Source: Betaproteobacteria bacterium (GTDB lineage: Bacteria; Pseudomonadota; Gammaproteobacteria; Burkholderiales; SG8-41). Taken from it: a DNA stretch of 64,000 bases. Positions within the stretch are counted from its first letter, which is position 1; each line of letters opens with the position of its first letter. The notes beneath the pieces are model-generated. The model was not told the DNA's origin. It searched no databases and worked only from the letters and a program-made list of their open reading frames with translations. Positions 1 to 64,000 of this stretch are shown here, piece by piece. A program made the translations under genes and the position numbers. The DNA lies in NCBI GenBank assembly GCA_900299145.1, contig OMIN01000103.1:1-64000 (forward strand), written 5' to 3'.

Positions 1-237
1 CATGTCATCGCTAGCGTAGATGTAGATACTCGTTGTCTGAATATTCTTGTGCCCAAGGAGTTTTTGCAGCACACGCATACTGATGCCCTTAGAGCTGGCG
101 CGGGTTGCAAAGCTGCGTCGCCCTGAATGGCTGGAGCATTGATCAAATCCAGCCTTCTTGTAAATTCCGTTTACAACTTGCGTAAGCGAGTTAGCTGTGA
201 ATCCTGCGCTACGCTGCGATGCAAACAAGGGTAGCTT
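1..237 (-). pseudogene. Tyrosine recombinase, C-terminal fragment
   Basis: Reading the minus strand from about 237 down to 1 gives the catalytic end of a phage/plasmid-type tyrosine integrase. The motif HSGRRSFAT supplies the His and second Arg of the active site, LLGHKNIQTT follows, and the Tyr in TTSIY is the likely nucleophile, shortly before SDDM at the window edge. The C-terminus runs off the window. The N-terminal half is missing: upstream of about 237 the same frame stays open only as antisense to the DUF11 gene, with no integrase-like residues and no start. The gene is therefore cut at this junction, either by rearrangement or by an assembly join. The family call is firm from the motifs; its function and host element are unknown. 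Confidence 0.75.
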
Positions 238-1965
238 GGTGTCACGCCCACGGTCACCAAGGCATTTTCGCCGACCAGTGTGCAAGCCGGTGTGACCTCC
301 CAGCTCACAATCACCATCAACAACCCGGCGACTTACGCGATCACTGGCGTGGCCGTGATCGACCCCTTTCCCTCCGGCATGTCGGTAACCGCCACACCCA
401 ACTTCACGACTTCAAATTGCGGCACCTTTACGGTTGTATCCGGCAATTCACAGGGCGATACGCTGGTTTCTCTCACCGGTGGCACGATTCCCGCGTCAAG
501 CAGTTGCACGATACAGGTCAATGTCAGCAGCACCACCGTGGGAACGAACTCCAATACCGTGGGCAATGTCAGCACCACCAACAGCGGCACGGGCAATACT
601 ACCGCTGCCGCGCGCACCGCGACACTGACCGTGACCGCGCCCGGCTCGCCGGTGCTATCGAAGATTACCAGTCCAAATCCGGTGGGTGTTAACCAGCTCT
701 CGACGATGACGTTCACGATCAATAATAAAACTACCGCCACCACCGACATGGGTTTTACGGATACCTTCCCGTCCGGCGTGGTGTATCGGGGCACGACCAG
801 TACCAGCTGCACCAGCAGCAGCGGAACCGCGTTTTCACTGACCGATCAAACGGGCGCTGCAAACGCAGCCGGGGCGGCGTTGGTGGCCGGCACCAGCACT
901 GGTATCAAGGCGTTGGGCATTGATCTGGCTGGCAGCGCCTCGTGCACCATTGTCATTACGGTGTCGAGCGCCACGCCAGGCTCGTATCTGAACTCCAGCA
1001 CTTCGCCCACGGCCGCCACCAGCAATATTCCGTCCGGCTCGCTGCAGGGGGGGCTCACGGCGCCCAGTATCAACGATACCTTGGTGGTGGTGGGTACCAC
1101 GCTGACCAAGGCCTTCGGTCCGTCGACGGTGGTGATCGGCCAATCGTCTGATCTGACGTTCACCATTATTAACGGCGCGGGTGCGCCGCAACAAGGTGGC
1201 TTGGCTTTTACCGAAACGTTGCCCACCAATGTCGTGGTTGCGTCGGCGCCGTCTGCCACGCAGTGCGGTGGCACGGTCTCGGCGCCCGTTGGGCTTGGTA
1301 CGATCACGTTCAGCGGCGGCGCCATGGCGTCGGGTCTTGCCAGTTGTACGATCGTGGTGCCCGTCAAATCCGGCGTGGGGGGCACGTATAACAACACGCC
1401 CGCCAATGTGACCGGCGTATCCGTGGGCATGACCAACAACGCCATGGCGACTCTGACAGTGAACACCGGTGTGGCGCTCAACTTTACCAAGTCGGTCAGA
1501 ACCATTTGCGATCCGCAAAATTTTGCGGGCAATGGAACAACTATTTTCCCGAAGGCGATTCCAGGCGCGTACATGCAGTACACGTTTACGATCTCCAATG
1601 CTGCGGGCGCCGTCAACTCGGCAAACCTCACCACCATCATCGATGCGCTCGATCCGAATCTGAGTTTTGATGTGGATTTGCGCACGGGGTCCGCTACGGC
1701 ATGTGCGGCGTCGCCCCCGGAAAGCGCGGCGGGTAAGGGTTTTGTGCTCACATGTACTGGTGGTACGCGTGCCTGTACGACACCCATCTATTTCAGCAGC
1801 AATCCTGGCGATGACGCCATGGGTATAACGGGCACGTCCATCACGCTTACCTTTGGGGATACGCCCGGCGCGCCCAAGGCGCTGCCCACGGAAGCCGGCT
1901 ACGCGGCCGGAGAGTTGAAACCGGGTGAGTCGGTAACCATCCGCTTTAACGGCATCGTCCGCTAG
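235..1965 (+). CDS. DUF11-repeat surface protein, 5'-truncated
   Basis: The open frame begins just after an in-frame TAG at 232-234 and has no proper start or signal peptide. A GTG at 280 lies inside the first repeat, because the residues before it (TVTKAFSPTSV) already belong to a DUF11/isopeptide-like beta-sandwich. At least three repeats of about 125 residues open with K-x-F/T-S-P-x-x-V followed by LTITINN or LTFTING, and a fourth, Cys-containing domain runs to the stop. Such proteins are exported adhesin-like or matrix proteins rich in Thr, Ser and Gly. No anchor motif is visible at the C-terminus (FNGIVR). The missing N-terminus coincides with the integrase fragment on the other strand, so the gene is probably not expressed as it stands. 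Confidence 0.7.
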   Translation, partial: LGVTPTVTKAFSPTSVQAGVTSQLTITINNPATYAITGVAVIDPFPSGMSVTATPNFTTSNCGTFTVVSGNSQGDTLVSLTGGTIPASSSCTIQVNVSSTTVGTNSNTVGNVSTTNSGTGNTTAAARTATLTVTAPGSPVLSKITSPNPVGVNQLSTMTFTINNKTTATTDMGFTDTFPSGVVYRGTTSTSCTSSSGTAFSLTDQTGAANAAGAALVAGTSTGIKALGIDLAGSASCTIVITVSSATPGSYLNSSTSPTAATSNIPSGSLQGGLTAPSINDTLVVVGTTLTKAFGPSTVVIGQSSDLTFTIINGAGAPQQGGLAFTETLPTNVVVASAPSATQCGGTVSAPVGLGTITFSGGAMASGLASCTIVVPVKSGVGGTYNNTPANVTGVSVGMTNNAMATLTVNTGVALNFTKSVRTICDPQNFAGNGTTIFPKAIPGAYMQYTFTISNAAGAVNSANLTTIIDALDPNLSFDVDLRTGSATACAASPPESAAGKGFVLTCTGGTRACTTPIYFSSNPGDDAMGITGTSITLTFGDTPGAPKALPTEAGYAAGELKPGESVTIRFNGIVR

Positions 1966-2112
1966 CGCTCGTCGTGCCCGGGTTTGGCGGTCGCCCGTGC
2001 GCAAAATTTTTCTATACAATGCGCCTGCGCTGTTGTCATTGGCGGCCGCTTATGGGATTTCCATGGTGGCTGGCACGAAAATATTTATTCAAATAAAACA
2101 AGGAGTTACGTA

Positions 2113-3084
2113 ATGGCTCACGCTATACGCATCCACCAGCATGGTGGCCCCGAAGTGTTGCGCTGGGAGGAAGTAACCGTGGCCGACCCCGGCCCGGGTG
2201 AAGTGCGCGTGCGCAACACTGCCATTGGGTTGAATTTTATCGACACTTATCAGCGCTCGGGTTTGTATCCGATGCCGCTGCCATTTACGTGTGGTTCAGA
2301 GGGCGCGGGCGTAGTTGAAGCCATCGGTCCCAAGGTGAAGGGTTTGAAGGTGGGCGACCGAGTGGCGTATGCCAATCCGATCGGAGCGTACGCCGAAGTG
2401 CTGCTGCGCCCCGCGGACAAGTTGGTAAAGATTCCCGCTGGTGTCAGCGATCAAACTGCCGCCGCGATGATGCTCAAGGGCATGACGGCTTGGTACCTGC
2501 TGCGCCGCACGTATAAAGTAAAAAAGGGCGACACGATACTGGTGCACGCGGCCGCGGGCGGCGTGGGGCAGATTCTGTGTCAGTGGGGCAAGCACCTCGG
2601 CGCAACCGTCATCGGCACTGTGGGCAGTGAAGGTAAGGTGGCTGCTGCAAAAAAAGCCGGCGCGAAGCACGTGATCGTCGCCGAGCGTGAAGTGGTTTCC
2701 AAGCGCGTGCGTGAAATCACCAAAGGCAAGGGCGTACCAGTGGTATACGACGGCACCGGCAAGGAGACTTTCATGGATTCGCTGGACTGCCTGGCGCCAC
2801 TGGGCGTGATGGCGAGTTACGGCAACGCCTCCGGCCCGGTGCCGCCGTTTAACATTGGCATCCTCGCGCAGAAAGGTTCGCTTTTCCTGACGCGCCCGAC
2901 GCTGGGCAGTTACACCGCCACGCGTGAAGATCTGGAGACCGCCGCACGCGATCTGTTCTCGGTGGTCAAAAAGGGCGCGGTCAAAATCGCGATTAACCAG
3001 ACCTATCCGCTGATCGAGGCCGCGCAGGCGCACCGTGATCTGGAAGGCCGCAAGACCACCGGTTCGACGGTGCTGCTGCCCTGA
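2113..3084 (+). CDS. Zinc-independent quinone oxidoreductase (MDR family)
   Basis: This 323-residue protein belongs to the NADPH:quinone oxidoreductase branch of the medium-chain dehydrogenases. It shows the N-terminal GroES-like fold (GEVRVRNTAIGLNFIDTYQR), the cofactor motif HAAAGGVGQ, and no Cys/His catalytic zinc set. It probably reduces quinones or enones with NADPH in the cytosol. ATG 2113 is chosen over a GTG-type extension from 1984 because AAGGAG sits 7-8 bases upstream and the protein then starts where the family does. The 147-base gap before it contains a TATACAAT (2013-2020) that could be a -10 box. The next ORF overlaps its stop by one base. Confidence 0.85.
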   Translation: MAHAIRIHQHGGPEVLRWEEVTVADPGPGEVRVRNTAIGLNFIDTYQRSGLYPMPLPFTCGSEGAGVVEAIGPKVKGLKVGDRVAYANPIGAYAEVLLRPADKLVKIPAGVSDQTAAAMMLKGMTAWYLLRRTYKVKKGDTILVHAAAGGVGQILCQWGKHLGATVIGTVGSEGKVAAAKKAGAKHVIVAEREVVSKRVREITKGKGVPVVYDGTGKETFMDSLDCLAPLGVMASYGNASGPVPPFNIGILAQKGSLFLTRPTLGSYTATREDLETAARDLFSVVKKGAVKIAINQTYPLIEAAQAHRDLEGRKTTGSTVLLP

Positions 3085-3434
3085 TGCGCGCGGTGGCGTG
3101 GCTGGTGTGTGCAATGGGAGCGGCGTATTTGCCGCCGCTCGCGCTTGCGCAAACGCAGAAGCCCGCGCCGGTGGAGGAACGTTCCGGCACCGCGGCTTCG
3201 CCGCAACAATTGCAGCAGCAACGCGCTTCAGCGAGCTACCGTGACGTGACGCAGGCCGCCTTCGAATCCAAATTGGCCGAGCAGGACGTGCTGAATCTGC
3301 AGGACGCCTACAACGCCGCGCGCGAGCGTGCCGATGGGCTGAAGGCGGAACTCGACAAGGCTTTGAAAGCGCGGGAAACGGCGCGGTTCAACGAGGCCGC
3401 GGCGCGCAAGCGGTATGAAGAGGCGTTGAAGTAA
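3084..3434 (+). CDS. Small exported coiled-coil protein
   Basis: A 116-residue protein whose ATG overlaps the TGA of the oxidoreductase (TGATG), so the two are probably translationally coupled. Residues 1-22 form a signal peptide ending LALAQ. The remainder is hydrophilic, Ala/Glu/Lys/Arg-rich and heptad-like from about residue 50 to the end, consistent with one helix or coiled coil in the periplasm. No family was recognised. It may be a small envelope protein unrelated to the CoA pathway that follows. Confidence 0.6.
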   Translation: MRAVAWLVCAMGAAYLPPLALAQTQKPAPVEERSGTAASPQQLQQQRASASYRDVTQAAFESKLAEQDVLNLQDAYNAARERADGLKAELDKALKARETARFNEAAARKRYEEALK

Positions 3435-3488
3435 TATACAGCCTCTCCGTTCGCAAGTTCCTCGCTCAATCTTATTCGGACTGCCACT

Positions 3489-4730
3489 GTGTTGCCATTG
3501 GATAATCTTCCGCCGCCGCCTGCCGGTGCACCGCTCGCACTGTTAAAAGGTATCACCGTCCTCGACCTCACGACTTCAATCGCCGGCCCCTATGCCGCGA
3601 TGCAGTTGGGTGACATGGGCGCGGAGGTCATCAAGATCGAACGTCCGGGCAAGGGTGACGATTGCCGCGCGTGGGGGCCGCCATGGCTGGATGGCGAATC
3701 GCTGTGGTTCATGAGTTGTAACCGCAACAAGCAAAGCGTCACGCTGGACTACACCAACGACGCAGGCCGCGCCGTGTTGCATGATCTGGTCAAGAAATCG
3801 GACGTGGTGATTGTCAATCTGACGGGTCGCGTGCAGAAAAAACTGGGTGTGGATTACGCGGCGTTGTCGGCAGTGCGTGCGGACATCATTCACGTGTCGC
3901 TGTCGGGCTTTGGGTTGACCGGCGCACGCCGCGATTTTCCGTGCTACGACCTGATCGCCGAGGGTTACAGCGGCGTGATGGATTTGACCGGCGAGGCCGA
4001 CAGCCCGCCACAAAAGGTCGGCACGCCGGCGGCCGACCTGATTGCCGGCATGGACGCAGCCTACGCCACGCTGGCTGCGCTGTTCGACCGCCAGCGAACC
4101 GGCGGTGAACACAAGAAAGGCCACAAAATCGACATCAGCATGATCGACAGCATGACGCGGTTTATGTCGCCACGCATCGTGCCGTATCTGGGCGGCGGGC
4201 CGCTGCCCAAGCGAACCGGCGCGCGCGACAGCGTGATTTCCGTTTATCAGGTGTTTGACACGGCGGACCGGCCGATCACGCTAGGCTTGGGCAACGATGG
4301 CATTTTCAAGCGCTTCTGGCAGGCGGCGGGGCAACCCGCAGTAGCGGATGATCCGCGCTACGCCACCAATGCCGCACGCGTAGCGGTGCGCGAGGAAATT
4401 GTTGCCAGGATTCAGGCCGTGCTCAAAACGCAAACGCGTGAATACTGGCTCAAGAAATGCGTCGAGCACAATGTGCCTGCGGGGCCTGTCAACAGCGCAG
4501 AAGAAGTGGCGCGTGACCCGGAACTGATGGCGCGCGGCCTGTTTTATACCGCGACTCACGGTGCCCGAAAAATCCCGCAAGTGGGCTTGGGCATTGCGGT
4601 GAACGACAGCAATGTCACGTACCGCAGTGCGCCGCCGCTGCTGGGTGAGCACAACGATGCGGTGTTGTCTGGATTGTTGGGTTACGATGCGGCACGCATT
4701 GCCCAACTAAAGTCACAAAAAATCATTTAA
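3489..4730 (+). CDS. Family III CoA-transferase (CaiB/BaiF)
   Basis: A 413-residue protein with the family III signature: LDLTTSIAGPYAAMQLGDMG near the N-terminus, then IKIERPGKGDD, and a likely catalytic Asp at about residue 183 (AADLIAGMDAAY). These enzymes move CoA between acids through an acyl-aspartyl intermediate. The start is weakly defined: GTG 3489 or TTG 3492, with no clear Shine-Dalgarno site. It lies 18 bases ahead of the BadI-like gene and most likely activates or exchanges the pathway acid. The substrate cannot be read from the sequence. Confidence 0.85.
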   Translation: MLPLDNLPPPPAGAPLALLKGITVLDLTTSIAGPYAAMQLGDMGAEVIKIERPGKGDDCRAWGPPWLDGESLWFMSCNRNKQSVTLDYTNDAGRAVLHDLVKKSDVVIVNLTGRVQKKLGVDYAALSAVRADIIHVSLSGFGLTGARRDFPCYDLIAEGYSGVMDLTGEADSPPQKVGTPAADLIAGMDAAYATLAALFDRQRTGGEHKKGHKIDISMIDSMTRFMSPRIVPYLGGGPLPKRTGARDSVISVYQVFDTADRPITLGLGNDGIFKRFWQAAGQPAVADDPRYATNAARVAVREEIVARIQAVLKTQTREYWLKKCVEHNVPAGPVNSAEEVARDPELMARGLFYTATHGARKIPQVGLGIAVNDSNVTYRSAPPLLGEHNDAVLSGLLGYDAARIAQLKSQKII

Positions 4731-4733
4731 ATT

Positions 4734-4743
4734 CAAATACTTA
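4734..4743 (+). repeat. Dispersed A/T-rich element, core only
   Basis: Core CAAATACTTA directly before the BadI-like start (ATG at 4749), with no other ribosome site. The family consensus is CAATAAAAACARATASTTAY followed by R-A. Confidence 0.55.
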
Positions 4744-4748
4744 AAATC

Positions 4749-5528
4749 ATGGCTTTTCAAACCATTCTGTACGAAGAAGACGGCCCCATCGGCTGGCTGA
4801 CGCTGAACCGCCCTGACGATGGCAACATGTTCACGCCGCAGATGTGTCACGAGATACGCGATTGCATCAACGACATCCGCCGCGAAACGCGCACGCGCGT
4901 GATCGTCATCACCGGGTCAGGTGATAAATTTTTCTGTATCGGCGGACGCAAAGACGGCATGGAAGACACAACGCTCTACGCCGGCATGCTGCCCACGCTG
5001 GAGATCTACGAATCCATCGAAAAGCTGCAAAAGCCCGTAATCGCCATGGTCAATGGCTATGCCGTCGGCGGCGGCCAGGTGCTGCAGGTGATGTGCGACA
5101 TCACGGTGGCCAAGGAAAGCGCGGTTTTCCGTCAGGTCGGCCCGATGATGGGCAGCTTCGACGCGGGCTACGGCACTTGGTACCTCGAAGACCTCGTGGG
5201 CAAGAAGAAGGCCAAGGAAATGTGGTTTGCCAATCCGCGCCTCAGCGCGAAAGAGGCGCTGGAAATCGGCCTCATAAACAAGGTCGTACCTGACGACCAG
5301 TTGAAGGACGAGACCCGCAAGATGGCCCTGGAAATCGCCGACCGCGGCGCCTTCGCGCTTGCGTCATTGAAAGCGGCGTTTACCGCGCGGCATACCGGTG
5401 TCACTGGGTTGGCGCGCGTTTCGCATGATTTGTTGTTGCGTTTGTATCTGGATAGCGATGAGCATACGGAACTTGGCGAATCGTTCCGCGCGAAGCGCAA
5501 GCCGGATAGCTCCAAGTTTGGGCACTGA
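4749..5528 (+). CDS. MenB/BadI-type crotonase (ring-cleaving acyl-CoA hydrolase)
   Basis: A crotonase of 259 residues, not a standard hydratase. Residues 129-141 read QVGPMMGSFDAGY, the SFDAGYG block typical of 1,4-dihydroxy-2-naphthoyl-CoA synthase and of 2-ketocyclohexanecarboxyl-CoA hydrolase (BadI). It is followed by a MenB-like KKKAKEMWF and ends KRKPDSSKF. VNGYAVGGGQ forms the oxyanion region, and the Glu pair of true hydratases is absent. No menaquinone genes are near. A CoA ligase, acyl-CoA dehydrogenase, enoyl-CoA hydratase and SDR follow, so BadI-like hydrolytic ring opening is the better inference. The stop overlaps the ligase start (TGATG). A copy of the intergenic repeat (4734-4743) sits directly before the ATG in place of a clear ribosome site. 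Confidence 0.8.
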   Translation: MAFQTILYEEDGPIGWLTLNRPDDGNMFTPQMCHEIRDCINDIRRETRTRVIVITGSGDKFFCIGGRKDGMEDTTLYAGMLPTLEIYESIEKLQKPVIAMVNGYAVGGGQVLQVMCDITVAKESAVFRQVGPMMGSFDAGYGTWYLEDLVGKKKAKEMWFANPRLSAKEALEIGLINKVVPDDQLKDETRKMALEIADRGAFALASLKAAFTARHTGVTGLARVSHDLLLRLYLDSDEHTELGESFRAKRKPDSSKFGH

Positions 5529-7168
5529 TGTCCACGCTGCTAACCCTTCACAATCCCCGCACCGCCAGGCGTTACTACGATGCAGGCTGGTGGCGCGCGG
5601 AAACCATGTACGCACTTGCCGCGCATCATGCGCATGTGCGGCCCAATGCCCCCGCGCTGCGCGATAGCCGCCATCGGCTGACGTGGGCGCAGTTGGTGCG
5701 CTGGGTCGATGCACTGGCCGCTGATTTACATGCCGCCGGTGTGCGCAAAGGCCAACGGGTTTCGGTGTGGCTACCCAATCGCGTGGAAGCTGTGATCGTG
5801 TTTCTGGCGTGTTCGCGCAACGGCTATGTATGCAACCCGTCGCTGCACCAGAACTATACGGTGGGCGAAATCGTTACGTTGATGGAACGCATCCAGAGCG
5901 CCGCGCTGTTTGCCCAAGCGGGTTACGCCGCGGACGCCACCAAGGTGGATGTGTTTGAGGCGGTCAAGCCGCTGGCGGGCTTGAAGCGTGTGTATCGCAT
6001 GGACGATGGCGCGTTTCCGGCGATGGATGCCTCGTCGACCAATGCGCCACCCGTGGACGACGACCCCGACAAGATCGTCTATCTCGCGTTCACTTCCGGT
6101 ACCACCGGCATGCCGAAAGGCGTGCTGCATTCCGACAACACCCTGCTTGCCAACGGCCGCGCCATGGTGCACGACTGGCATCACGACGACAAAACGGTGC
6201 TCTATTCGATGAGCCCGCTGTCGCACCATATCGCCACGGTGGCCATCGCGCAAAGTCTCGCCGCCGGGTTTGAGCTGGTAGTGAACGACCTCAAGTCTGG
6301 CCAAAAGCCGCTCGACGGCCTGATTGAAACCAATGCGACTTATGTGATGGGCGTGCCCACGCACGCCATCGACATCCTTGCGGACGCCAAGGCGCGCGGG
6401 CGCCAAGATTTGGGCAAGGTCAATCTCTTTTACATGGCGGGCTCGGTGATCCCGCCGGAAACCGCGCGCGCGTTTCTCGACTGGGGCATCAAGCCGCAGA
6501 ACATCTACGGCATGACGGAGAACGGCTCGCACCAATACACCATGCCTGATGACACGGTGGAAATTATCACGACCACCTGCGGACGTGCGTGTCACGGCTA
6601 TGAGACCCGTCTGTGGGATCAGGAAAACCCGGACATTGAAGTCACGAAGCCTGGTGATATAGGCGAAATCGGCACGCGTGGTGCCTTGCTGATGCTGGGC
6701 TACTTCAACAACCAGAGTGCCACGGAAAATTCCTTCAACGCCGGTGGATGGTTCATGAGTGGCGATCTGGGGCGGGTGGATGCGCATGGCAATTTGCAGA
6801 TCGTCGGACGCAAGAAAGACCTCATCATCCGCGGCGGGCACAATATTCATCCGTCGCGCATCGAGAATCTCGCGTTGAAGCACCCGGCGGTGTTGAAGGC
6901 GGCAGCGTTTCCGGTGGCCGATCAGCGTCTGGGTGAGCGCGTGTGCCTGGCGATTATTCAGCGTGAAGGTGTCAGTGTCGCCGGAGACGCGCTGCTCGCG
7001 CATCTAGATCAGGCGGGGTTGTCGAAGTACGACATGCCGGAGTTTTTTATCGCAATGAATGCCTTTCCGCTCACCGCCAGCGGCAAGATTTTGAAGCGTG
7101 AACTGGTGGAATGGACCAAGGCCGGAAAGATCACACCGGCGTCGGTGCGGTGGAAGGCTGGGGCGTGA
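5528..7168 (+). CDS. AMP-forming acyl-CoA ligase
   Basis: A 546-residue adenylate-forming enzyme. The P-loop-like FTSGTTGMPKGVLHS is followed by YGMTENGS (A5), GWFMSGDLGRVD (A7), GRKKDLIIRGGHNIHP (A8) and the C-terminal lysine motif TASGKILKREL. It activates a carboxylic acid with ATP and CoA. Length and context (BadI-, BadK-, BadH- and AliB-like neighbours) fit a cyclohexanecarboxylate- or related alicyclic/aromatic-acid ligase of the AliA kind, but the acid is an inference. ATG 5528 overlaps the preceding stop. The gene ends 13 bases before the hydratase start. Confidence 0.88.
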   Translation: MSTLLTLHNPRTARRYYDAGWWRAETMYALAAHHAHVRPNAPALRDSRHRLTWAQLVRWVDALAADLHAAGVRKGQRVSVWLPNRVEAVIVFLACSRNGYVCNPSLHQNYTVGEIVTLMERIQSAALFAQAGYAADATKVDVFEAVKPLAGLKRVYRMDDGAFPAMDASSTNAPPVDDDPDKIVYLAFTSGTTGMPKGVLHSDNTLLANGRAMVHDWHHDDKTVLYSMSPLSHHIATVAIAQSLAAGFELVVNDLKSGQKPLDGLIETNATYVMGVPTHAIDILADAKARGRQDLGKVNLFYMAGSVIPPETARAFLDWGIKPQNIYGMTENGSHQYTMPDDTVEIITTTCGRACHGYETRLWDQENPDIEVTKPGDIGEIGTRGALLMLGYFNNQSATENSFNAGGWFMSGDLGRVDAHGNLQIVGRKKDLIIRGGHNIHPSRIENLALKHPAVLKAAAFPVADQRLGERVCLAIIQREGVSVAGDALLAHLDQAGLSKYDMPEFFIAMNAFPLTASGKILKRELVEWTKAGKITPASVRWKAGA

Positions 7169-7181
7169 GGAGCAATGTCTG

Positions 7182-7949
7182 ATGGCGAATGAACTGACGC
7201 GGGTGGATGAATTTGCGGTTTTGACTTTGAACCGCCCTGATACGCTCAACGCATTGTCGTTTGAACTGATATGCGACCTCAATGCCAAGTTCGACGAAGT
7301 GGCGAAGAGCGACGCGCGTGCGCTCATCATCACCGGCGCAGGCAGCAAGGCGTTTTGCGCCGGCGCTGATATCAAAGAGCTGTTTGGCCGCACGCTGATG
7401 CAGCAGAAACAGGGCGGTGATTACGGGCAGGCGACGTTTGCCAAACTCGATACGCTGCCGATGCCGTCGGTGGCCGTCATCAACGGCTATGCGTTTGGCG
7501 GCGGCATGGAGCTGGCACTGGCGTGCACTTTCCGCTTGGCCACAAAGAATGCCAAGATGGGCACGCCGGAGATCAAACTGGGGCTCATTCCCGGCTACGG
7601 CGGCACGCAGCGCCTGCCGCGCGTGGTGGGCGAGGCGCGCGCGCTGGAGATGGTGATGACCGGGCGTACGGTGGATGCCGATGAAGCGTATCGCATTGGG
7701 CTCGTCAATCGCATCGTCGAAGGTGAAGCACTGGCCGGCGGCATGGCTTTTGCGCGGGAGTTCACTTGCTACAGCCTGCCTGTGCTGCAATTTGCGCGCG
7801 ATGCGGTGAAGCGCGCGGGCGATACGCCGATCAACGAAGGACTGAAGATCGAAACCGATCTCGCCACGCTCGCCTTCCAGACTGCCGACGCGCACGAGGG
7901 CATGACGGCGTTTGCTGAAAAGCGCAAGCCGGTGTTTAAAGACAAATAA
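7182..7949 (+). CDS. Enoyl-CoA hydratase (BadK-like)
   Basis: A classical crotonase of 255 residues with both catalytic glutamates in the expected motifs: GGGMELALAC and GTPEIKLGLIPGYGG. The oxyanion loops FCAGADIKELF and NGYAFGGG are intact. It should hydrate a 2,3-enoyl-CoA. ATG 7182 is preferred over in-frame starts from 7098 because GAGGAG lies about ten bases upstream, overlapping the ligase stop, and the protein then begins at the conserved strand. Between a ligase and a 3-hydroxyacyl-CoA-type SDR it would perform step two of beta-oxidation, the place of BadK in the cyclohexanecarboxylate route. Confidence 0.87.
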   Translation: MANELTRVDEFAVLTLNRPDTLNALSFELICDLNAKFDEVAKSDARALIITGAGSKAFCAGADIKELFGRTLMQQKQGGDYGQATFAKLDTLPMPSVAVINGYAFGGGMELALACTFRLATKNAKMGTPEIKLGLIPGYGGTQRLPRVVGEARALEMVMTGRTVDADEAYRIGLVNRIVEGEALAGGMAFAREFTCYSLPVLQFARDAVKRAGDTPINEGLKIETDLATLAFQTADAHEGMTAFAEKRKPVFKDK

Positions 7950-7966
7950 CGCGTGAGGGGGGAGGC

Positions 7967-8707
7967 GTGAGGCGTGAGGCGGTCATCGCGGTAACCGGGG
8001 CTAGCCGTGGCATCGGCGCAACTATTGCGCTGGAGTTGGCGCGTCGTGGGTTTACGGTGGCATGTTTGACGCGCAATGTCACGGGGCCAGAGGTGGCGAT
8101 TCCATCGGAGTTGAGTGCGCGTTTCGTCAACGCGCGTTGCGATGTCACCGATGAAGCCAGCATCAAACAGGCACTGGCGGAAATTGCAGCAAAAGCTGGC
8201 GCCATTCACGGCCTGGTCAATAACGCTGGCATCCACCTCGATGGCCCCAGCGACAAACTCCCGCTCGACATTTACAACCAGGTGATGGCAACCAATGCCA
8301 CGGCGGTGTTCGCGGCGTGCCGGGAGGTCTTTCCGCATCTCACCAAGGCTGGCGGCGGCATCATCATCAATATCGGCTCGTTCTTTGACAAGGTGGGTGT
8401 GAAGCGCAATGTCGCCTATTGCGCCTCCAAGGCGGCAGTGGGTGCCATAACGCGCTGTCTGGCCGTGGAGTGGGCGCCGAAAAACATTCAGGTGCTCGAT
8501 GTCGCGCCGGGCTATATAGAAACTGATTTGAATCGTGATGCCTTCAAGGGGCCACTGCGCGAATTTCTCGCCAGGCGCATTCCCGGTGGCAAACATGGCA
8601 CGCCCGAAGACATCGCAAAACTTGTGGCCGCGATCTTCGCCGAGGACATTCCGTTTTTGACAGGCGAAACCATCTACATTGACGGCGGGCAGGGCATGGC
8701 GCATTAG
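7967..8707 (+). CDS. SDR-family hydroxyacyl-CoA dehydrogenase (BadH-like)
   Basis: A 246-residue classical short-chain dehydrogenase with TGASRGIG for cofactor binding, NNAG, an active-site Ser in INIGSF, and YCASK (Tyr/Lys). The end, FLTGETIYIDGGQGM, is typical of FabG/BadH-like enzymes. It would oxidise the hydroxyl made by the preceding hydratase with NAD(P)+. The start is GTG 7967 inside a triplicated GCGTGAGG (7951-7976). The purine run GGGGGGAGG supplies the ribosome site but sits unusually close to the start. Membership in the CoA operon rests on position and orientation. Confidence 0.83.
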   Translation: MRREAVIAVTGASRGIGATIALELARRGFTVACLTRNVTGPEVAIPSELSARFVNARCDVTDEASIKQALAEIAAKAGAIHGLVNNAGIHLDGPSDKLPLDIYNQVMATNATAVFAACREVFPHLTKAGGGIIINIGSFFDKVGVKRNVAYCASKAAVGAITRCLAVEWAPKNIQVLDVAPGYIETDLNRDAFKGPLREFLARRIPGGKHGTPEDIAKLVAAIFAEDIPFLTGETIYIDGGQGMAH

Positions 8708-8746
8708 CGACAGCATTCGTAACCATATAATTTTATTGCTATTTTT

Positions 8747-9913
8747 GTGAAAATATTTGATCGCCTCGACGCCAGCGTCAATTTCGCGTCCGAAGAACGC
8801 CAGTTGATCGATTCCGTACGTGTACTCGCGCGCGACAAGATTGCTCCGCGTGCGACGGCGTACGACAAATCCGGTGATTTTCCGTGGGACAACGTCAAGG
8901 CCATCAACGCGCTGGGCTTGAACGCGATGTTTGTGCCCGAAGCTTATGGCGGCGCGCAGATGTCCTATGCGGCATATCTCGAATGCGTGCGCGAAATCAG
9001 CAAGGCGTGCGCGTCGACAGGCATTATCTGGGCAACCAATTTTCATGCGATGAAGCCGCTGGTCGATTGGGGCAACGAGGAGCAGAAAAGGCGCCTGTTG
9101 CCACGGCTGGCCGAAGGCGCACTGGCCTCGCTGGTGATTACCGAGCCGTCGGCGGGCTCGGACGCCACGGGCATGAAGACTTCTTTCACGCCGGATGGCG
9201 ACGAGATTGTTGTCAATGGCTCCAAGACTTTCATTACCAACGGCGCCCATGCGGACTTGCTGCTGGTGTTTGGCAAATGGAGCGAAATTGCGGACAGCAA
9301 GTCGTCCATCTCCGTGCTGATCATGGAGAAAGGCACACCCGGACTGAAGGTCGTGCGCGAGGAAGACAAGATGGGCTTGCGCGCCTCCAGCACGGCCACG
9401 CTGGCGTTCGACAATTGCAGGGTTCCGCGTGCGAACTTGCTGTGCAAACCTGGTGATGGCCTGAAGATTTTGCTGGCTTCACTTAACAAGTCGCGTCCCA
9501 GCGTGGCGGCGCATGCGCTGGGCATCGCGCGTGCGGCGTTCGAGGAAGCGGTGGATTACATCAACGCGCGCAAGCAGTCGGGCCGCCGAATCGTCGAGTT
9601 TCAGGGCATACAGTTCATGCTGGCGGATATGGCAGCGGAACTTGCACTCACGGAGTCGTGGCTGTGGCATGTGGCGCGCATGGTGGATGCCGGCGCGCAG
9701 GACTTTGGTGTGGAGTCCTCCATGCTGAAAATGCGTGCCTCCGATGTGGCCATGCGCATCACCACGGATGCGGTGCAATTGCATGGTGGTTACGGATACA
9801 TCAAGGATTTCCGCGCCGAGCGGTTGATGCGCGACGCCAAGATCACGCAAATCTGGGAGGGCACCAACCAGATACACCGGCAGTTGATCGGACGCAGTTT
9901 TTTGAAGAAGTAA
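8747..9913 (+). CDS. Acyl-CoA dehydrogenase (AliB-like)
   Basis: A full-length 388-residue flavoprotein. It shows the FAD/substrate motif ITEPSAGSDATGMKT, a helical C-terminal domain with LHGGYGYIKDFRAERLMRDAK, and the catalytic Glu in IWEGTNQIHRQ. It removes two hydrogens from an acyl-CoA and passes electrons to ETF. Beside a BadI-like hydrolase it could be a cyclohexanecarboxyl-CoA dehydrogenase, although branched or short-chain acyl-CoAs are equally possible. The start is GTG 8747 with no ribosome site. The A/T-rich 40 bases before it contain a degenerate, minus-oriented relative of the dispersed element (core 8720-8729). Confidence 0.87.
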   Translation: MKIFDRLDASVNFASEERQLIDSVRVLARDKIAPRATAYDKSGDFPWDNVKAINALGLNAMFVPEAYGGAQMSYAAYLECVREISKACASTGIIWATNFHAMKPLVDWGNEEQKRRLLPRLAEGALASLVITEPSAGSDATGMKTSFTPDGDEIVVNGSKTFITNGAHADLLLVFGKWSEIADSKSSISVLIMEKGTPGLKVVREEDKMGLRASSTATLAFDNCRVPRANLLCKPGDGLKILLASLNKSRPSVAAHALGIARAAFEEAVDYINARKQSGRRIVEFQGIQFMLADMAAELALTESWLWHVARMVDAGAQDFGVESSMLKMRASDVAMRITTDAVQLHGGYGYIKDFRAERLMRDAKITQIWEGTNQIHRQLIGRSFLKK

Positions 9914-9927
9914 GAAGAGAGGCGTTG

Positions 9928-11040
9928 ATGCAACCGCTCAAAGGTTTAAAGGTTCTGGATTTCAGCACCTTGCTTCCGGGCCCACTGGCAACCCTGATCC
10001 TCGCCGAGGCTGGCGCGGAAGTAATCAAGATCGAACGGCCCGGCCGCGGTGACGAGATGCGCTCGTATGTGCCGAAGTTCGGTGCGGACAGCGTGAACTT
10101 TGCCATGCTTAATCGCGGCAAGAAGAGCATCGCCATTGACTTGAAGGATGCCGCCGCGCGCGAGGCGCTGATGCCGTTGCTGCGCGAGGCAGATGTGGTG
10201 ATGGAGCAGTTTCGCCCTGGCGTGATGGATCGCCTGGGCCTAGGTTACGACGCGTTGGCGAAGATCAACCCGCGCATTATTTATTGCGCGATCACCGGCT
10301 ACGGGCAGACTGGCCCGCGCGCACAAACCGCCGCGCATGACATCAACTACGTGGCCGAGTCCGGCATGTTGTCGCTGGCGGCAGGCGAGGACGGCGCGCC
10401 CATCGTGCCGCCGGCGTTGATTGCCGATATCGGTGGCGGCACCTACCCGGCGGTGATCAATATTCTGCTGGCGTTGCGCGCGCGCGACGCGACGGGCAAG
10501 GGTTGCAAGCTCGACATTGCCATGGGCGACAACCTGTTTACGTTCCTGTATTGGGCCATGGGCAATGGCCTCGCCGCGGGCGAGTGGCCCACGCCGGGCG
10601 GGGACCTGGTTACCGGTGGCTCGCCACGCTTTTACATCTACCGCACGAAGGACGATCGGTTTATTGCGGCAGCACCGCTGGAACAGAAATTCTGGGAGAA
10701 CTTCTGCGAGGCCATCGCGCTGGACGTGCAATACCGCGATGATGCGAAGGATGTGAAGGCTACGAAGCGCGCGGTTGCTGACCGCTTGCGGCAGAAGTCG
10801 GCTGCAGAATGGCAAGCTATCTTTGCCGGAAAGGATTTGTGCTGTTGCGTGGTGGCGACCATGCAGGAGGCGCTCGAAGACCCGCACTTCAAGGCACGTG
10901 GTGTGTTCAGCCGAACGCTGACGGCCAACGGCCGCAGCATTATTGCGCTGCCGGTGCCGGTGGTGGATGCGTTTCGCGCGGGCGGCGCGAGTGCGCAGTA
11001 CCCGTCGCTGGGTGGTGATAATGCAATGCTGAAAACATAA
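9928..11040 (+). CDS. Alpha-methylacyl-CoA racemase-like family III protein
   Basis: A 370-residue CaiB/BaiF-fold protein carrying both racemase-type catalytic residues: His at about 137 in AHDINYVAESG and Asp at about 167 in ALIADIGGG. Their 30-residue separation matches alpha-methylacyl-CoA racemase. It may therefore epimerise the alpha carbon of a branched or alicyclic acyl-CoA rather than transfer CoA. This would be useful if the ring acid arrives as a stereoisomer that the dehydrogenase does not accept. ATG 9928 follows AGAAGAGAGG and lies 15 bases after the dehydrogenase stop. A CoA-transferase role remains possible. Confidence 0.82.
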   Translation: MQPLKGLKVLDFSTLLPGPLATLILAEAGAEVIKIERPGRGDEMRSYVPKFGADSVNFAMLNRGKKSIAIDLKDAAAREALMPLLREADVVMEQFRPGVMDRLGLGYDALAKINPRIIYCAITGYGQTGPRAQTAAHDINYVAESGMLSLAAGEDGAPIVPPALIADIGGGTYPAVINILLALRARDATGKGCKLDIAMGDNLFTFLYWAMGNGLAAGEWPTPGGDLVTGGSPRFYIYRTKDDRFIAAAPLEQKFWENFCEAIALDVQYRDDAKDVKATKRAVADRLRQKSAAEWQAIFAGKDLCCCVVATMQEALEDPHFKARGVFSRTLTANGRSIIALPVPVVDAFRAGGASAQYPSLGGDNAMLKT

Positions 11041-11065
11041 CAAAAACAATTATTTACCTATTCAC

Positions 11066-12058
11066 ATGAAAGCACTGATTGTTTATGAGCACGGCCCGGT
11101 GGAATCACTGGCGCTGGGAGAATTTGCCGACCCCAAACCCGGCAAAGGGGAGGTGCTGGTCCACGTGCACGCGGCAAGCATCAATTTCCCCGACCTGCTG
11201 GTCGTTGGCGGCACCTACCAGAATCTGCCCAAACGGCCCTTTGTGCCGGGCAAGGATCTTTCGGGCGTGGTGGGCGCGGTGGGCGAGGGCGTGTCAAGCG
11301 TGAAGCCGGGCGATCGTATCGTCGCGCAGATCGAGCATGGGGCATTTGCCGAGCAAGCGGTGGTGCGCGAGGTGCTGTGCTTCAAAATGCCGGCGACGAT
11401 GGGCCACGCCGAGGGTGCGGCGATGGGCCTCACGTATCTCACTGCACACAACGCCATCGTCGAACGCGCACACATGCAGCCCGGTGAAACGGTGCTGGTG
11501 ACGGGCGCTGCGGGCGGTGTCGGCTTTGCCTGCGTGCAACTGGCCAAGGCACTGGGCGCGGTGGTGGTGGCCGCGGTGAGTTCGGAGGAAAAGGCCGCGC
11601 TGGTGCGGGCCAATGGCGCGGATCACGTGGTGCGCACCGATGTGCCGGATTTGCGTGAGTCGTTCCGCAAACAGGTATTTGATGCCGTCGGGAAAAAAGG
11701 CATCGACCTCGTGCTGGAAAACGTCGGTGGCGATGTTTTCGATGCGAGCCTGCGCACCATGGCGTGGTGTGGCCGGCTAGTGATCATTGGCTTCGCCGGC
11801 GGGCGCATCCCGGAAGTGAAGGCGGGTTATTTGCTGGTCAAGAACATCTCGTTGATTGGCCTGCAAAGCAGCGATTATCGCGAGCGCACGCCGCAGGTGG
11901 TGCGCGACGCCTACAACCAGCTGTTTGCCCTCTACGAGGAAGGCAAGTTAAAGCCCCATGTAATGGCTGAGTATCCGATGGCCGACTACGTCAAGGCCAT
12001 GCACATGGTGCAGGACCGCAAGGTGCTGGGTAAGGTTGTTCTCACGATGCGGGTTTGA
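11066..12058 (+). CDS. NADPH:quinone oxidoreductase family (MDR) protein
   Basis: This 330-residue medium-chain dehydrogenase has ASINFPDLLVVGGTYQ, the Gly-rich cofactor loop TGAAGGVGFACVQLAK and FAGGRIPEVKAGYLLVKN, all typical of the zinc-free acryloyl-CoA reductase/quinone oxidoreductase group. It may act on an enoyl-CoA or quinone made in the operon. A weak copy of the A-rich intergenic element (core 11047-11056) lies just upstream and there is no strong ribosome site. It ends the co-directional CoA gene run; a 147-base gap follows. Confidence 0.83.
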   Translation: MKALIVYEHGPVESLALGEFADPKPGKGEVLVHVHAASINFPDLLVVGGTYQNLPKRPFVPGKDLSGVVGAVGEGVSSVKPGDRIVAQIEHGAFAEQAVVREVLCFKMPATMGHAEGAAMGLTYLTAHNAIVERAHMQPGETVLVTGAAGGVGFACVQLAKALGAVVVAAVSSEEKAALVRANGADHVVRTDVPDLRESFRKQVFDAVGKKGIDLVLENVGGDVFDASLRTMAWCGRLVIIGFAGGRIPEVKAGYLLVKNISLIGLQSSDYRERTPQVVRDAYNQLFALYEEGKLKPHVMAEYPMADYVKAMHMVQDRKVLGKVVLTMRV

Positions 12059-12205
12059 CAGTGGATATGGCGGGATTTATAACCTTCCAACACCAACTTT
12101 TTGCCACGGCGGTTACGGCGAACACAGAGCGTTTTTTCATATACGCTTCTACGGGCGCAGCGGCCGTTGTGATTTGACGTTATTGACTTTACTCAGGAGG
12201 TTCAC

Positions 12206-12970
12206 ATGTACGGATGGCGCGGACGCATTGGATTGCTGGTTCCTTCGATCAACACCACCATGGAGTCGGAGTTCTGGCGCATTGCGCCGCCGGGCGTGTC
12301 CGTGCACACGGCGCGTATTTCCGGCGGGCGCGAGGGCACGCCGGAGACGCTCCGCCACATGGAAGATTCCAGCAAGGTGGCCGCCGCCGATGTGGCGATG
12401 ATCGAGCCGGATGTAGTGGTCTATGGCTGCACCAGTGGCAGCTTTTTTGAAGGCCCGACCTGGAACAAGAAGATTTCCGAGCAGTTGAGCGCCATCACCA
12501 AGGCGCCAACGGTTACCACCGCCGGCGGCATGGCGGCCTGCCTGATGGCTGGCGGTTTCAAGAAGGTGGATGTGGTGACGCCGTATGTCGAATTGACCAA
12601 CGAGCGCCTGAAACACTTTCTGAAAGCGCACGGCATCAACGTGGTGAAGCTCGGCACTTTCGACATGCTCGACATGTTCGATCACGCCAAGATCCAGCCG
12701 GAAGAGATTTACCGCAAGGTGAAGGAAATCACCACGCCCAAGTCCGAAGCGGTGTTCGTGGCCTGCACGCAGTTGCGCGCGCTGGAAGTGCTCGATCAGC
12801 TGGAGCGTGATCTGGGCAAGCCGGTGTACTCGGCAGTGCAGGCGTCGGCCTGGCAGGCATTCGAGGCGATGAATGTGGACCCGCAGATCATGAATTGCGG
12901 CAGCCTGTTGCGCAAACTGTCGGAGCCGGGTGCGCAGAAAAAAGCGGGCAAGAAGCTGCGGTCGGCTTAG
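12206..12970 (+). CDS. Maleate isomerase / arylmalonate decarboxylase family protein
   Basis: A 254-residue Asp/Glu-racemase-fold protein that opens GRIGLLVPSINTTMESEF, as maleate cis-trans isomerases do. The two family cysteines appear as YGCTSGS (about residue 73) and VACTQLRA (about residue 184). With both cysteines present, isomerisation of maleate or a related cis-diacid is the likelier reaction; decarboxylases of the family keep one. CAGGAGG lies seven bases before the ATG. It heads a four-gene set with EthD-like proteins and a Bug receptor, which suggests uptake and metabolism of a small dicarboxylate. Confidence 0.8.
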   Translation: MYGWRGRIGLLVPSINTTMESEFWRIAPPGVSVHTARISGGREGTPETLRHMEDSSKVAAADVAMIEPDVVVYGCTSGSFFEGPTWNKKISEQLSAITKAPTVTTAGGMAACLMAGGFKKVDVVTPYVELTNERLKHFLKAHGINVVKLGTFDMLDMFDHAKIQPEEIYRKVKEITTPKSEAVFVACTQLRALEVLDQLERDLGKPVYSAVQASAWQAFEAMNVDPQIMNCGSLLRKLSEPGAQKKAGKKLRSA

Positions 12971-12978
12971 TCGTGGTC

Positions 12979-13004
12979 CTTCCCCCGCCCTGGGGCGGGG
13001 GAAG
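12979..13004 (+). other. Strong GC hairpin inside the operon
   Basis: Twelve-base arms CTTCCCCCGCCC and GGGCGGGGGAAG flank a two-base loop. No T-run follows, so it is not a standard intrinsic terminator. It may stabilise the upstream transcript or mark an attenuation or processing point. Confidence 0.55.
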
Positions 13005-13034
13005 ACTGGGATGGGTGCAGGGAAAGCACAGCGT

Positions 13035-13547
13035 ATGATCTTCAACAGCCAAAGCGCCATCACAGACCCCACGCGCGAGCCTGCGTGGGCCGAATGGTAT
13101 GAAGAACACCTGCGCATCATGGCCACAGTGCCTGGCGTGTTTTCGGCGCAGCGTTTTCTCACCACGCATGTGGGGCATCCGCGCTCGCTGGCCATGTACG
13201 GTGTGGCGAACGCCGACGTGTTCAAGGGCGAGTATTACCTGTCCGTGCGCGGCATGGGCGAGTGGCTGCCACTGATTGACAGGCGCTGGTATAGACGCAA
13301 CCTGTTTGACGGGCTGGCGGTGGCGCCAATCGTCAACAACGATCAGGTGCTGCTCGTGGCCGATCGCAGTGCACCCAATGCCGCGCTCAACATGACCTGG
13401 CTTGCGGTGGCGGGCATCGACCGTTCGACGTCGTATCGCGGCATCGCCGTGGTCAGCAGGCACAATGTGCCCACGGTGCCCGACGACGTGGCAGTGTATG
13501 CGCCGGCTTCACGGCGCCACGTGAACGAGAAAGAAAAAATTCAATGA
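13035..13547 (+). CDS. EthD-like dimeric alpha-beta barrel protein
   Basis: About 170 residues. The start of the fold is seen in EPAWAEWYEEHLRIMATVPG, the W-Y-x-x-H-hydrophobic-x-x-x-P-G signature of EthD/ABM-like proteins, followed by FSAQRF. A related motif occurs twice in the protein at 14584. ATG 13035 is chosen because upstream residues derive from the hairpin region. Its stop overlaps the start of the Bug receptor (ATGA), so the two are translationally coupled. The function is unknown; such proteins often accompany catabolic enzymes. Confidence 0.65.
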   Translation: MIFNSQSAITDPTREPAWAEWYEEHLRIMATVPGVFSAQRFLTTHVGHPRSLAMYGVANADVFKGEYYLSVRGMGEWLPLIDRRWYRRNLFDGLAVAPIVNNDQVLLVADRSAPNAALNMTWLAVAGIDRSTSYRGIAVVSRHNVPTVPDDVAVYAPASRRHVNEKEKIQ

Positions 13548-14503
13548 AAACAATTACTTATATAATTTTCGCGGCGCTGCTGGTGCTGGGCAACACGCAC
13601 GCGCAGCAGTGGCCCGCCAAAACCGTGCGCTGGATCATTCCGTGGCCGCCGGGCGGCGGCGCGGATGTCCTCGCACGCATTTTGCAGCCGTCGTTGTCGG
13701 AAGCGTTGGGCCAACAAGTCGTGGTGGATAACCGCGGTGGCGCGGCCGGCAACATCGGCGCGGAGCTGGCGGCAAAGTCGCCACCCGATGGCTACACCAT
13801 CGTGTTTGCGTATTCGGGCACGCACTCCATCAACCCGCATATCTATCGCAAGATGCCGTTCAAGGAGAGCGACTTCGCACCGCTGATCTGGACGGCATCG
13901 GTGCCGCAGGTCGTGGTGGTGCACCCGTCACTGCCGGTGAAGGCGCCGCGTGACATTGTCGCGCTGGCGAAATCAAAGCCCGATCAGTTCACCTACGGCT
14001 CCAGCGGCAATGGCGCGATCAATCATCCGGCTGGCGCGTTCTTCGCCTCGATTACCGGTGCGCCCATCGTGCATGTACCGTACAAGGGCGGCGGCCCGGC
14101 CGCCATCGCCTTGATGGGTGGCGAGATCGCCATGATCTTTGGCGAGCCCGCCACGGTGATCCAGCACATCAAGGCCGGCAAGATGAAAGCCATTGCGGTC
14201 ACCAGCGCAAGGCGCGCGCTGGCCATGCCCGACCTGCCCACGGTGATGGAGACCGGGATCAAGGGGTATGACGTGACGTCGTGGAACGGCCAGCTCGCCC
14301 CAGCCGGCACGCCGGCCGCCATCGTGCAGCGCTACAACACCGAGTTCAACCGCATCATCGGTACGCCGGAGATGAAAAAGCGCATGATCGACAACGGCTA
14401 TGAGCCCATGGGCGGCCCGGCCGAAAAGTTCGGCGAGCACATCCGCGCTGAAATTGCCAAATGGGCGCCGGTGGTGAAATCCGCGAACATTCGCGTGGAT
14501 TAG
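13544..14503 (+). CDS. Bug/TctC-type periplasmic solute receptor
   Basis: A 319-residue receptor with a signal peptide ending THAQQ. Conserved Bug blocks are IIPWPPGGGADVLAR, VVDNRGGAAGNIGAE, PDGYTI, HVPYKGGGPA and the C-terminal KWAPVVKSANI. It binds a small carboxylate in the periplasm for a tripartite tricarboxylate transporter. No TctB/TctA partner is adjacent. Its start overlaps the EthD-like gene by four bases. The codons for residues 3-6 coincide with a variant of the dispersed element (CAATTACTTA, 13551-13560). Confidence 0.9.
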   Translation: MKTITYIIFAALLVLGNTHAQQWPAKTVRWIIPWPPGGGADVLARILQPSLSEALGQQVVVDNRGGAAGNIGAELAAKSPPDGYTIVFAYSGTHSINPHIYRKMPFKESDFAPLIWTASVPQVVVVHPSLPVKAPRDIVALAKSKPDQFTYGSSGNGAINHPAGAFFASITGAPIVHVPYKGGGPAAIALMGGEIAMIFGEPATVIQHIKAGKMKAIAVTSARRALAMPDLPTVMETGIKGYDVTSWNGQLAPAGTPAAIVQRYNTEFNRIIGTPEMKKRMIDNGYEPMGGPAEKFGEHIRAEIAKWAPVVKSANIRVD

Positions 14504-14583
14504 GCAGTGCGTGAGGCGTAACCCCGGTTTGTCGAGAAATGTTCGCGCCGCATGCTTCACCCAGTTCAAACAAGGAGAGAAAA

Positions 14584-15216
14584 ATGGCCAAGGGCTTACT
14601 CGTAGCAGGCTTCGACTACAGCATGGTCGACGCTGGAGAATTTAACGACTGGTACGACACCGAACACGTGCCGGAGCGGGCGCGCTGTGAGGGATTTATC
14701 AACTGCGTGCGCTGGCTGGCCGTGGACAATCCAAAGATTTCGGTTGCCACTTACGATCTGGAATCACACGCCGTGCTGCACACCCCGCCGTATCTGGCTA
14801 TCGGCCGAGAGAATCTGTCGCCGTGGAGCAAGCGCATGACGGCGAAGGTCAAGCGGTTGTTGCGCATCGAGGGCGAGCAGCTCGTGCCGGGCGACCAGGT
14901 GATGCGCGGCACCACGAACTATCTGATGATCAACGCCAACCAGATACCGCTGGATGCGCTCGACGAGGTCAAGCGTTGGTACCGCGAGGAACACATTCCG
15001 CGTCTGGGCGCGGTGCCGGGCTGCGTGTCAGCGCGGCATTTTTTTGCGCATTCCGGCACCCATAACAGCATTGGTTTGTATGAGCTGGAGCGCCCGGAAA
15101 TCTGTGCCTCTGACGTGTGGAAAGAAGCAGCGGTAACACCATGGACAGTTAAAGTGCGACCGTTTTTGACCAACCAGTTTCGCGTGGTGTTACAGCGCTA
15201 TCAGCGCGCGGCTTAG
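14584..15216 (+). CDS. Tandem EthD-like (DABB) protein
   Basis: A 210-residue protein with two copies of the same barrel half. One begins EFNDWYDTEHVPERARCEGF and the other EVKRWYREEHIPRLGAVPGC, about 105 residues apart, each carrying W-Y-x-x-E-H-x-P. The fold is that of small oxygenase-like or isomerase-like dimeric barrels; fusion gives a pseudo-dimer. AAGGAGAG precedes the ATG. It lies downstream of the Bug receptor and is related in motif to the single-domain protein at 13035, so the pair probably serves one pathway. Confidence 0.68.
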   Translation: MAKGLLVAGFDYSMVDAGEFNDWYDTEHVPERARCEGFINCVRWLAVDNPKISVATYDLESHAVLHTPPYLAIGRENLSPWSKRMTAKVKRLLRIEGEQLVPGDQVMRGTTNYLMINANQIPLDALDEVKRWYREEHIPRLGAVPGCVSARHFFAHSGTHNSIGLYELERPEICASDVWKEAAVTPWTVKVRPFLTNQFRVVLQRYQRAA

Positions 15217-15391
15217 GCGGGGTTGATGGTGGTATGGTGGTAGCATGGTCTCCGCAAGCGCCATTCGCCGGTGGCAGCGTATTTTCGGCAACCTCAGCGT
15301 CAACCGGCGTGCCAGCCGTTGCGTTCAGTTTTTGACCTCAGGCGGCGGCGCTGCTTGTGCCGTTCCCGTTACTCACTTGAAGGAAGCACCC

Positions 15392-15688
15392 ATGAATAAA
15401 ATACTCTCCACCTTGATGGCCGGCATCTTTGCTCTGGTGACCACGGGCGCCGCCGCGCAGGCCCCGGCGCCTTCCGCACCCTCAGCGCCCTCAGCACCAA
15501 TAGCTCCCGCCACCCCGGCGGCGCCCACGCAGGCGAAAGGTGACAAGGCAGGCGCATCCGACAAGGCCGACACGCCCAAGGCGGAAAAAGCCAAAGGCAA
15601 GAAGGGTGGCAAAAAGGGTGGTAAGAAAGGCGGCAAGAAGGGTGGTAAGAAAGCCAAGTCCGACGCCGCCGCGCCAGCGCCGAAGTAG
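15392..15688 (+). CDS. Exported Lys/Gly-rich low-complexity protein
   Basis: A 98-residue protein. A signal peptide (MNKILSTLMAGIFALVTTGA, then AAQ) leads into a Pro/Ala/Ser stretch with repeated PSA units, an acidic-basic linker, and a strongly basic tail built from GGKK repeats. The tail is close to identical at the DNA level (about 15604-15654), so repeat number may vary. GAAGGAAGC precedes the ATG. It could bind the anionic cell surface, DNA or polyphosphate outside the cytoplasm. No characterised family was recognised. Confidence 0.6.
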   Translation: MNKILSTLMAGIFALVTTGAAAQAPAPSAPSAPSAPIAPATPAAPTQAKGDKAGASDKADTPKAEKAKGKKGGKKGGKKGGKKGGKKAKSDAAAPAPK

Positions 15689-16148
15689 CCGCCTCGGCAT
15701 CAAACACCGAAACACAAAAGCGGCTTACAGCAGGCCCACTGCACCAGTAGGGGCAGTATTACCAGCTAGGTTGGTTCGGGGAAAAGGGGTAGGCTACTGA
15801 CGTATTGCGCGCCAGCCGTACCATTTTGCCCGAAAGGCTGGCGTTGAAAGTCTTTTAAAAGTATTTAAAATCAAACACTTACAGACCTTCTCGCCTTGAC
15901 GTGGCAGGCAGTGTGAGGCAAGTGTGCAGCGGTGCTTTAGCGGTGCTTTAGCGTTGCTGAAGCTATTGCCGCGACAATGGGCACACTGAATGATAAGAAT
16001 GACTAAGGGGCGAGGCGCCGATGTCACGGTGATGCAGCATTATGGCAAGCACGTGGTCTTGTGCCAATGTGTCTGCTGGTGCGCCAGCGCGCGTAAGTTT
16101 GTGAATGGACGAAAACGTCCGCTCGGGGCATCGTAAGGGGAAACGATT
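15689..16148. other. Intergenic region
   Basis: A 460-base gap between the Lys-rich protein and the diguanylate cyclase. It contains a variant of the dispersed element (CAAACACTTA, 15872-15881, plus orientation) and a tandem 11-base repeat AGCGGTGCTTT (15928-15949). The end (about 16134-16139) supplies the purine-rich ribosome site of the cyclase. No credible coding sequence was seen. Confidence 0.6.
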
Positions 16149-17903
16149 TTGCTGTCGAAACTGACGCTGCGGCAGATGCTGACGCTGCCCTACGTAGTGC
16201 TGGTCGTATTGGCCGCAGCCGTGATTGGTGTATTGTCGTATCGCGCGGGCAGCGACGCTGTGGATACGCTTTCCGATCACGTGCTGACGGAAACCGTGGG
16301 CCGTATTTCACAGGCGGTGGACAAGCATGTCTCCGGCTCCGAGGCCGTGCTGGAAACGGCGTTTCCCGCGGACATGCCTGCGCCGGTATCGATCAAGGGC
16401 GAGGTCGAAGCGCTGCGCACTCGCCTGTGGCAGGCGACCACCGTGCATCTGGACCCCAACAACTATGCCTACTACGGCAATCGCAGCGGGCAGTTTATCG
16501 GTCTATGGCGCTTTTCCGAGACCGAAGCAGAACTGCGCCTGCGCACCGACCCGGATACGCCGCGCTCGATCTATCGGTATTCGCGCATGAGCGGCGCGCT
16601 GAAGGATCCGTTTGTCGAGTCGCGTATTTTCGATCCGCGCGATCGCCCGTGGTACAAGGCGGGCCAGAGCGCGGCCACGCAAACCTGGACGTCGGTATAT
16701 ATCGATTTCAAGACGCTGCAACTGGTGGCGACACGCGCGCGCCGCGTGGCCAATGCCGCGGGCGAGTTCGAGGGCGTGGTGGCGACCGACCTCTTGCTTG
16801 AACATCTGAACCAGTTTTTGCGCAAGCTTAAATTGAGCGCCAACGGTTTTGCCTTCATTGTCGAACCCGACGGTAACCTGATCGCAACCTCGCGCGGCCC
16901 GCATATCCGCAAAGGTGCCAACGGCAACAACGAACGGCTGAACGCAGCGGCCAGTGGTGATCCGATGCTGGTTGCAACCTATCACGCGGTAAAGTCGTTG
17001 ACCACGGACGCCGACGCCAAAACGGGCTTTAACACCGCCGCATTTAAAGGGCCCGATGGCAAGACCATCCAGGCTGGCTACGCGCGGCTGCGTGACAAGG
17101 CAGGGCTCGACTGGACGGTTGCGGTGGCGGTGCCACGCAGCGACTTCATGCAGAAAGTCACCGACAACGTGCGCCAGACCGTGGCGCTGGCGTTGTTGGC
17201 GTGTCTGTTGATCGGCGCAACCGGCTTCATGGTGCTTAACGTCATTGCCGACAATCTGCGCCGTCTTGCCGCCGCGGCGCGCCAATTTGGCGATGGCGTG
17301 ATAGACGCGAAAATTCCAGTAGATCGCGCCGACGAAATTGGCGAACTGGCCAAATCATTTGCCGGCATGCAAAAGCAGCTGCTCACCGACCGGCTCACCG
17401 GCATCGCCAACCGCGAATCGGTGGTGCGCCGCATTGAGGATCGCATCGTACGGCAGCGCCGCCGCGGCGACAGCCGGCCGTTCGCCATATTGTTCGTGGA
17501 TTTGAACGGATTCAAGCATATCAACGATTACCTCGGGCACGATGTGGGTGACGCGGTGTTGTCGGAAATTGCCGTGCGCCTTGCCGGAAATGTGCGAGAA
17601 GAAGATTTGGCTGCACGTTTTGGCGGCGACGAATTCGTGGTTGTATTGGAAAACGTCGCCAATCGCGTGGATGCGATGAGCGCGCGCGACAAACTGGAAA
17701 GGGCGCTGGCAGCACCCCTGAAATCGCTGGAAGGTCTGGCGGTTGACAAGCTGCCGCCGGGTATAGGCGCTGCCATCGGTGTTGCGGTGTGCCCCGACGA
17801 TGGCCATGACCTTGAGACGCTGATCAAACGCGCCGATTACGACATGTATCAGCGCAAGCCGGGGGATACCGGCACCGATCCAACGAAAACCGGCGCCGCC
17901 TGA
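16149..17903 (+). CDS. Membrane diguanylate cyclase (dCache-HAMP-GGDEF)
   Basis: A 584-residue sensor enzyme. A first membrane helix (about 11-32) and a periplasmic double-Cache sensor (about 35-330, with FDPRDRPWYKAGQ) are followed by a second helix (343-365), HAMP (366-412) and a GGDEF domain to about 575. The active motif GGDEF is at 492-496. An inhibitory RxxD site is present at 483-486, exactly five residues upstream, so product inhibition is expected. It makes cyclic-di-GMP in response to a periplasmic small molecule. The TTG start is supported by AAGGGGAAA about ten bases upstream; ATG 16176 is an alternative that would shorten the first helix. Confidence 0.9.
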   Translation: MLSKLTLRQMLTLPYVVLVVLAAAVIGVLSYRAGSDAVDTLSDHVLTETVGRISQAVDKHVSGSEAVLETAFPADMPAPVSIKGEVEALRTRLWQATTVHLDPNNYAYYGNRSGQFIGLWRFSETEAELRLRTDPDTPRSIYRYSRMSGALKDPFVESRIFDPRDRPWYKAGQSAATQTWTSVYIDFKTLQLVATRARRVANAAGEFEGVVATDLLLEHLNQFLRKLKLSANGFAFIVEPDGNLIATSRGPHIRKGANGNNERLNAAASGDPMLVATYHAVKSLTTDADAKTGFNTAAFKGPDGKTIQAGYARLRDKAGLDWTVAVAVPRSDFMQKVTDNVRQTVALALLACLLIGATGFMVLNVIADNLRRLAAAARQFGDGVIDAKIPVDRADEIGELAKSFAGMQKQLLTDRLTGIANRESVVRRIEDRIVRQRRRGDSRPFAILFVDLNGFKHINDYLGHDVGDAVLSEIAVRLAGNVREEDLAARFGGDEFVVVLENVANRVDAMSARDKLERALAAPLKSLEGLAVDKLPPGIGAAIGVAVCPDDGHDLETLIKRADYDMYQRKPGDTGTDPTKTGAA

Positions 17904-17934
17904 TTGACCGGTTGTGCAGCCGGAGACTGGAAAT

Positions 17935-19968
17935 CTAACGCGCGAACTGCTTGCGCACAGCCTCACTGTTGGCCCACGCCACGTAGCGCTCGATGTCCTC
18001 CTGCAGTAGCAGACGCGAGGGTACCAACGCGGTGGCGGCATCGGTCAACAGCTTTACATACGCAGCGTGTGAACCATAACGCTCTTCCAGCGATGGGCGC
18101 GGATCGCCTCGCGACTCGCGCTCGGCTCGGGTGGCGGCAAACGGGCTGAATGAACCATCGCGGTCGCCCAGTTCGCCTTCGACGTAGGGTGCTTTGTATA
18201 AATTCCAGCCGGTGTAGGTGCCCAGCGGCACGGTAATATCCGGTAACCGGATGCCGGCAATTTCGTTGCCGTCAGCATTGACGTTGGTAATGAGCGGCCG
18301 GTACGGCTTACTCATGTCCATCTCGGGTTTGGTCCAGTCCTTTAGCACGCCAAACACATTTACTTTGCGCGCTATGGCCATGCCGGGGATTGCGGGAAAA
18401 TGCAGTTTCTCCACCGGTACGAGCGTGTTGTCGGCAATGCGCGGCGTTTGCGAAGCGGGCGCGGCTTTGCCGTCGACCCAGTCTGCCAGCGCCAACAGCA
18501 ACGCGCGCATCGCCGGCGTCGGGCTGTGCGGGTTGCGCGGATTGGCGTTGTTGCCCGGCGTCGAGGTCATCCACGCCTGGCCCGCGTGCTGCGTACCGGC
18601 GATGAGATACACGCGCGCGGCATCGGGCAGTGTCACGTCCTTCGTGCCCAGCGGATCGGTGGTGAGCATGGACGCACCTTTCTGCCAGTACTCGGTGGAG
18701 GTATTGCTTTCAAACCACAGCGGGTCGAAGCCGTCGTTGCGCAGGATGCTGTCCGTCTTGCCGGTGACGGGGTCGGTCATGCGCGCGGCGGAAAACGGAA
18801 ATTCGTTCTCCGGCATCATGTGATCCTCGAACTGCGTGCTGGTGCGCCCCGGCTGGCCGAATGCCGCATTGAGAAATACGCCGCCCACGCCGGCGGTGTG
18901 TGAATAGGCGCCGTCAAACACTTTGCGTGCGCGCGTGTCCTGATTGAATCCCTGATACACAAAATCACGCAGGAAACGCCCGCTCTGCGAAATACCAAAG
19001 CCCAGAGCGGCCTTGATGCCGCGCGCCGGGTTGGGTGCACCTTTCGCATCCGTGCTTTCGTATTTCACGAATGAAATCAGATCACGCGTGGCTGCCATGC
19101 CGATGCCCAGCACACGCGGGTCTTTAGCCGGATAGTGAAATTCGTAAATGGAGCCGGTGACGGGTTTTGTGCCTTCCGGCATTAATCGAATCTCGCGGTC
19201 GTTCACGTAGGCCCAGCCGCTCGCGGGAATTTCCTGCCGCGCGTCGGCTTCGCGGCGGCGCACGGTAAGCCTGGCTTGCGATTGATCCATGGTGAACGCG
19301 TTATGCGTGAGGCGAAACGTTTCGCGCGCCGGGCTGCGCGTACCGCTGACGAGCTCGTCGCGTATCACGCGCACGATGGGTTTGCCGTTGTCGCTGGCTA
19401 TGATGGGCTTCATGCCCATGCCGTTGTTGACGCGGGGCGCGTCCGGGTCCCAGCCGCTCCACAATATCGTGTAGCCCATGCGAAACAGCAAGCCGTTGCC
19501 CGCGTCTTCCAGCGTGCGCGGGTCGTTGGCATGCGCGGGCGAAGCCGGGCGCGCGTCCATCAACCGCCAGTGAATGTTTTTGCGCCCGCGATTGGTGACG
19601 TCGTACACCAGTTTGCCGTTGCCGCGCGTGCCGTCGACGGGCCGCAGCATGAAAAAATCCGCTTCGTATTCGATGCGTCCGGCGGCGTTGCGCGGTGCTT
19701 TGTCGAGATTGACGATCACTTTATTGCGCGCGTCGGCGGGATCGAGCTCGCCTTTGACCGTGCCACGCACGCGTTCGTAAGAGCCGGTGTTGCCGAAGGT
19801 TGCGCCATCGGCAAATGGCTCGACGGCGATAATGTTGAATTCAGTGACAGTGGCGGAAGCGGTGTTCATCATGAGCAAGAAGGTTAAAAAGGTCGGAAGG
19901 GTGAGAAGCGTTGAAAGCGCCGGAAGGTTCGGTAACAGCCGAAAACGTGGCAGGCGAGGGATTTTCAT
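17935..19968 (-). CDS. Secreted alpha/beta-hydrolase-domain protein
   Basis: A 677-residue exported hydrolase. Signal peptide to about residue 39 (MMNTASA), then an Abhydrolase_10-like fold with the nucleophile elbow GISQSGRFLRDF near residue 327. An esterase or lactonase acting in the periplasm or outside is likely; the substrate is unknown. The start is MKIPRLPRF at 19968, since upstream in-frame residues overlap the ABC permease. The start codon is embedded in a copy of the intergenic repeat (CAAATAGTTATG on this strand), without a ribosome site. Confidence 0.78.
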   Translation of the reverse strand: MKIPRLPRFRLLPNLPALSTLLTLPTFLTFLLMMNTASATVTEFNIIAVEPFADGATFGNTGSYERVRGTVKGELDPADARNKVIVNLDKAPRNAAGRIEYEADFFMLRPVDGTRGNGKLVYDVTNRGRKNIHWRLMDARPASPAHANDPRTLEDAGNGLLFRMGYTILWSGWDPDAPRVNNGMGMKPIIASDNGKPIVRVIRDELVSGTRSPARETFRLTHNAFTMDQSQARLTVRRREADARQEIPASGWAYVNDREIRLMPEGTKPVTGSIYEFHYPAKDPRVLGIGMAATRDLISFVKYESTDAKGAPNPARGIKAALGFGISQSGRFLRDFVYQGFNQDTRARKVFDGAYSHTAGVGGVFLNAAFGQPGRTSTQFEDHMMPENEFPFSAARMTDPVTGKTDSILRNDGFDPLWFESNTSTEYWQKGASMLTTDPLGTKDVTLPDAARVYLIAGTQHAGQAWMTSTPGNNANPRNPHSPTPAMRALLLALADWVDGKAAPASQTPRIADNTLVPVEKLHFPAIPGMAIARKVNVFGVLKDWTKPEMDMSKPYRPLITNVNADGNEIAGIRLPDITVPLGTYTGWNLYKAPYVEGELGDRDGSFSPFAATRAERESRGDPRPSLEERYGSHAAYVKLLTDAATALVPSRLLLQEDIERYVAWANSEAVRKQFAR

Positions 19969-19977
19969 AACTATTTG
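19968..19977 (-). repeat. Dispersed element overlapping a start codon
   Basis: On the minus strand CAAATAGTTATGAAA: the core merges with the ATG of the secreted hydrolase. Upstream it is AATTAAAT rather than the usual AATAAAAA. Confidence 0.6.
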
Positions 19978-19984
19978 ATTTAAT

Positions 19985-21337
19985 TCATTTTTTCGTTGAC
20001 GCTTCGCCGTCCTGTGCATGCGTGGTTTGCCAGCGCCACCAAGCCAGTGAGATGGCGACGCCCGCATGGATCAGCATGATACCCGTTGCCAGCGCCGGTT
20101 TTGTGAAGAGCGGCGGGAGCACAAGGTCGGCCATGGCATCCGCGCCCGCCGCCTTCAACAACCCCGGCAGCAGCCCGTAGAGCAGCACCAGATAAAACAC
20201 CGTGGCGGCTTCGACGCGGCGCGGCTGGCGTGCCAGTGCAAAGAACTGAAAGAGGGCCGCATCGCGCAGCGCGAACAGCATGACCGCGACCGGCGCCAAA
20301 CCGACTTCGTGCAGGAACGAACCCTTGCCGCCGCCCGCCGAGGTAAACGTTGCGCCGACGGCAAAAATCAAACCGCTTGCCAGCGCCACCAGCCACAACG
20401 GCAATTCCTGCAATGCGCGCCGCCACTGATTGCTGTTCACACGCACGCGCAGACGCTGCCACGTTGCCGCGCCACTACTTTCGGCAAACAGCATGAGATA
20501 GGTAAAGCCCCCGGCGATCACCACGCCGCAGGCGAAAACGCCGAACAGCGCTCGCGGGTCCGTGGTGTTGCAGCGCATGGCAAAGCCGGCAAAGTACGCG
20601 GCGGCAAACCCCATGAACGCCGGCAACGCCCACGGCGTGGTGCGTATCTCCAGCGCGTTGCACATCGAACGGTACGCGCCCAACAGTGCCCACGCGGCAA
20701 ACGCGGCCGCCGTGCCCAGCAGAAAATCCAGCTGCGGCACGGCCATGCCCCACCAGCGGATGGATTTGCCGATGCTGCCCATTACCATCGTGCCCGGTCC
20801 CGCCATCAGCATCAGCAGCATCAGGAATATCAGCACGCCGGAGCCGCGATAGTTGACGTTCTTGCGCGCCGCCAGCACACCGGCGTTCAGCGCGATGGCG
20901 TGCAGCAGAATTGCGATCGCCACCATCAGCGCAGCGAGCCGCAGCACCGGCCATTTGCCGTCGGCGCTGCCCGCCGCAAGATAAATTGCCAGCAGAATGC
21001 CACCGCCGTACCATGCAAACGCTGGCGCGCCGATAAGCTTGCCCCATGTCATCGACCACGGGCCGATGGCCGACATACGCTGCGCGTCCCAGGTGCGGTC
21101 GCGCGCTTCGTCCATCACGCTGGCGCCGGCGAGCTGCGTTCCCCACAGCAACACCGTGGCCACGAAACCTGTGCCAGCCGCGCCGGTGAGAATTTCCAAT
21201 GAGTCCTTTTCGCTGGCGGCCAAGATCAACGCCGCGCACAGTGCGATCACCAGGGGCGCGGCCAGCAGGCGGTGCAGCGTGAGTTCCAGCCACAGATTGC
21301 GGCGCAGTTCGGGATTCGTGATGGATACGAGTTTCAC
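19985..21337 (-). CDS. ABC-2 type transporter permease
   Basis: About 450 residues with many hydrophobic helices, for example LLAAPLVIALCAALILAA and GVLIFLMLLMLMAGPGTMVM, and no ATPase motifs. GTG 21337 (VKLVSITNPELRRNL) overlaps the stop of the ATPase gene by four bases, which sets both start and coupling. Together they form a two-gene ABC exporter of unknown substrate. Longer in-frame starts inside the ATPase gene are rejected. Confidence 0.8.
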   Translation of the reverse strand: MKLVSITNPELRRNLWLELTLHRLLAAPLVIALCAALILAASEKDSLEILTGAAGTGFVATVLLWGTQLAGASVMDEARDRTWDAQRMSAIGPWSMTWGKLIGAPAFAWYGGGILLAIYLAAGSADGKWPVLRLAALMVAIAILLHAIALNAGVLAARKNVNYRGSGVLIFLMLLMLMAGPGTMVMGSIGKSIRWWGMAVPQLDFLLGTAAAFAAWALLGAYRSMCNALEIRTTPWALPAFMGFAAAYFAGFAMRCNTTDPRALFGVFACGVVIAGGFTYLMLFAESSGAATWQRLRVRVNSNQWRRALQELPLWLVALASGLIFAVGATFTSAGGGKGSFLHEVGLAPVAVMLFALRDAALFQFFALARQPRRVEAATVFYLVLLYGLLPGLLKAAGADAMADLVLPPLFTKPALATGIMLIHAGVAISLAWWRWQTTHAQDGEASTKK

Positions 21338-22311
21338 TGCGCGCTCACCCCGGCCGCGCGCTGCACCGAGCGCAAATACGATTGATGCAGATTTTCGTGT
21401 TCTTCGCTGAACGACGACACCGGCACGCCGGCCTCGATGAGCGTGCGCAACACGGCGGCCTGCGCATCGGCTGCGCCCTGCACCAGCAGCAGGGCATCGG
21501 CGCTGTTGCATTCAATGACGCGCGCACCGGGCAGCGCGGCTAACTGTTCCCGCAGGCCGGGGTAGGCCCACGCCAGCCGTACGCGGACAGGTTGTTCAGC
21601 AACGGTAGCGACAGTATCGGCTTGGCTGCGGGAGACAGTCTGCGATAGCGGACGATGCTCGATGAGCTTGCCGCCGCGCAGCACCAGCATGTGCGTGGAG
21701 TATTCGTCGAGTTCGGCAAGAATGTGCGAGGAGACGATCAATGTCATGCCTTCGTCTTTAAGGCGCGTGAACAGCGCGGCCAGCGAATGGCGCGCTTCCG
21801 GGTCAAGACCCGACGCCGGTTCATCGAGCAGCAGCACATCGGGCGCATGTACGATGGCTTGCCCGATGGCGACGCGCTGCCGCAAGCCGCGCGACAAGGC
21901 CGCGCAACGTTGTTCCAGCCGGTCCGCGAGCTCCAGCCGTTCGGCGGCTTGTGTGACCGTGGCAGCGAGCTTCTCGCCGGCCACGCCGTTGGCGCTGGCC
22001 GCGTGCATCAGGCTTTGCCGTACCGTGAGTTCGTCGTAGAGGCCAAAAAAATCGGACAGATAGCCCATGCGCTCGTGCGCAAGACGCGGCTCTTCCAGCA
22101 CGTCAACGCCCGCCACGGTAATTTCACCGGTAAGTGGCCGGTCAAGCCCCGCGATACAGCGCAGCAGCGTGGTCTTGCCCGCGCCGTTCGGCCCCACCAG
22201 CGCGGTGACACTGGCGCATGGGATATCGAACGACACCGCGTCCAGCGCGCGCGTGCCGGGGTAAATGTAGGTAACGCCAGCAACGCTGATGGCGGGTGAG
22301 GCGGTGCTCAT
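21334..22311 (-). CDS. ABC transporter ATP-binding protein
   Basis: A 325-residue ABC-2-type ATPase. Walker A GPNGAGKTTLL, Q-loop region YLSDFFGLYDELTV, signature LSRGLRQRV (a variant of LSGGQ), Walker B VLLLDEPASGLD and the switch His in SSH are all present. A C-terminal extension of about 100 residues follows the nucleotide-binding domain, as in Ccm/Nod-type exporters. It drives the permease encoded just downstream. The gap to the aldo/keto reductase is 56 bases. Confidence 0.9.
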   Translation of the reverse strand: MSTASPAISVAGVTYIYPGTRALDAVSFDIPCASVTALVGPNGAGKTTLLRCIAGLDRPLTGEITVAGVDVLEEPRLAHERMGYLSDFFGLYDELTVRQSLMHAASANGVAGEKLAATVTQAAERLELADRLEQRCAALSRGLRQRVAIGQAIVHAPDVLLLDEPASGLDPEARHSLAALFTRLKDEGMTLIVSSHILAELDEYSTHMLVLRGGKLIEHRPLSQTVSRSQADTVATVAEQPVRVRLAWAYPGLREQLAALPGARVIECNSADALLLVQGAADAQAAVLRTLIEAGVPVSSFSEEHENLHQSYLRSVQRAAGVSAQ

Positions 22312-22367
22312 TGCTGGCGGCGGCGAATTTGCGGGGGAAGGTTAAATGCCTGGTGCCACTGCTACCA

Positions 22368-23213
22368 TCAGTCCCACGCCGGCGCGCGCCCCGCCGGATT
22401 GGCGATGCGCCCATCGGGGCGCGCCAGTGCGTGCAGGCGGCGCATTTCGTCGTCGGTCAGCGTGAAGTCGAAAATGTTGAAATTCTCGGCCTGCCGCGCT
22501 GGATTGGATGAACGCGGAATCGGTATTACGCCCGGCTGTTGCATGTGCCAGCGCAGAACCACCTGCGCCACGCTCTTGCCCTTGGCGCGGGCGATTTCCG
22601 CAACCCGCGGGTCGTTGATCAACAGGCCGCGGCCGAGCGGGCAGTAGGCCGTCATCGGCAGATTAAGGCGCTTCAAGGCGGCCAACAGTTTGGTCTGATC
22701 CAGATACGGGTGATATTCCGCTTGCAGACTGGCGATGGGTTCCGGGCACAGGCGGATGGCCTCTTCCAGCAACGCGATGTTGAAATTGGCCACGCCGACA
22801 TGGCGCGTTTTGCCCTGCCGCTTGGCCTTGGCGAGTGCATTCATGGTTTCGGCGAGCGGTACTTTTTCCGGGCTGGGCCAGTGCACCATCAGCAGGTCGA
22901 CGTAATCGAGCCTGAGATTACTCAGACTCTCATCGACCATGCGCGCGAAATCGTCCGCGCGCAGGTACTCGTGCGACACCTTGGTTACCAAAAAAATTTC
23001 CTCGCGTGGAATGCCGCTCGCGCGGATGGCATCGCCGGTGGCCTTTTCCGTGAAATACTTCCATGCGGTGTCGATGTGACGGTAGCCGATTTTCAACGCA
23101 TTGGCGACCACTTCGGCATAGGCCTCCATGTCGCTGGTGTCGCCGATACGCGAAGTGCCAAAACCTAGCCGGGGCATGTTGATGCCGTTGCCGGTGAATA
23201 CAGGGATGCTCAT
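22368..23213 (-). CDS. Aldo/keto reductase
   Basis: A 281-residue NADPH-dependent reductase with the full tetrad: Asp in HIDTAWKY, Tyr in the same block, Lys in LVTKV and His in MVHWP. IPIPRSSNP is the cofactor phosphate-binding motif. It probably reduces an aldehyde or ketone (2,5-diketogluconate-reductase-like branch). It lies 36 bases downstream of the SDR on the same strand, so the two are likely co-transcribed. Confidence 0.88.
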   Translation of the reverse strand: MSIPVFTGNGINMPRLGFGTSRIGDTSDMEAYAEVVANALKIGYRHIDTAWKYFTEKATGDAIRASGIPREEIFLVTKVSHEYLRADDFARMVDESLSNLRLDYVDLLMVHWPSPEKVPLAETMNALAKAKRQGKTRHVGVANFNIALLEEAIRLCPEPIASLQAEYHPYLDQTKLLAALKRLNLPMTAYCPLGRGLLINDPRVAEIARAKGKSVAQVVLRWHMQQPGVIPIPRSSNPARQAENFNIFDFTLTDDEMRRLHALARPDGRIANPAGRAPAWD

Positions 23214-23249
23214 CTTGATGTGTCCAAACGGTATCGAAAAAAACGCAGG

Positions 23250-24068
23250 TTATTTTGAATTGCCCACCGTGACCATGAAACCGGTCTGCCACGCGCCATC
23301 CATCGGCAGCGCCGCGCCGTTGATATGCGCGCCGGGGCCGCTGCACAGGAAAACGCCGAAGGCGGCGATATCAGAGGGCATGATCGGCCGCTGGCTGGGC
23401 TGACGCACGCTCATCAGCGTTTGCAGTGCTTTTTCGCGGCTGACGTTGTCGGCCTTCATTTGCCGCGCAATCTGGCCTTCCGCGTGCGGTGTGAGCACCC
23501 AGCCGGGCATCAGCGCGTTAATCGTCACGCCGGTTTCCGCGCACTCGAGCGCCACGCCGCGCGTCATGCCTATCAGCGCGTGCTTGGCGGTGACGTAATC
23601 CACGCGGTTGGGCACCGCCATGCGGCCGTGAATCGACGACATGTTGATAATGCGCCCCCAGCCGCGCTGCTTCATGCCTCGCATGGTGAGGCGTATGGTG
23701 TGAAACGCGGCAGACAAATCGACCGCCACCGCGCGATCCCATTCTTCCGGCGGAAAATCCTCGATCTTGTGGTAATGCCGCACCACGGCGTTGTTGACCA
23801 GAATATCGACGGCGCCGAGTTGTGTCTCGGTGGCGCGCACCATGTCGGCGATCTCGGCGGGCTTGCCGACATCCGCGCCGTGATACGCGACTTTGACGCC
23901 GTGCTCGTCCGCAATCGACTGACGCAGTTTTTCAATGGCCGCCGGTTCACCCAGCCCGTTCATCATGACGTTGCAGCCTTCCGCCGCAAACGCCCTTGCA
24001 AATGCTTCGCCGATGCCGCCGGTGGAGCCGGTGACCAGCGCGGTTTTTCCTTTCAACATGCCTGCCAT
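23250..24068 (-). CDS. SDR, 3-hydroxybutyrate-dehydrogenase-like
   Basis: A 272-residue short-chain dehydrogenase: TGSTGGIGEAFARAFAAEG (cofactor), NNAVV, the catalytic Ser in NMSSIHG, and YVTAK. The N-terminal block and GMTRGVALECAETGVT resemble D-3-hydroxybutyrate dehydrogenases, but C-terminal residues diverge, so the substrate may be another hydroxy acid. An internal ATG (MLKGKTALV) three codons in is an alternative start. It is transcribed divergently from a Bug receptor across a 75-base gap with a palindrome. Confidence 0.8.
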   Translation of the reverse strand: MAGMLKGKTALVTGSTGGIGEAFARAFAAEGCNVMMNGLGEPAAIEKLRQSIADEHGVKVAYHGADVGKPAEIADMVRATETQLGAVDILVNNAVVRHYHKIEDFPPEEWDRAVAVDLSAAFHTIRLTMRGMKQRGWGRIINMSSIHGRMAVPNRVDYVTAKHALIGMTRGVALECAETGVTINALMPGWVLTPHAEGQIARQMKADNVSREKALQTLMSVRQPSQRPIMPSDIAAFGVFLCSGPGAHINGAALPMDGAWQTGFMVTVGNSK

Positions 24069-24096
24069 CTTGTCATCCCGCTTGAGTGTTGCACTA

Positions 24097-24108
24097 GCCG
24101 AGTATACT
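24097..24108. promoter_or_regulatory. Palindromic operator candidate in divergent gap
   Basis: The perfect 12-base palindrome CGAGTATACTCG with a GTATAC core lies between the divergent SDR and Bug genes. FCD-type GntR regulators often bind sites with this core, but no such regulator is encoded nearby. The role is inferred from symmetry and position. Confidence 0.45.
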
Positions 24109-24143
24109 CGTACGACTATTCCATAACATTGCGAAGGTGTAGC

Positions 24144-25127
24144 ATGAAAAATATAATAAAAACAATTGGTTACATAACCTTGTTGCAGGCGGTGCCGTGC
24201 CTTGCCCTAGACGCCGTGACTGGCGCGCAAAATTTCCCCAACCGCCCCATCCGCTGGATCGTGCCCGCGCCGCCGGGTGGCGGCACCGATGCCGTGTCGC
24301 GCATCATGGCGCCACGACTCACTGAACTGTGGAAGCAGCAGATCGTCATTGACAACCGCGGCGGTGCGCAGGGCAGCATCGCCACCGCGCTGGCTGCGAA
24401 AGCAGCACCCGATGGCTACACCATACTCTTCGGCTTTTCCGGCCCACTGGCGGTGAACCCGCACATATTCAGTGAAGTGGGTTACGACGTGGCGCGCGAC
24501 TTCGCGGGCTTGACGCGCTACACGCAACAGCCGATGGTGATGACCGCGCATCCGGCGGTGGCGGCGAACTCGTTCAGGGAACTTGCCACGCTCGGCAAGA
24601 GCAACCCCGGCAAATTTACGTTTGCCTCCAGCGCGTCGCTGCAACATCTGGGCGGCGAACTGTTCAATATCGCGGCGGGGGTGAAATTGACGCACGTGCC
24701 ATACAAAGGCGCGGGGCCGGCGGTGATCGACGTGCTGGCGGGCAATGTCAGCACCATGATTTCCAACCCGACAGCCGTGGTGCCGCACATCCGCACCGGC
24801 AAGTTGAAGGCGCTGGGCATCCTCGGCGGGCAGCGCATCGACGTGCTCAAAGACGTGCCCACGGCGGTGGAGCAGGGCTATAAGGAATTCGCCGACGTAA
24901 TCGAGTGGTACGGCATGGTTGCACCCAAAGCCACGCCGCGGTCAATCATCAATCAACTCAACGCGGGCCTCACCAAAGTGCTGATGCTGCCCGAAGTGCA
25001 GGAACGCATCCGCGCGCTGGGCATGACGCCATCACCCACCACGCCGGAGGAGTTTGATAAACAGATACGGGCGGATCATGCGCTGTGGGGTAGGGTGGTT
25101 AGGCAGGCGGGGGTGAAGGCGGAGTAG
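24144..25127 (+). CDS. Bug/TctC-type periplasmic solute receptor
   Basis: A 327-residue protein: signal peptide, then IVPAPPGGGTDAVSRIMAPR, VIDNRGGAQGSIAT, PDGYTILFG and HVPYKGAGPA. It has no membrane partners nearby. It is divergent from a 3-hydroxybutyrate-dehydrogenase-like SDR, which suggests a hydroxy-acid ligand. ATG 24144 follows GCGAAGG. The first codons themselves form a relative of the dispersed element (ATAATAAAAACAATTGGTTA), so the signal peptide starts MKNIIKTIGY. Confidence 0.9.
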   Translation: MKNIIKTIGYITLLQAVPCLALDAVTGAQNFPNRPIRWIVPAPPGGGTDAVSRIMAPRLTELWKQQIVIDNRGGAQGSIATALAAKAAPDGYTILFGFSGPLAVNPHIFSEVGYDVARDFAGLTRYTQQPMVMTAHPAVAANSFRELATLGKSNPGKFTFASSASLQHLGGELFNIAAGVKLTHVPYKGAGPAVIDVLAGNVSTMISNPTAVVPHIRTGKLKALGILGGQRIDVLKDVPTAVEQGYKEFADVIEWYGMVAPKATPRSIINQLNAGLTKVLMLPEVQERIRALGMTPSPTTPEEFDKQIRADHALWGRVVRQAGVKAE

Positions 25128-25159
25128 GTGGAGACTTGCAATGAATTTATGCCGAAGGG

Positions 25160-25184
25160 TTCCTTCCCGTTCAAGGGGAAGGAA
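25160..25184. terminator. Hairpin between convergent genes
   Basis: Nine-base arms TTCCTTCCC and GGGAAGGAA with a seven-base loop lie between the convergent Bug and dehydrogenase genes. There is only a short T-rich tail, so termination is probable rather than certain. Confidence 0.45.
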
Positions 25185-25218
25185 TTTAAGGCGAAATTTT
25201 TTGGAATGGCCGAATTTT

Positions 25219-26271
25219 CTACAGCGAAAGCGCGCTTTCGAGTCCAGTCTCCTTCGCAATCCGCTTCAAATCTGCCATCGTATCCTCCGGCAGCGTCAGT
25301 CCTTCGCGCCGCAGCTTCGCATCACTGTTGTTCTCCATCTCGCCCGGATAAAACACTTCGTTAAATCCCTTGGCGAGCGGTACGGATTTGATTTCCTGCG
25401 TGAACGCCTGCATGCGCGCACAGAACTGTTCGAGCGGCTGAAACTTGCTGATGTCCATGGCAATCATCAGGTGACCACAATTGGATTTCTCGGCGGTCTT
25501 GTAGGGGCTGTGCACCGCCGATAGAAAGCCACTGCCGGTCAGCACGCCGGACATCATGTCCACCATGGCGGCGATGGCGTAGCCTTTGTGTTCAGCCATG
25601 GGCAGGATGATGCCGTCGATGGCTTCCTGCGGGTCGGTCGTCGGTGCGCCGTCTTTGTTGATGGCCCAGCCCAGCGGAATCGGCAGATTCTTATTCTTGG
25701 CAAGATAAATCTTGCCGCGTGCCACACCGGTGGCGGCCATGTCCACCACGAACGGGGCGCGCGTGCCATCCATGGCGACGGGCGCGGCCACTGACCAAGG
25801 GTTGGTGCCGACGATTTTCTTGCGCCCGCCCCAGGGCGCCATCGCCGGGCCGCCGTTGCTGGTGAGCATGGACACACAACCCGCAGCCGCCACGCGCCGC
25901 GTGTAATACATGCACGTGCCGAAGTGGTTGGAGTTGCGCACGGCCACCGCGCCGATACCATGCGCTTTCGCGCGTTTGATGGCTTCAGTCGTGGCGAGCA
26001 TCGCCGCTACATGGCCCACGCCGTCGTGCGCATCAATGACAGCGATTGCACCCGCATCAACCACGAACTCCGGCGTGGTGACCGGCTTCATCACGCCGTT
26101 GCGAATGCGGTCGAGATACCAGCCGAGCCGCAGCACACCATGCGACTGGTGGCCCCACAAATCGGCTTGCACCAGCGTGTCAGCGACGAGGCGTGCGTCG
26201 GCTTCGGGCACGCCCGCCTGCGCATAAACAGCGGTGGCGAAGTCGATCAGCTTTTCAGCATCAATAGCCAT
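25219..26271 (-). CDS. Malate/L-lactate dehydrogenase family (Ldh_2) oxidoreductase
   Basis: A 350-residue NAD(P)-dependent enzyme of the malate/ureidoglycolate/sulfolactate group. SHGVLRLGWY contains the family His, and AVAVRNSNHFG and GTNPWSVAAP are cofactor/substrate blocks. It oxidises a 2-hydroxy acid. The start MAIDAEKLIDFA at 26271 follows directly on a repeat copy with no ribosome site (CAAATACTTACAATG on this strand). The upstream minus-strand isopropylmalate-dehydrogenase-like gene ends 27 bases away, so both may share a transcript. Confidence 0.87.
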   Translation of the reverse strand: MAIDAEKLIDFATAVYAQAGVPEADARLVADTLVQADLWGHQSHGVLRLGWYLDRIRNGVMKPVTTPEFVVDAGAIAVIDAHDGVGHVAAMLATTEAIKRAKAHGIGAVAVRNSNHFGTCMYYTRRVAAAGCVSMLTSNGGPAMAPWGGRKKIVGTNPWSVAAPVAMDGTRAPFVVDMAATGVARGKIYLAKNKNLPIPLGWAINKDGAPTTDPQEAIDGIILPMAEHKGYAIAAMVDMMSGVLTGSGFLSAVHSPYKTAEKSNCGHLMIAMDISKFQPLEQFCARMQAFTQEIKSVPLAKGFNEVFYPGEMENNSDAKLRREGLTLPEDTMADLKRIAKETGLESALSL

Positions 26272-26292
26272 TGTAAGTATTTGTTTTTATTG
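26272..26292 (-). repeat. Dispersed element, full copy
   Basis: The minus strand reads CAATAAAAACAAATACTTAC, then AATG: the dehydrogenase start follows at once. Confidence 0.75.
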
Positions 26293-26297
26293 ATATT

Positions 26298-27356
26298 TTA
26301 CTTTATCGTATCAGCAATGTGCTTCGCAAACGCCTGTGTGCCGATCTTGCCACCGATGTCGGGCGTGCGCGTTTCCGGCTTTTGCAGGGCTGCGTCGACG
26401 GTTTTTTCGAGCAGCCGCGCAGCGTCGTTGAATTCGCGGCGCTTGTGGCGGTCACCCATCCAGTCGAGCAGCATGCCGGCGGATAGCAGCAGCGATGTCG
26501 GGTTGGCTTTGTCTTGCCCGGCAATGTCGGGCGCGGCGCCATGTTGGGCTTGCGCACAGCAGGCGTCGTCGCCGGCCATGGTGGAGGCGGCGAGGCCAAG
26601 GCTGCCGGAAATCTCTGACGCTTCATCCGACAAAATATCGCCGAACATATTGGTGGTGACAATGCAGTCAAACTGCGTCGGGTTGCGGATCAACAGCGCT
26701 GCCATGGCATCGACAATTTTTTCGTCGAGTTCCACGTCAGGGTAATCCTTCGCCACCTTGCGCACTTCGCGCAGAAACAGGCCATCAGAAATCGTCAGCA
26801 CGTTGGCCTTGTGCACGGCAGTGACTTTCTTGCGGCGGCGGAACGCCCAGTCGAACGCCACTTTGGCGATGCGCTGCGATTGCTTCGCGGTGACTTTGCG
26901 CACGGCCATGGCCATGTCCTCGGTGGGCATGAATTCACCGCGGCCCATGAACATATTGCGGTCGCCGTAAAAACCTTCAGTGCACTCACGGAAAATCACC
27001 AAGTCGATGGGTTTGCCGGTGAGGCCCACGCCCATGCGCGAGATCGCCGGGCGAATGTTGGCGAACAAATCCAGCTTCACGCGAAACTCGCCAGAAGGGT
27101 TGATGCCACCCTTCTCGCGCACGGGGTATTGCAGATGATCGACCGGGCCGAGGATGATGCCGGGCGCCTGGCGCGCGGTTTCCATGACGTCATCGGGCAG
27201 CGTCGTGCCTTTGCTTTTCAGTGTGGTGAGGCCGATGTCGCGCTGATCCCATTCAAGGCCAAGTTTGAACCTGGCGTTCAGAACATTGAGCACGGTGAGC
27301 GTAGCTTGCGTGATTTCGGGGCCGATGCCGTCGCCGGGTAGTACGAGAATCTTCAT
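26298..27356 (-). CDS. Isocitrate/isopropylmalate dehydrogenase family protein
   Basis: A 352-residue beta-decarboxylating dehydrogenase: LPGDGIGPEI at the N-terminus, IFRECTEGFYGDR (substrate Tyr region), AVHKANVL (catalytic Lys) and TNMFGDILSDEAS (metal Asp). Members oxidise isocitrate, isopropylmalate, tartrate or D-malate. With a 2-hydroxyacid dehydrogenase downstream and otnKC nearby, a tartrate or malate-like substrate is plausible but unproven. The start MKILVLPG at 27356 matches the family N-terminus. Confidence 0.85.
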   Translation of the reverse strand: MKILVLPGDGIGPEITQATLTVLNVLNARFKLGLEWDQRDIGLTTLKSKGTTLPDDVMETARQAPGIILGPVDHLQYPVREKGGINPSGEFRVKLDLFANIRPAISRMGVGLTGKPIDLVIFRECTEGFYGDRNMFMGRGEFMPTEDMAMAVRKVTAKQSQRIAKVAFDWAFRRRKKVTAVHKANVLTISDGLFLREVRKVAKDYPDVELDEKIVDAMAALLIRNPTQFDCIVTTNMFGDILSDEASEISGSLGLAASTMAGDDACCAQAQHGAAPDIAGQDKANPTSLLLSAGMLLDWMGDRHKRREFNDAARLLEKTVDAALQKPETRTPDIGGKIGTQAFAKHIADTIK

Positions 27357-27452
27357 GGGTCTTCCTGATAGGATTGTTAAAATTCGCATTCAGACGGGAA
27401 TTTCGCACGATAAACAAAGCCCCGGCAACAATCAATCCGTGAAAGCAAACAA

Positions 27453-28430
27453 ATGGCATTGAACATCATGGCGCAGGCGACAGCAGCCGATTACACGCGC
27501 GACCCCACGCGCTGGGGCAGCGCGGCGGTGGCGGCGCATTTTCCCGGCTTTGAACACGTGGATGTGCGCACCAGTGGCGCGGTGATCCGGCTGCGCCATA
27601 GTAACAATGGCAACAATGCGGGTAAACCGCCGCTGCTGCTGGTGCACGGCAACCCACAGAATCATACGTGCTGGTACAAGGTGGCGGCAAAGCTCGCGCA
27701 GACCTATCACGTTATCCTGCCGGATTTGCGCGGCTATGGTGACAGCTCGCTGCCAGAGCCTGGCGCGGATCACATCAACTTCAGCTTTCGCTCCATGGCG
27801 GGCGACTTGCTGGAGATCATGGATCAATTCGGCTACGACACTTTTTTTGTGGCCGGCCATGATCGCGGTGGGCGAACCGTGCATCGCCTGTGCATAGATC
27901 ACGCACAGCGCATCCGCAAAGTGTGCCTGATGGACATCATTCCCAATCACTACGTGTGGACGAACCCGACGAAGGCATGGGTGATCGGCACCTGGCATTG
28001 GGCGTTCATGGCGCAGCCGGAGCCGTTTCCCGAGCGCATGATCAGCGCGGTGCCGGCGGAATATTTTTTAAAGAACCGCATGATTATCCGTGGCGGTACG
28101 GGGCTGGGTTTTCTGACCGACGAGGCGATGGCGGAATACATTCGCTGCTACACGCTGAAAACCATTACCGGTTCGTGCCGCGATTACCGCGCCACGGCAG
28201 CCTGCGATTTTGTGATGGATACTGCTGATAAAGACAAGAAGCTGGCCATGCCGTTGATGCTGCTGTGGGGCGCGCGTGGGCATTCGCCGGAGCGTGCAAA
28301 AGAATTTTTAAACATCTGGCAGGGTTATGCCGCGAATATTCAGCGTACTGATCCGATGAACTGCGGGCATTACATGCAAGAGGAAATGCCGGAGCGGATA
28401 CTTGAACATTTCTGTGCGTTCTTCGTCTAG
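27453..28430 (+). CDS. Alpha/beta hydrolase, haloacetate-dehalogenase-like
   Basis: A 325-residue hydrolase with an Asp nucleophile, not Ser, in GHDRGGR, preceded by HGNPQNHTCWYK and LPDLRGYGDSS. A cap-domain motif WHWAFMAQPEPFPE matches the His-Trp halide pocket of fluoroacetate dehalogenases, and the catalytic His is in NCGHYMQEE. The family cleaves C-halogen bonds of haloacetates; an epoxide hydrolase is the main alternative. It lies 14 bases before otnK and likely shares its transcript. Confidence 0.8.
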   Translation: MALNIMAQATAADYTRDPTRWGSAAVAAHFPGFEHVDVRTSGAVIRLRHSNNGNNAGKPPLLLVHGNPQNHTCWYKVAAKLAQTYHVILPDLRGYGDSSLPEPGADHINFSFRSMAGDLLEIMDQFGYDTFFVAGHDRGGRTVHRLCIDHAQRIRKVCLMDIIPNHYVWTNPTKAWVIGTWHWAFMAQPEPFPERMISAVPAEYFLKNRMIIRGGTGLGFLTDEAMAEYIRCYTLKTITGSCRDYRATAACDFVMDTADKDKKLAMPLMLLWGARGHSPERAKEFLNIWQGYAANIQRTDPMNCGHYMQEEMPERILEHFCAFFV

Positions 28431-28444
28431 AGGCTGCATAAACT

Positions 28445-29698
28445 ATGTTACTGGGCTGCATCGCCGACGACTTCACCGGCGCCACCGATCTTGCCAACAA
28501 TCTCACGCGCGGCGGCATGCGCACGGTGCAGACGGTGGGCGTGCCGCGCGGCCAGCTGCGCGATGACGTTGACGCCGTAGTCGTGGCGTTGAAATCGCGC
28601 ACGACTCCTGCGGCGGAGGCGGTGGAGCAATCGATGGCTGCGCTGAAGTGGCTACAGGCGCACGGCTGCAAACAGATTTATTTCAAGTATTGCTCGACGT
28701 TTGATTCCACACCGGCGGGCAATATCGGGCCGGTGACCGAGGCGCTGATGCAGGCGCTTAACTGTGATTTCACCATTGCCTGTCCGGCGTTTCCCGAAGC
28801 CGGGCGCACCATCTACAAGGGCAACCTGTTTGTCGGCGACGTGCCGCTTGACGAGTCGGGCATGCGCCATCATCCGCTGACGCCGATGACCGACGCGAAT
28901 CTCGTTCGCGTGTTGCAGGCGCAGATGCAGGGCAAGGTGGGATTGATCGACTACAACGTTGTCGCGCGTGGTGCGGAGGCAATTTCCGCGTGCATCGGAG
29001 AGCTGCGGCGAGATGGCGTCAAAGCTGCCGTGGTGGACATCATTAGCAATAGCGATCTGATGGCACTGGGGCAGGCGGTGAAAGACTTGCCGCTGGTGAC
29101 AGCGGGGTCGGGCGTGGCGATAGGCTTGCCGCAGAATTTTTCGCTGGCAGGTGGAAGCGCCGCTGCGTTGCCGCGTTTCCACGGTTACAAAGCCATCGTC
29201 TCCGGCAGTTGTTCACAGGCTACCAACGCGCAGGTCGCGCATTTCATCAAACAGGGCGGCGCTGCGCGCAGGTTGGATGCGCTACAACTCGCTGCGGGAG
29301 ATGCAGAAATTGAACGAGCGTTAGAGTGGGCCCAGCCGCTGCTCGGCGCAGACAAAAGCGCCGTGCTCATTTACTCCACGGCGGAACCTACAGCGGTGCA
29401 GGCGATCCAGTCTCGTCTGGGGGTAATTGCCGCTGGACAAATGATCGAAGCCGCGCTGGCAAAGGTCGCGCGCGGTCTGGTCGATGCCGGCGTCGATCAA
29501 CTGCTGGTGGCGGGTGGCGAAACCTCCGGTGCGGTGGTGCAGGCGTTGGGCATCGAGGCGCTGCGCATCGGCCCGCAGATCGATCCGGGCGTGCCGTGGA
29601 CGATGAGCATCGGTGAGAAACCACTGGCGCTGGCGCTGAAATCCGGCAACTTCGGCTCGCAAGACTTTTTTACCAAGGCGTTTCAGGTGCTGTCATGA
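28445..29698 (+). CDS. otnK: 3-oxo-tetronate kinase (four-carbon acid sugar kinase)
   Basis: A 417-residue DUF1537-family kinase. The N-terminal CIADDFTGATDLANNL and FKYCSTFDSTPAGNIGPV are hallmark blocks, and the C-terminal nucleotide-binding part contains VAGGETSGAVVQALG. It phosphorylates 3-oxo-tetronate in the cytosol. Its stop overlaps the start of the class II aldolase-type gene (ATGA), the usual otnK-otnC arrangement for degrading threonate- or erythronate-type acids. Confidence 0.9.
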   Translation: MLLGCIADDFTGATDLANNLTRGGMRTVQTVGVPRGQLRDDVDAVVVALKSRTTPAAEAVEQSMAALKWLQAHGCKQIYFKYCSTFDSTPAGNIGPVTEALMQALNCDFTIACPAFPEAGRTIYKGNLFVGDVPLDESGMRHHPLTPMTDANLVRVLQAQMQGKVGLIDYNVVARGAEAISACIGELRRDGVKAAVVDIISNSDLMALGQAVKDLPLVTAGSGVAIGLPQNFSLAGGSAAALPRFHGYKAIVSGSCSQATNAQVAHFIKQGGAARRLDALQLAAGDAEIERALEWAQPLLGADKSAVLIYSTAEPTAVQAIQSRLGVIAAGQMIEAALAKVARGLVDAGVDQLLVAGGETSGAVVQALGIEALRIGPQIDPGVPWTMSIGEKPLALALKSGNFGSQDFFTKAFQVLS

Positions 29699-30327
29699 AC
29701 GAAAATCAACTACGCGAACAGATGGCGGAACTCGGCAAATCGCTCTACGACCGTGGCCTGGCCCATGGCAGCGCGGGCAATATCAGCGTCAAACTCGCTG
29801 ATGGCTATTTGCTAACGCCGACCAACTCGTGCCTCGGCCGCCTCGACCCCGCGAAAATTTCTCGGCTGGACAGTAATGGCAAACTGGTGGGCGGCGACGC
29901 TCCGTCGAAGGAAGCGTTCCTGCATCTGAACATGTATGGTGAACGCCCAAAGAGTGCAGCGGTGGTGCATTTGCACAGCCTGCACGCGGTGGCGGTGTCG
30001 TGTCTGGACGGCCTGAACGCCGAAGACGTATTTCCCCCGATCACGGCGTATGCGGTGATGCAGGTCGGCAAGCTCGCGCTGGCGCCGTATTACGCACCGG
30101 GCGACATGGCGTTGGCCGAAGCCGTGCGCAAGCTCGCCGGCAAACATCACGCGATTCTGCTGGCGAACCACGGCCCGGTGGTGGCGGGCACGTCGCTGAC
30201 CGCGGCGGTCTACGCGATTGAGGAACTTGAACAAACCGCGAAGCTGATGTTGTTACTGCAAGGGCACGCCACGCGGCTGCTCACACCGGAACAGATCGCT
30301 GATTTGAATCGGCGCTTTCCGGGTTGA
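29695..30327 (+). CDS. otnC: 3-oxo-tetronate 4-phosphate decarboxylase (class II aldolase fold)
   Basis: A 210-residue class II aldolase/adducin-type protein. Zinc ligands are visible as HLHSLH and the His in LLANHGPVV, and the catalytic Glu lies in [20 protein letters not shown] is the phosphate-binding loop. Coupled to otnK, it would decarboxylate 3-oxo-tetronate 4-phosphate to dihydroxyacetone phosphate. The usual isomerase OtnI is not in the window, so a dehydrogenase product such as 3-oxo-tetronate may feed the pair directly. Confidence 0.88.
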
Positions 30328-30344
30328 TGACCAGAACAAAAAAT

Positions 30345-30366
30345 CAATAAAAACAAATAGTTACAG
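30345..30366 (+). repeat. Dispersed element, full copy
   Basis: CAATAAAAACAAATAGTTAC, 22 bases before the VOC gene start. Confidence 0.75.
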
Positions 30367-30388
30367 AAAGCACAATACAGGATCATTC

Positions 30389-30811
30389 ATGACTCTCGCT
30401 CCGTTTCATCTGGCGTTTCCGGTTAACGATCTGGCGGAGGCGCGCGCGTTTTATGGCGGGCTGCTCGGTTGCAGCGAAGGCCGCTCCGACGGCGACTGGG
30501 TCGATTTCAATTTCTTCGGTCATCAAATCGTCGCTTACCGTGCGCCGCACGCTACGGGCAAGGCGGATACCTCGGGTGTCGATGGCGATCAGGTGCCGAT
30601 CCGCCACTTTGGACTGGTGTTACCGATGGCGGAGTGGGAAAAGCTGCGCGACAGACTCGTCGCCGCAAAAACAAAATTCATCATCGAGCCGGACGTGCGT
30701 TTCGTGGGCACCATCGGCGAGCAGTCAAGTATGTTTTTTCTCGATCCCAGTGGTAATGCGCTGGAGTTCAAGGCGTTCCGGGACCCATCGAAGCTGTTTG
30801 CGAAGGCGTAA
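30389..30811 (+). CDS. VOC-family (glyoxalase/dioxygenase-like) protein
   Basis: A 140-residue vicinal-oxygen-chelate protein. Metal ligands appear as His in [10 protein letters not shown], His in IRHFGLVL and Glu in NALEFKAF, with FLDPSGN before the last. It may be a lyase, dioxygenase or resistance protein. A strong repeat copy ends 22 bases before its ATG, so it probably starts its own unit ahead of the anion transporter. Confidence 0.8.
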
Positions 30812-30847
30812 GCAGGTCGCGCAGGCTCGCCAGCGACACTTCCGCCC

Positions 30848-32272
30848 GTGGCCGCATCGTCAAAGTCGCCGTCTAAAGAGCAACGCGCACCGCTCACCAT
30901 AGTGGTGCTGCTGGCGTTGTGCGGCTGCTTGCTGGCGCTGCCCACGCCGGCCGGGCTGCCGGAGACCGGCAAGCGCGTGATCGCGGTGGCGCTGCTGGCG
31001 ATTGGGTTGTGGTGCACGGAGGCGCTGCCCGCGGGTGTGACCGCGCTGGTGCTGATCGTGGCATTGGTGCTGACGGGCGCAGTGGCGGATTTTCGCGATG
31101 CCCTCGTTGGCTTTGCCGACCCGGTGGCGTATTTTCTGATAGGCGTGCTGACGCTGGGGCTGGCGGTGCAAAAGAGCGGCTTGGCCGAACGCATTGCGGG
31201 ATTTTTCCTGCGCCGTTCGCGTGGCAGCGCGCGGTCGCTGTATGTGCAGTTGCTGCTGACGTTTCCGCTGATGACGCTGGTGCTGCCCTCGGCCACCACG
31301 CGCACCGGCATCCTTGTGCACGTCTACGAGCAGGCGCTGGAACTGGCCGCCGTGCCGCGCCAGTCGCCACTGGCGAGCGCGATCATGATGGCGTTGAATT
31401 CCATCAACCGGCTGGCTTCCACCATCCTGATGACCGGTGGCATCACGCCGGTGGTGGCGGCAGCGCTGATCGGGGGCTCAGTTGGGAATATCGGGTGGAA
31501 TCAGTGGCTGGTGCTGATGAGCGTGCCGTATTTTGTGCTTCTCGCAGTGGGCAGCGCGATGATCTACGTGATTTATCGCTCCGGGTTCGCGCAGCGCCTG
31601 CCCGCATTGCCCGACGAGCCGCCGCGCAAGCTGGAGCCGAAGGAATGGCGCACACTCATCATCACGCTCGGCGCCTCCTTGCTATGGCTTACCGACGCTT
31701 GGCATCACTGGCACCCGGCAATACCGGCGTTGATTGCGTGGATCCTGCTGCTGATGCCGCGCGTGGGCGTGCTGACGTGGAAGGAGTTCGAGCGGGATAT
31801 CGGCTGGGCGAATTTTTTTGTGCTCGCGGCATCCCTCTCGCTGGCGCGCGCGCTCAAGGTGAGCGGTGCCAGCGACTGGGTGGCGGGCCTTATCACGGCG
31901 GCGGCGCCCGCGTTTCAGGGGCAACCGTACTATGTGGTGGCCACGTTGATGATCGTCTCGGTGCCGGTGCGGTTGCTGATACCCAACATTACCGGGTTTC
32001 TCGCCACCACCATTCCCATCGCCATGGCCATCGGCGCTGCCACGGGCGTAAACCCGCTGATCTGCGGGTTGGCGGTGATGATCGGCGGTGATGCGGTGCT
32101 CTACTACCCGGCGCAAAGCGTGTCCTCGCTCGCGGTGTATGAACGCGGTTACCTCACTGCGCCGGATATTTTCAAGTTCGGTGTATGGATGACTATCGCA
32201 GCTATCCTCGTTGTGCTGCTGGTGGCACTGCCCTATTGGGCTGCGGTGGGCGTAGCATTGCGGGTGCAATAG
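30848..32272 (+). CDS. SLC13/DASS-family anion symporter
   Basis: A 474-residue, 11-13-helix protein. Blocks such as SATTRTGILVHVY, MALNSINRLASTILMTGG and IPNITGFLATTIPIA resemble divalent-anion:sodium symporters, although the classic SNT motif is altered to SIN and PNI. It likely imports a dicarboxylate or sulfate-like anion. The start is GTG 30848, 36 bases after the VOC gene, with no clear ribosome site. Confidence 0.8.
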   Translation: MAASSKSPSKEQRAPLTIVVLLALCGCLLALPTPAGLPETGKRVIAVALLAIGLWCTEALPAGVTALVLIVALVLTGAVADFRDALVGFADPVAYFLIGVLTLGLAVQKSGLAERIAGFFLRRSRGSARSLYVQLLLTFPLMTLVLPSATTRTGILVHVYEQALELAAVPRQSPLASAIMMALNSINRLASTILMTGGITPVVAAALIGGSVGNIGWNQWLVLMSVPYFVLLAVGSAMIYVIYRSGFAQRLPALPDEPPRKLEPKEWRTLIITLGASLLWLTDAWHHWHPAIPALIAWILLLMPRVGVLTWKEFERDIGWANFFVLAASLSLARALKVSGASDWVAGLITAAAPAFQGQPYYVVATLMIVSVPVRLLIPNITGFLATTIPIAMAIGAATGVNPLICGLAVMIGGDAVLYYPAQSVSSLAVYERGYLTAPDIFKFGVWMTIAAILVVLLVALPYWAAVGVALRVQ

Positions 32273-32795
32273 CGGCCTGCGCTGGGAGCCAGGGGTGCAA
32301 TGGCAAGGTGATATAAAACTGTTTAAAAACAGATGGTTAGGATGAATGGCCGTGATTGGCATTTCCGTTCGTGCAGATTCAACCGGCCGTCGATGTTGGC
32401 GCAGATTCTTTCAACGGACGCGTGGCTCCAGAGTGTTTGATTTGAGGATAGGGAGACATTGCTCTACGCTGCACCTACCAAAGGCAGACATTCTTGTACG
32501 TACGAACCGCTGCTCACAAAAGTCACGCAGGTCATAGGTAAGATTTGCTATTCGATGCTCTGGTTGTGTTGCAGACTGCGGGTAATATTTTTGTAGGGCC
32601 TTCGCCATGCCTGCCATGGCGTGATCGTTTGCATCCCGGATGGTGTGTCTGTTTCGTCCGCCACGGCCGGCTGAGACTTGACCGCCGGTCCATGGGGGGC
32701 TACCGTTGCGCTTCGCCTATGGTTCACGCTGCTGATGACCGTGCTTTCGCACGCGTTGTCAGACTCACGGCGTTTACGTTGCTGACTCCGATACC
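32273..32795. other. Intergenic region, 523 bases
   Basis: It carries one variant repeat copy (CAGATGGTTA, 32330-32339, plus orientation) that runs into an ATG opening a 31-codon ORF (32343-32438) resembling no known family. The rest is lower in codon structure than its surroundings. No gene, tRNA or clear promoter was identified. It precedes a block of three Bug receptors. Confidence 0.5.
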
Positions 32796-33776
32796 ATGAA
32801 GTTTCCCAAACGCTTGATTGTTAATACTTCTGCGGCAGTAATTTTCTTAGGTATTTGCACCGTTACTTGCGCGCAAGGCTACCCTGACAAGCCCATACGG
32901 GTCGTCGTGCCTTTTCCGCCAGGAGGATCTATCGATGTGTTTGCGCGCTTGATATCGCAAAAACTCGCCGAAACGGCGAGTTGGTCCTTCGTCATCGACA
33001 ATCGTCCCGGGGCGGGAGGAAACATCGGGATGGAGATCGCCACAAAAGCCGCTCCAGACGGCTATACGATAGTGATGGGGCAAACCAGCAATATATCCGT
33101 CGCCCCGGCCTTGTATCCGAACTTGCCCTACGACCCGCTCAAGAACCTCGCTCCCGTCACCCTGGTTGCGGCGTCTCCCTTGCTGCTTTCCGTGCCGGGC
33201 GCTTCGGCGTACAAGACCTTGGGTGAGCTCGTTGCTGCTGCAAAAGTTAAGCCGGGTGACATCACCATTGCGTCGCCCGGCAACGGCACAATTTCGCATC
33301 TGACAATCGTACTCTTCCAAAGTGCAGCCGGCGTTCGGCTGACCCATGTTCCGTACAAGGGCACCGTGCAGGCGATGACGGATCTCGTCGGCGGGCGACT
33401 CGGCGGATTTATGGGATCTATACAAACCACGGCGCCCTTTATCGCTACAGCCAAAGTCCGGCCACTTGCGGTAACGGCGCCCAAACCTGCAGTGCAACTG
33501 CCAGCCGTGCCCACTTTTGCCGAATCCGGATTCGCCGGCTTTTCGGCCAGCGGTTGGTGGGGATTACTGGCGCCTCGCGGAACGCCTGCCGATGTCGTGA
33601 TGCGTTTGAACAGGGAAGTGGTCAAGGTGCTTAAGCTTCCGGATGTACGTGAACGCCTGGCAGCCGACGGTTCCGAAGTGTTGACCAGCACCCCGGCGGA
33701 GTTCGCGGCCTTCCTCAAGTCCGAAAACGAAAAATGGGCCAGGGTTGTCAGGGACTCCGGCGCGCGCCCGGATTGA
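32796..33776 (+). CDS. Bug/TctC-type periplasmic solute receptor (tandem copy 1)
   Basis: A 326-residue receptor with a signal peptide ending CAQGYPD. VVPFPPGGSIDVFARLI, VIDNRPGAGGNIGME, PDGYTIVMG and HVPYKGTVQA are the family blocks. It is first of three consecutive, co-directional receptors with no transporter membrane subunits. Sequence identity between them is clearly limited, so they are not recent duplicates. It ends 72 bases before the next receptor. Confidence 0.9.
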   Translation: MKFPKRLIVNTSAAVIFLGICTVTCAQGYPDKPIRVVVPFPPGGSIDVFARLISQKLAETASWSFVIDNRPGAGGNIGMEIATKAAPDGYTIVMGQTSNISVAPALYPNLPYDPLKNLAPVTLVAASPLLLSVPGASAYKTLGELVAAAKVKPGDITIASPGNGTISHLTIVLFQSAAGVRLTHVPYKGTVQAMTDLVGGRLGGFMGSIQTTAPFIATAKVRPLAVTAPKPAVQLPAVPTFAESGFAGFSASGWWGLLAPRGTPADVVMRLNREVVKVLKLPDVRERLAADGSEVLTSTPAEFAAFLKSENEKWARVVRDSGARPD

Positions 33777-33848
33777 ACAGTTCGCAGGGGGCGTGCGCTC
33801 CTGGCCTGATTTAGTCAAAATGTGCGGAACATTCCGAATGTGCAGACG

Positions 33849-34826
33849 ATGAATAACCGGCTATTTCCAGCAGCTGTCGCCATGGCGGTAATGTTCAGCG
33901 CACTCGCATCCTGTGCCGTGGCACAGGGTGGGTATCCCACCCGTTCGATCCGTTTCATTGTTCCCTATCCGCCGGGTGGTTCGACCGACCCCATTGCGAG
34001 ACTGACGGCTACCAAGCTCGCGGAGCGTCTTCATCAGTCGGTCATCGTCGACAATCGTCCTGGCGGCAACACCGTCATCGGCACGGAATTGGTGGCAAGG
34101 GCCACCCCCGATGGCTATACGCTGCTCCTGATATCGCCTGCGTTCACCAACACCCCCAGTCTGATCCCAAGGCTTGCCTACGATCCTGTGCGTGATTTCG
34201 CGGGTGTGGCGACGATGGCCAAATTTCGCTTCGCTCTCGTCGTGCCGGTTTCATCACCGGCCAACGCGTTGCAGGAGTTGGTTGCGCTCGCCAAGACCAA
34301 ATCGCGGCAACTGACTTATGCATCATCCGGCATTGGTTCGGCCGTGCACCTTACGGGAGCCTTGTTTAATTTGCAACTGGGCGCCAGGATGCACCATGTG
34401 CCCTACAAGGGCGCTGCCGTGTTGCAGACTGATTTGATCGCAGGCCGGGTCGACCTCGCTTTTCAGGCGCCCATTAACATACTGTCTCATGTCCGGGCCG
34501 GCCGGCTCAAGGCGCTGGCGATGTCCGGCGAAGGGCGCCTTTCCGCAATGCCCGAAGTGCCGACATTTCGCGAGGGCGGCATGCCCAATTTTGTGGTGAG
34601 TGCATGGCAGGGCATCGCCGTTCCCAAGGCAACGCCGAAGCAACCCATAGACCGTATTTCGAAGGAAGTCACTGCCATTCTCGGTGGCACAGATGTGCAG
34701 GAATATCTCGTCAAGTTCGGCGCTGAACTCTTCATCAGTTCTCCGATGGAAACTTCGGCGTTGATTCAATCGGACGTGGCGATGAATGCCCGGATCATCA
34801 AGGATGCCGGTATCACCATGGAGTAG
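33849..34826 (+). CDS. Bug/TctC-type periplasmic solute receptor (tandem copy 2)
   Basis: About 325 residues. ATG 33849 gives a compact signal peptide (MNNRLFPAAVAMAV...CAVAQ); GTG 33822 would add nine residues. IVPYPPGGSTDPIARL, VDNRPGGNTVIGTE, PDGYTLLL and HVPYKGAAVL mark the fold. Its stop is four bases before the next receptor, so copies 2 and 3 are co-translated. The ligand is probably one of the acids handled by the lactonase and amidohydrolase downstream. Confidence 0.88.
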   Translation: MNNRLFPAAVAMAVMFSALASCAVAQGGYPTRSIRFIVPYPPGGSTDPIARLTATKLAERLHQSVIVDNRPGGNTVIGTELVARATPDGYTLLLISPAFTNTPSLIPRLAYDPVRDFAGVATMAKFRFALVVPVSSPANALQELVALAKTKSRQLTYASSGIGSAVHLTGALFNLQLGARMHHVPYKGAAVLQTDLIAGRVDLAFQAPINILSHVRAGRLKALAMSGEGRLSAMPEVPTFREGGMPNFVVSAWQGIAVPKATPKQPIDRISKEVTAILGGTDVQEYLVKFGAELFISSPMETSALIQSDVAMNARIIKDAGITME

Positions 34827-34829
34827 CCG

Positions 34830-35897
34830 ATGAGAGACGCGAGTGACGACTTTGCGGGGATGTCGCGGCTGCCGTTGTTGCATGGCGTTGGGGCCAGCCT
34901 TCGAAAAGCAGGGATGGTGAATGGCGGCACACCGCCCGCCTGCCGTGCACTGGGGCCTGTTCTGGCGCTGATGGCGTGCGGTTTTGCCGCGAACGGACAC
35001 GCGCAAGCCTATCCACGCAAACCCATCACCTTCGTGGTGCCCTATGGGCCGGGCTCGGGCAATGATGTCATCGCCCGTATTTTGCAGAGGAAAGTCACCG
35101 ACAACTGGGGGCAAGGCGTGGTCGTGGTGAACCGGCCCGGCGCCACCGGCAGTATTGCACTGGAGACTACGGCAGCCGCACCGCCCGACGGTCACACTAT
35201 TGTCATCGGCAGCAGCAGCCAGATTGTGAACCAGCATCTGTCCAAAGTGCGCTACGATTTTGCCCGCGATTTTGTCCCGGTAACACTGTCCGGGACTTCC
35301 GCCTATGCGGTGTCCGTGATCAAGACTTTCCCTGCGAATTCCCTCAAAGAACTTATCGCCCTGGCCAAAGCCCATCCGGGCAAGATGAACTACACCGGTA
35401 CCATCGGGAGCATCGCGCATTTCATGGGTTGGCTGATTCAGCGCGACGCCAGGATCGACATCGTCATGATTCCCAGCAAGCTCGCGGCGGAGGCCGAAAC
35501 CGACGTGCTGGCCGGGCGTATCGAGATCTGGATCGCCACTGTGTCGACGTCCATGCGTCAGGTGCGCGCCGGCAAAGTCAAGGTGCTCGCTGTGAGCGGC
35601 AATCAGCGTTCGGTCGAGATGCCCCAGGTGCCGACCGTCACCGAATTGGGATATCCGCGCGCGAATCTGGTGGCGAACTACTACATCATGGCGCCCGTTG
35701 CCACGCCGAAGCCGGTCATCGATACGCTGAACAGCGAATTCGTCAAGGCGCTCGGAGACAAGGAGGTTCGCGCGCGGCTGCTGGCCGCCGGTGTCGATGC
35801 CACCAGCGGCACGCCACAAGAGGCCGCGATCATGCTAAAGAATGAAGTCAATCAATGGGAAAAAATTGTACGTGACTCCGGCATTCGCCTCGAATAG
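34830..35897 (+). CDS. Bug/TctC-type periplasmic solute receptor (tandem copy 3)
   Basis: A 355-residue frame. ATG 34830 has GGAG six bases upstream but gives an unusually long 60-residue leader; ATG 34914 would yield a normal signal peptide (327 residues) with a poor ribosome site. The mature part starts after NGHAQ and shows VVPYGPGSGNDVIARI, VNRPGATGSIALE and PDGHTIVIG. The usual HVPYKGG is replaced by VMIPSKLAAEAET, so the binding pocket differs from copies 1 and 2. Confidence 0.85.
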   Translation: MRDASDDFAGMSRLPLLHGVGASLRKAGMVNGGTPPACRALGPVLALMACGFAANGHAQAYPRKPITFVVPYGPGSGNDVIARILQRKVTDNWGQGVVVVNRPGATGSIALETTAAAPPDGHTIVIGSSSQIVNQHLSKVRYDFARDFVPVTLSGTSAYAVSVIKTFPANSLKELIALAKAHPGKMNYTGTIGSIAHFMGWLIQRDARIDIVMIPSKLAAEAETDVLAGRIEIWIATVSTSMRQVRAGKVKVLAVSGNQRSVEMPQVPTVTELGYPRANLVANYYIMAPVATPKPVIDTLNSEFVKALGDKEVRARLLAAGVDATSGTPQEAAIMLKNEVNQWEKIVRDSGIRLE

Positions 35898-35972
35898 TAA
35901 AGGCGGTTTGTCCGGGGTTGGTGGCATAGCCAAAGGCAACTAGAAGTCTGTTTTCAGGAATCAATAAAACAT

Positions 35973-35996
35973 CAATAAAATCAACTAGTTATAATG
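35973..35996 (+). repeat. Dispersed element, variant copy
   Basis: CAATAAAATCAACTAGTTAT followed by AATG, which opens a 12-codon ORF; the amidohydrolase starts 53 bases on. Confidence 0.65.
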
Positions 35997-36048
35997 ATAA
36001 ACATTCTGGGAAAAATGCACTGCAGTCAATAATCAACGAGAACCTGAT

Positions 36049-36909
36049 ATGGCGACGCCACCCCTGACACCACCGCCGAACCGGACGCCACGCAAGCCAA
36101 CGCTTGTATTGCCCGCGGGCAGCATCGATTCGCATGTTCATCTGTTCGGCCCGGTGGCAAAGTATCCGTTCGCGCCGAATGCGAACTATGTTTCCGAGGA
36201 CGCCACCGATGAAATGTATTTTGCCCTGCAGCAGCAGCTTGGGTTGAGCCGCGTCGTGCTCGTCAGCGGCGGCGGGTACGGCGAATCCTATACGCATCTT
36301 ACGGACACGCTGAAAAAGTGGCCCGATCGCATGCGCGGCGTTGTGCGCTTGCGGTCTGAATTCACGGACCATGAGCTTGAGCAACTCAATGCTGTGGGTG
36401 TACGGGGCGCCCGCTACTTTGGCGGCGCTCATCGCATTCCGTTGACGCCCGAGATCGCCAGTCGAATACGCAACATGGGGTGGCACGTTCAGTTCTTTCC
36501 CGGACAAGATCAGTTGCCTGATATTGCGCCATTCCTCCTAGGTTTGAATGTGCTCATCGTGTTTGATCATTTTGCGCACGTCAGTGCCGCCGGTGGCGCC
36601 AATTCCAGAGCTTTCAGAACTTTGTGCGAAATGATCGATACCGGCCGCGTGTGGGTGAAAATTTCCGGGCCGATGCGAATCACGGAAGAGGAGCCGCCGT
36701 ATCCGAGCGTCACGCCGCTGGCAACGGCGCTGGTCAGGCACGCGCCGGAGCGTCTGCTCTGGGGGTCGGACTGACCGCACACGATACTGTGGGACAGAAC
36801 CATGCCCAATGACGGCGATCTAGTTGACCTGCTTGGCGAGTGGGCGCCTGATGCTGCCATCCGTCGCAGGATTCTGGTCGACAATCCTGTACAGTTGTAT
36901 GGCTTCTGA
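36049..36909 (+). pseudogene. Amidohydrolase_2 / PDC-lactonase-like gene with in-frame TGA
   Basis: The frame encodes an amidohydrolase-2 TIM barrel with HxH in SIDSHVHLFGP. At codon 242 (36772-36774) a TGA stands exactly where the family has Trp in the motif W-G-x-D-W-P-H: the reading is LLWGSD, stop, PHTILWD. The same frame then continues for 44 codons with normal family sequence to a second TGA at 36907. A single G-to-A change of TGG accounts for it. Without readthrough the protein ends just after the metal-binding Asp and loses its last helix. Relatives hydrolyse 2-pyrone-4,6-dicarboxylate or similar lactones; the lactonase-fold gene 75 bases on fits this. Confidence 0.82.
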
Positions 36910-36984
36910 GGGCAGCGGTGCCCATACGAGAACTTGATACCTGAACAGATCTTCCCGTCAATTGCAGACAATCGGCAGAACATC

Positions 36985-37854
36985 ATGACACAACGCCTGC
37001 AGCATCTTCTTGAGCCCGGTGAACCGCAATGCATCGCGTCCGGTTACACCTTCACTGAAGGCCCATTGTGGGATCCGGCCGGGCGCTTTTACTTTGCAGA
37101 CGTGCGTGACGACAAGCTCTACCGGATCGTGCCTGGTGGCGCGCCGGAGCTCGTCCGCGAGACATGCAATGGCAACGGCACCTGCTTTGATTTGCAGGGC
37201 CGTATCGTGCAATGTGAAGGTCTGAAGCGGCGGGTAACCTGCTGGAATCCCGCCAGCGGTACGCTTGAGGTTCTTGTGGAACACGCGGATGGCAAGAAAT
37301 TCAATCGGCCCAACGATGTGATCTGTCATTCCAACGGCGATTTGCTTTTCAGCGATCCGGCGTTCCGGGTGCCTCTTGAAGATCGTGAACTGGACGCCGC
37401 GATATGGCGGGTTTCGCCGGACGGCGCCGTATCACTTGTGGCCAACATCGAGTACCCGAATGGGCTGTGTCTTTCGCCCGACGAAACCCGCCTCTACGTC
37501 GCCAACACCCGCTGGAACAAGTACATCCACGAGTTAACGTTGGATGCATCGGGCGCCGTTGCCGCGCGCCGGATTTTTGCCGACATGACGTGGAATGCCG
37601 CACCGGGATCGCCGGATGGCATCAAGTGCGATGTGGACGGGCGGGTGTACTGCACCGGCCCTGGCGGAATCTGGGTGTTCGGGCCGGATGGTGTTTACGT
37701 GGGCACGATCGAACACCCGAAGCCCGCGGTGAACTTTTGTTTTGGGGGCGACGACATGAAAACCCTCTTCGTTTGCGCGCACGACGCCATTTACACGCGC
37801 AGGATGAAGATGCCGGGTCTGCCCCACCCCTACGGCGCCACCCGCCGGCGCTGA
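36985..37854 (+). CDS. SMP-30/gluconolactonase-type beta-propeller lactonase
   Basis: About 289 residues from ATG 36985 (a TTG at 36934 would add 17). Metal ligands of the six-blade propeller are seen in TEGPLWD (Glu), RPNDV (Asn), YPNGLCLSPDE (Asn) and SPDGIKCD (Asp). The enzyme opens a sugar lactone or related ring. It follows the broken amidohydrolase and three Bug receptors, forming a possible lactone-acid uptake and hydrolysis unit. Confidence 0.85.
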   Translation: MTQRLQHLLEPGEPQCIASGYTFTEGPLWDPAGRFYFADVRDDKLYRIVPGGAPELVRETCNGNGTCFDLQGRIVQCEGLKRRVTCWNPASGTLEVLVEHADGKKFNRPNDVICHSNGDLLFSDPAFRVPLEDRELDAAIWRVSPDGAVSLVANIEYPNGLCLSPDETRLYVANTRWNKYIHELTLDASGAVAARRIFADMTWNAAPGSPDGIKCDVDGRVYCTGPGGIWVFGPDGVYVGTIEHPKPAVNFCFGGDDMKTLFVCAHDAIYTRRMKMPGLPHPYGATRRR

Positions 37855-37909
37855 CAAGCGACCGGCTGGCCGCTCCGGTGATTGGCGCTACTTCACTACC
37901 TTGATTCGG

Positions 37910-37928
37910 GTGGCGCCTCTGGCGCCAC
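37910..37928. terminator. Perfect GC hairpin between convergent genes
   Basis: Eight-base arms GTGGCGCC and GGCGCCAC with loop TCT lie between the convergent lactonase and MmgE/PrpD genes. There is no T-run, so it is a stabilising or weak bidirectional terminator at best. Confidence 0.4.
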
Positions 37929-37978
37929 AGCGCGAATGCACAGCCAACGCTAGGAGCACCCAGGTAATGCCGGGGAGG

Positions 37979-39352
37979 CTACCGCCCGCTGACCGCGTCC
38001 ATGAGCGCGCGGACGCTGGCCTGATCCTCTAGTTTATGCAGAATGTCGAGCGACTCATCCACTTTGGAAGGCGTCAGGGTGCGGGCGGCACAGTCGCGGA
38101 ACTTCATGTCCATGCCTTCGGAAGTGACGCCAATCACGGGCCCCACGAAATCCCGCGGTTGCCCCTGCGTCAAGACCTTGCCGTTCTTGAGCGTGATCTG
38201 CAATTCGTTGTATGCCTCTCCCCACGACGGCTTGCCTTCATGTCCGGGGTTCCGGCGCATCTTGATTTTTGGCATCAGCGCGCGGATTTCAGGGCGCATC
38301 ACTTGTGCGTCGTCCTGGAACTGGGCCAGTCCAACCTTGTGATCCACGAGCGCTGCCGCAAGCGCATACTGAATCGAAAACTTGCCTTCAAGCGCCGTGT
38401 GGGGATCGTTGTGGATCAGAGAGCGGGGCGGGTCAAAGTCCACCAGAACTTCCACTGATTCGACATCCTGAGGGTGAATTTTTTTGTCGCGGGCCAGTTC
38501 GAAAAATGCGTCCAACGGCGTGTGCGTCGAGCCGCAGCAGGGATACTTCTTGATGTTCAGACCCGGCTCTTCCAGATAGAACTGTTTGCCAAGCCGTTCC
38601 AATGGCGTGTTCACGTTTTCACCCTGCCCGCCGGAAAACGCATGCATGAAACCAAAACGACCCTCCAGTCCCGTGGTGGCCGCTTTGTAACCGCGCTTAA
38701 CCAGCATTGCCGAAGTCACGCCGCCGCGCGCGGCGTTCCCGGCATGAAACGGTTTCGTCATGGTGCCGAAATTCTCGCGCAACCCCGACGCATGAGTGGC
38801 GGCGAGGGACAATGCCATCGCCGTTTCAACTTCGTTCAGCTTTAAAAGGTGAGCTGCCGCCGCTGCCGCCGCCAGCGTGCCTATGGGCGCTGTGGGATGC
38901 CAGCCCAGTTCGTCGGCGTAGGCTACACTCATGCCGGACTTGGTGGCGCAGCCCACTTCAAACGCGATCATATAAGCCAGCATGACCTCGCGTCCCGAGG
39001 CATTCACCATTTCGCCGATGGCCAGGGCGGGAGGCAGGCAAACCACACTTGGGTGCCCCATGAACGGCCAGGAAATGTCATCGTAGTCGAGTGCATGGCC
39101 CATGGCGCCGTTGATCAACGCGGCTGCGGGCGCGGACGACTTCATATTGCGGCCGATGATCGTCGCTGCGTTTCCCGCATTGTTCTCCAGTGAAAAATCC
39201 ACGAGTATCGATGTCAGCTCGTCGCTCGCGCCGGCCAGCGCGCAGGCCATGAAATCCGTAATCCCGTGCCGGGCCGCAAACTTTGCCTTGGAGGGAAAGT
39301 CGTCAAATTGGGCGTTCGTAATGTATCGAGCGATTTCGAGGGTGAGTCCCAT
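37979..39352 (-). CDS. MmgE/PrpD-family protein
   Basis: A 457-residue 2-methylcitrate-dehydratase-like protein. ALINGAMGHALDYDD near residue 80, ELGWHPTAPIGTLAAAAAAA, ENFGTMTKPFHAGNAARGG and YPCCGSTH are family blocks. The fold covers dehydratases and related isomerases (cis-aconitate decarboxylase, IDS epimerase), so the reaction is open. A second paralog lies at 42145 on the opposite strand. It lies downstream of a Bug receptor on the same strand (139-base gap). Confidence 0.87.
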   Translation of the reverse strand: MGLTLEIARYITNAQFDDFPSKAKFAARHGITDFMACALAGASDELTSILVDFSLENNAGNAATIIGRNMKSSAPAAALINGAMGHALDYDDISWPFMGHPSVVCLPPALAIGEMVNASGREVMLAYMIAFEVGCATKSGMSVAYADELGWHPTAPIGTLAAAAAAAHLLKLNEVETAMALSLAATHASGLRENFGTMTKPFHAGNAARGGVTSAMLVKRGYKAATTGLEGRFGFMHAFSGGQGENVNTPLERLGKQFYLEEPGLNIKKYPCCGSTHTPLDAFFELARDKKIHPQDVESVEVLVDFDPPRSLIHNDPHTALEGKFSIQYALAAALVDHKVGLAQFQDDAQVMRPEIRALMPKIKMRRNPGHEGKPSWGEAYNELQITLKNGKVLTQGQPRDFVGPVIGVTSEGMDMKFRDCAARTLTPSKVDESLDILHKLEDQASVRALMDAVSGR

Positions 39353-39490
39353 GGTTGTTTCCTTTCGACCAAAGCGCTGTCAGTTGAGCGTGACGTAATG
39401 TTTATAACGGAGCGGAGACAAAAGGACAAGCGCTGGTGACGCCCCGTCGTGTGCGCGAATTGACCGAGGGCTGTCGCGTCCTGTCGTGTC

Positions 39491-40492
39491 CTATCGCGCC
39501 TTCGCCATGCCCAATTCGCCCATCGTTTGTTTGATCTCCGCGTATTCGCGGTCGAGCCTGCGGCGGGTTTCCGCGGCGCTGGCGTAGGCATCGGCCCAAA
39601 AATTGTCTTCCAGATCTTTTTGCCACTCCGGCGTTTGGGTGACACGGCGCAAGGTATTTTCCCAATAGGCCACCTGTGACGGCGGCAGGTCTTTGGGCCC
39701 CATCACGCCGCGCCAGCCCGAGGCCGTCATGTCGACGCCGGCTTCCTTCCACGTCGGCACGTCGGCGAACGGCCCCTGCATGCGCCTGGGGCCGGTGATC
39801 ACCAGCGTGCGCATGCGGCCCTCGCGCACAAGGGCCAGCACATTGCCCAACCCGGTGTGCGTGACGTCGACGTGGCCGCCCAGCAGCGCCAGCGCGATTT
39901 CGCTGCCGCCGGCAAAACTCACCGTCTTCACGCGCTTGACATCGATGCCGCCTTTTTTCAGCGCCATCAGCATGGAAATGTAATTGTCGCCGGTGACACT
40001 GGCGCTGCCGAAGGTCAATGCGTCGGGCGTTTTGCGCAGCCGCGTCAACAGTTCGCTGGCCGAGCGCAGCGGCGAATCAGGCCGCACGTTGACGCTGTAG
40101 TACTCATCCACCATCAGCGCCAGCGGCGTGAAATCGGCGTGACCGTACGGCGTCAGTCCCGCGATGTGCGCGCTCAGCGTGATGCTGTTCATGATCAGCA
40201 GCACGTGGCCATCGCCTGTGCTGGCGCGTAGCTGGTTTAACGCCAGCGTGCCGTTGCCGCCGGGCCGGTTGACGATCACCATCGGCACGTTGATCAGTTT
40301 GTGCGTCTGCAGGATGCGCTGCAGCGTACGCGCGGCGCGGTCGCTGGTGCCGGCCACGCCATTGGGCACGATGAACATCACCGGGCGGCTCGGCTGCCAG
40401 CTGCGCGGGTTGTTCTGCGCAAGTGATGGCGACGGCCTTACAAAACTGGCCGCTAGCAGCGCCAGCAAAAGTGTTGATCTGAAACGTTTCAT
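39491..40492 (-). CDS. Divergent Bug/TctC-type solute receptor
   Basis: A 333-residue exported protein; ATG 40492 with GAGGG upstream begins the signal peptide MKRFRSTLLLALLAASF. VIVNRPGGNGTLALN and the C-terminal EYAEIKQTMGELGM place it in the Bug family. The first ligand loop is IVPNGVAGTSDRAARTL rather than PPGG, and HVPYKGG is replaced by TVSFAGGSEIALALL. It probably binds a different class of ligand. It is divergent from the amidohydrolase at 40563. Confidence 0.8.
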   Translation of the reverse strand: MKRFRSTLLLALLAASFVRPSPSLAQNNPRSWQPSRPVMFIVPNGVAGTSDRAARTLQRILQTHKLINVPMVIVNRPGGNGTLALNQLRASTGDGHVLLIMNSITLSAHIAGLTPYGHADFTPLALMVDEYYSVNVRPDSPLRSASELLTRLRKTPDALTFGSASVTGDNYISMLMALKKGGIDVKRVKTVSFAGGSEIALALLGGHVDVTHTGLGNVLALVREGRMRTLVITGPRRMQGPFADVPTWKEAGVDMTASGWRGVMGPKDLPPSQVAYWENTLRRVTQTPEWQKDLEDNFWADAYASAAETRRRLDREYAEIKQTMGELGMAKAR

Positions 40493-40562
40493 CGCTGACC
40501 CTCGCTGCAAAGTACGCTGTGCAATAATGCCAGAAGCCATTTGCATGGGAGTATGACGCATC

Positions 40563-42011
40563 ATGCCAGACCTGCTTTTTCATGACGCGACCGTGATTAC
40601 CATGGATCGCGAGCGCCGCGTGCTCGATCGCACCTCGGTGGCGGTACGGGATGGGTGCATCGCTGAGGTCGGCCCCGCGCCGGAATTGAAGAACAAATAC
40701 GCTGCTGCGACGGTCATCGACTGCAGGCATAAAGCGCTTTTGCCGGGCCTGGTGGATTTGCACGGTTATCTCGGCGGCAGTCTGCTGAAATCCGCCGGGC
40801 AAAACCTGAACGGCGGCGAGCGCCGCACCATGCTGGAAAATCTGCTGCCGGATTTCACCGATGAAGCGTGGTGGGAGGCCGACGCGCAGCTTAACGCGCT
40901 GGAACGCCTGAAAATGGGTACCACCTGCATGTTCTCGATGATGGGAGGCAACGGTACGCGCACCGATGACATGGTGTTTGCCGAAATCTGCGCGCGCGAG
41001 CTTACGCGCATCGGCCTTCGCACACGCATCGGCGTCGGCCCCGCGCGTCCGCCGTGGCCGCGCAAATTTACTTACTGGCGTGGCGGCGTGCGCAGCGAGC
41101 GCGCCGTGAGTTTTGATGAAGTGATGGACAACTGTGACCGGCTGCTCGCACGCAACCGGAAAGACAGCGGAGGCATCGTGGATCACGGTGTCGCCCTGTC
41201 ACGCATCGGCAATCGCAATGAGCATGATCCCGTGTGGTCGCCGGAGCGCGAGCAATGGGTGCGCAAGCAGGCCGAGGCTGTCGCACATTTGCAAAAGAAG
41301 CATGGCGCGACGTTCTGGACACACATGTATGGCAACGCCATCGAGTACACGCACGATGAAAAACTCGATCTCCTGGGCCCCGATACCGTGCTGTCGCACT
41401 GCACGGGCATTTCCGAACGCGCCATTGCCATCATGCGCGATACGGGTACGCACGCGGCGCATCATCCGCGCGCGGGGCGCATCTACACTTATCCGGGGCG
41501 CTGCCCGGTGCCGGAACTGATCGACGCGGGTGTCACCGTGGCGCTGGGGTCGGACGCGCCCGCCACGCACAACTGCGATTTGTTTCTCGACATGAAGGCC
41601 GCCGTTGATCAGCAGCGCATCCACTTCAAGGATCCCGATCTTCTGCCACCGGGCAAGGTGCTGGAAATGGCCACCATCGACGGTTACAAGGTGCTGGGGC
41701 TCGACAAAGTGCTTGGCTCGGTCGAAGTTGGCAAGAAGGCCGATCTCATTACCGTGAACCTCATGCAGCCGCATTTGTATCCGCTGGACATGCTGATCTA
41801 CCGGCTGGTTTACAACGCCACCGGCGGCGACGTCGCGGACGTTACCGTGTCGGGCCGGCTGGTAATGCGCGACCGCAAGCTGCTCACCATCGACGAATCG
41901 CAGGTTCTCGAAAACGCGCAGGCGGTCTACAGCCGTTTTGTCGAACGCGCAAACCTTGCGCCCTTTCTGGGCAATCCGCGGCGCTTTTGGGGCGTGTCGA
42001 AGGCAGAGTGA
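40563..42011 (+). CDS. Amidohydrolase family protein with altered HxH motif
   Basis: A 482-residue ATZ/TRZ-type amidohydrolase: LPGLVDLHGYLGG near residue 65, WTHMYGN (His), LSHCTGIS (His), LGSDAPATHNCD (Asp) and the C-terminal beta-sandwich VGKKADLITVNL. The usual HxH metal pair reads H-G-Y, so the second His is Tyr. The remaining three metal ligands are kept. It might still bind one metal with another ligand, or be a changed-function member. The start is set by the divergent gap to the Bug receptor. Confidence 0.82.
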   Translation: MPDLLFHDATVITMDRERRVLDRTSVAVRDGCIAEVGPAPELKNKYAAATVIDCRHKALLPGLVDLHGYLGGSLLKSAGQNLNGGERRTMLENLLPDFTDEAWWEADAQLNALERLKMGTTCMFSMMGGNGTRTDDMVFAEICARELTRIGLRTRIGVGPARPPWPRKFTYWRGGVRSERAVSFDEVMDNCDRLLARNRKDSGGIVDHGVALSRIGNRNEHDPVWSPEREQWVRKQAEAVAHLQKKHGATFWTHMYGNAIEYTHDEKLDLLGPDTVLSHCTGISERAIAIMRDTGTHAAHHPRAGRIYTYPGRCPVPELIDAGVTVALGSDAPATHNCDLFLDMKAAVDQQRIHFKDPDLLPPGKVLEMATIDGYKVLGLDKVLGSVEVGKKADLITVNLMQPHLYPLDMLIYRLVYNATGGDVADVTVSGRLVMRDRKLLTIDESQVLENAQAVYSRFVERANLAPFLGNPRRFWGVSKAE

Positions 42012-42032
42012 GTTGCGACTTTTAATATAAGT

Positions 42033-42056
42033 CAATAAAAACAGATAGTTATAATG
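42033..42056 (+). repeat. Dispersed element, full copy
   Basis: CAATAAAAACAGATAGTTAT followed by AATG, the start of the possible leader peptide of the MmgE/PrpD gene. It also reads as a TATAAT box. Confidence 0.75.
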
Positions 42057-42143
42057 CTTCTCCGTATTGCTCAAAGCGCCTGCTTTGGGCTTGCCGCCGC
42101 AGCTGCGGTAGCATTCGCTCATCCAATCAAACCGGGAGACTGA
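42054..42143 (+). CDS. Possible 29-residue leader peptide
   Basis: An ATG fused to a repeat copy (TTATAATG) opens a 29-codon ORF whose product resembles a short signal peptide (FGLAAAAAVAFAHP). Its TGA lies one base before the ATG of the MmgE/PrpD gene, with GGGAG inside its last codons serving the downstream start. Coupling or an attenuating leader is possible; chance cannot be excluded. Confidence 0.35.
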   Translation: MLLRIAQSACFGLAAAAAVAFAHPIKPGD

Positions 42144-42144
42144 C

Positions 42145-43545
42145 ATGACCCTTGCACAGGAAATCGCGGATCGCGTGGTGGCGATGCGCGCGGACAATTT
42201 GCCCAAGGCGGCGCTCGACTGGAGCCAGGTCGGCGTGATGGACACGCTGGGCTGCACGCTGGCGGGCGTGGCGGAAGAAGCGCCGGCGAAAGTCGCAGAG
42301 CTGATTGGCGTGAACCTCAATGGCGGCGAAGCGTTGGTGCTGGGCACGGCGGGCCGCGCCAGTGCGCTAGATGCCGCGCTGATGAATGGTGTAGCGGCAC
42401 ATGTGCTCGATTACGACAATGGCGGCGCGCACATGGGCGGGCACGCATCGGCGGTGATGGTGCCGGCGTTGCTGGCAGCGGCGGAAGCCTTTGATTGCAG
42501 CGGACTGGATGTGCTGGTGGCGCACGCGGCGGGCTTTGAAACCGGCTCGCGGCTCGGGCGCGCGGTGCACCCGATGCATTACGAATCGGGCTGGCATCCG
42601 ACCTCCACGGTGGGCGTGTTCGCGGTGGCGGCGGCGTGCTCGCGGCTGCTCAATCTGACGGCGGAGCAAACTGCCACGGCGCTGGCAATCAGCACGTCGT
42701 TCGCGGCGGGCACCAAGGCCAATTTCGGCACCATGGTGAAATCACTGCACGTGGGCCAGTGCGCGCGCGGCGGGCTGATGGCGGCGCTGCTCGCGCGCAA
42801 GGGTTACACGGCCAACCCCGATGCGTTTGATCACAAGCAGGGTTACTTCAAGCTCTTCAACGGCGCAGGCAAATTTCACCGCGAGAAGGTGCTGGAAAAC
42901 TGGGCCTCGCCGATGGATATCATCGAGCCGGGCGCGGCGTACAAGCTGTATCCTTGCTGCTACAGCACACACGCGGCGGTGGAAGCAGCGCTGAATCTCG
43001 TGCGCGAGCACGGCCCCTTCAAGGCCGAAGACATCGAGCGCGTGAATTCCTACACCCACGCGCAGCGTCTGCCGCACACCGACCGCCCGCAACCCAAAAC
43101 CGCGCTGGAAGCGAAATTCAGTGTGCAGTATTGCGTGGCACGCGCCGTGCTCGACGGCCATGTGCTGATGCGTGATTTCGATCCGCAATCGTTCGGTCAA
43201 CCCGCGCTGCAAAGTCTGCTCGCGCGCGTTGTCGCCACGCCGCACGTCGCAGGCCAATTCGAGCCGGATCAAACCGCGGCGGCCGAAGTAAAAATTACCT
43301 TCAAAAACGGCAAGAGCGTGTCGTCACGCGTGCTGGCGCCGCTGGGTAAAACGTCGGCCAACCCGATCCCGCCGGAACTACTGAAAGCCAAGTTCGAGGA
43401 TTGCGCCGCGAGCGTGTTGCCGCTGGCGCGGGTGAAAGCCCTGTCGCAGTCGCTGGATCAGTTTGCAGCGGTGAAGTCGGTGCGCGAATTCATGCGGCTG
43501 CTGGAAGTGCCAGCGACCGAGGCAGTGCAGCGGCGAGTGGCGTAA
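42145..43545 (+). CDS. MmgE/PrpD-family protein (second paralog)
   Basis: A 466-residue protein with ALMNGVAAHVLDYDNGG, ESGWHPTSTVGVFAVAAACS, KANFGTMVKSLHVGQCARGG and LYPCCYSTH, matching the 37979 gene block for block but with clear divergence. It is preceded by a repeat copy and a short leader ORF. The two paralogs flank a Bug receptor and an amidohydrolase, which suggests one pathway on related substrates, possibly stereoisomers. Confidence 0.88.
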   Translation: MTLAQEIADRVVAMRADNLPKAALDWSQVGVMDTLGCTLAGVAEEAPAKVAELIGVNLNGGEALVLGTAGRASALDAALMNGVAAHVLDYDNGGAHMGGHASAVMVPALLAAAEAFDCSGLDVLVAHAAGFETGSRLGRAVHPMHYESGWHPTSTVGVFAVAAACSRLLNLTAEQTATALAISTSFAAGTKANFGTMVKSLHVGQCARGGLMAALLARKGYTANPDAFDHKQGYFKLFNGAGKFHREKVLENWASPMDIIEPGAAYKLYPCCYSTHAAVEAALNLVREHGPFKAEDIERVNSYTHAQRLPHTDRPQPKTALEAKFSVQYCVARAVLDGHVLMRDFDPQSFGQPALQSLLARVVATPHVAGQFEPDQTAAAEVKITFKNGKSVSSRVLAPLGKTSANPIPPELLKAKFEDCAASVLPLARVKALSQSLDQFAAVKSVREFMRLLEVPATEAVQRRVA

Positions 43546-43561
43546 CTTATTTAAAATAAAT

Positions 43562-43583
43562 CAATAAAAACAAATAGTTACGA
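43562..43583 (+). repeat. Dispersed element, full copy
   Basis: CAATAAAAACAAATAGTTAC 16 bases after a stop codon and antisense to the small basic ORF; the next plus-strand gene starts 423 bases away. Confidence 0.75.
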
Positions 43584-43668
43584 AGCTGTTGCAGAGGCGG
43601 GCAGGTAGGGCGGAACGCAAAGCGGTTCCGCCGCTTGCCAGACCAATACCAATTGCCTGCCGAGCCTG

Positions 43669-43881
43669 TTATCGCGGTGTATTCCGCCGCGTCGGCACTG
43701 TGCGCCGGTCTTTTTCGCCCTTGAGCGGCGGCACATAAATATCGAGCACTTCGGCCTCACGCAGCACTGAAAAGCCGCGCCGGTCTTTCGAGAAGATTCT
43801 CGACAGGAGCGGCTTCTTCTGGGTTCTGCGGTCTTTGCGCTCGCGGCGGCCATCCGCCGGTTTCTGGTTGGTTTCGCTCAT
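43669..43881 (-). CDS. Small basic hypothetical protein
   Basis: A 70-residue frame beginning MSETNQKPADGRRERKDRR and ending in a basic tail. It is rich in Arg and Lys and no family was recognised. It faces a repeat copy at 43562-43583, which points antisense into it. Coding status is uncertain; the position in a gap between two genes is the main support. Confidence 0.35.
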   Translation of the reverse strand: MSETNQKPADGRRERKDRRTQKKPLLSRIFSKDRRGFSVLREAEVLDIYVPPLKGEKDRRTVPTRRNTPR

Positions 43882-44005
43882 GTTCTTGTGCTCCGATGAA
43901 CGCGATATGATCGAGGGGCATTGTAATGAATTTCCACGCGGGCGGCACGTTTGGCATGGTAGCCCGGCGGAAGCTGCCTCGTTCAAAACCGAAAGGGGAT
44001 TTTCG

Positions 44006-45070
44006 ATGAAGTTATCCGTCAAGTTGCTGTTTGCAATGCTGGCCGTCGCGACACTCACGATGCCCATAGCCGGCGCACAAGGTACAACCGGTACGCCGCC
44101 CGGCCTGCAAGTGCCCGCGCGCACGTTGCCGCCGCCCGGCACTGTCAGTCCGCAGATGCAAAAAATCATCGGTGCGCCGATCAGCCCCAACTGGAAAGCG
44201 TGGCCGCAAACGCCGGATGAATGGCGTAAGTTTGTCGCCAATGCCGCGGCAACTGTCGAGAAGGGTCTGCCCGCGATGCGCGACGCGCTCAAGGTGAAAA
44301 GCGAGCCGATGACCATTGATGGCGTCAAGGCGTTCATGCTCACACCGGCGGAGATTCCCCCGCAAAATCGCAATCGGTTGTTGATTCATATCCACGGCGG
44401 TTGCTTCGTCAGCGGCCCCGGTGAATCCGGCACCAGCGAGGCCATCATGATGGCGGGCTTTGGCGGCTTCAAAGTGCTGTCGGTCGATTACCGCATGCCG
44501 CCGGATCATCCGTACCCGGCGGCGCTCGACGACGTGATGACCATCTGGAAAGCCGCGCAGAAAATGGCGCCCGCCAGGAACATGGCGGTCATTGGCTCGT
44601 CGGCCGGCGGCGGACTGACACTGTCTATGGTGCTGAAAGCCAAAATGGACAAACTGCCGCTGCCCGCCGCCATCGCGCCGGGCACGCCGATGTCGGACCT
44701 GACCGGCGCGGGCGACAGCTTCCAAACCAACGCCATGGTCGACAACGTGCTGATCGCGTACGGCGCCAGTTGCGACGTGCGCGCGGCGATATATGCCAAC
44801 GGTCGCGATCTTAAAGACCCGCTGCTCTCGCCGGTATACGGCGACATGGCCGGTTTTCCACCGACGATTTTGAACAGCGGCACGCGCGACTTGTTGTTAA
44901 GCAACACCGTACGCGTGCACCGCAACCTGCGCCGCGCCGGGGTCATCGCCGATCTGCATGTGCACGAAGGCCAGGCGCATGGCGGCTGGTACCGTGACTA
45001 CACCGCGCCGGAGGCGAAGGAAACATTCGAGGAAATCGCGCGGTTTTTTGACCGGCATTTGGGGAAGTGA
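44006..45070 (+). CDS. Secreted HSL-type (GDXG) esterase
   Basis: A 354-residue alpha/beta hydrolase. A signal peptide ends TMPIAGAQG. The oxyanion motif HIHGGCF and nucleophile elbow GSSAGGG mark the hormone-sensitive-lipase group, and the catalytic His lies in EGQAHGGWYRDY. ATG 44006 is preferred to upstream starts because GAAAGGGGA precedes it and the signal peptide then begins correctly. It likely hydrolyses an ester in the periplasm. Confidence 0.85.
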   Translation: MKLSVKLLFAMLAVATLTMPIAGAQGTTGTPPGLQVPARTLPPPGTVSPQMQKIIGAPISPNWKAWPQTPDEWRKFVANAAATVEKGLPAMRDALKVKSEPMTIDGVKAFMLTPAEIPPQNRNRLLIHIHGGCFVSGPGESGTSEAIMMAGFGGFKVLSVDYRMPPDHPYPAALDDVMTIWKAAQKMAPARNMAVIGSSAGGGLTLSMVLKAKMDKLPLPAAIAPGTPMSDLTGAGDSFQTNAMVDNVLIAYGASCDVRAAIYANGRDLKDPLLSPVYGDMAGFPPTILNSGTRDLLLSNTVRVHRNLRRAGVIADLHVHEGQAHGGWYRDYTAPEAKETFEEIARFFDRHLGK

Positions 45071-45092
45071 CGGGTGGGGCGGGTTCGGTCTT

Positions 45093-45710
45093 TCAGCCCT
45101 TGTGTACCGCCATCACCGCCTTCACCGCTGCGCGTTCGTTCATGCGCTTGAAGTGATCGTGCACCTTGGGAAATTTCGCGATGTCGACGCCGTCGCTCTC
45201 CAGCCAGCCGCTGATGGTGTAGAGATACGGATCGCAGATGCTGTACGCCGCGCCCATCACCCAAGGCCCCTTCAGAAATTCGGTTTCGATTAACGTAAAA
45301 CATTCGCTCATGTTTTGCGGCACCTTGGCCTGCATGGTTTTTTGCGCGGCGGGGTCGTCTGACCAGCGCGCGGCGCGCGGGCGGTGTGCGTGTGCCGGGT
45401 GTACGGTGGAACACAGATAGCTGTTAAAGGCCTGCGCTGCCGCGAAGTCGAAGGCATCAGCCGGTGCGAGTTTGGCCTGTGGCTGTGTCTGCGCGATCCA
45501 CGCGAGTATCGCCGGCGTTTCGGTGATGATGCCGCGGTCAGTCACCAGCGCGGGCACACGGCCTTTGGGATTTACCTTCAGGTATTCGGGCTTGCGTTGA
45601 TCGCCCTGCTGGAAACTGAGCTTGACCGTATCGTATTTCGCGCCGGATTCTTCAAGCGCTATGTGTGAGGCCAGCGCGCAGGTGCCGGGCGCCCAGAACA
45701 GTTTGATCAT
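45093..45710 (-). CDS. Glutathione S-transferase
   Basis: A 205-residue cytosolic GST. The N-terminal thioredoxin-like half has KLFWAPGTCALASHIALEE (a Ser/Cys-type beta-class start), GRVPALVTDRGIITETPAIL with the cis-Pro, and an all-helical C-terminal half. It conjugates or reduces electrophiles with glutathione. It is convergent with the esterase. A strong plus-oriented repeat copy stands in the gap behind its start. Confidence 0.87.
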   Translation of the reverse strand: MIKLFWAPGTCALASHIALEESGAKYDTVKLSFQQGDQRKPEYLKVNPKGRVPALVTDRGIITETPAILAWIAQTQPQAKLAPADAFDFAAAQAFNSYLCSTVHPAHAHRPRAARWSDDPAAQKTMQAKVPQNMSECFTLIETEFLKGPWVMGAAYSICDPYLYTISGWLESDGVDIAKFPKVHDHFKRMNERAAVKAVMAVHKG

Positions 45711-45804
45711 GGTATTTCTCCTTGGTTGGCGGGATGGTGCAGCGCGGGTTGAGATTTGCATCCGCACCGCGAATGGTGCAATCGACAGTGGCTTTTAAAT
45801 AAGT

Positions 45805-45828
45805 TAATAAAAACAGATAGTTACGATG
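45805..45828 (+). repeat. Dispersed element, full copy
   Basis: TAATAAAAACAGATAGTTAC followed by GATG, opening a 10-codon ORF upstream of the Bug receptor at 45937. Confidence 0.75.
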
Positions 45829-45936
45829 CGGATCGAAGCGCGTGAACAAATGCTATAGCATCACGGCGCGTACAACAACAACCAAAGCTCGCGCCGGCCA
45901 CGCCGGAGAGGCTGTATTGAACCCGAGGAGGCTTAT

Positions 45937-46947
45937 GTGAATTCGAATACGTACAATCTCGCTGTAGTGATCCGGCGTGGCGTGCCAAGGGTGCTGTTGG
46001 CCCTGGCCGCGCCGCTGGCGTCAATTAACGTAGTACAGGCGCAGGCGCCAGAATACCCCATCAAGGTGGTACGCATCGTTGTGCCATTCCCGGCGGGTGG
46101 CTCGACCGACGTGCTGGCGCGGATGGTTGGGCAGCGGCTCACCGAAACCTGGGGGCAAAACGTCATTGTCGAAAATCGCCCGGGCGCCACCGGTACCATC
46201 GCTGGTGCGCTGGTGGCGAAAAGTGCGCCGGACGGTTATACGCTGATGATGCACTCCACCAGCAGTTATACATCCGGCTTTCTGTATCGCAAATTGAGCT
46301 ACGACGCGGCTACCGCGTTCGCGCCGGTAATTCGCTGCGCCATCAGCGGTTTGTATATTGTGTCGAGTGCGACCTTGCCCGCGGCCAATATCAAGGAACT
46401 GGTGGCGCTGGCGAAGCGCCGTCCGAATGAAGTCACCTACGCCACGGTGGGCAAGGGCAGCGTCGCGCACATGGGCGCTGAAATGTTCAACGCCGCCGCC
46501 GGCATCAAAACGGTGACAGTGGATTACAAAGGCTCCGCGCCTGCGTTGCTCGCGCTGGCGTCGGGCGAAGTGGGATTTTCGGTGCTGAATATTCTCGACC
46601 CCGGCCCGTTCGTAAAGCAGGGCAAACTGCGCGGGCTGGCGGTGACCAGCGCCAAGCGCTCGCCGGCGATACCCGAAGTGCCGACGCTGCTGGAATCCGG
46701 CATCAACATCGAGGCGAGTCTGTGGACCGGCCTGTTCGCGCCTGCAGGCACGCCGCCCGCAGTAATCAACAAACTCAACGGCGAAATCGGGCGCTACATC
46801 GCCGCGCCGCAGACGAACACCTGGCTGGTCAACAACTTCGGCGGCGAATTCGCGCCGCACACGCCGGGTGAGTTTCGCGAGTTTCTGACGGGCGACACCG
46901 CGCGATGGCAGAAAGTCATCAAGCAGATTGGGTTGCAGCTGGATTAA
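45937..46947 (+). CDS. Bug/TctC-type periplasmic solute receptor
   Basis: A 336-residue receptor. GTG 45937 follows GAGGAGGC. After a signal peptide ending VVQAQAP come VVPFPAGGSTDVLARM, VENRPGATGTIAG and PDGYTLMM; the usual HVPYKGG reads TVDYKGSAPA. It is an orphan receptor, convergent with the MFS gene that ends four bases beyond its stop. A strong repeat copy stands 109-132 bases upstream. Confidence 0.9.
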   Translation: MNSNTYNLAVVIRRGVPRVLLALAAPLASINVVQAQAPEYPIKVVRIVVPFPAGGSTDVLARMVGQRLTETWGQNVIVENRPGATGTIAGALVAKSAPDGYTLMMHSTSSYTSGFLYRKLSYDAATAFAPVIRCAISGLYIVSSATLPAANIKELVALAKRRPNEVTYATVGKGSVAHMGAEMFNAAAGIKTVTVDYKGSAPALLALASGEVGFSVLNILDPGPFVKQGKLRGLAVTSAKRSPAIPEVPTLLESGINIEASLWTGLFAPAGTPPAVINKLNGEIGRYIAAPQTNTWLVNNFGGEFAPHTPGEFREFLTGDTARWQKVIKQIGLQLD

Positions 46948-46951
46948 GGGA

Positions 46952-48202
46952 TTAAGCGTTCTTGCTGCGGTCGCCTGCGAGTTCGCGTGGCCGCATCACG
47001 CGAAACGCCGCCAGGGCGGCGAGCATCAACGCCGCGATCAGCCCGAATGACACAGCCCACCCGGTGCGCGACATGCCGCCGGCGAGATCAAGCGTGTAGC
47101 CGATCATCAGCGGGCCCACAAAGCCGCCGCTGTAGCCGAGCATGGAGTGCACGGCGAGGGTGGCGCCGCGCCGTGATGGTTCGGCGGTGCCTGCTGCGCC
47201 TGCGGTTAGTGATGACGAATCCAGCCACACCACAAAGCCGTAGACCAGCAGCAGCGCCACGGCCACGCTGTACGACAGCGTGCCCACGTAGCCCAACGCG
47301 ATGCTGACTGCAGTGGAGGCGAGCATGGCGAGCGTGATCAGCCGCACGCGGCCCCAGCGGATGGCGGCTTCGTTGCCGAATACGCTGGCGAACGTGCCGA
47401 TGATGCCCAGCGCGGTGAGCACCCAGGTGGGCGAAAAATTGGCTTGTGCACCCGTGCTCGCCGCCACCCAGGCGAGAAACGCCACGCCCCAGCCGCGCAG
47501 CGCGTTCATTTCCAGTGTGTGTATGCAATAGGCGACGGCATAAGCCATCGCGGATTGGTTGCGGAACACCGGGCGAAAGTCGAACAATGCCTGACCATCA
47601 GCGGGTGGGGGTGGCGGTGCGGCGCGGCGGGGCGCGTAAACGGCGACGATGATCCAAGCGGCGGCGGCGGTGCCCGCCGCGATCAGGAACGCGCTGTGCC
47701 AGCCCCAGGCATTGGCGAAGACATCCGCGCAGGCGAACGAGGCCGCACCCGAAATGCCGATGCTGGCGGCGTGGCCGGCGGTGGCGCGTGACATCAGCGT
47801 TTTATCGACCTGATCGGCGAGCAGTTTCAGCCCTGTCATGTAGGTGCCCGCCCAGCCGATGCCGGCCAACGCGCGCAACACCAGCGCAGACCAGAAGCCG
47901 TCGGCGATCAAGCCAAACAGCAGATGCGCGATGATTGTGCACGCCACGCCGAAGAGATACACGAGCCGGGCTTCGATGCGGTCAGTGAGTGTCACGAGTA
48001 TTGGCACGGCCAGCAGATACGCACCGTAAAACGCCGCCGTGATCCAGCCCGCTTCGCGGTTGTTCAAGCCCCACTGCGGCACAAGGCCTGGCAACAGCGC
48101 CGGCCAGAAAAAGGCCCCCAGTTGCACCAGCACTTGCGCGGCGCAGACGGCGGCGACGAGGTGCGGCCCGGTGAGTGTGGAGGTGCGGGGCGGGGTGGGC
48201 AT
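46952..48202 (-). CDS. MFS transporter
   Basis: A 416-residue, 12-helix major-facilitator protein. The helix 2-3 loop reads TDRIEARLVYL, a weak version of the family motif, and the second half repeats the topology. It could carry an organic acid or export a drug. The orphan Bug gene ends head-on four bases away. A repeat copy lies immediately upstream of its start on the same strand. Confidence 0.82.
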   Translation of the reverse strand: MPTPPRTSTLTGPHLVAAVCAAQVLVQLGAFFWPALLPGLVPQWGLNNREAGWITAAFYGAYLLAVPILVTLTDRIEARLVYLFGVACTIIAHLLFGLIADGFWSALVLRALAGIGWAGTYMTGLKLLADQVDKTLMSRATAGHAASIGISGAASFACADVFANAWGWHSAFLIAAGTAAAAWIIVAVYAPRRAAPPPPPADGQALFDFRPVFRNQSAMAYAVAYCIHTLEMNALRGWGVAFLAWVAASTGAQANFSPTWVLTALGIIGTFASVFGNEAAIRWGRVRLITLAMLASTAVSIALGYVGTLSYSVAVALLLVYGFVVWLDSSSLTAGAAGTAEPSRRGATLAVHSMLGYSGGFVGPLMIGYTLDLAGGMSRTGWAVSFGLIAALMLAALAAFRVMRPRELAGDRSKNA

Positions 48203-48209
48203 GAGGGTT

Positions 48210-48230
48210 TATAAGTATTTGTTTTTATTG
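48210..48230 (-). repeat. Dispersed element, full copy
   Basis: CAATAAAAACAAATACTTAT on the minus strand, seven bases before the MFS start. Confidence 0.75.
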
Positions 48231-48271
48231 ATATTTTTAAATAGAGGCGAAGTGGTGAAATTTTTAGTCTT

Positions 48272-48382
48272 GTCGTTCCAGCGAAAGCTGGAACCTAGGT
48301 TGTAAGTAATTCGCGTAGCGCAAATTTGCGGCGCTACGCGCCGTTGGTTACGAACTGGATTCCAGCTTTCGCTGGAATGACG
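48272..48382. repeat. Nested palindromic repeat (MITE/REP-like)
   Basis: About 111 bases with terminal inverted arms: GTCGTTCCAGCGAAAGCTGG at the left, and the near-complement TTCCAGCTTTCGCTGGAATG at the right. Each arm is itself a hairpin (CCAGC, loop GAAA, GCTGG). The centre holds another pair, GCGTAGCGC and GCGCTACGC. Arms of this CAGCGAAAGCTGGAA type are dispersed in many proteobacterial genomes, where they act as folding RNA or short non-autonomous mobile elements. It lies between two minus-strand genes. Confidence 0.75.
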
Positions 48383-48439
48383 GGATAGATGTATGTGTGG
48401 GCTCTGTCGTGTGCGTATGTGTAGCCGCATCGAAAGGTC

Positions 48440-49387
48440 TCACCGGTTTTGCGTGATTTTGTCAATCTCCGCCAAATCCTCCGCCGTTAGTTTCCACTCC
48501 GCCGCGCGCGCGTTGCTTTCCAGTTGTGCCGGTGAAGTCGCGCCCGCAATGATGCTCGACACCACCGGCTGCGCGGCGAGCCAACTCATCGCCAGTTCGA
48601 GCAAGTTGTGGCCGCGTGCTTCGGCAAACGCGGTGAGTTTTTCCACGGTGGCCCAGTTGGCGTCGCTGATCCAACGCTCGGCCTGGCGTTTTTCGCGGGT
48701 GATGCGTCCTGCTTCTGGCATAGGGGCATTGCGGCGGTATTTGCCGGTCAACAGGCCTGCAGCGAGCGGCGTGTGCGGAATCAGGCCGAGGCTGTAATCT
48801 TTCATCACCGGGATCAATTCGCGTTCGATGCCGCGCGCGAGTAGGCTGTACTGATCCTGACAGGTGATGTAGTGATTGAGATTGTGATGGCGCGCCGTCC
48901 ATTGCGCCTCGACCACCTGCCAACGCGCGTAGGTCGAGCAGCCGGTGTAGCGCACCTTGCCCGCGCGCACGAGGTCGTCGAGCGTGCGCAGGGTTTCTTC
49001 TATCGGCGTTTGCGGATCAGGGCGGTGGATGATGTAAAGATCGATCCAGTCGGTTTTCAGCCGCTTCAGACTCGCGTCGATGGCGGATAGAATGTAATGA
49101 CGCGATGCGCCCTTCAGCTTGCCCGCGCTGTCCATCGGCAACCCGCATTTGCTGGCGAGCACGATGTCCTTACGGCGGTCGCCGAGCACTTCGCCGAGAA
49201 AGGTTTCCGAATCACCGCAGTTGCCGTAAACGTCAGCGGTGTCAATCAGCGTGATGCCCAGATCGAATGCCTTGTGCACGACTTGCCGCGTGGCCGCCAG
49301 ATCAATGCGGTCGCCGCCGAAGTTGTTGCAGCCCAGGCCCACCAGCGAGACCTTGAGTCCGGAATTGCCGAGATTGCGTTGTTGCAT
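48440..49387 (-). CDS. Aldo/keto reductase (YajO/Tas-like)
   Basis: A 315-residue reductase: LGCNNFGG, DTADVYGNCGDSE with Asp and Tyr, SKCGLP with Lys and IIHRPD with His give the complete tetrad. SIIAGATSPAQLESN is the cofactor end. The group uses NADPH to reduce aldehydes and ketones. Its start at 49387 is followed upstream by a repeat copy (core 49486-49495) on the same strand. Confidence 0.88.
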   Translation of the reverse strand: MQQRNLGNSGLKVSLVGLGCNNFGGDRIDLAATRQVVHKAFDLGITLIDTADVYGNCGDSETFLGEVLGDRRKDIVLASKCGLPMDSAGKLKGASRHYILSAIDASLKRLKTDWIDLYIIHRPDPQTPIEETLRTLDDLVRAGKVRYTGCSTYARWQVVEAQWTARHHNLNHYITCQDQYSLLARGIERELIPVMKDYSLGLIPHTPLAAGLLTGKYRRNAPMPEAGRITREKRQAERWISDANWATVEKLTAFAEARGHNLLELAMSWLAAQPVVSSIIAGATSPAQLESNARAAEWKLTAEDLAEIDKITQNR

Positions 49388-49666
49388 GTAGCGGTTCCTT
49401 GAGTGTACTTGTCAGATTTCAGTTATCTACCGCCCGGCACGTTAGCGCTCGCTCGTTGTTGCGTCAATCGAGCGGAGAAGTCGGATAACTATCTGTTTCT
49501 AAAATGGAAAATTTAGCCAGTTCATGCCGCTGCTGGGGTGGTTGTTCGATACCCGCCCGCACGTGTATAGTTCGCGGGCTTTTGAGGAGGGCCATACGCA
49601 AGCGCAAGTGCGCTGGGTGCGGCGTTAACTGTCAAAATAAGCAGTCAAATAAGGAGAGAATAAAAC
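49388..49666. other. Divergent promoter region of the AKR and TerC genes
   Basis: A 279-base gap. It contains a minus-oriented repeat copy (49486-49495), a small hairpin AGCGC-AAGT-GCGCT near 49604, and the ribosome site AAGGAGAG before TerC. TerC genes of this type are often preceded by a yybP-ykoY manganese riboswitch. I looked for its conserved core here and did not find it. Confidence 0.4.
49486..49495 (-). repeat. Dispersed element, core copy
   Basis: CAGATAGTTA on the minus strand with AGAAA upstream, 98 bases before the aldo/keto reductase start. Confidence 0.65.
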
Positions 49667-50431
49667 ATGGAAATGTTAAGCGATCCGCTATTCTGGACCG
49701 GCTTGGGCCAGATCACGCTGATCAATATTGTTTTGTCCGGCGACAACGCCGTGGTGATAGCGCTGGCGGCGCGCTCCCTGCCCGCACACCAGCAAAAGAA
49801 AGCGGTGATGTGGGGCGCTGGCGCGGCGGTGGTGATGCGGATTGTCCTTACCATCATCGCGGTGGAATTGTTGCGCTGGCCCTATTTGAAAATTATCGGT
49901 GCTGTGCTGCTTTTCTGGATTGCCATCAAACTGCTGGTGCCGGAACACGACGACGAAAACGTCGAAAGCTCCGACAATCTGATGAAGGCGGTCAAGACCA
50001 TTTTGATTGCCGACCTCGTGATGAGTCTGGACAACGTTATCGGCGTTGCCGCTGCGGCCAAGGGCAATACCACGCTGCTGGTTATCGGTTTGGCAATATC
50101 CATTCCGTTGGTGATTTTCGGTGCGACCATGCTGATGAAGCTGATGGAGCGTTGGCCGGTGATTATCACCATTGGCGCAGGCCTCTTGGGCTGGGTGGCG
50201 GGTGAAATGCTGGTGACGGATCCGGCCTGGAAAGACTGGATCGAGAATAATCTGTCATGGCTGCACGCGCACATCGGCCCGCTGGAATTCAACTGGCTGC
50301 AGGTGGCGGGGGCGGTACTGGTGATCGTCGTCGGCAAGCACTTGGCTAAAAAGGCCGAGGCGCAGGCCGAAACGGAACACAAAATCGTCGATCTCGCGGC
50401 TGGCGATGCCGCGAACCAGTCTAAGAAATAA
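49667..50431 (+). CDS. TerC/YjbE-family metal transport protein
   Basis: A 254-residue, seven-helix membrane protein. The two family metal motifs are intact: IVLSGDNAVVIALAAR near residue 24 and DLVMSLDNVIGVAAAAKG near residue 115. An acidic loop with EHDDENVESSD separates the halves. Homologs export manganese or support metalation of secreted proteins. It is followed 29 bases later by a universal stress protein gene, so both probably form one stress operon. Confidence 0.85.
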   Translation: MEMLSDPLFWTGLGQITLINIVLSGDNAVVIALAARSLPAHQQKKAVMWGAGAAVVMRIVLTIIAVELLRWPYLKIIGAVLLFWIAIKLLVPEHDDENVESSDNLMKAVKTILIADLVMSLDNVIGVAAAAKGNTTLLVIGLAISIPLVIFGATMLMKLMERWPVIITIGAGLLGWVAGEMLVTDPAWKDWIENNLSWLHAHIGPLEFNWLQVAGAVLVIVVGKHLAKKAEAQAETEHKIVDLAAGDAANQSKK

Positions 50432-50460
50432 CCCCATCACGACAGCAAAAGGAGAAGATA

Positions 50461-50877
50461 ATGAAAATATTGTTGCCGGTGGATGGTTCCGACACTTCGT
50501 CGCGTGCGGTGCAGTATGTGATCAAGCAGGCGCAAAATTCAAAAGTTGCGCCGGAATTGCATTTGCTCAATGTGCAGCATGCGTTGCCCGGCACCATCAA
50601 GGGCGTGGCGGATCAGGCCAAGCAGTACCATCACGATGAAGGCATCAAGGCGCTGGCTGCGGCGCGCAGGCTGCTTGACGACGCGGGCGTGAAGTATGCC
50701 TATCACATCAGCGTTGGCGAGGTGGGCGAGGTGGTGGCGCACTTCGTCAACGAGTTAAAGTGCGAGCAGGTGGTGATGGGCACGCGTGGCATGAGTTCCA
50801 TGGCCAACATGGTGCTCGGTTCAGGCGCCAACAAAGTGCTGCACCTGGTCAACGTGCCGGTGCTGCTGGTGAAATAG
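50461..50877 (+). CDS. Universal stress protein (UspA fold)
   Basis: A 138-residue single-domain Usp. LLPVDGSDTS opens the fold, and the ATP-binding motif GTRGMSSMANMVLGS (Gly-x2-Gly-x9-Gly-Ser) is complete, so an ATP-binding type is expected. AAGGAGAAG precedes the ATG. Position behind TerC suggests linked metal or envelope stress control. An intrinsic terminator follows. Confidence 0.88.
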   Translation: MKILLPVDGSDTSSRAVQYVIKQAQNSKVAPELHLLNVQHALPGTIKGVADQAKQYHHDEGIKALAAARRLLDDAGVKYAYHISVGEVGEVVAHFVNELKCEQVVMGTRGMSSMANMVLGSGANKVLHLVNVPVLLVK

Positions 50878-50884
50878 CTGATAC

Positions 50885-50905
50885 GATAAGTATTTGTTTT
50901 TATTG
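50885..50905 (-). repeat. Dispersed element, full copy at a 3' end
   Basis: CAATAAAAACAAATACTTAT on the minus strand, between the Usp stop and the bidirectional terminator; no gene starts downstream of it. Confidence 0.75.
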
Positions 50906-50938
50906 GAAAAACCGCTGGGTTTGCCCGGCGGTTTTTTT
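50905..50938. terminator. Bidirectional intrinsic terminator
   Basis: Stem ACCGCTGGG (50911-50919) and CCCGGCGGT (50924-50932), a TTTG loop, seven Ts after it and an A-run before it, so it works from both sides. It also overlaps the stop codon of the minus-strand antiporter. Confidence 0.85.
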
Positions 50939-52385
50939 ATGGCCGCAGCGAGGGCGCTGGTGTGGCTTCCGGCGCGGGCGCGCTCGCTGCGGGTTTGACC
51001 GCTGGCGCCTTGTGCCGCGCGTCGGGGTGCCAGCCGAGCACGGCGAGTAACACGAAAAATCCCACGACGTAGGCCACAGCGACGTGCCAGCCGTGGCGCA
51101 GCCACAAGCCGACGGATTTGGCCTCCGGGAACATGTTGCAAAGCGCGACCCCCGCCGACGAGCCGAACCAGATCATCGAGCCGCCAAAACCCACCGCGAA
51201 GGCAAGATAGCCCCAGTCGTAGCCGCCTTGCTTTAACGCCAGCGCGGTGAGGGGAATGTTGTCGAACACGGCAGACACGAAGCCTAGTCCGAGCGCGGTT
51301 TGCCACGAGGCGCCGGGGAGCTTTTCTACCGGCATCATTGAGGCACACAGAATCAGGCTTAACAGGAAAATACTGCCCTTGAAGGCCTCCGGCAGCAATG
51401 ACCAGTCGGGCCGGCGCAGCGGCGCGCAAACCAGAATGGCAAGCCACACTGCCGCGCCGATGAACGGAAAATGGTTGCTCATGTCGCGCACTGAAGCGTT
51501 GGACGACGTATTGATGAACACGTTGGCCGCGATCGCGGCCAGCAGTATTGCCGCCACGACGCCGATGCGCGCCCAGTCGACGGTAATGCCGGCCGCCGCG
51601 TCCTTGGTGATGGGTGAATACCGATGTTGCTGCAGCGCTGCCGGAATGCCGAAAATCACCATTGCAGCGCCAGCGGCGACATAGGCTTCCAGCACGTCGA
51701 CGGGGCTCACGCCATCGATCCACATCATCGTGGTGGTGGTGTCGCCCACAACGCTGCCCGCGCCGCCGGCATTCGACGCCGCCACAATGGCGGCGAGATA
51801 GCCGATATGTACCTTGCCGCGGAACACCGTCATGGCAACGGTGCCGCCGATCATGGCCGCCGCGATGTTGTCGAGAAAGCTCGACAGCACGAAAATCATG
51901 ATCAGCAGCACGAAGCCACCTTTCCAGTCGTCTGGCAGGTAATTGGGCAGCAGCGCGGGCACGCGGCTTTCCTCGAAGTGCTTGGCAAGGAGGGCAAACC
52001 CCAGCAGCAGACCCAGCAGGTTGGCAAGTATCACCCACTCGTGCGTGAGGTGCGTGCCCAGCCCGGCCAGACCCGCGCCATGCGCGAAGCCGGTAAACAG
52101 CAGCTGGTACAGCGTGATCACGGCAAGCCCCGTCAACGCCACTTTTAGCGTGTGATGGTGAAATAGCGCTACGCCGAGCAGCGTCAGCGCGAACAGGATG
52201 AAATCCACTGGAATGCCCAGCAGCGTAAGGACGTGTCGCGCGTTGCCCGTGGCGGGCGCTTGTGCCAACGCGGCGCCGGTGTGCAGCGGCAACAGGACAA
52301 GGGCAGCGGCAAGCGCCCGGATGGCGTGGCGTGGCATGGGCGGCGTGGTAGCGGCGACGATAGAACGGGGAGGCGATTCTAGCAC
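50937..52385 (-). CDS. NhaD-like Na+/H+ antiporter / ion transporter
   Basis: A 482-residue membrane protein of the ion-transporter superfamily. Conserved re-entrant regions include FLDNIAAAMIGG, SNAGGAGSVVGDTTTTMMW and VFDNIPLTALAL, as in NhaD and related carriers. The N-terminus (ALVLLPLHTGAALAQ) looks like a cleavable signal. GTG 52385 is listed; ATG 52337 (MPRHAIRALAA) would remove 16 residues and is equally likely. The C-terminus is Pro/Ala-rich. It probably exchanges sodium for protons. Confidence 0.8.
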   Translation of the reverse strand: MLESPPRSIVAATTPPMPRHAIRALAAALVLLPLHTGAALAQAPATGNARHVLTLLGIPVDFILFALTLLGVALFHHHTLKVALTGLAVITLYQLLFTGFAHGAGLAGLGTHLTHEWVILANLLGLLLGFALLAKHFEESRVPALLPNYLPDDWKGGFVLLIMIFVLSSFLDNIAAAMIGGTVAMTVFRGKVHIGYLAAIVAASNAGGAGSVVGDTTTTMMWIDGVSPVDVLEAYVAAGAAMVIFGIPAALQQHRYSPITKDAAAGITVDWARIGVVAAILLAAIAANVFINTSSNASVRDMSNHFPFIGAAVWLAILVCAPLRRPDWSLLPEAFKGSIFLLSLILCASMMPVEKLPGASWQTALGLGFVSAVFDNIPLTALALKQGGYDWGYLAFAVGFGGSMIWFGSSAGVALCNMFPEAKSVGLWLRHGWHVAVAYVVGFFVLLAVLGWHPDARHKAPAVKPAASAPAPEATPAPSLRP

Positions 52386-52731
52386 TGGGGTGTGGCGTAG
52401 CCTTGGGTATAAGACCTGCGCAAAGTGTTGTGCCGCTAAGGTGAAATCGCGAGGGTCGCCGGCGCAAATAACTAAAATCGTAAGAATATTGTAACTATCT
52501 GTTTTAATTAACTTTTGTATTTAGGTTACTACTTTTAGCTTAAGGGAATAAATTGATGGCGGTCAATGTTTTGCGGTAGTGAAATGGGCATGATATGTGG
52601 ACTTAAAAGAATCATAAGACATCATAAGTAGTAGCAGGAAGAACCAAAAAACGTAAGAAAAAACAAAGTATAGCCGGGCGTGACATCCGTCATGTTTGGC
52701 TGGTTCATGGAATTTTCGAGGAGGAGTCATC
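52386..52731. other. Divergent A/T-rich gap before tctCBA
   Basis: 346 bases, much richer in A/T than the genes around it. It contains a minus-oriented repeat copy (52492-52501), a partial inverted pair TTACTACTTTTAGCTTA and ATAAGTAGTAGC (about 52526 and 52624), and GAGGAGGAG before tctC. It probably holds the promoters for the antiporter and the tct operon; no gene was seen. Confidence 0.5.
52492..52501 (-). repeat. Dispersed element, core copy
   Basis: CAGATAGTTA then CAAT on the minus strand, 106 bases before the antiporter start. Confidence 0.65.
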
Positions 52732-53784
52732 ATGCGCATAGCCTTCGCGCGCAGTACGGCTGCACGCAAGCCTTTCATCATGGCGCTTACCGCATTGGCG
52801 GTGACGAGCCTTATCCCCGGCGGTGCAACGGTGGCAAAAGCCGCCGCATGGGAACCGACCAAGCCGGTCGAGTTTGTGATTCCCGCCGGCACTGGCGGCG
52901 GCGCCGACCAGATGGCGCGGCTGATTCAGGGCATCGTGGTCAAGCCCAACCTGATGAAGCAGTCGCTGATCCCTGTGAATAAATCCGGCGGCGCGGGCGC
53001 GGAAGGTTTTCTTGCGGTGAAAGACGCCAAAGGCGATCCGCACAAAATTATCATCACGCTGTCAAATCTGTTCACTACGCCGCTGGCGACGGGGGTGCCA
53101 TTCAGCTGGAAGGACATGACGCCGGTGTCGATGATGGCGCTTGATCAGTTCGTGCTGTGGGTGAACGCGGAGTCGCCGCATAAAACCGCCAAGGATTTCA
53201 TTACGGCGGCGAAAGCCGTGTCGGGTGAGCCGCAAAAGCGCTTCAAGATGGGCGGCACCGGCTCCAAGCAGGAAGACCAGATCATCACCGTAAGTCTGGA
53301 AAAAGCCACGGGTACGAAATTTACCTACCTGCCGTTCAAGGGAGGCGGTGACGTGGCGGTGCAACTGGTTGGCAAGCATGTTGACTCGACGGTGAACAAT
53401 CCTATCGAAGCCGTGGCGCAGTGGCGCGCCGGCACGCTGCGTCCGCTATGCGTGTTCGACGACACGCGCATGCCTTACAAAAACAAGGTGACAGCAACTA
53501 TGTCGTGGAGCGACATTCCCACCTGCACGGAATCCGGCGTGCCCACCGATTACGTAATGCTGCGCGGCATTTTTATGCCAAGTGGCGTGACCGCAGATCA
53601 GGTTAACTTCTACGTTGAGTTGTTGAAAAAAGTGCGTGAAACGCCCGAGTGGAAAAAATTCATGGAAGACGGCGCGTTCAACACCACCACCATGTCAGGC
53701 AAGGAATACGCCGCGTGGGTGGAAAAAAATGAATCGCTGCACCGCGGCCTCATGAAGGAAGCGGGTTTCCTGGCGAAGCCTTGA
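52732..53784 (+). CDS. tctC: TTT transporter receptor TctC
   Basis: A 350-residue receptor with a signal peptide ending ATVAKAAA. VIPAGTGGGADQMARLI, PVNKSGGAGAEGFLAV, LPFKGGGDVAVQL and KEAGFL are its family blocks. Unlike the other receptors here it heads a full tctC-tctB-tctA operon, so it delivers its ligand to the adjacent carrier. GAGGAGGAG precedes the ATG. Its neighbour on the far side is an oxalate module, so a small dicarboxylate is a fair guess. Confidence 0.9.
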   Translation: MRIAFARSTAARKPFIMALTALAVTSLIPGGATVAKAAAWEPTKPVEFVIPAGTGGGADQMARLIQGIVVKPNLMKQSLIPVNKSGGAGAEGFLAVKDAKGDPHKIIITLSNLFTTPLATGVPFSWKDMTPVSMMALDQFVLWVNAESPHKTAKDFITAAKAVSGEPQKRFKMGGTGSKQEDQIITVSLEKATGTKFTYLPFKGGGDVAVQLVGKHVDSTVNNPIEAVAQWRAGTLRPLCVFDDTRMPYKNKVTATMSWSDIPTCTESGVPTDYVMLRGIFMPSGVTADQVNFYVELLKKVRETPEWKKFMEDGAFNTTTMSGKEYAAWVEKNESLHRGLMKEAGFLAKP

Positions 53785-53833
53785 TCCGATTGAGTGCCTG
53801 CGCGCGGGGTGAGACCCTGCGCGCAGTAATCTG

Positions 53834-54364
53834 ATGTCACAACCCAACCCCTCTCCCGACCCGCAAACACATGCCGTGGTGGGCATGCGAGCGATGGAAT
53901 TGATCGTCGCAGGACTGCTGCTGGCGTTTGGACTTACCGTCGCCTATGCCAGCTATCAACTCGGTGCGGACTGGGCCGAGGATGGCCCCAAGGCGGGGTA
54001 TTTTCCGTTTTATATCGGCCTGATCATTGCGGTATCCAGCGTGGTGACGCTGGCGCAGGCGTGGCTCAACCGCACGCCCAAGTCCGGCGAGGCCTTTGTC
54101 GAACGCGGGCAGCTCAAGCTCGTGATGGCGGTGCTGCTGCCTGCGGCGGCCTATGTGTTGGTAATCCAGTGGTTCGGTATTTATGCCGCGTCGGCGATTT
54201 ACATGGCGGTATTCATGGTGTGGCTGGGCAAATACGCTTGGTGGAAGGCCGCGCTGCTCGGCATTGCGGTGAGTGTGGCCGTATTCCTCATGTTTGAAGT
54301 CTGGTTCAAGGTGCCGCTGCACAAAGGCACGTTGTATAACCCGCTCGCCCTATTCGGCTTCTGA
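53834..54364 (+). CDS. tctB: TTT transporter small membrane subunit TctB
   Basis: A 176-residue, four-helix protein. Helix 1 (ELIVAGLLLAFGLTVAYASY) is followed by GADWAEDGPKAGYFPFYIG, the family signature with PKAGYFPF, then three more helices. It works with TctA to form the permease. It lies 49 bases behind tctC and 18 bases before tctA. Confidence 0.85.
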   Translation: MSQPNPSPDPQTHAVVGMRAMELIVAGLLLAFGLTVAYASYQLGADWAEDGPKAGYFPFYIGLIIAVSSVVTLAQAWLNRTPKSGEAFVERGQLKLVMAVLLPAAAYVLVIQWFGIYAASAIYMAVFMVWLGKYAWWKAALLGIAVSVAVFLMFEVWFKVPLHKGTLYNPLALFGF

Positions 54365-54382
54365 TCAGCGCGGGAGAGCCAA

Positions 54383-55879
54383 TTGGAAGAAATCAACGCG
54401 CTGTTTCAGGGGTTTGCGGTGGCGATGACGCCGTTAAACCTGATGCTGATGTTTGTCGGTGTCACGCTCGGCGTGGTGATCGGCGTGCTCCCGGGGCTGG
54501 GCGGCGCCAACGGCATTGCAATTCTGCTGCCGCTTACCTTTACCATGCCGCCGACCTCGGCCATCATCATGCTGTCGTGCATTTACTGGGGCGCGTTGTT
54601 TGGCGGGGCGATCACGTCCGTGCTGTTTAACATTCCCGGTGAACCATGGTCGGTGGCCACCACGTTTGACGGCTACCCCATGGCGCAGCAGGGCCGCGCG
54701 GGTGAGGCGTTGACTGCAGCATTTACCTCCTCGTTCATCGGTGCGTTCGTGGCCGTGGTGATGATCACGTTTCTGGCGCCGTTGGTGGCGAAGTTTGCAT
54801 TGAAGTTCGGTCCGCCGGAGTTTTTCAGTGTGTATTTTCTGACGTTTTGCAGTTTTATCGGCATGGGCAAGGGCTCGCCGTGGAAAACGCTGACGGCGAT
54901 GATGCTCGGTTTCGCGCTGGCGGCGGTGGGCATGGATACCGTTACCGGTCAGTTGCGCCTGACCTTTGGTTTCTCGGAGCTGATGCGCGGCTTTGATTTT
55001 CTGGTGGCGGTGATCGGCCTTTTCGGCATCGGCGAGATTCTGCTGTCGATGGAAGAAGGGCTGTCGTTTTCCGGCAGCAGCGCGCGCATCAACTTCAAGG
55101 TGGTGCTGGAGACATGGAAAAAACTGCCGAAGTACTGGGTTACGTCGCTGCGCAGTTGTCTGGTCGGCTGCTGGATGGGGATTACGCCGGGCGGCGCCAC
55201 GCCGGCGTCGTTCATGAGTTACGGCATCGCCAAGCGCTTTTCTCCCGACGGCGCGAAATTTGGCACGGGCCAGATGGAAGGCGTGGTGGCGCCGGAGACG
55301 GCGGCGCATGCGGCGGGCACTTCGGCATTGCTGCCGATGTTGTCGTTGGGGATTCCCGGCTCGCCCACGGCAGCGGTGCTGTTGGGCGGCCTGCTGATCT
55401 GGGGCCTGCAGCCGGGGCCGCTGCTGTTTGTCGAGAAAAAAGAATTCGTGTGGGGGCTGATTGCCAGCATGTATCTGGGCAATCTCGCCGGGCTGATTAT
55501 CGTGCTCACTTGCGTGCCACTGTTCGCGGCGATTCTACGCATACCGTTTTCCATTGTCGCGCCGCTGATTATTGTCATCTGCGCGATAGGCGCTTACACC
55601 GTGCACAACGCCATGCTCGACATCTGGTTCATGCTGTTCTTTGGCGTGGTGGGCTACGTGTTCAAGAAACTCGACTACCCGATGGCGCCGATGGTGCTGG
55701 CGCTCGTGCTGGGGGATCGCGCGGAAGATTCATTCCGCCAGGCGATGCTGATATCGCAGGGCAATCTCAGCGTGTTTTTCTCAAATGCCTTGGTGGGCAG
55801 CATCATGACGCTGGGGCTGGTGATGCTGTTTTGGCCGCTGGTGGCGGCTCTTAAGGCCAAGCTTCGAGCTGCGCGCTAG
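54383..55879 (+). CDS. tctA: TTT transporter large membrane subunit TctA
   Basis: A 498-residue, roughly 12-helix carrier. Family blocks include GVLPGLGGANGIAILLPLTF, IPGEPWSVATTFDGYPMAQQG and the second-half copy GITPGGATPASFMSYG. It moves the TctC-delivered solute with a proton or sodium gradient. The start is TTG 54383 with GGGAGAG upstream. An intrinsic terminator closes the operon. Confidence 0.92.
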   Translation: MEEINALFQGFAVAMTPLNLMLMFVGVTLGVVIGVLPGLGGANGIAILLPLTFTMPPTSAIIMLSCIYWGALFGGAITSVLFNIPGEPWSVATTFDGYPMAQQGRAGEALTAAFTSSFIGAFVAVVMITFLAPLVAKFALKFGPPEFFSVYFLTFCSFIGMGKGSPWKTLTAMMLGFALAAVGMDTVTGQLRLTFGFSELMRGFDFLVAVIGLFGIGEILLSMEEGLSFSGSSARINFKVVLETWKKLPKYWVTSLRSCLVGCWMGITPGGATPASFMSYGIAKRFSPDGAKFGTGQMEGVVAPETAAHAAGTSALLPMLSLGIPGSPTAAVLLGGLLIWGLQPGPLLFVEKKEFVWGLIASMYLGNLAGLIIVLTCVPLFAAILRIPFSIVAPLIIVICAIGAYTVHNAMLDIWFMLFFGVVGYVFKKLDYPMAPMVLALVLGDRAEDSFRQAMLISQGNLSVFFSNALVGSIMTLGLVMLFWPLVAALKAKLRAAR

Positions 55880-55893
55880 CTGGGCAGCAAAGC

Positions 55894-55922
55894 AAAACGG
55901 GGGCGCAAGCCCCCGTTTTTTT
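55894..55922. terminator. Intrinsic terminator of the tct operon
   Basis: Eleven-base arms AAAACGGGGGC and GCCCCCGTTTT with loop GCAA, continuing into more Ts. The A-run on the left lets it also serve the convergent oxc gene. Confidence 0.9.
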
Positions 55923-55938
55923 GAAGCGCCGTAACCTG

Positions 55939-57672
55939 CTATTTCTTCGCTGCCTTCGGATTGAGACTGGTGATGCGCCCGCTTTCAGTGCCTGCGGTTT
56001 CGTCGATGATGGCGTTAACCAGTGTGGGCTTGCGCGAGCGCACGGCTTCTTCAACGGCTTTGCGCAGTTCATCCGGCGTTTTGGCGTAAACACCCACGCC
56101 GCCGAAGGCCTCCATCATTTTCTCGTAGCGCGCGTCCTTCACAAACACGGTGGGCGTAACATCCGCGGTGCCGCTGGCGTTGACGTCAGTGCCCTTATAG
56201 ACGCCGTTGTTGTTGAAGATCACTACGCACACAGGCAGGTTGTAGCGGCAAATGGTTTCGACTTCCATGCCTGAGAATCCAAACGCGCTGTCGCCTTCGA
56301 CCGCGATCACCGGTAGATTGGTCTCCACGGCCGCAGCCACCGCAAAGCCCATGCCAATGCCCATCACGCCCCAGGTGCCGACGTCGATGCGTTTGCGAGG
56401 TTTGTACATGTCAACGATGCTGCGCGTGAAGTCGAGCGCGTTGGCGCCTTCGTTCACCAGCATGGCGTCCGGGTGACCCTTGATCACGTCGCGCATCACA
56501 TTCAGCGCGCTGTGGAAGTTCATTGGTGTGGGGTTCTTTGCCAGCGTTTCGCCCATCTTGGCGATATTCTTGCCCTTGCGGTCGGCGATGGCGCCGAGCC
56601 AGTCGCCTGACGGCTTGGGCCAGCCCGCGCCCGCCGCGTTAACGCCATTCAACATGGCTGCAATGCACGAGCCGATATCGCCTACCACGGGTGCGTCGAC
56701 GCGCACATTGCTGTCGGCCTCTGTCGGCGAAATATCGACCTGAATATATTTTTGCCCGCCCCAGGCTTTGGACGATTTGCCGCCCCAGGTCTTGCCCTTG
56801 CCATGCGACAGCAGCCAGTTCAATCGTGCGCCCACCAGCATCACCACGTCGGCTTCGGGCAATACATACGAGCGTGCCGCCGCTGCCGATTGCTCGTGCG
56901 TATCGGGCAGCAGGCCCTTGGCCATCGACATCGGCAGATAAGGGATACCGGTTTTCTCGACGAACGCGCGAATGTCGTCATCCGCACGCGCATAGGCGGC
57001 ACCTTTGCCCAAAATGATGAGCGGGCGCTTGGCGTTTTTCAGCAGATCGAGTGCACGATTCACCGCATCCGGCGCGGGGATCTGGCGCGGCGCTGGGTCT
57101 ACAACTTTGATGAGTGATGCCTTGCCGGCGTCAGCTTCAATGGTTTGCGCGAACAGTTTGGCGGGCAAATCGAGATACACGCCGCCAGGCCGGCCCGACA
57201 CCGCCGCACGGATTGCACGTGCGATGCCGATGCCCAAATCCTCGATATGCAGCACGCGGAAAGCCGCCTTGGCGAGCGGCTTGGCGATGGCAAGTTGATC
57301 CATCTCCTCGTAATCGCCCTGTTGCAAGTCGACGATCTCGCGCTCACTGGAGCCGCTGATGAGAATCATCGGAAAGCAGTTGGTGGTGGCGTTGGCGAGC
57401 GCATTCAGGCCGTTCAGAAAGCCTGGCGCCGAAACGGTGATGCACACGCCCGGCTTTTGCGTGAGAAAGCCCGCGATGGCGGCGGCGTTGCCCGCATTCT
57501 GCTCGTGGCGGAACGAAATCATGCGCATGCCGGCGGCCTGTGCGCGGCGCGTCAGATCGGTGATGGGGATGCCCGGCAGGCCATACAGATTGCTGATGCC
57601 GTTCAGTTTGAGCGCGTCGATCAGGAGATCGGCGCCGTCGAGCAGGGTTTGGGTGGGGCTTGCGGTGTCCAT
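55939..57672 (-). CDS. oxc: Oxalyl-CoA decarboxylase
   Basis: A 577-residue thiamine-diphosphate enzyme. The catalytic Glu region [16 protein letters not shown], the [14 protein letters not shown] block, and the ThDP site [19 protein letters not shown] with the metal-binding NNN all match oxalyl-CoA decarboxylases. It converts oxalyl-CoA to formyl-CoA and CO2 in the cytosol. ATG 57672 (MDTASPTQ) gives family length; longer starts are not needed. It works with frc (58701), which regenerates oxalyl-CoA. Confidence 0.92.
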
Positions 57673-57841
57673 GTCGAAAGGCCTCGCGTTAAGCGGTCGT
57701 TTGCACTGGGGAGTTACGGGCCGCCGGAAGGCGCGCTGGGCAATTGCGGCAGCGCGCGAATTCCGAGGCAATATTAAATCCAGAGTATCTTAGGCGTGGC
57801 GGGCGCGGGCACCCTTGATCCCGGTCAATTTTCACATTGGC

Positions 57842-58450
57842 TTATATCTTCCCGCGCTTTTTCAGCCGGCTCAGGGTTTCCGGCGACAGATTCAAATAGG
57901 AAGCCAGTTCTTTCTTCGGCAGACGTTCCGCCAATTCCGGGTGTTTGCGCGTGAAGCGCTGCACGCGGCCGGGCGCATTTAAAAGATGTAGCGTGATGGT
58001 ATGTGCCATGACATCGGCCATCAGCCGCATCACTTCCAGTTCAAATTCGCTTTTGATTTTGACGTGCCGCTCGAGAAAGGCAGCCCATTGCAGCATGGAA
58101 AGTTTTGCCGCGCGCACCTTCGTAACGGCGCGTATCGAGTACGGCATCGGCGTTTTCAGGCGCCAGGCGGCGTAGCTGGTGTCGATGTCGGTTTCGGGGG
58201 CAAAACGCAAAATCATTTCCTTGCCCTGCGCATTTGATACCACGCGTTTTAGCACGCCGTCGATCACGAAATACTGCTCCATCGAATGCGTGCCCTGATG
58301 CTCCAATGTTTCGCCCTTGGCGTAATCGCTGATTTCCAGCAGCGATTCAAACTCCAGCCACTGCGCGGCGCTCAAGTGCTGCAATACCAGATTTTGCCGA
58401 AGTTGCAGGCGCAGTATTTTGGATTGGGGATGGGCCGCGAGCTGGGTCAT
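57842..58450 (-). CDS. Crp/Fnr-family regulator
   Basis: A 202-residue regulator with an effector-binding beta-roll (EISDYAKGETLEHQGTHSME through VIDGVLKRVVSN) and a short winged helix ending LASYLNLSPETLSRLKKRGK. It lacks the Cys cluster of Fnr. It sits between the divergent oxc and frc genes and probably controls them in response to a metabolite. ATG 58450 is used; the longer frame would run through the repeat copy at 58482-58491. Confidence 0.82.
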   Translation of the reverse strand: MTQLAAHPQSKILRLQLRQNLVLQHLSAAQWLEFESLLEISDYAKGETLEHQGTHSMEQYFVIDGVLKRVVSNAQGKEMILRFAPETDIDTSYAAWRLKTPMPYSIRAVTKVRAAKLSMLQWAAFLERHVKIKSEFELEVMRLMADVMAHTITLHLLNAPGRVQRFTRKHPELAERLPKKELASYLNLSPETLSRLKKRGKI

Positions 58451-58481
58451 GGTGGCAGCAGCAATAGAGGCCAAGATTTTA

Positions 58482-58491
58482 TAACTATCTG
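58482..58491 (-). repeat. Dispersed element, core copy
   Basis: CAGATAGTTA then TAAAAT on the minus strand, 31 bases before the Crp-like start. Confidence 0.65.
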
Positions 58492-58700
58492 TTTCTAAAG
58501 TAAATTTTTGGCAAGGATTCTTGACGTGGGTCATGGTTTCACAATCCGCCATTACCTATAGTTGCGCCCTCGCAAATCAGGGTAAAGCAAGGCGCAAATC
58601 GCAAATCGCTGTTTCCCACGCCACCAACGCATCTGTTGCAGGTGCCTATCTGGCGCAAATGGCGCCGCTCGCCTTACACTTCACGCTTCACGGAGGAGCT

Positions 58701-59966
58701 ATGGAAGCATTAAAAGGAGTACGCGTTCTCGACATGACGCACGTGCAGGCGGGCCCGACATGCTCGCAGCTACTGGCGTGGATGGGCGCGGACGTGATCA
58801 AGTTCGAGCCGCCGCAGGGTGACGCCACTCGCGGCCAGTTGCGCGACGTGCCCAACGCGGACAGTCTCTACTTCACGATGTTGAACTGCAACAAGCGGTC
58901 GATCACCGTGAACATGAAAAATCCCGAGGGCAAAAAAGTCTTCGTCGATTTGCTGCTGAAGTGCGACATCATCATGGAGAACTTCGGCCCTGGCGTGCTT
59001 GACCGCTTCGGTTTCACCTGGGAAAAAATCCACGAAATCAATCCGAAAATCGTGATGGGTTCGATCAAGGGCTTTGGTTCCAGCGGCCCGTATTCGGATT
59101 TCAAGGCGTATGAAAACGTGGCGCAGGCGATGGGCGGCGCGATGAGCACTACCGGCGTGCCCGATGGCCCGCCGTTTGTCACTGGCGCGCAAATTGGCGA
59201 TTCCGGCACGGGCCTGCATTTGGCGATAGGCTTGCTCGCGGCGTTGCGGCAGGCCGACAAAACGGGACAGGGCCAATACGTCGAAGTGGCAATGATGGAC
59301 GGCGTAATGAACCTTTGCCGGGTGAAGTGGCGTGATCATCAGCGGCTGCAGCACGGCGGATTGAGTGAATACTCCGTGCATACCGAAAAAGGCATGAGCG
59401 AGACGCCGCGTGCGGGCAACGACTCCGGCGGTGGGCAACTCGGCAATGCCATCAAATGCAAACCGGGCGGGCCGAACGATTACATTTACGTGGTGGTGCA
59501 GGAAGCGGTGTGGGATGGCCTCGCCAAACGCATCGGGCCGGACGTCGGGGTACCGGATCTGGCCACCGACGCGCGTTTCGCCAAGATTGGCGACCGCCGC
59601 AAAAATCAGAATGAAATGTGGGCCATGCTCACGCAATTTGCATCGAAGTACACCAAACGCGAGTTCATGGAAATTCTGAATCCGCTGGATGTGCCGTGCG
59701 GGCCGATCATGTCCACCGGTGACCTGGCCAACGATGAACATGTACGCGGCCGTGAAATGTACGTCGAACTGGATCACCCGCAGCGCGGCAAGTGGTTTAA
59801 CGTCGGCATGCCGATCAAGCTGTCGGCTTCGCCGGCGGTGATTAAGCGTTCACCGACGTTGGGCGAGCATACGGATGAGGTACTGAAGGATGTGCTCGGT
59901 TATGCGGATGATAAAGTGGCGTCGATGAAGACTGCCGGTGCGTTTTCGCTACCGCCGAAGAAATAG
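58701..59966 (+). CDS. frc: Formyl-CoA:oxalate CoA-transferase
   Basis: A 421-residue family III transferase. The catalytic Asp is Asp167 in [12 protein letters not shown], at the same place as Asp169 of the known enzyme. [20 protein letters not shown] and NRCNKRS-like blocks ([10 protein letters not shown]) fit the formyl-CoA transferase subgroup. It moves CoA from formyl-CoA to oxalate, giving oxalyl-CoA for Oxc and free formate. GGAGGAGC precedes ATG 58701. The formyl-THF-hydrolase-like gene follows by 117 bases. Confidence 0.9.
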
Positions 59967-60053
59967 CTTCGTTTTCGCCACGGATGAACACAGACCGACA
60001 CGGATTAACTCGGCGCGGGCAAACTACGATGGTTTGTGTTGATCTGTGGTTTG

Positions 60054-60063
60054 TAAGTATCTG
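60054..60063 (-). repeat. Dispersed element, core copy
   Basis: CAGATACTTA on the minus strand in the gap between frc and the formyl-hydrolase gene, both plus strand, so it is not upstream of a co-oriented gene. Confidence 0.6.
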
Positions 60064-60083
60064 AATTTAAAGGATTTTAAATC

Positions 60084-61016
60084 ATGAAGATAGCCATCAT
60101 TGGGCAGCAGGATTTCGGTAAAGCCGTGCTCGACGCTTTTCTCGCGCGCGGTGATGAGGTTGCCGGTGTATTTTGCGCGCCGGAAAAGCCCGGAGCCAAG
60201 GCCGACCCGGTGCGCGCGGCGGCGGAAGAAAAAAAGCTCAAGGTGTTCCAGTTCAAATCGCTGCGCGATCAGGAAGCGCATGACGCGCTCAAAAGCTTGA
60301 ACGTTGATTTGGGCATCATGGCGTATGTGTTGCAGTTTGCACCGGATACCTTTGTGCATCTACCGCGGCTGGGTACGATTCAGTATCACCCGTCGCTGCT
60401 GCCGAAATATCGCGGGCCGTCGTCGATTAACTGGCCGATCATGCGCGGCGATACCAAAACGGGTCTGACCATTTTCCGTCCGAACGAGGGGCTCGACGAA
60501 GGCCCGGTGGTGCTGCAAAAAGAATGTGCCATTGGCCCGGACGACACGCTGGGCGATGTCTATTTCAATCATCTGTTTCCGCTGGGCGTGAAAGCCATGC
60601 TGGAAGCGGCCGATCTGGTATTCGCCGGTAAACACACCGAGACCGTGCAGGATGAGTCGCAAGCCAGTTACGAAGGTTGGTGCCGCACCGGTGAGTCGCG
60701 TATCCATTGGGCGAACCACGTTGATTCGGTTTACAACATGATCCGCGGCTGCAACCCGGCGCCGGGCGCGTGGACCATGCTCAATGGCAAGAAAGTGCAG
60801 ATATTCGACGCCATAAAGCATCTTTTCCGCCGCTTTGCCGATGTGGCCGGGAAAATGGGCGAAGTATCGGCGGTCAATGACAAGAGTTTCCGCATCACCG
60901 CACAAGGCGGCACGATCGAAGTCCTGCGCGCGCGCGGCGAGGACGGCAAAAAGATTTCGGGCGGCGATTTTGCCAAGGCCAACGGCATCGCCAACGGCAT
61001 GGTGTTTGATGCCTGA
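60084..61016 (+). CDS. 10-formyl-THF hydrolase-like formyltransferase-fold protein
   Basis: A 310-residue protein aligned in order with the N-terminal hydrolase domain of 10-formyltetrahydrofolate dehydrogenase: MKIAIIGQQDFGKAVLDAF, YHPSLLPKYRGPSSINWPI with the catalytic His, and NEGLDEGPVVLQKE with the catalytic Asp, then an Fmt-like C-terminal domain. It may split 10-formyl-THF to THF and formate, or act on another formyl carrier. It is not a normal Fmt and no tRNA-modifying partner is near. Directly behind frc, it may balance the formyl/formate pool during oxalate use. Confidence 0.82.
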   Translation: MKIAIIGQQDFGKAVLDAFLARGDEVAGVFCAPEKPGAKADPVRAAAEEKKLKVFQFKSLRDQEAHDALKSLNVDLGIMAYVLQFAPDTFVHLPRLGTIQYHPSLLPKYRGPSSINWPIMRGDTKTGLTIFRPNEGLDEGPVVLQKECAIGPDDTLGDVYFNHLFPLGVKAMLEAADLVFAGKHTETVQDESQASYEGWCRTGESRIHWANHVDSVYNMIRGCNPAPGAWTMLNGKKVQIFDAIKHLFRRFADVAGKMGEVSAVNDKSFRITAQGGTIEVLRARGEDGKKISGGDFAKANGIANGMVFDA

Positions 61017-61092
61017 TTGAATCGTGGTCGTTTCAAGCGGGGTGTCTGATTGATGCTGTAGTTGCCGCAAACCGGACGGTCAGTTGCCGTTC

Positions 61093-61123
61093 AAAAAAAG
61101 CCATGCCTTGCATGGCTTTTTTT
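61093..61123 (+). terminator. Intrinsic terminator
   Basis: Arms GCCATGC (61100-61106) and GCATGGC (61110-61116), a three-base loop, seven As before and seven Ts after. It ends the frc/formyl-hydrolase unit. Confidence 0.9.
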
Positions 61124-61136
61124 GGTACGAGGTATT

Positions 61137-61157
61137 TATAAGTATTTGTTTTTATTG
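61137..61157 (-). repeat. Dispersed element, full copy
   Basis: CAATAAAAACAAATACTTAT on the minus strand, just past an intrinsic terminator; no minus-strand gene is downstream. Confidence 0.75.
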
Positions 61158-61381
61158 CATATTTTTGTTTGCATTCCAGTGCTGCTCCAGAGTGCTTGCG
61201 TGGTCGTCGCGAATGCGGGTAAAACACGGCGCTACCCGTGAAAGTTGCAGGCGCGCATCATTTCTTGGCAAAAACGCCGACAATATTAAAAAAGAGTAAA
61301 CAAAATCAGTTAATTGCGTTATCTTGTTCATGATAAACATCAGAATTCTCCGCTGACGTTCCCGACATCCCCTAACTGGGC

Positions 61382-63916
61382 ATGAAGAAACTCGATTTTT
61401 GGAAGGCCGACTGGTTTTTAGGCGTCCTTGTGACGCTTTTGGTGCTGGCGGCGATTAACACGGACTTGGTGCAAAGTCTGGAGCGCAAGGCGTACGACCT
61501 TGGCGTAAAGGCGGCTTCTCGCACGCCGTCGGACAAGGTGGCAGTGATCGCGATCGACAAGCAAAGCATCGACAATATCGGTCGCTGGCCATGACCGCGC
61601 GAAGTGCACGCGAAAATGACCGACATTTTGGCGGGTGCGAAAGCGAAGGTCATTTCCAACAATGCATTTTTCTTTGAACCGCAGATCGATCCGGGGCTTG
61701 CCTATATCAACAAGCTGATGGAAATATACAATGCTGGTGGTGCGGCGCCTCGCAGTCCCGACATGGAACGGTTTGGCTCTGTTTTGCGAGAGGCTGAAGG
61801 TGCGCTGAACGCCGACCGCAAGCTGGCCGCGAGCTTTACCAAGGCGGGTAACGTCTTGCTACCGTTTGTGTTCGAGCAATTCGCGGAACCCTTGGGCAAC
61901 CCTGACAAGCCGCTGCCCAAATATGCGACCGATGGCAGCGTGGCCGCGCTGCCCAAGCTGACTCACGGCATTAATCCGACCTTCCCCGTGCCCGACCTTG
62001 CCGCCGCGGCCACGGGCATGGGACATCTGAATACGCTCGTCGACGTCGATGGTGCGGTGCGGTCCGAAGCGCTGCTGGTGCGCCATTACGACCGGGCGTT
62101 TCCCTCGCTGTCGGTGATGGTCGCGGCGCGCAGCCTGAATCTGAAGCTCGGTGACATCAAGGTCATACCTGATGAAGCGGTGCAGATTGGCGGACTCAAA
62201 ATCCGCACCGACGACGGCATGCGCATGAACACTTTTTTCTATTCGGGCAAGGACAATGCTTCGCCATTTCCGGTGGATTCGTTTTTTGACGTGATCACCG
62301 GCAAGATTCCAGCCTCGAAGTATCAGGACAAGATCGTGCTGATCGGGCCAACGGCGGCGGGCTTGGGTGCGGCGCAGGTCACGCCAATATCCCCCGCGAC
62401 ACCGCCCGTGTTGACCATGGCGCACACGGTGTCGAGCATTCTTGGCGAACATTTCTTTGTGTCGCCCACGTGGGGCATCTGGCTGGAGCGCGGCGTGCTG
62501 CTGGTGGTGGCGCTCTATCTGATTCTTGCCTTGCCGCGGCTGAACGCACGCATGGGTGCGCTTGCGACGGGCGTGTTGCTGATTGCGCTGGTGGCTACGC
62601 ATTTTGTGATGATGACGACGCAACTGGTGTGGATACAACTGATGGCGGCCGTTACGCTGCTGCTGATCGGCCACGCGGCGCTGGTGACCAAGCGCTTTAT
62701 CGTTACCGAAAAAGGCAAGGAAAAGGCCGACGTCGAATCGGCGGAATCCAATCGGATGTTGGGGCTGGCGTTTCAGGGGCAGGGCCAGCTTGATATGGCG
62801 TTCGACAAATTCCGCAAGCTGCCGGTGGACGATGGCGTGCTGGAGATTCTCTACAACCTCGCGCTGGATTTTGAGCGCAAGCGCCAGTTCAATAAGGCGG
62901 AATCCGTGTTCAATTACATGCACGGCTACAATCCGAAGTTCCGCGATCTGGAGCAGCGCCTGTCGCGTGCGCGCAGCATGGCTGAGACAGTCATCCTGGG
63001 CGGCGCTGGTGCGAGCCACCCCGGAGGCACCATGCAACTGGCAGGCAGTGGCATGGAAAAACCCATGCTGGGCCGCTACCAGGTTGAAAAAGAACTCGGC
63101 AAAGGAGCGATGGGAGTAGTGTATCTGGGCAAGGATCCGAAAATTGGCCGTGTCGTGGCGATCAAGACCATGGCGCTGTCACAGGAATTCGAGCCCGATG
63201 AGCTCGCGGACGTCAAAGAGCGTTTCTTCCGTGAGGCGGAAACAGCCGGGCGTCTCACGCACCCGAATATCGTTACCATGTACGATGCGGGCGAAGAGCA
63301 CGATCTGGCTTACATCGCCATGGAATTTCTGAAGGGCAGGGATCTCGCGCCGCATGTGAAGCCGGATAACCTGCTGCCGTTGCCGGTGGTGCTGTCAATC
63401 GTCGCACGGGTGGCTGAGGCGCTGGGTTATGCGCACAAGAATAACGTCGTGCATCGCGACATTAAACCTGCCAACGTCATGTATGATCCGGAGTCTGATA
63501 GCGTGAAGGTAACGGACTTCGGCATTGCGCGGATCACCGACTCATCCAAAACGAAGACGGGCATGGTGTTGGGTACACCGTCCTACATGTCGCCGGAACA
63601 GCTGTCGGGCAAAAAAGTGGAGGGGCTGTCTGACATGTTTTCGCTGGGGGTCACACTATATCAGCTGGTTAGTGGCCGCTTGCCCTTTACGGGGGATTCG
63701 ATGGCGCAACTCATGTTCAAGATCGCCAATGAAGCGCACGCGGATATTCGGCAGCACAATCCGGGCATTCCGGCGTGTGTCGCGGCAATTGCCAACAAGG
63801 CGCTTGCCAAGGAACCCGAACAGCGGTATCAAAGTTGTGATCAGATGGCCAAGGCCTTGCGCCTGTGCATGAGCAGCCTCAAGGTGCCTAACAAGCCTCC
63901 GGTAGCGGCGGCCTGA
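61382..63916 (+). CDS. CHASE2-domain Ser/Thr protein kinase with in-frame TGA
   Basis: The full frame would give 844 codons: a membrane helix near residue 12, an extracytoplasmic CHASE2 domain to about 340, three helices (about 365-455), a TPR-like stretch, then a Hanks kinase domain from about 565 (GKGAMGVVYLGK, VAIK, HRDIKPANVMYD, DFGIAR, TPSYMSPEQ). Codon 71 (61592-61594) is TGA where CHASE2 has Trp in G-R-W-P-W-P-R; the flanks GRWP and PREVHAK are intact. Without readthrough the upstream piece is 70 residues. A GTG at 61604 could start a 770-residue remainder lacking the first helix. A PP2C gene follows, as usual for such kinases. Confidence 0.8.
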
Positions 63917-63930
63917 GTTCAGGAAAGAAC

Positions 63931-64000
63931 ATGACGACCCCCGAAAACCGACAATTCGACATGGCCAGCGCGACCGACGTGGGGCGTGTGCGCGCGCATA
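63931..64000 (+). CDS. PP2C-family phosphatase, 5' end
   Basis: The window ends 23 codons into this gene. ATG 63931 follows CAGGAAAG, and the first residues include SATDVGRVRAH, the start of the conserved T-D-x-G-x-x-R-x-x-N-E-D block of PP2C phosphatases. It lies 14 bases behind the kinase and would reverse its phosphorylation. Confidence 0.75.
   Translation, partial: MTTPENRQFDMASATDVGRVRAH

Follow-up and report, generated by a model that had tools for sequence, protein, structure and literature searches.

Why should a short AT-rich sequence recur between the genes of a bacterial genome with 60% GC content? The question arises from the 64,000-nt stretch of DNA analyzed here (the window), for which the original prediction reported 14 exact copies of a 10-bp core, CARATASTTA, estimated that chance would supply fewer than one, and proposed a promoter class, a regulator site, a translation-start element or a tiny mobile repeat as its role. 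A DNA uptake sequence was not among these proposals. We recovered all 14 exact cores position for position; 100 shuffles of the window averaged 0.05 cores and never gave more than 1. The dispersed element is real, as predicted, and no described family was found for it; the earlier interpretation as a whole was partly supported. Judging from sequence patterns, we consider the element a probable DNA uptake signal, akin to the uptake signal sequences (USS) of Pasteurellaceae and the DNA uptake sequences (DUS) of Neisseriaceae, with a sequence of its own.

Copy number and layout of the element

The 5.5-Mb genome contains 958 exact cores (483 + 475), compared with 16 (8 + 8) for the control pattern read backwards. 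To score whole elements, we used a 34-bp weight matrix trained on a discovery set of 464 kb, with a 399-kb hold-out kept out of training. At the cut-off of 22 bits used for all statistics, 133 matches were found in the discovery set and 117 in the hold-out, versus 1 match in each with the reversed matrix; two of the 78 exact cores in the discovery set and two of the 74 in the hold-out scored below 22 bits and were left out of the matrix statistics. The sampled sequence holds one element per ~3.4 kb (28.7 per 100 kb by matrix), a density that extrapolates to ~1,600 copies per genome. Density, consensus, orientation and spacing were all replicated in the hold-out. None of the five contigs that lack listed exact cores reaches 5 kb; two of them read as N, and two carry matrix matches.

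Each element consists of the 10-bp core and two A/T tracts, centered near −4 and −15, about one helical turn apart. The A-rich left half described originally is present, but the conserved part proved longer, with a second A tract ~11 bp upstream of the first. On the other strand, the core reads 5′-TAASTATYTG-3′ and both tracts lie 3′ of it. The core is near-fixed across copies and the flanking tracts are degenerate; CTG appears on the opposite strand in minority G variants of the core, and most cores lack it.

Within the window, 23 sites scored at least 18 bits, the threshold used for this inventory. Exact cores on the (+) strand belong to elements at 4715..4748 (core 4734-4743; 37.7 bits), which takes up the gap separating two co-directional genes, 30335..30368 (30354-30363; 49.8), 42023..42056 (42042-42051; 46.1), 43552..43585 (43571-43580; 51.1) and 45795..45828 (45814-45823; 46.6), the last in a divergent gap. 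Those on the (−) strand lie at 19963..19996 (19968-19977; 45.7), 26269..26302 (26274-26283; 49.5), again filling the gap between two co-directional genes, 48207..48240 (48212-48221; 53.2), 49481..49514 (49486-49495; a weak element at 21.5 bits, just under the 22-bit cut-off), 50882..50915 (50887-50896; 32.4), in a convergent gap, 52487..52520 (52492-52501; 45.9), 58477..58510 (58482-58491; 38.9), 60049..60082 (60054-60063; 36.1) and 61134..61167 (61139-61148; 49.9). By eye, the element at 50882..50915 adjoins a terminator-like inverted repeat.

The four variants listed earlier at 8720, 15872, 32330 and 35982 also scored as elements, at 8715..8748 on the (−) strand (TATATGGTTA; 31.6 bits) and, on the (+) strand, at 15853..15886 (CAAACACTTA; 34.6), 32311..32344 (CAGATGGTTA; 33.6) and 35963..35996 (CAACTAGTTA; 41.6). 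Five further elements, all with variant cores and on the (+) strand, were added to that list: 2080..2113 (CAAGGAGTTA; 33.9 bits), 11028..11061 (CAATTATTTA; an element shared with a relative, L143; 27.4), 13532..13565 (CAATTACTTA; 47.8), which overlaps the first codons (MKTITYI) of the called gene 13544-14503, 24144..24177 (CAATTGGTTA; 43.7), which forms the start (MKNIIKTIGYI) of the called gene 24144-25127, and a weak copy at 61288..61321 (CAGTTAATTG; 25.5). No known RNA families or tRNAs were found in the window.

Placement and orientation relative to genes

Genes were called with a custom ORF and hexamer script rather than a standard gene finder. Intergenic DNA accounts for 98 of the 133 discovery matches; a further 21 fall no more than 60 bp from a called gene end, and the other 14 sit deeper in genes. 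In the hold-out, 15 of 117 lie in gene interiors. Accordingly, the claim that copies keep to intergenic gaps and start codons applies to most of them and fails for the 14 inside genes. With densities of 17.6 per 10 kb in intergenic DNA and 0.39 in gene interiors (discovery set, 464 kb), interiors are avoided without full exclusion, and the core is neither equally common inside genes nor confined to the window, given the copies found genome-wide.

The claim that most copies point toward the next gene did not hold for strictly intergenic copies with co-directional neighbors, which run 20 with and 17 against gene direction in the discovery set and 12 with and 22 against in the hold-out (pooled, 32 and 39). 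It is borne out in the discovery set when gene-edge copies, which are mostly co-directional, are counted in (53 with, 26 against). Convergent gaps hold 16 of the 123 strictly intergenic copies, and copies lie closer to stop codons, at median distances of 26 and 34 bp, than to starts, for which the medians are 54 and 109 bp. These numbers bear on whether the element could mark a class of promoters or bind a regulator, its right end (TAYRAW) serving as a −10-like box, a reading for which the AT-rich composition, the mostly intergenic location, the copies that abut start codons and the co-directional lean of gene-edge copies in the discovery set all speak. A promoter, regulator or translation-start role predicts, however, that copies face genes and are rare in convergent gaps, whereas strictly intergenic copies are unoriented and reach into convergent gaps, and copies sit nearer stops than starts and also occur inside genes. 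We regard the promoter or regulator reading as very improbable, and a promoter, the sigma-70 type included, was rejected on the lack of orientation and the presence in convergent gaps.

No orientation bias appeared on a larger scale either. Neighboring copies share the same orientation in 118 of 237 pairs, and over 250 copies orientation followed neither local GC skew (p 0.31) nor the direction of local genes (p 0.20). Motifs such as Chi and KOPS are polar; a replication- or recombination-polar motif of their kind would agree with the genome-wide over-representation of the element but not with the missing strand autocorrelation and GC-skew link, and replication polarity was rejected on these null tests, leaving this reading with hardly any probability.

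Even spacing and the chromosome-architecture alternative

Elements are spaced more evenly than expected. Intervals shorter than 1.5 kb numbered 13 of 125 in the discovery set (38.9 expected; none of 3,000 simulations was as low) and 16 of 110 in the hold-out (35.7 expected; none of 5,000), and none of 386 junctions held two exact cores. Uptake sequences are expected to be depleted from recently acquired DNA; 88 kb near integrase matches held 15 elements, but the longest element-free part of it resembles a flagellar operon. In another element-free stretch (about 6.2-19.8 kb of L048), the genes look ordinary from their protein starts.

Even spacing is shared by the main rival to an uptake signal, a site for a sequence-specific, non-directional chromosome-organizing (nucleoid) protein whose ~1,600 evenly placed copies would determine how far apart loops or bends lie. 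The lack of orientation and the intergenic preference also fit such a site, and phased A/T tracts would suit a bending protein, although we know of no nucleoid protein with a site of this kind; we consider this alternative rather unlikely, owing to the core fidelity and the congener described below. Karlin et al., as cited in PMC1939737, once took the even spacing of uptake sequences themselves as a sign of chromosome architecture.

Perfect cores outnumber near-misses

Cores with 0, 1 and 2 mismatches made up 76, 34 and 13 of the 133 discovery matches and 72, 26 and 11 of the 117 hold-out matches, counts in which perfect cores are favored because exact cores served as the seed of the matrix, a bias that a check using the left half lessens but does not fully remove. 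Between orthologues, conservation was 0.82 in the core, only slightly above the 0.77 and 0.72 of the flanks, and the A/T half (0.76) did not stand out; this speaks against an uptake signal. According to PMC1626085, sites of regulatory proteins follow a relaxed consensus, in contrast to the perfect-copy excess of uptake sequences; the excess of perfect over singly mismatched cores therefore argues against a nucleoid-protein site.

Conservation among relatives and clade distribution

At 10 elements of the genome itself, 24 comparisons with relatives were made through orthologue BLAST alignments of ~75-85% identity, which bias the sample toward alignable sites. The element was present at the matching place in 20 of them, and three of the four non-sharing comparisons came from two coding sites where codons had been replaced. 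Relatives mostly retain the element in the corresponding position, with a substituted core. For example, the gap matching 42023..42056 carries element-like sequence with substituted cores in G062, G069 and G073 (in G073 only beside the upstream gene), and G062 has CAAATACTTA at the place of the element at 43552..43585.

Many dispersed, strongly conserved copies in nearly one clade could also be produced by a tiny non-autonomous mobile repeat inserting between genes. In that case one would expect insertions with exact boundaries, and copies that resemble one another from end to end. None of the 24 unpolarized comparisons showed a precise insertion; a 15-base gap at one element (L045:11868 versus G069) is ambiguous. 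Together with the replaced codons at the two coding sites, the near-fixed core beside degenerate flanks and a spacing too even for insertions, this makes the mobile-repeat reading unlikely, to the point that we give it little weight.

The element was detected in 10 of 12 sampled family members, and other genomes of the order yielded three single matches in 387, which all but restricts it to a single family of Burkholderiales. Core variants occur among congeners, and the family contains genera with and without the element. Scans for over-represented 8-mers in small samples (87-100 kb each) of G007 (genus g4), G035 (g7), G045 (g8) and G055 (g9) revealed no element-like counterpart. Five of the top 8-mers of these element-free genera were checked, two from G055 and three from G007. 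Both G055 8-mers and GGGAGATC of G007 occur mostly in local clusters, and TCGATCAC of G007 occupies 31 places, 29 of them on the same strand, frequently ~1 kb apart.

Competence genes and pilins

Matches to ComEC, ComEA and DprA are present in the genome. Among congeners, ComEC and DprA were each matched in 13 of 14, and both were missing only in G066, which is also the only congener without elements. This coincidence favors an uptake signal and counts against a nucleoid-protein site, but it is a single case, and G066 has 48% GC, aligns poorly with the window and retains a ComEA match. Also counting against an uptake signal, the element-free genera g4 and g6-g9 mostly retain ComEC, and the element-bearing G010 (g5, 91% complete) has 46 exact cores and no ComEC match. 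Every one of the nine genera, whether or not it carries the element, has ComP_DUS-type pilins (PF16732 matches), which therefore do not discriminate between them; a ComP-type pilin separating the two groups was rejected on this basis. The match in the genome itself, at G000:C69:44563-44844, is the first candidate for a receptor. Extraction of pilins by an N-terminal motif, applied to the 30 loci listed out of 63 genomes with a match, did not recover it.

Comparison with known uptake sequences

Abundance, an excess of perfect cores, no orientation bias and even spacing are described traits of USS and DUS, and the element displays all of them, gene-edge copies of the discovery set being the exception on orientation. 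It also prefers non-coding DNA, but the many coding copies that go with this preference in USS and DUS are few here (14/133 and 15/117 in gene interiors). PMC1626085 describes USS, of the Hin (AAGTGCGGT) and Apl (ACAAGCGGT) types, as a 9-10 bp core with two A/T tracts 3′ of it about a helical turn apart, with more perfect than single-mismatch copies, no orientation bias, regular spacing, a preference for non-coding DNA and subclade variants, all of which resemble the element. Unlike USS, the element combines an AT-rich core (TAASTATYTG) with a genome of 60% GC from another bacterial order and has few copies in gene interiors; its density of one per 3.4 kb is also below the approximately one per kb given for USS and DUS in the same text (PMC1626085). 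DUS, as described in PMC3630211, PMC2397512 and PMC1626085, resemble the element in their clade-specific core variants, permissive locations, excess of perfect copies and regular spacing. DUS differ in being continuous, with a constant inner CTG, without flanking tracts and frequently in inverted pairs, whereas the element has phased tracts, mostly lacks CTG and showed no junction (0/386) with two exact cores. The constant inner core of USS (GCGG) or DUS (CTG) is absent from CARATASTTA/TAASTATYTG, with CTG present only in the minority G variants. Neisseriaceae may belong to the same GTDB order, so a remote common origin of the element and DUS is possible. No paper on the motif or on uptake sequences in Burkholderiales was among the matches listed in a search of titles and abstract beginnings in the open-access literature.

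A candidate third uptake system

As an uptake signal, the element could work in four steps. A cell-surface receptor, probably a type IV minor pilin, would bind element-bearing double-stranded DNA and help bend it into the outer-membrane pore. ComEA and ComEC, for which gene matches were found, would then carry the DNA into the cell, where DprA and RecA would together recombine it. DNA with a better element would be taken up more often, and recombination would keep restoring the perfect core, which may explain why perfect cores outnumber near-misses and why copies sit at the least-constrained sites, in either orientation and evenly spread. Lastly, the same process may underlie the core variants in relatives and the lack of elements where ComEC and DprA are undetectable.

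To our knowledge, DNA self-recognition uptake tags have so far been described from only two bacterial families. The element is likely to represent a third such system, located in an uncultured family of Burkholderiales. It would be the first beyond Neisseriaceae and Pasteurellaceae and seems to have originated independently; on this reading an AT-rich core arrived at the Pasteurellaceae layout with its two phased A/T tracts, the core varies between congeners, and one lineage lost the element along with ComEC and DprA. If so, self-marking of DNA arose more often than thought, and the recurrence of the core-plus-phased-tracts layout implies that it is probably mechanical. Since the family includes element-bearing and element-free genera as well as core variants among congeners, molecular drive and selection for kin DNA, the two proposed spreaders of uptake sequences, could be tested against each other by comparison within a single family.

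Abundance and layout of the element

The original prediction was that chance would yield less than one exact copy of the core CARATASTTA in the window, and this held: the 64-kb window contains 14 copies, compared with a mean of 0.05 in 100 shuffles. In the whole genome (5.51 Mb), we found 958 exact cores, with 483 and 475 on the two strands, while the control (the core pattern read backwards) occurred 16 times. The 78 exact cores in a 464-kb discovery set (the window plus 400 kb of the same genome) share a longer pattern, their consensus comprising a tract of A/T from −17 to −12 relative to the core, YAATAAAAA from −9 to −1 and, directly after the core, a Y and then weak A/T. A 34-bp weight matrix refined by iteration, with a cut-off of ≥22 bits for statistics and ≥18 bits for listing sites in the window, revealed 133 sites in the discovery set (reversed matrix: 1) and 23 in the window. 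The mean interval was 3.4 kb, which extrapolates to roughly 1,600 copies per genome.

Location and orientation relative to genes

Per 10 kb, intergenic DNA of the discovery set held 17.6 elements, the 60 bp at gene ends 4.3 and gene interiors 0.39; in a separate 399-kb hold-out, the corresponding values were 16.9, 1.7 and 0.5. Certain interior copies equal strong intergenic ones in score (e.g., 48 bits, in samples L042 and L047 of this genome). Certain copies serve as the opening codons of genes that, read by eye, resemble secreted receptors, including MKTITYI... at 13532-13565 (core CAATTACTTA) and MKNIIKTIGYI... at 24144-24177 (core CAATTGGTTA), both cores differing from the commonest form.

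Strictly intergenic copies showed no orientation relative to genes, either in the discovery set (with 20, against 17, divergent 15, convergent 9) or in the hold-out (with 12, against 22, divergent 21, convergent 7). When gene-edge copies of the discovery set were included, 53 ran with and 26 against gene direction, a lean that may stem from differences between reading frames in their tolerance of the element. Among 250 copies, there was no strand autocorrelation (118 of 237 neighboring pairs alike) and strand was not significantly linked to GC skew or to the direction of nearby genes. At 50882-50925, in a convergent gap, a terminator-like inverted repeat (identified by eye) adjoins an element.

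Spacing and resemblance to uptake sequences

The elements are spaced more evenly than expected when an equal number is put into distinct random junctions. Specifically, the coefficient of variation of the intervals was 0.59 versus 0.86 for random placement in the discovery set and 0.56 versus 0.85 in the hold-out, and intervals shorter than 1.5 kb numbered 13 of 125 (38.9 expected; 0 of 3,000 simulations as even) and 16 of 110 (35.7 expected; 0 of 5,000), respectively. None of 386 junctions held two exact cores, compared with 6.8 expected. A chromosome-architecture protein that binds the element could, like an uptake signal, account for even, unoriented, A-tract-phased sites and is, for this reason, the main rival to the uptake explanation.

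The layout resembles that of a known uptake signal. On the other strand, the core is followed immediately 3′ by an A/T tract and ~11 bp further by a second one; according to PMC1626085, the core of the Pasteurellaceae uptake sequence (USS) has one AT-rich motif adjoining it on the 3′ side and another further downstream, whose center, for the Hin type, lies 12 positions on. The same paper describes both the USS and the Neisseriaceae uptake sequence (DUS) as regularly spaced, unoriented, preferentially non-coding and rich in perfect copies; that perfect copies outnumber those with one mismatch, in both systems, is termed puzzling there and contrasted with the sites of ordinary regulatory proteins. 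Among the open-access papers listed in our literature search, judged by title and opening of the abstract, none dealt with Burkholderiales uptake sequences or this motif.

Core mismatches of 0, 1 and 2 were found in 76, 34 and 13 of the 133 matrix matches of the discovery set and in 72, 26 and 11 of the 117 of the hold-out, although seeding the matrix on exact cores biases it towards this result. Sites chosen by the left matrix half and a following CA gave 59, 22 and 7 (discovery set) and 51, 21 and 8 (hold-out). Raw counts of single-mismatch 10-mers slightly exceeded the reversed control (58 versus 51, and 60 versus 44 in the hold-out).

Matching sites in relatives

After removal of duplicate contigs, 24 comparisons covering 10 elements of this genome were scorable, and the element was shared with the relative in 20. 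The other four represent three sites, two of them coding, and at each the element is present in at least one other relative. At L042:1005 (mid-protein), relative G065 has ordinary codons opposite the element, with alignment gaps that cancel and proteins in register (codons read by hand); at L045:18317 (a protein C-terminus), G064 and G065 also have ordinary codons; and at L045:11868, the comparison with G069, which has a 15-base gap, is ambiguous. Matching gaps in relatives carry element-like sequence with substituted cores, e.g., near 42042 and 43571 (changes unpolarized). Between orthologues (pairs before duplicate-contig removal), core identity was 0.82, modestly above the 0.77 and 0.72 of the flanks, the 0.76 of the A/T half and the 0.67 of the bases that immediately follow the core.

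Distribution across genomes and transformation genes

Exact cores numbered 112 to 958 in 13 of the 14 genomes of the genus, the exception being G066 (19 versus 41 for the control). Among other genera of the family, the single g3 genome had 295, g5 genomes 14 to 200 and g2 genomes 20 to 35, and g4 and g6 to g9 were at or near background. A sample of 399 genomes of the order was scanned for a 19-bp form: 10 of the 12 that belong to the family carried it, and 3 of the remaining 387 had a single occurrence each. All 44 named public stretches with a 23-bp form (L100-L143) have titles of betaproteobacterial, Burkholderiales or Bordetella parapertussis MAGs. The B. parapertussis titles (25 of 44) look wrong, since L111 and L114 coincide with contigs C50 and C217 of G069, a member of this genus. 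Separately, 87 kb of G007 (L177-L181) contained 31 copies of the 8-mer TCGATCAC, 29 of them on one strand and often ~1 kb apart, possibly as a feature of repeated paralogous genes.

Of the 74 family genomes, 68 had a ComEC match, among them 13 of the 14 of the genus; DprA likewise matched in 13 of these 14, and ComEA exceeded the cut-off in 12 of 14, with none in G062 (incomplete) and G070 below it. G066 (97% completeness), alone in the genus in having no elements (77 kb of it also gave 0 matrix matches), had no ComEC or DprA match but kept ComEA above the cut-off; it is a single case and is divergent (48% GC, poor DNA similarity) though placed in the genus. The element and ComEC do not strictly co-track, since element-free genera mostly keep ComEC and the element-bearing G010 (g5) has no match. 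ComP_DUS-type pilins are present in all nine genera.

Other protein matches include a partial phage-type integrase (PF00589) at the contig's very start (10-228, minus strand), with several integrase matches near contig ends elsewhere in the genome, and a 770-aa protein (61604-63916) whose C-terminal residues 488-759 match a PknB-like Ser/Thr kinase, the best match leaving its long N-terminal part uncovered.

The genomes display the pattern itself directly; its best explanation is probably an uptake signal, with preferential uptake of DNA bearing the element, a receptor and drive being inferred.
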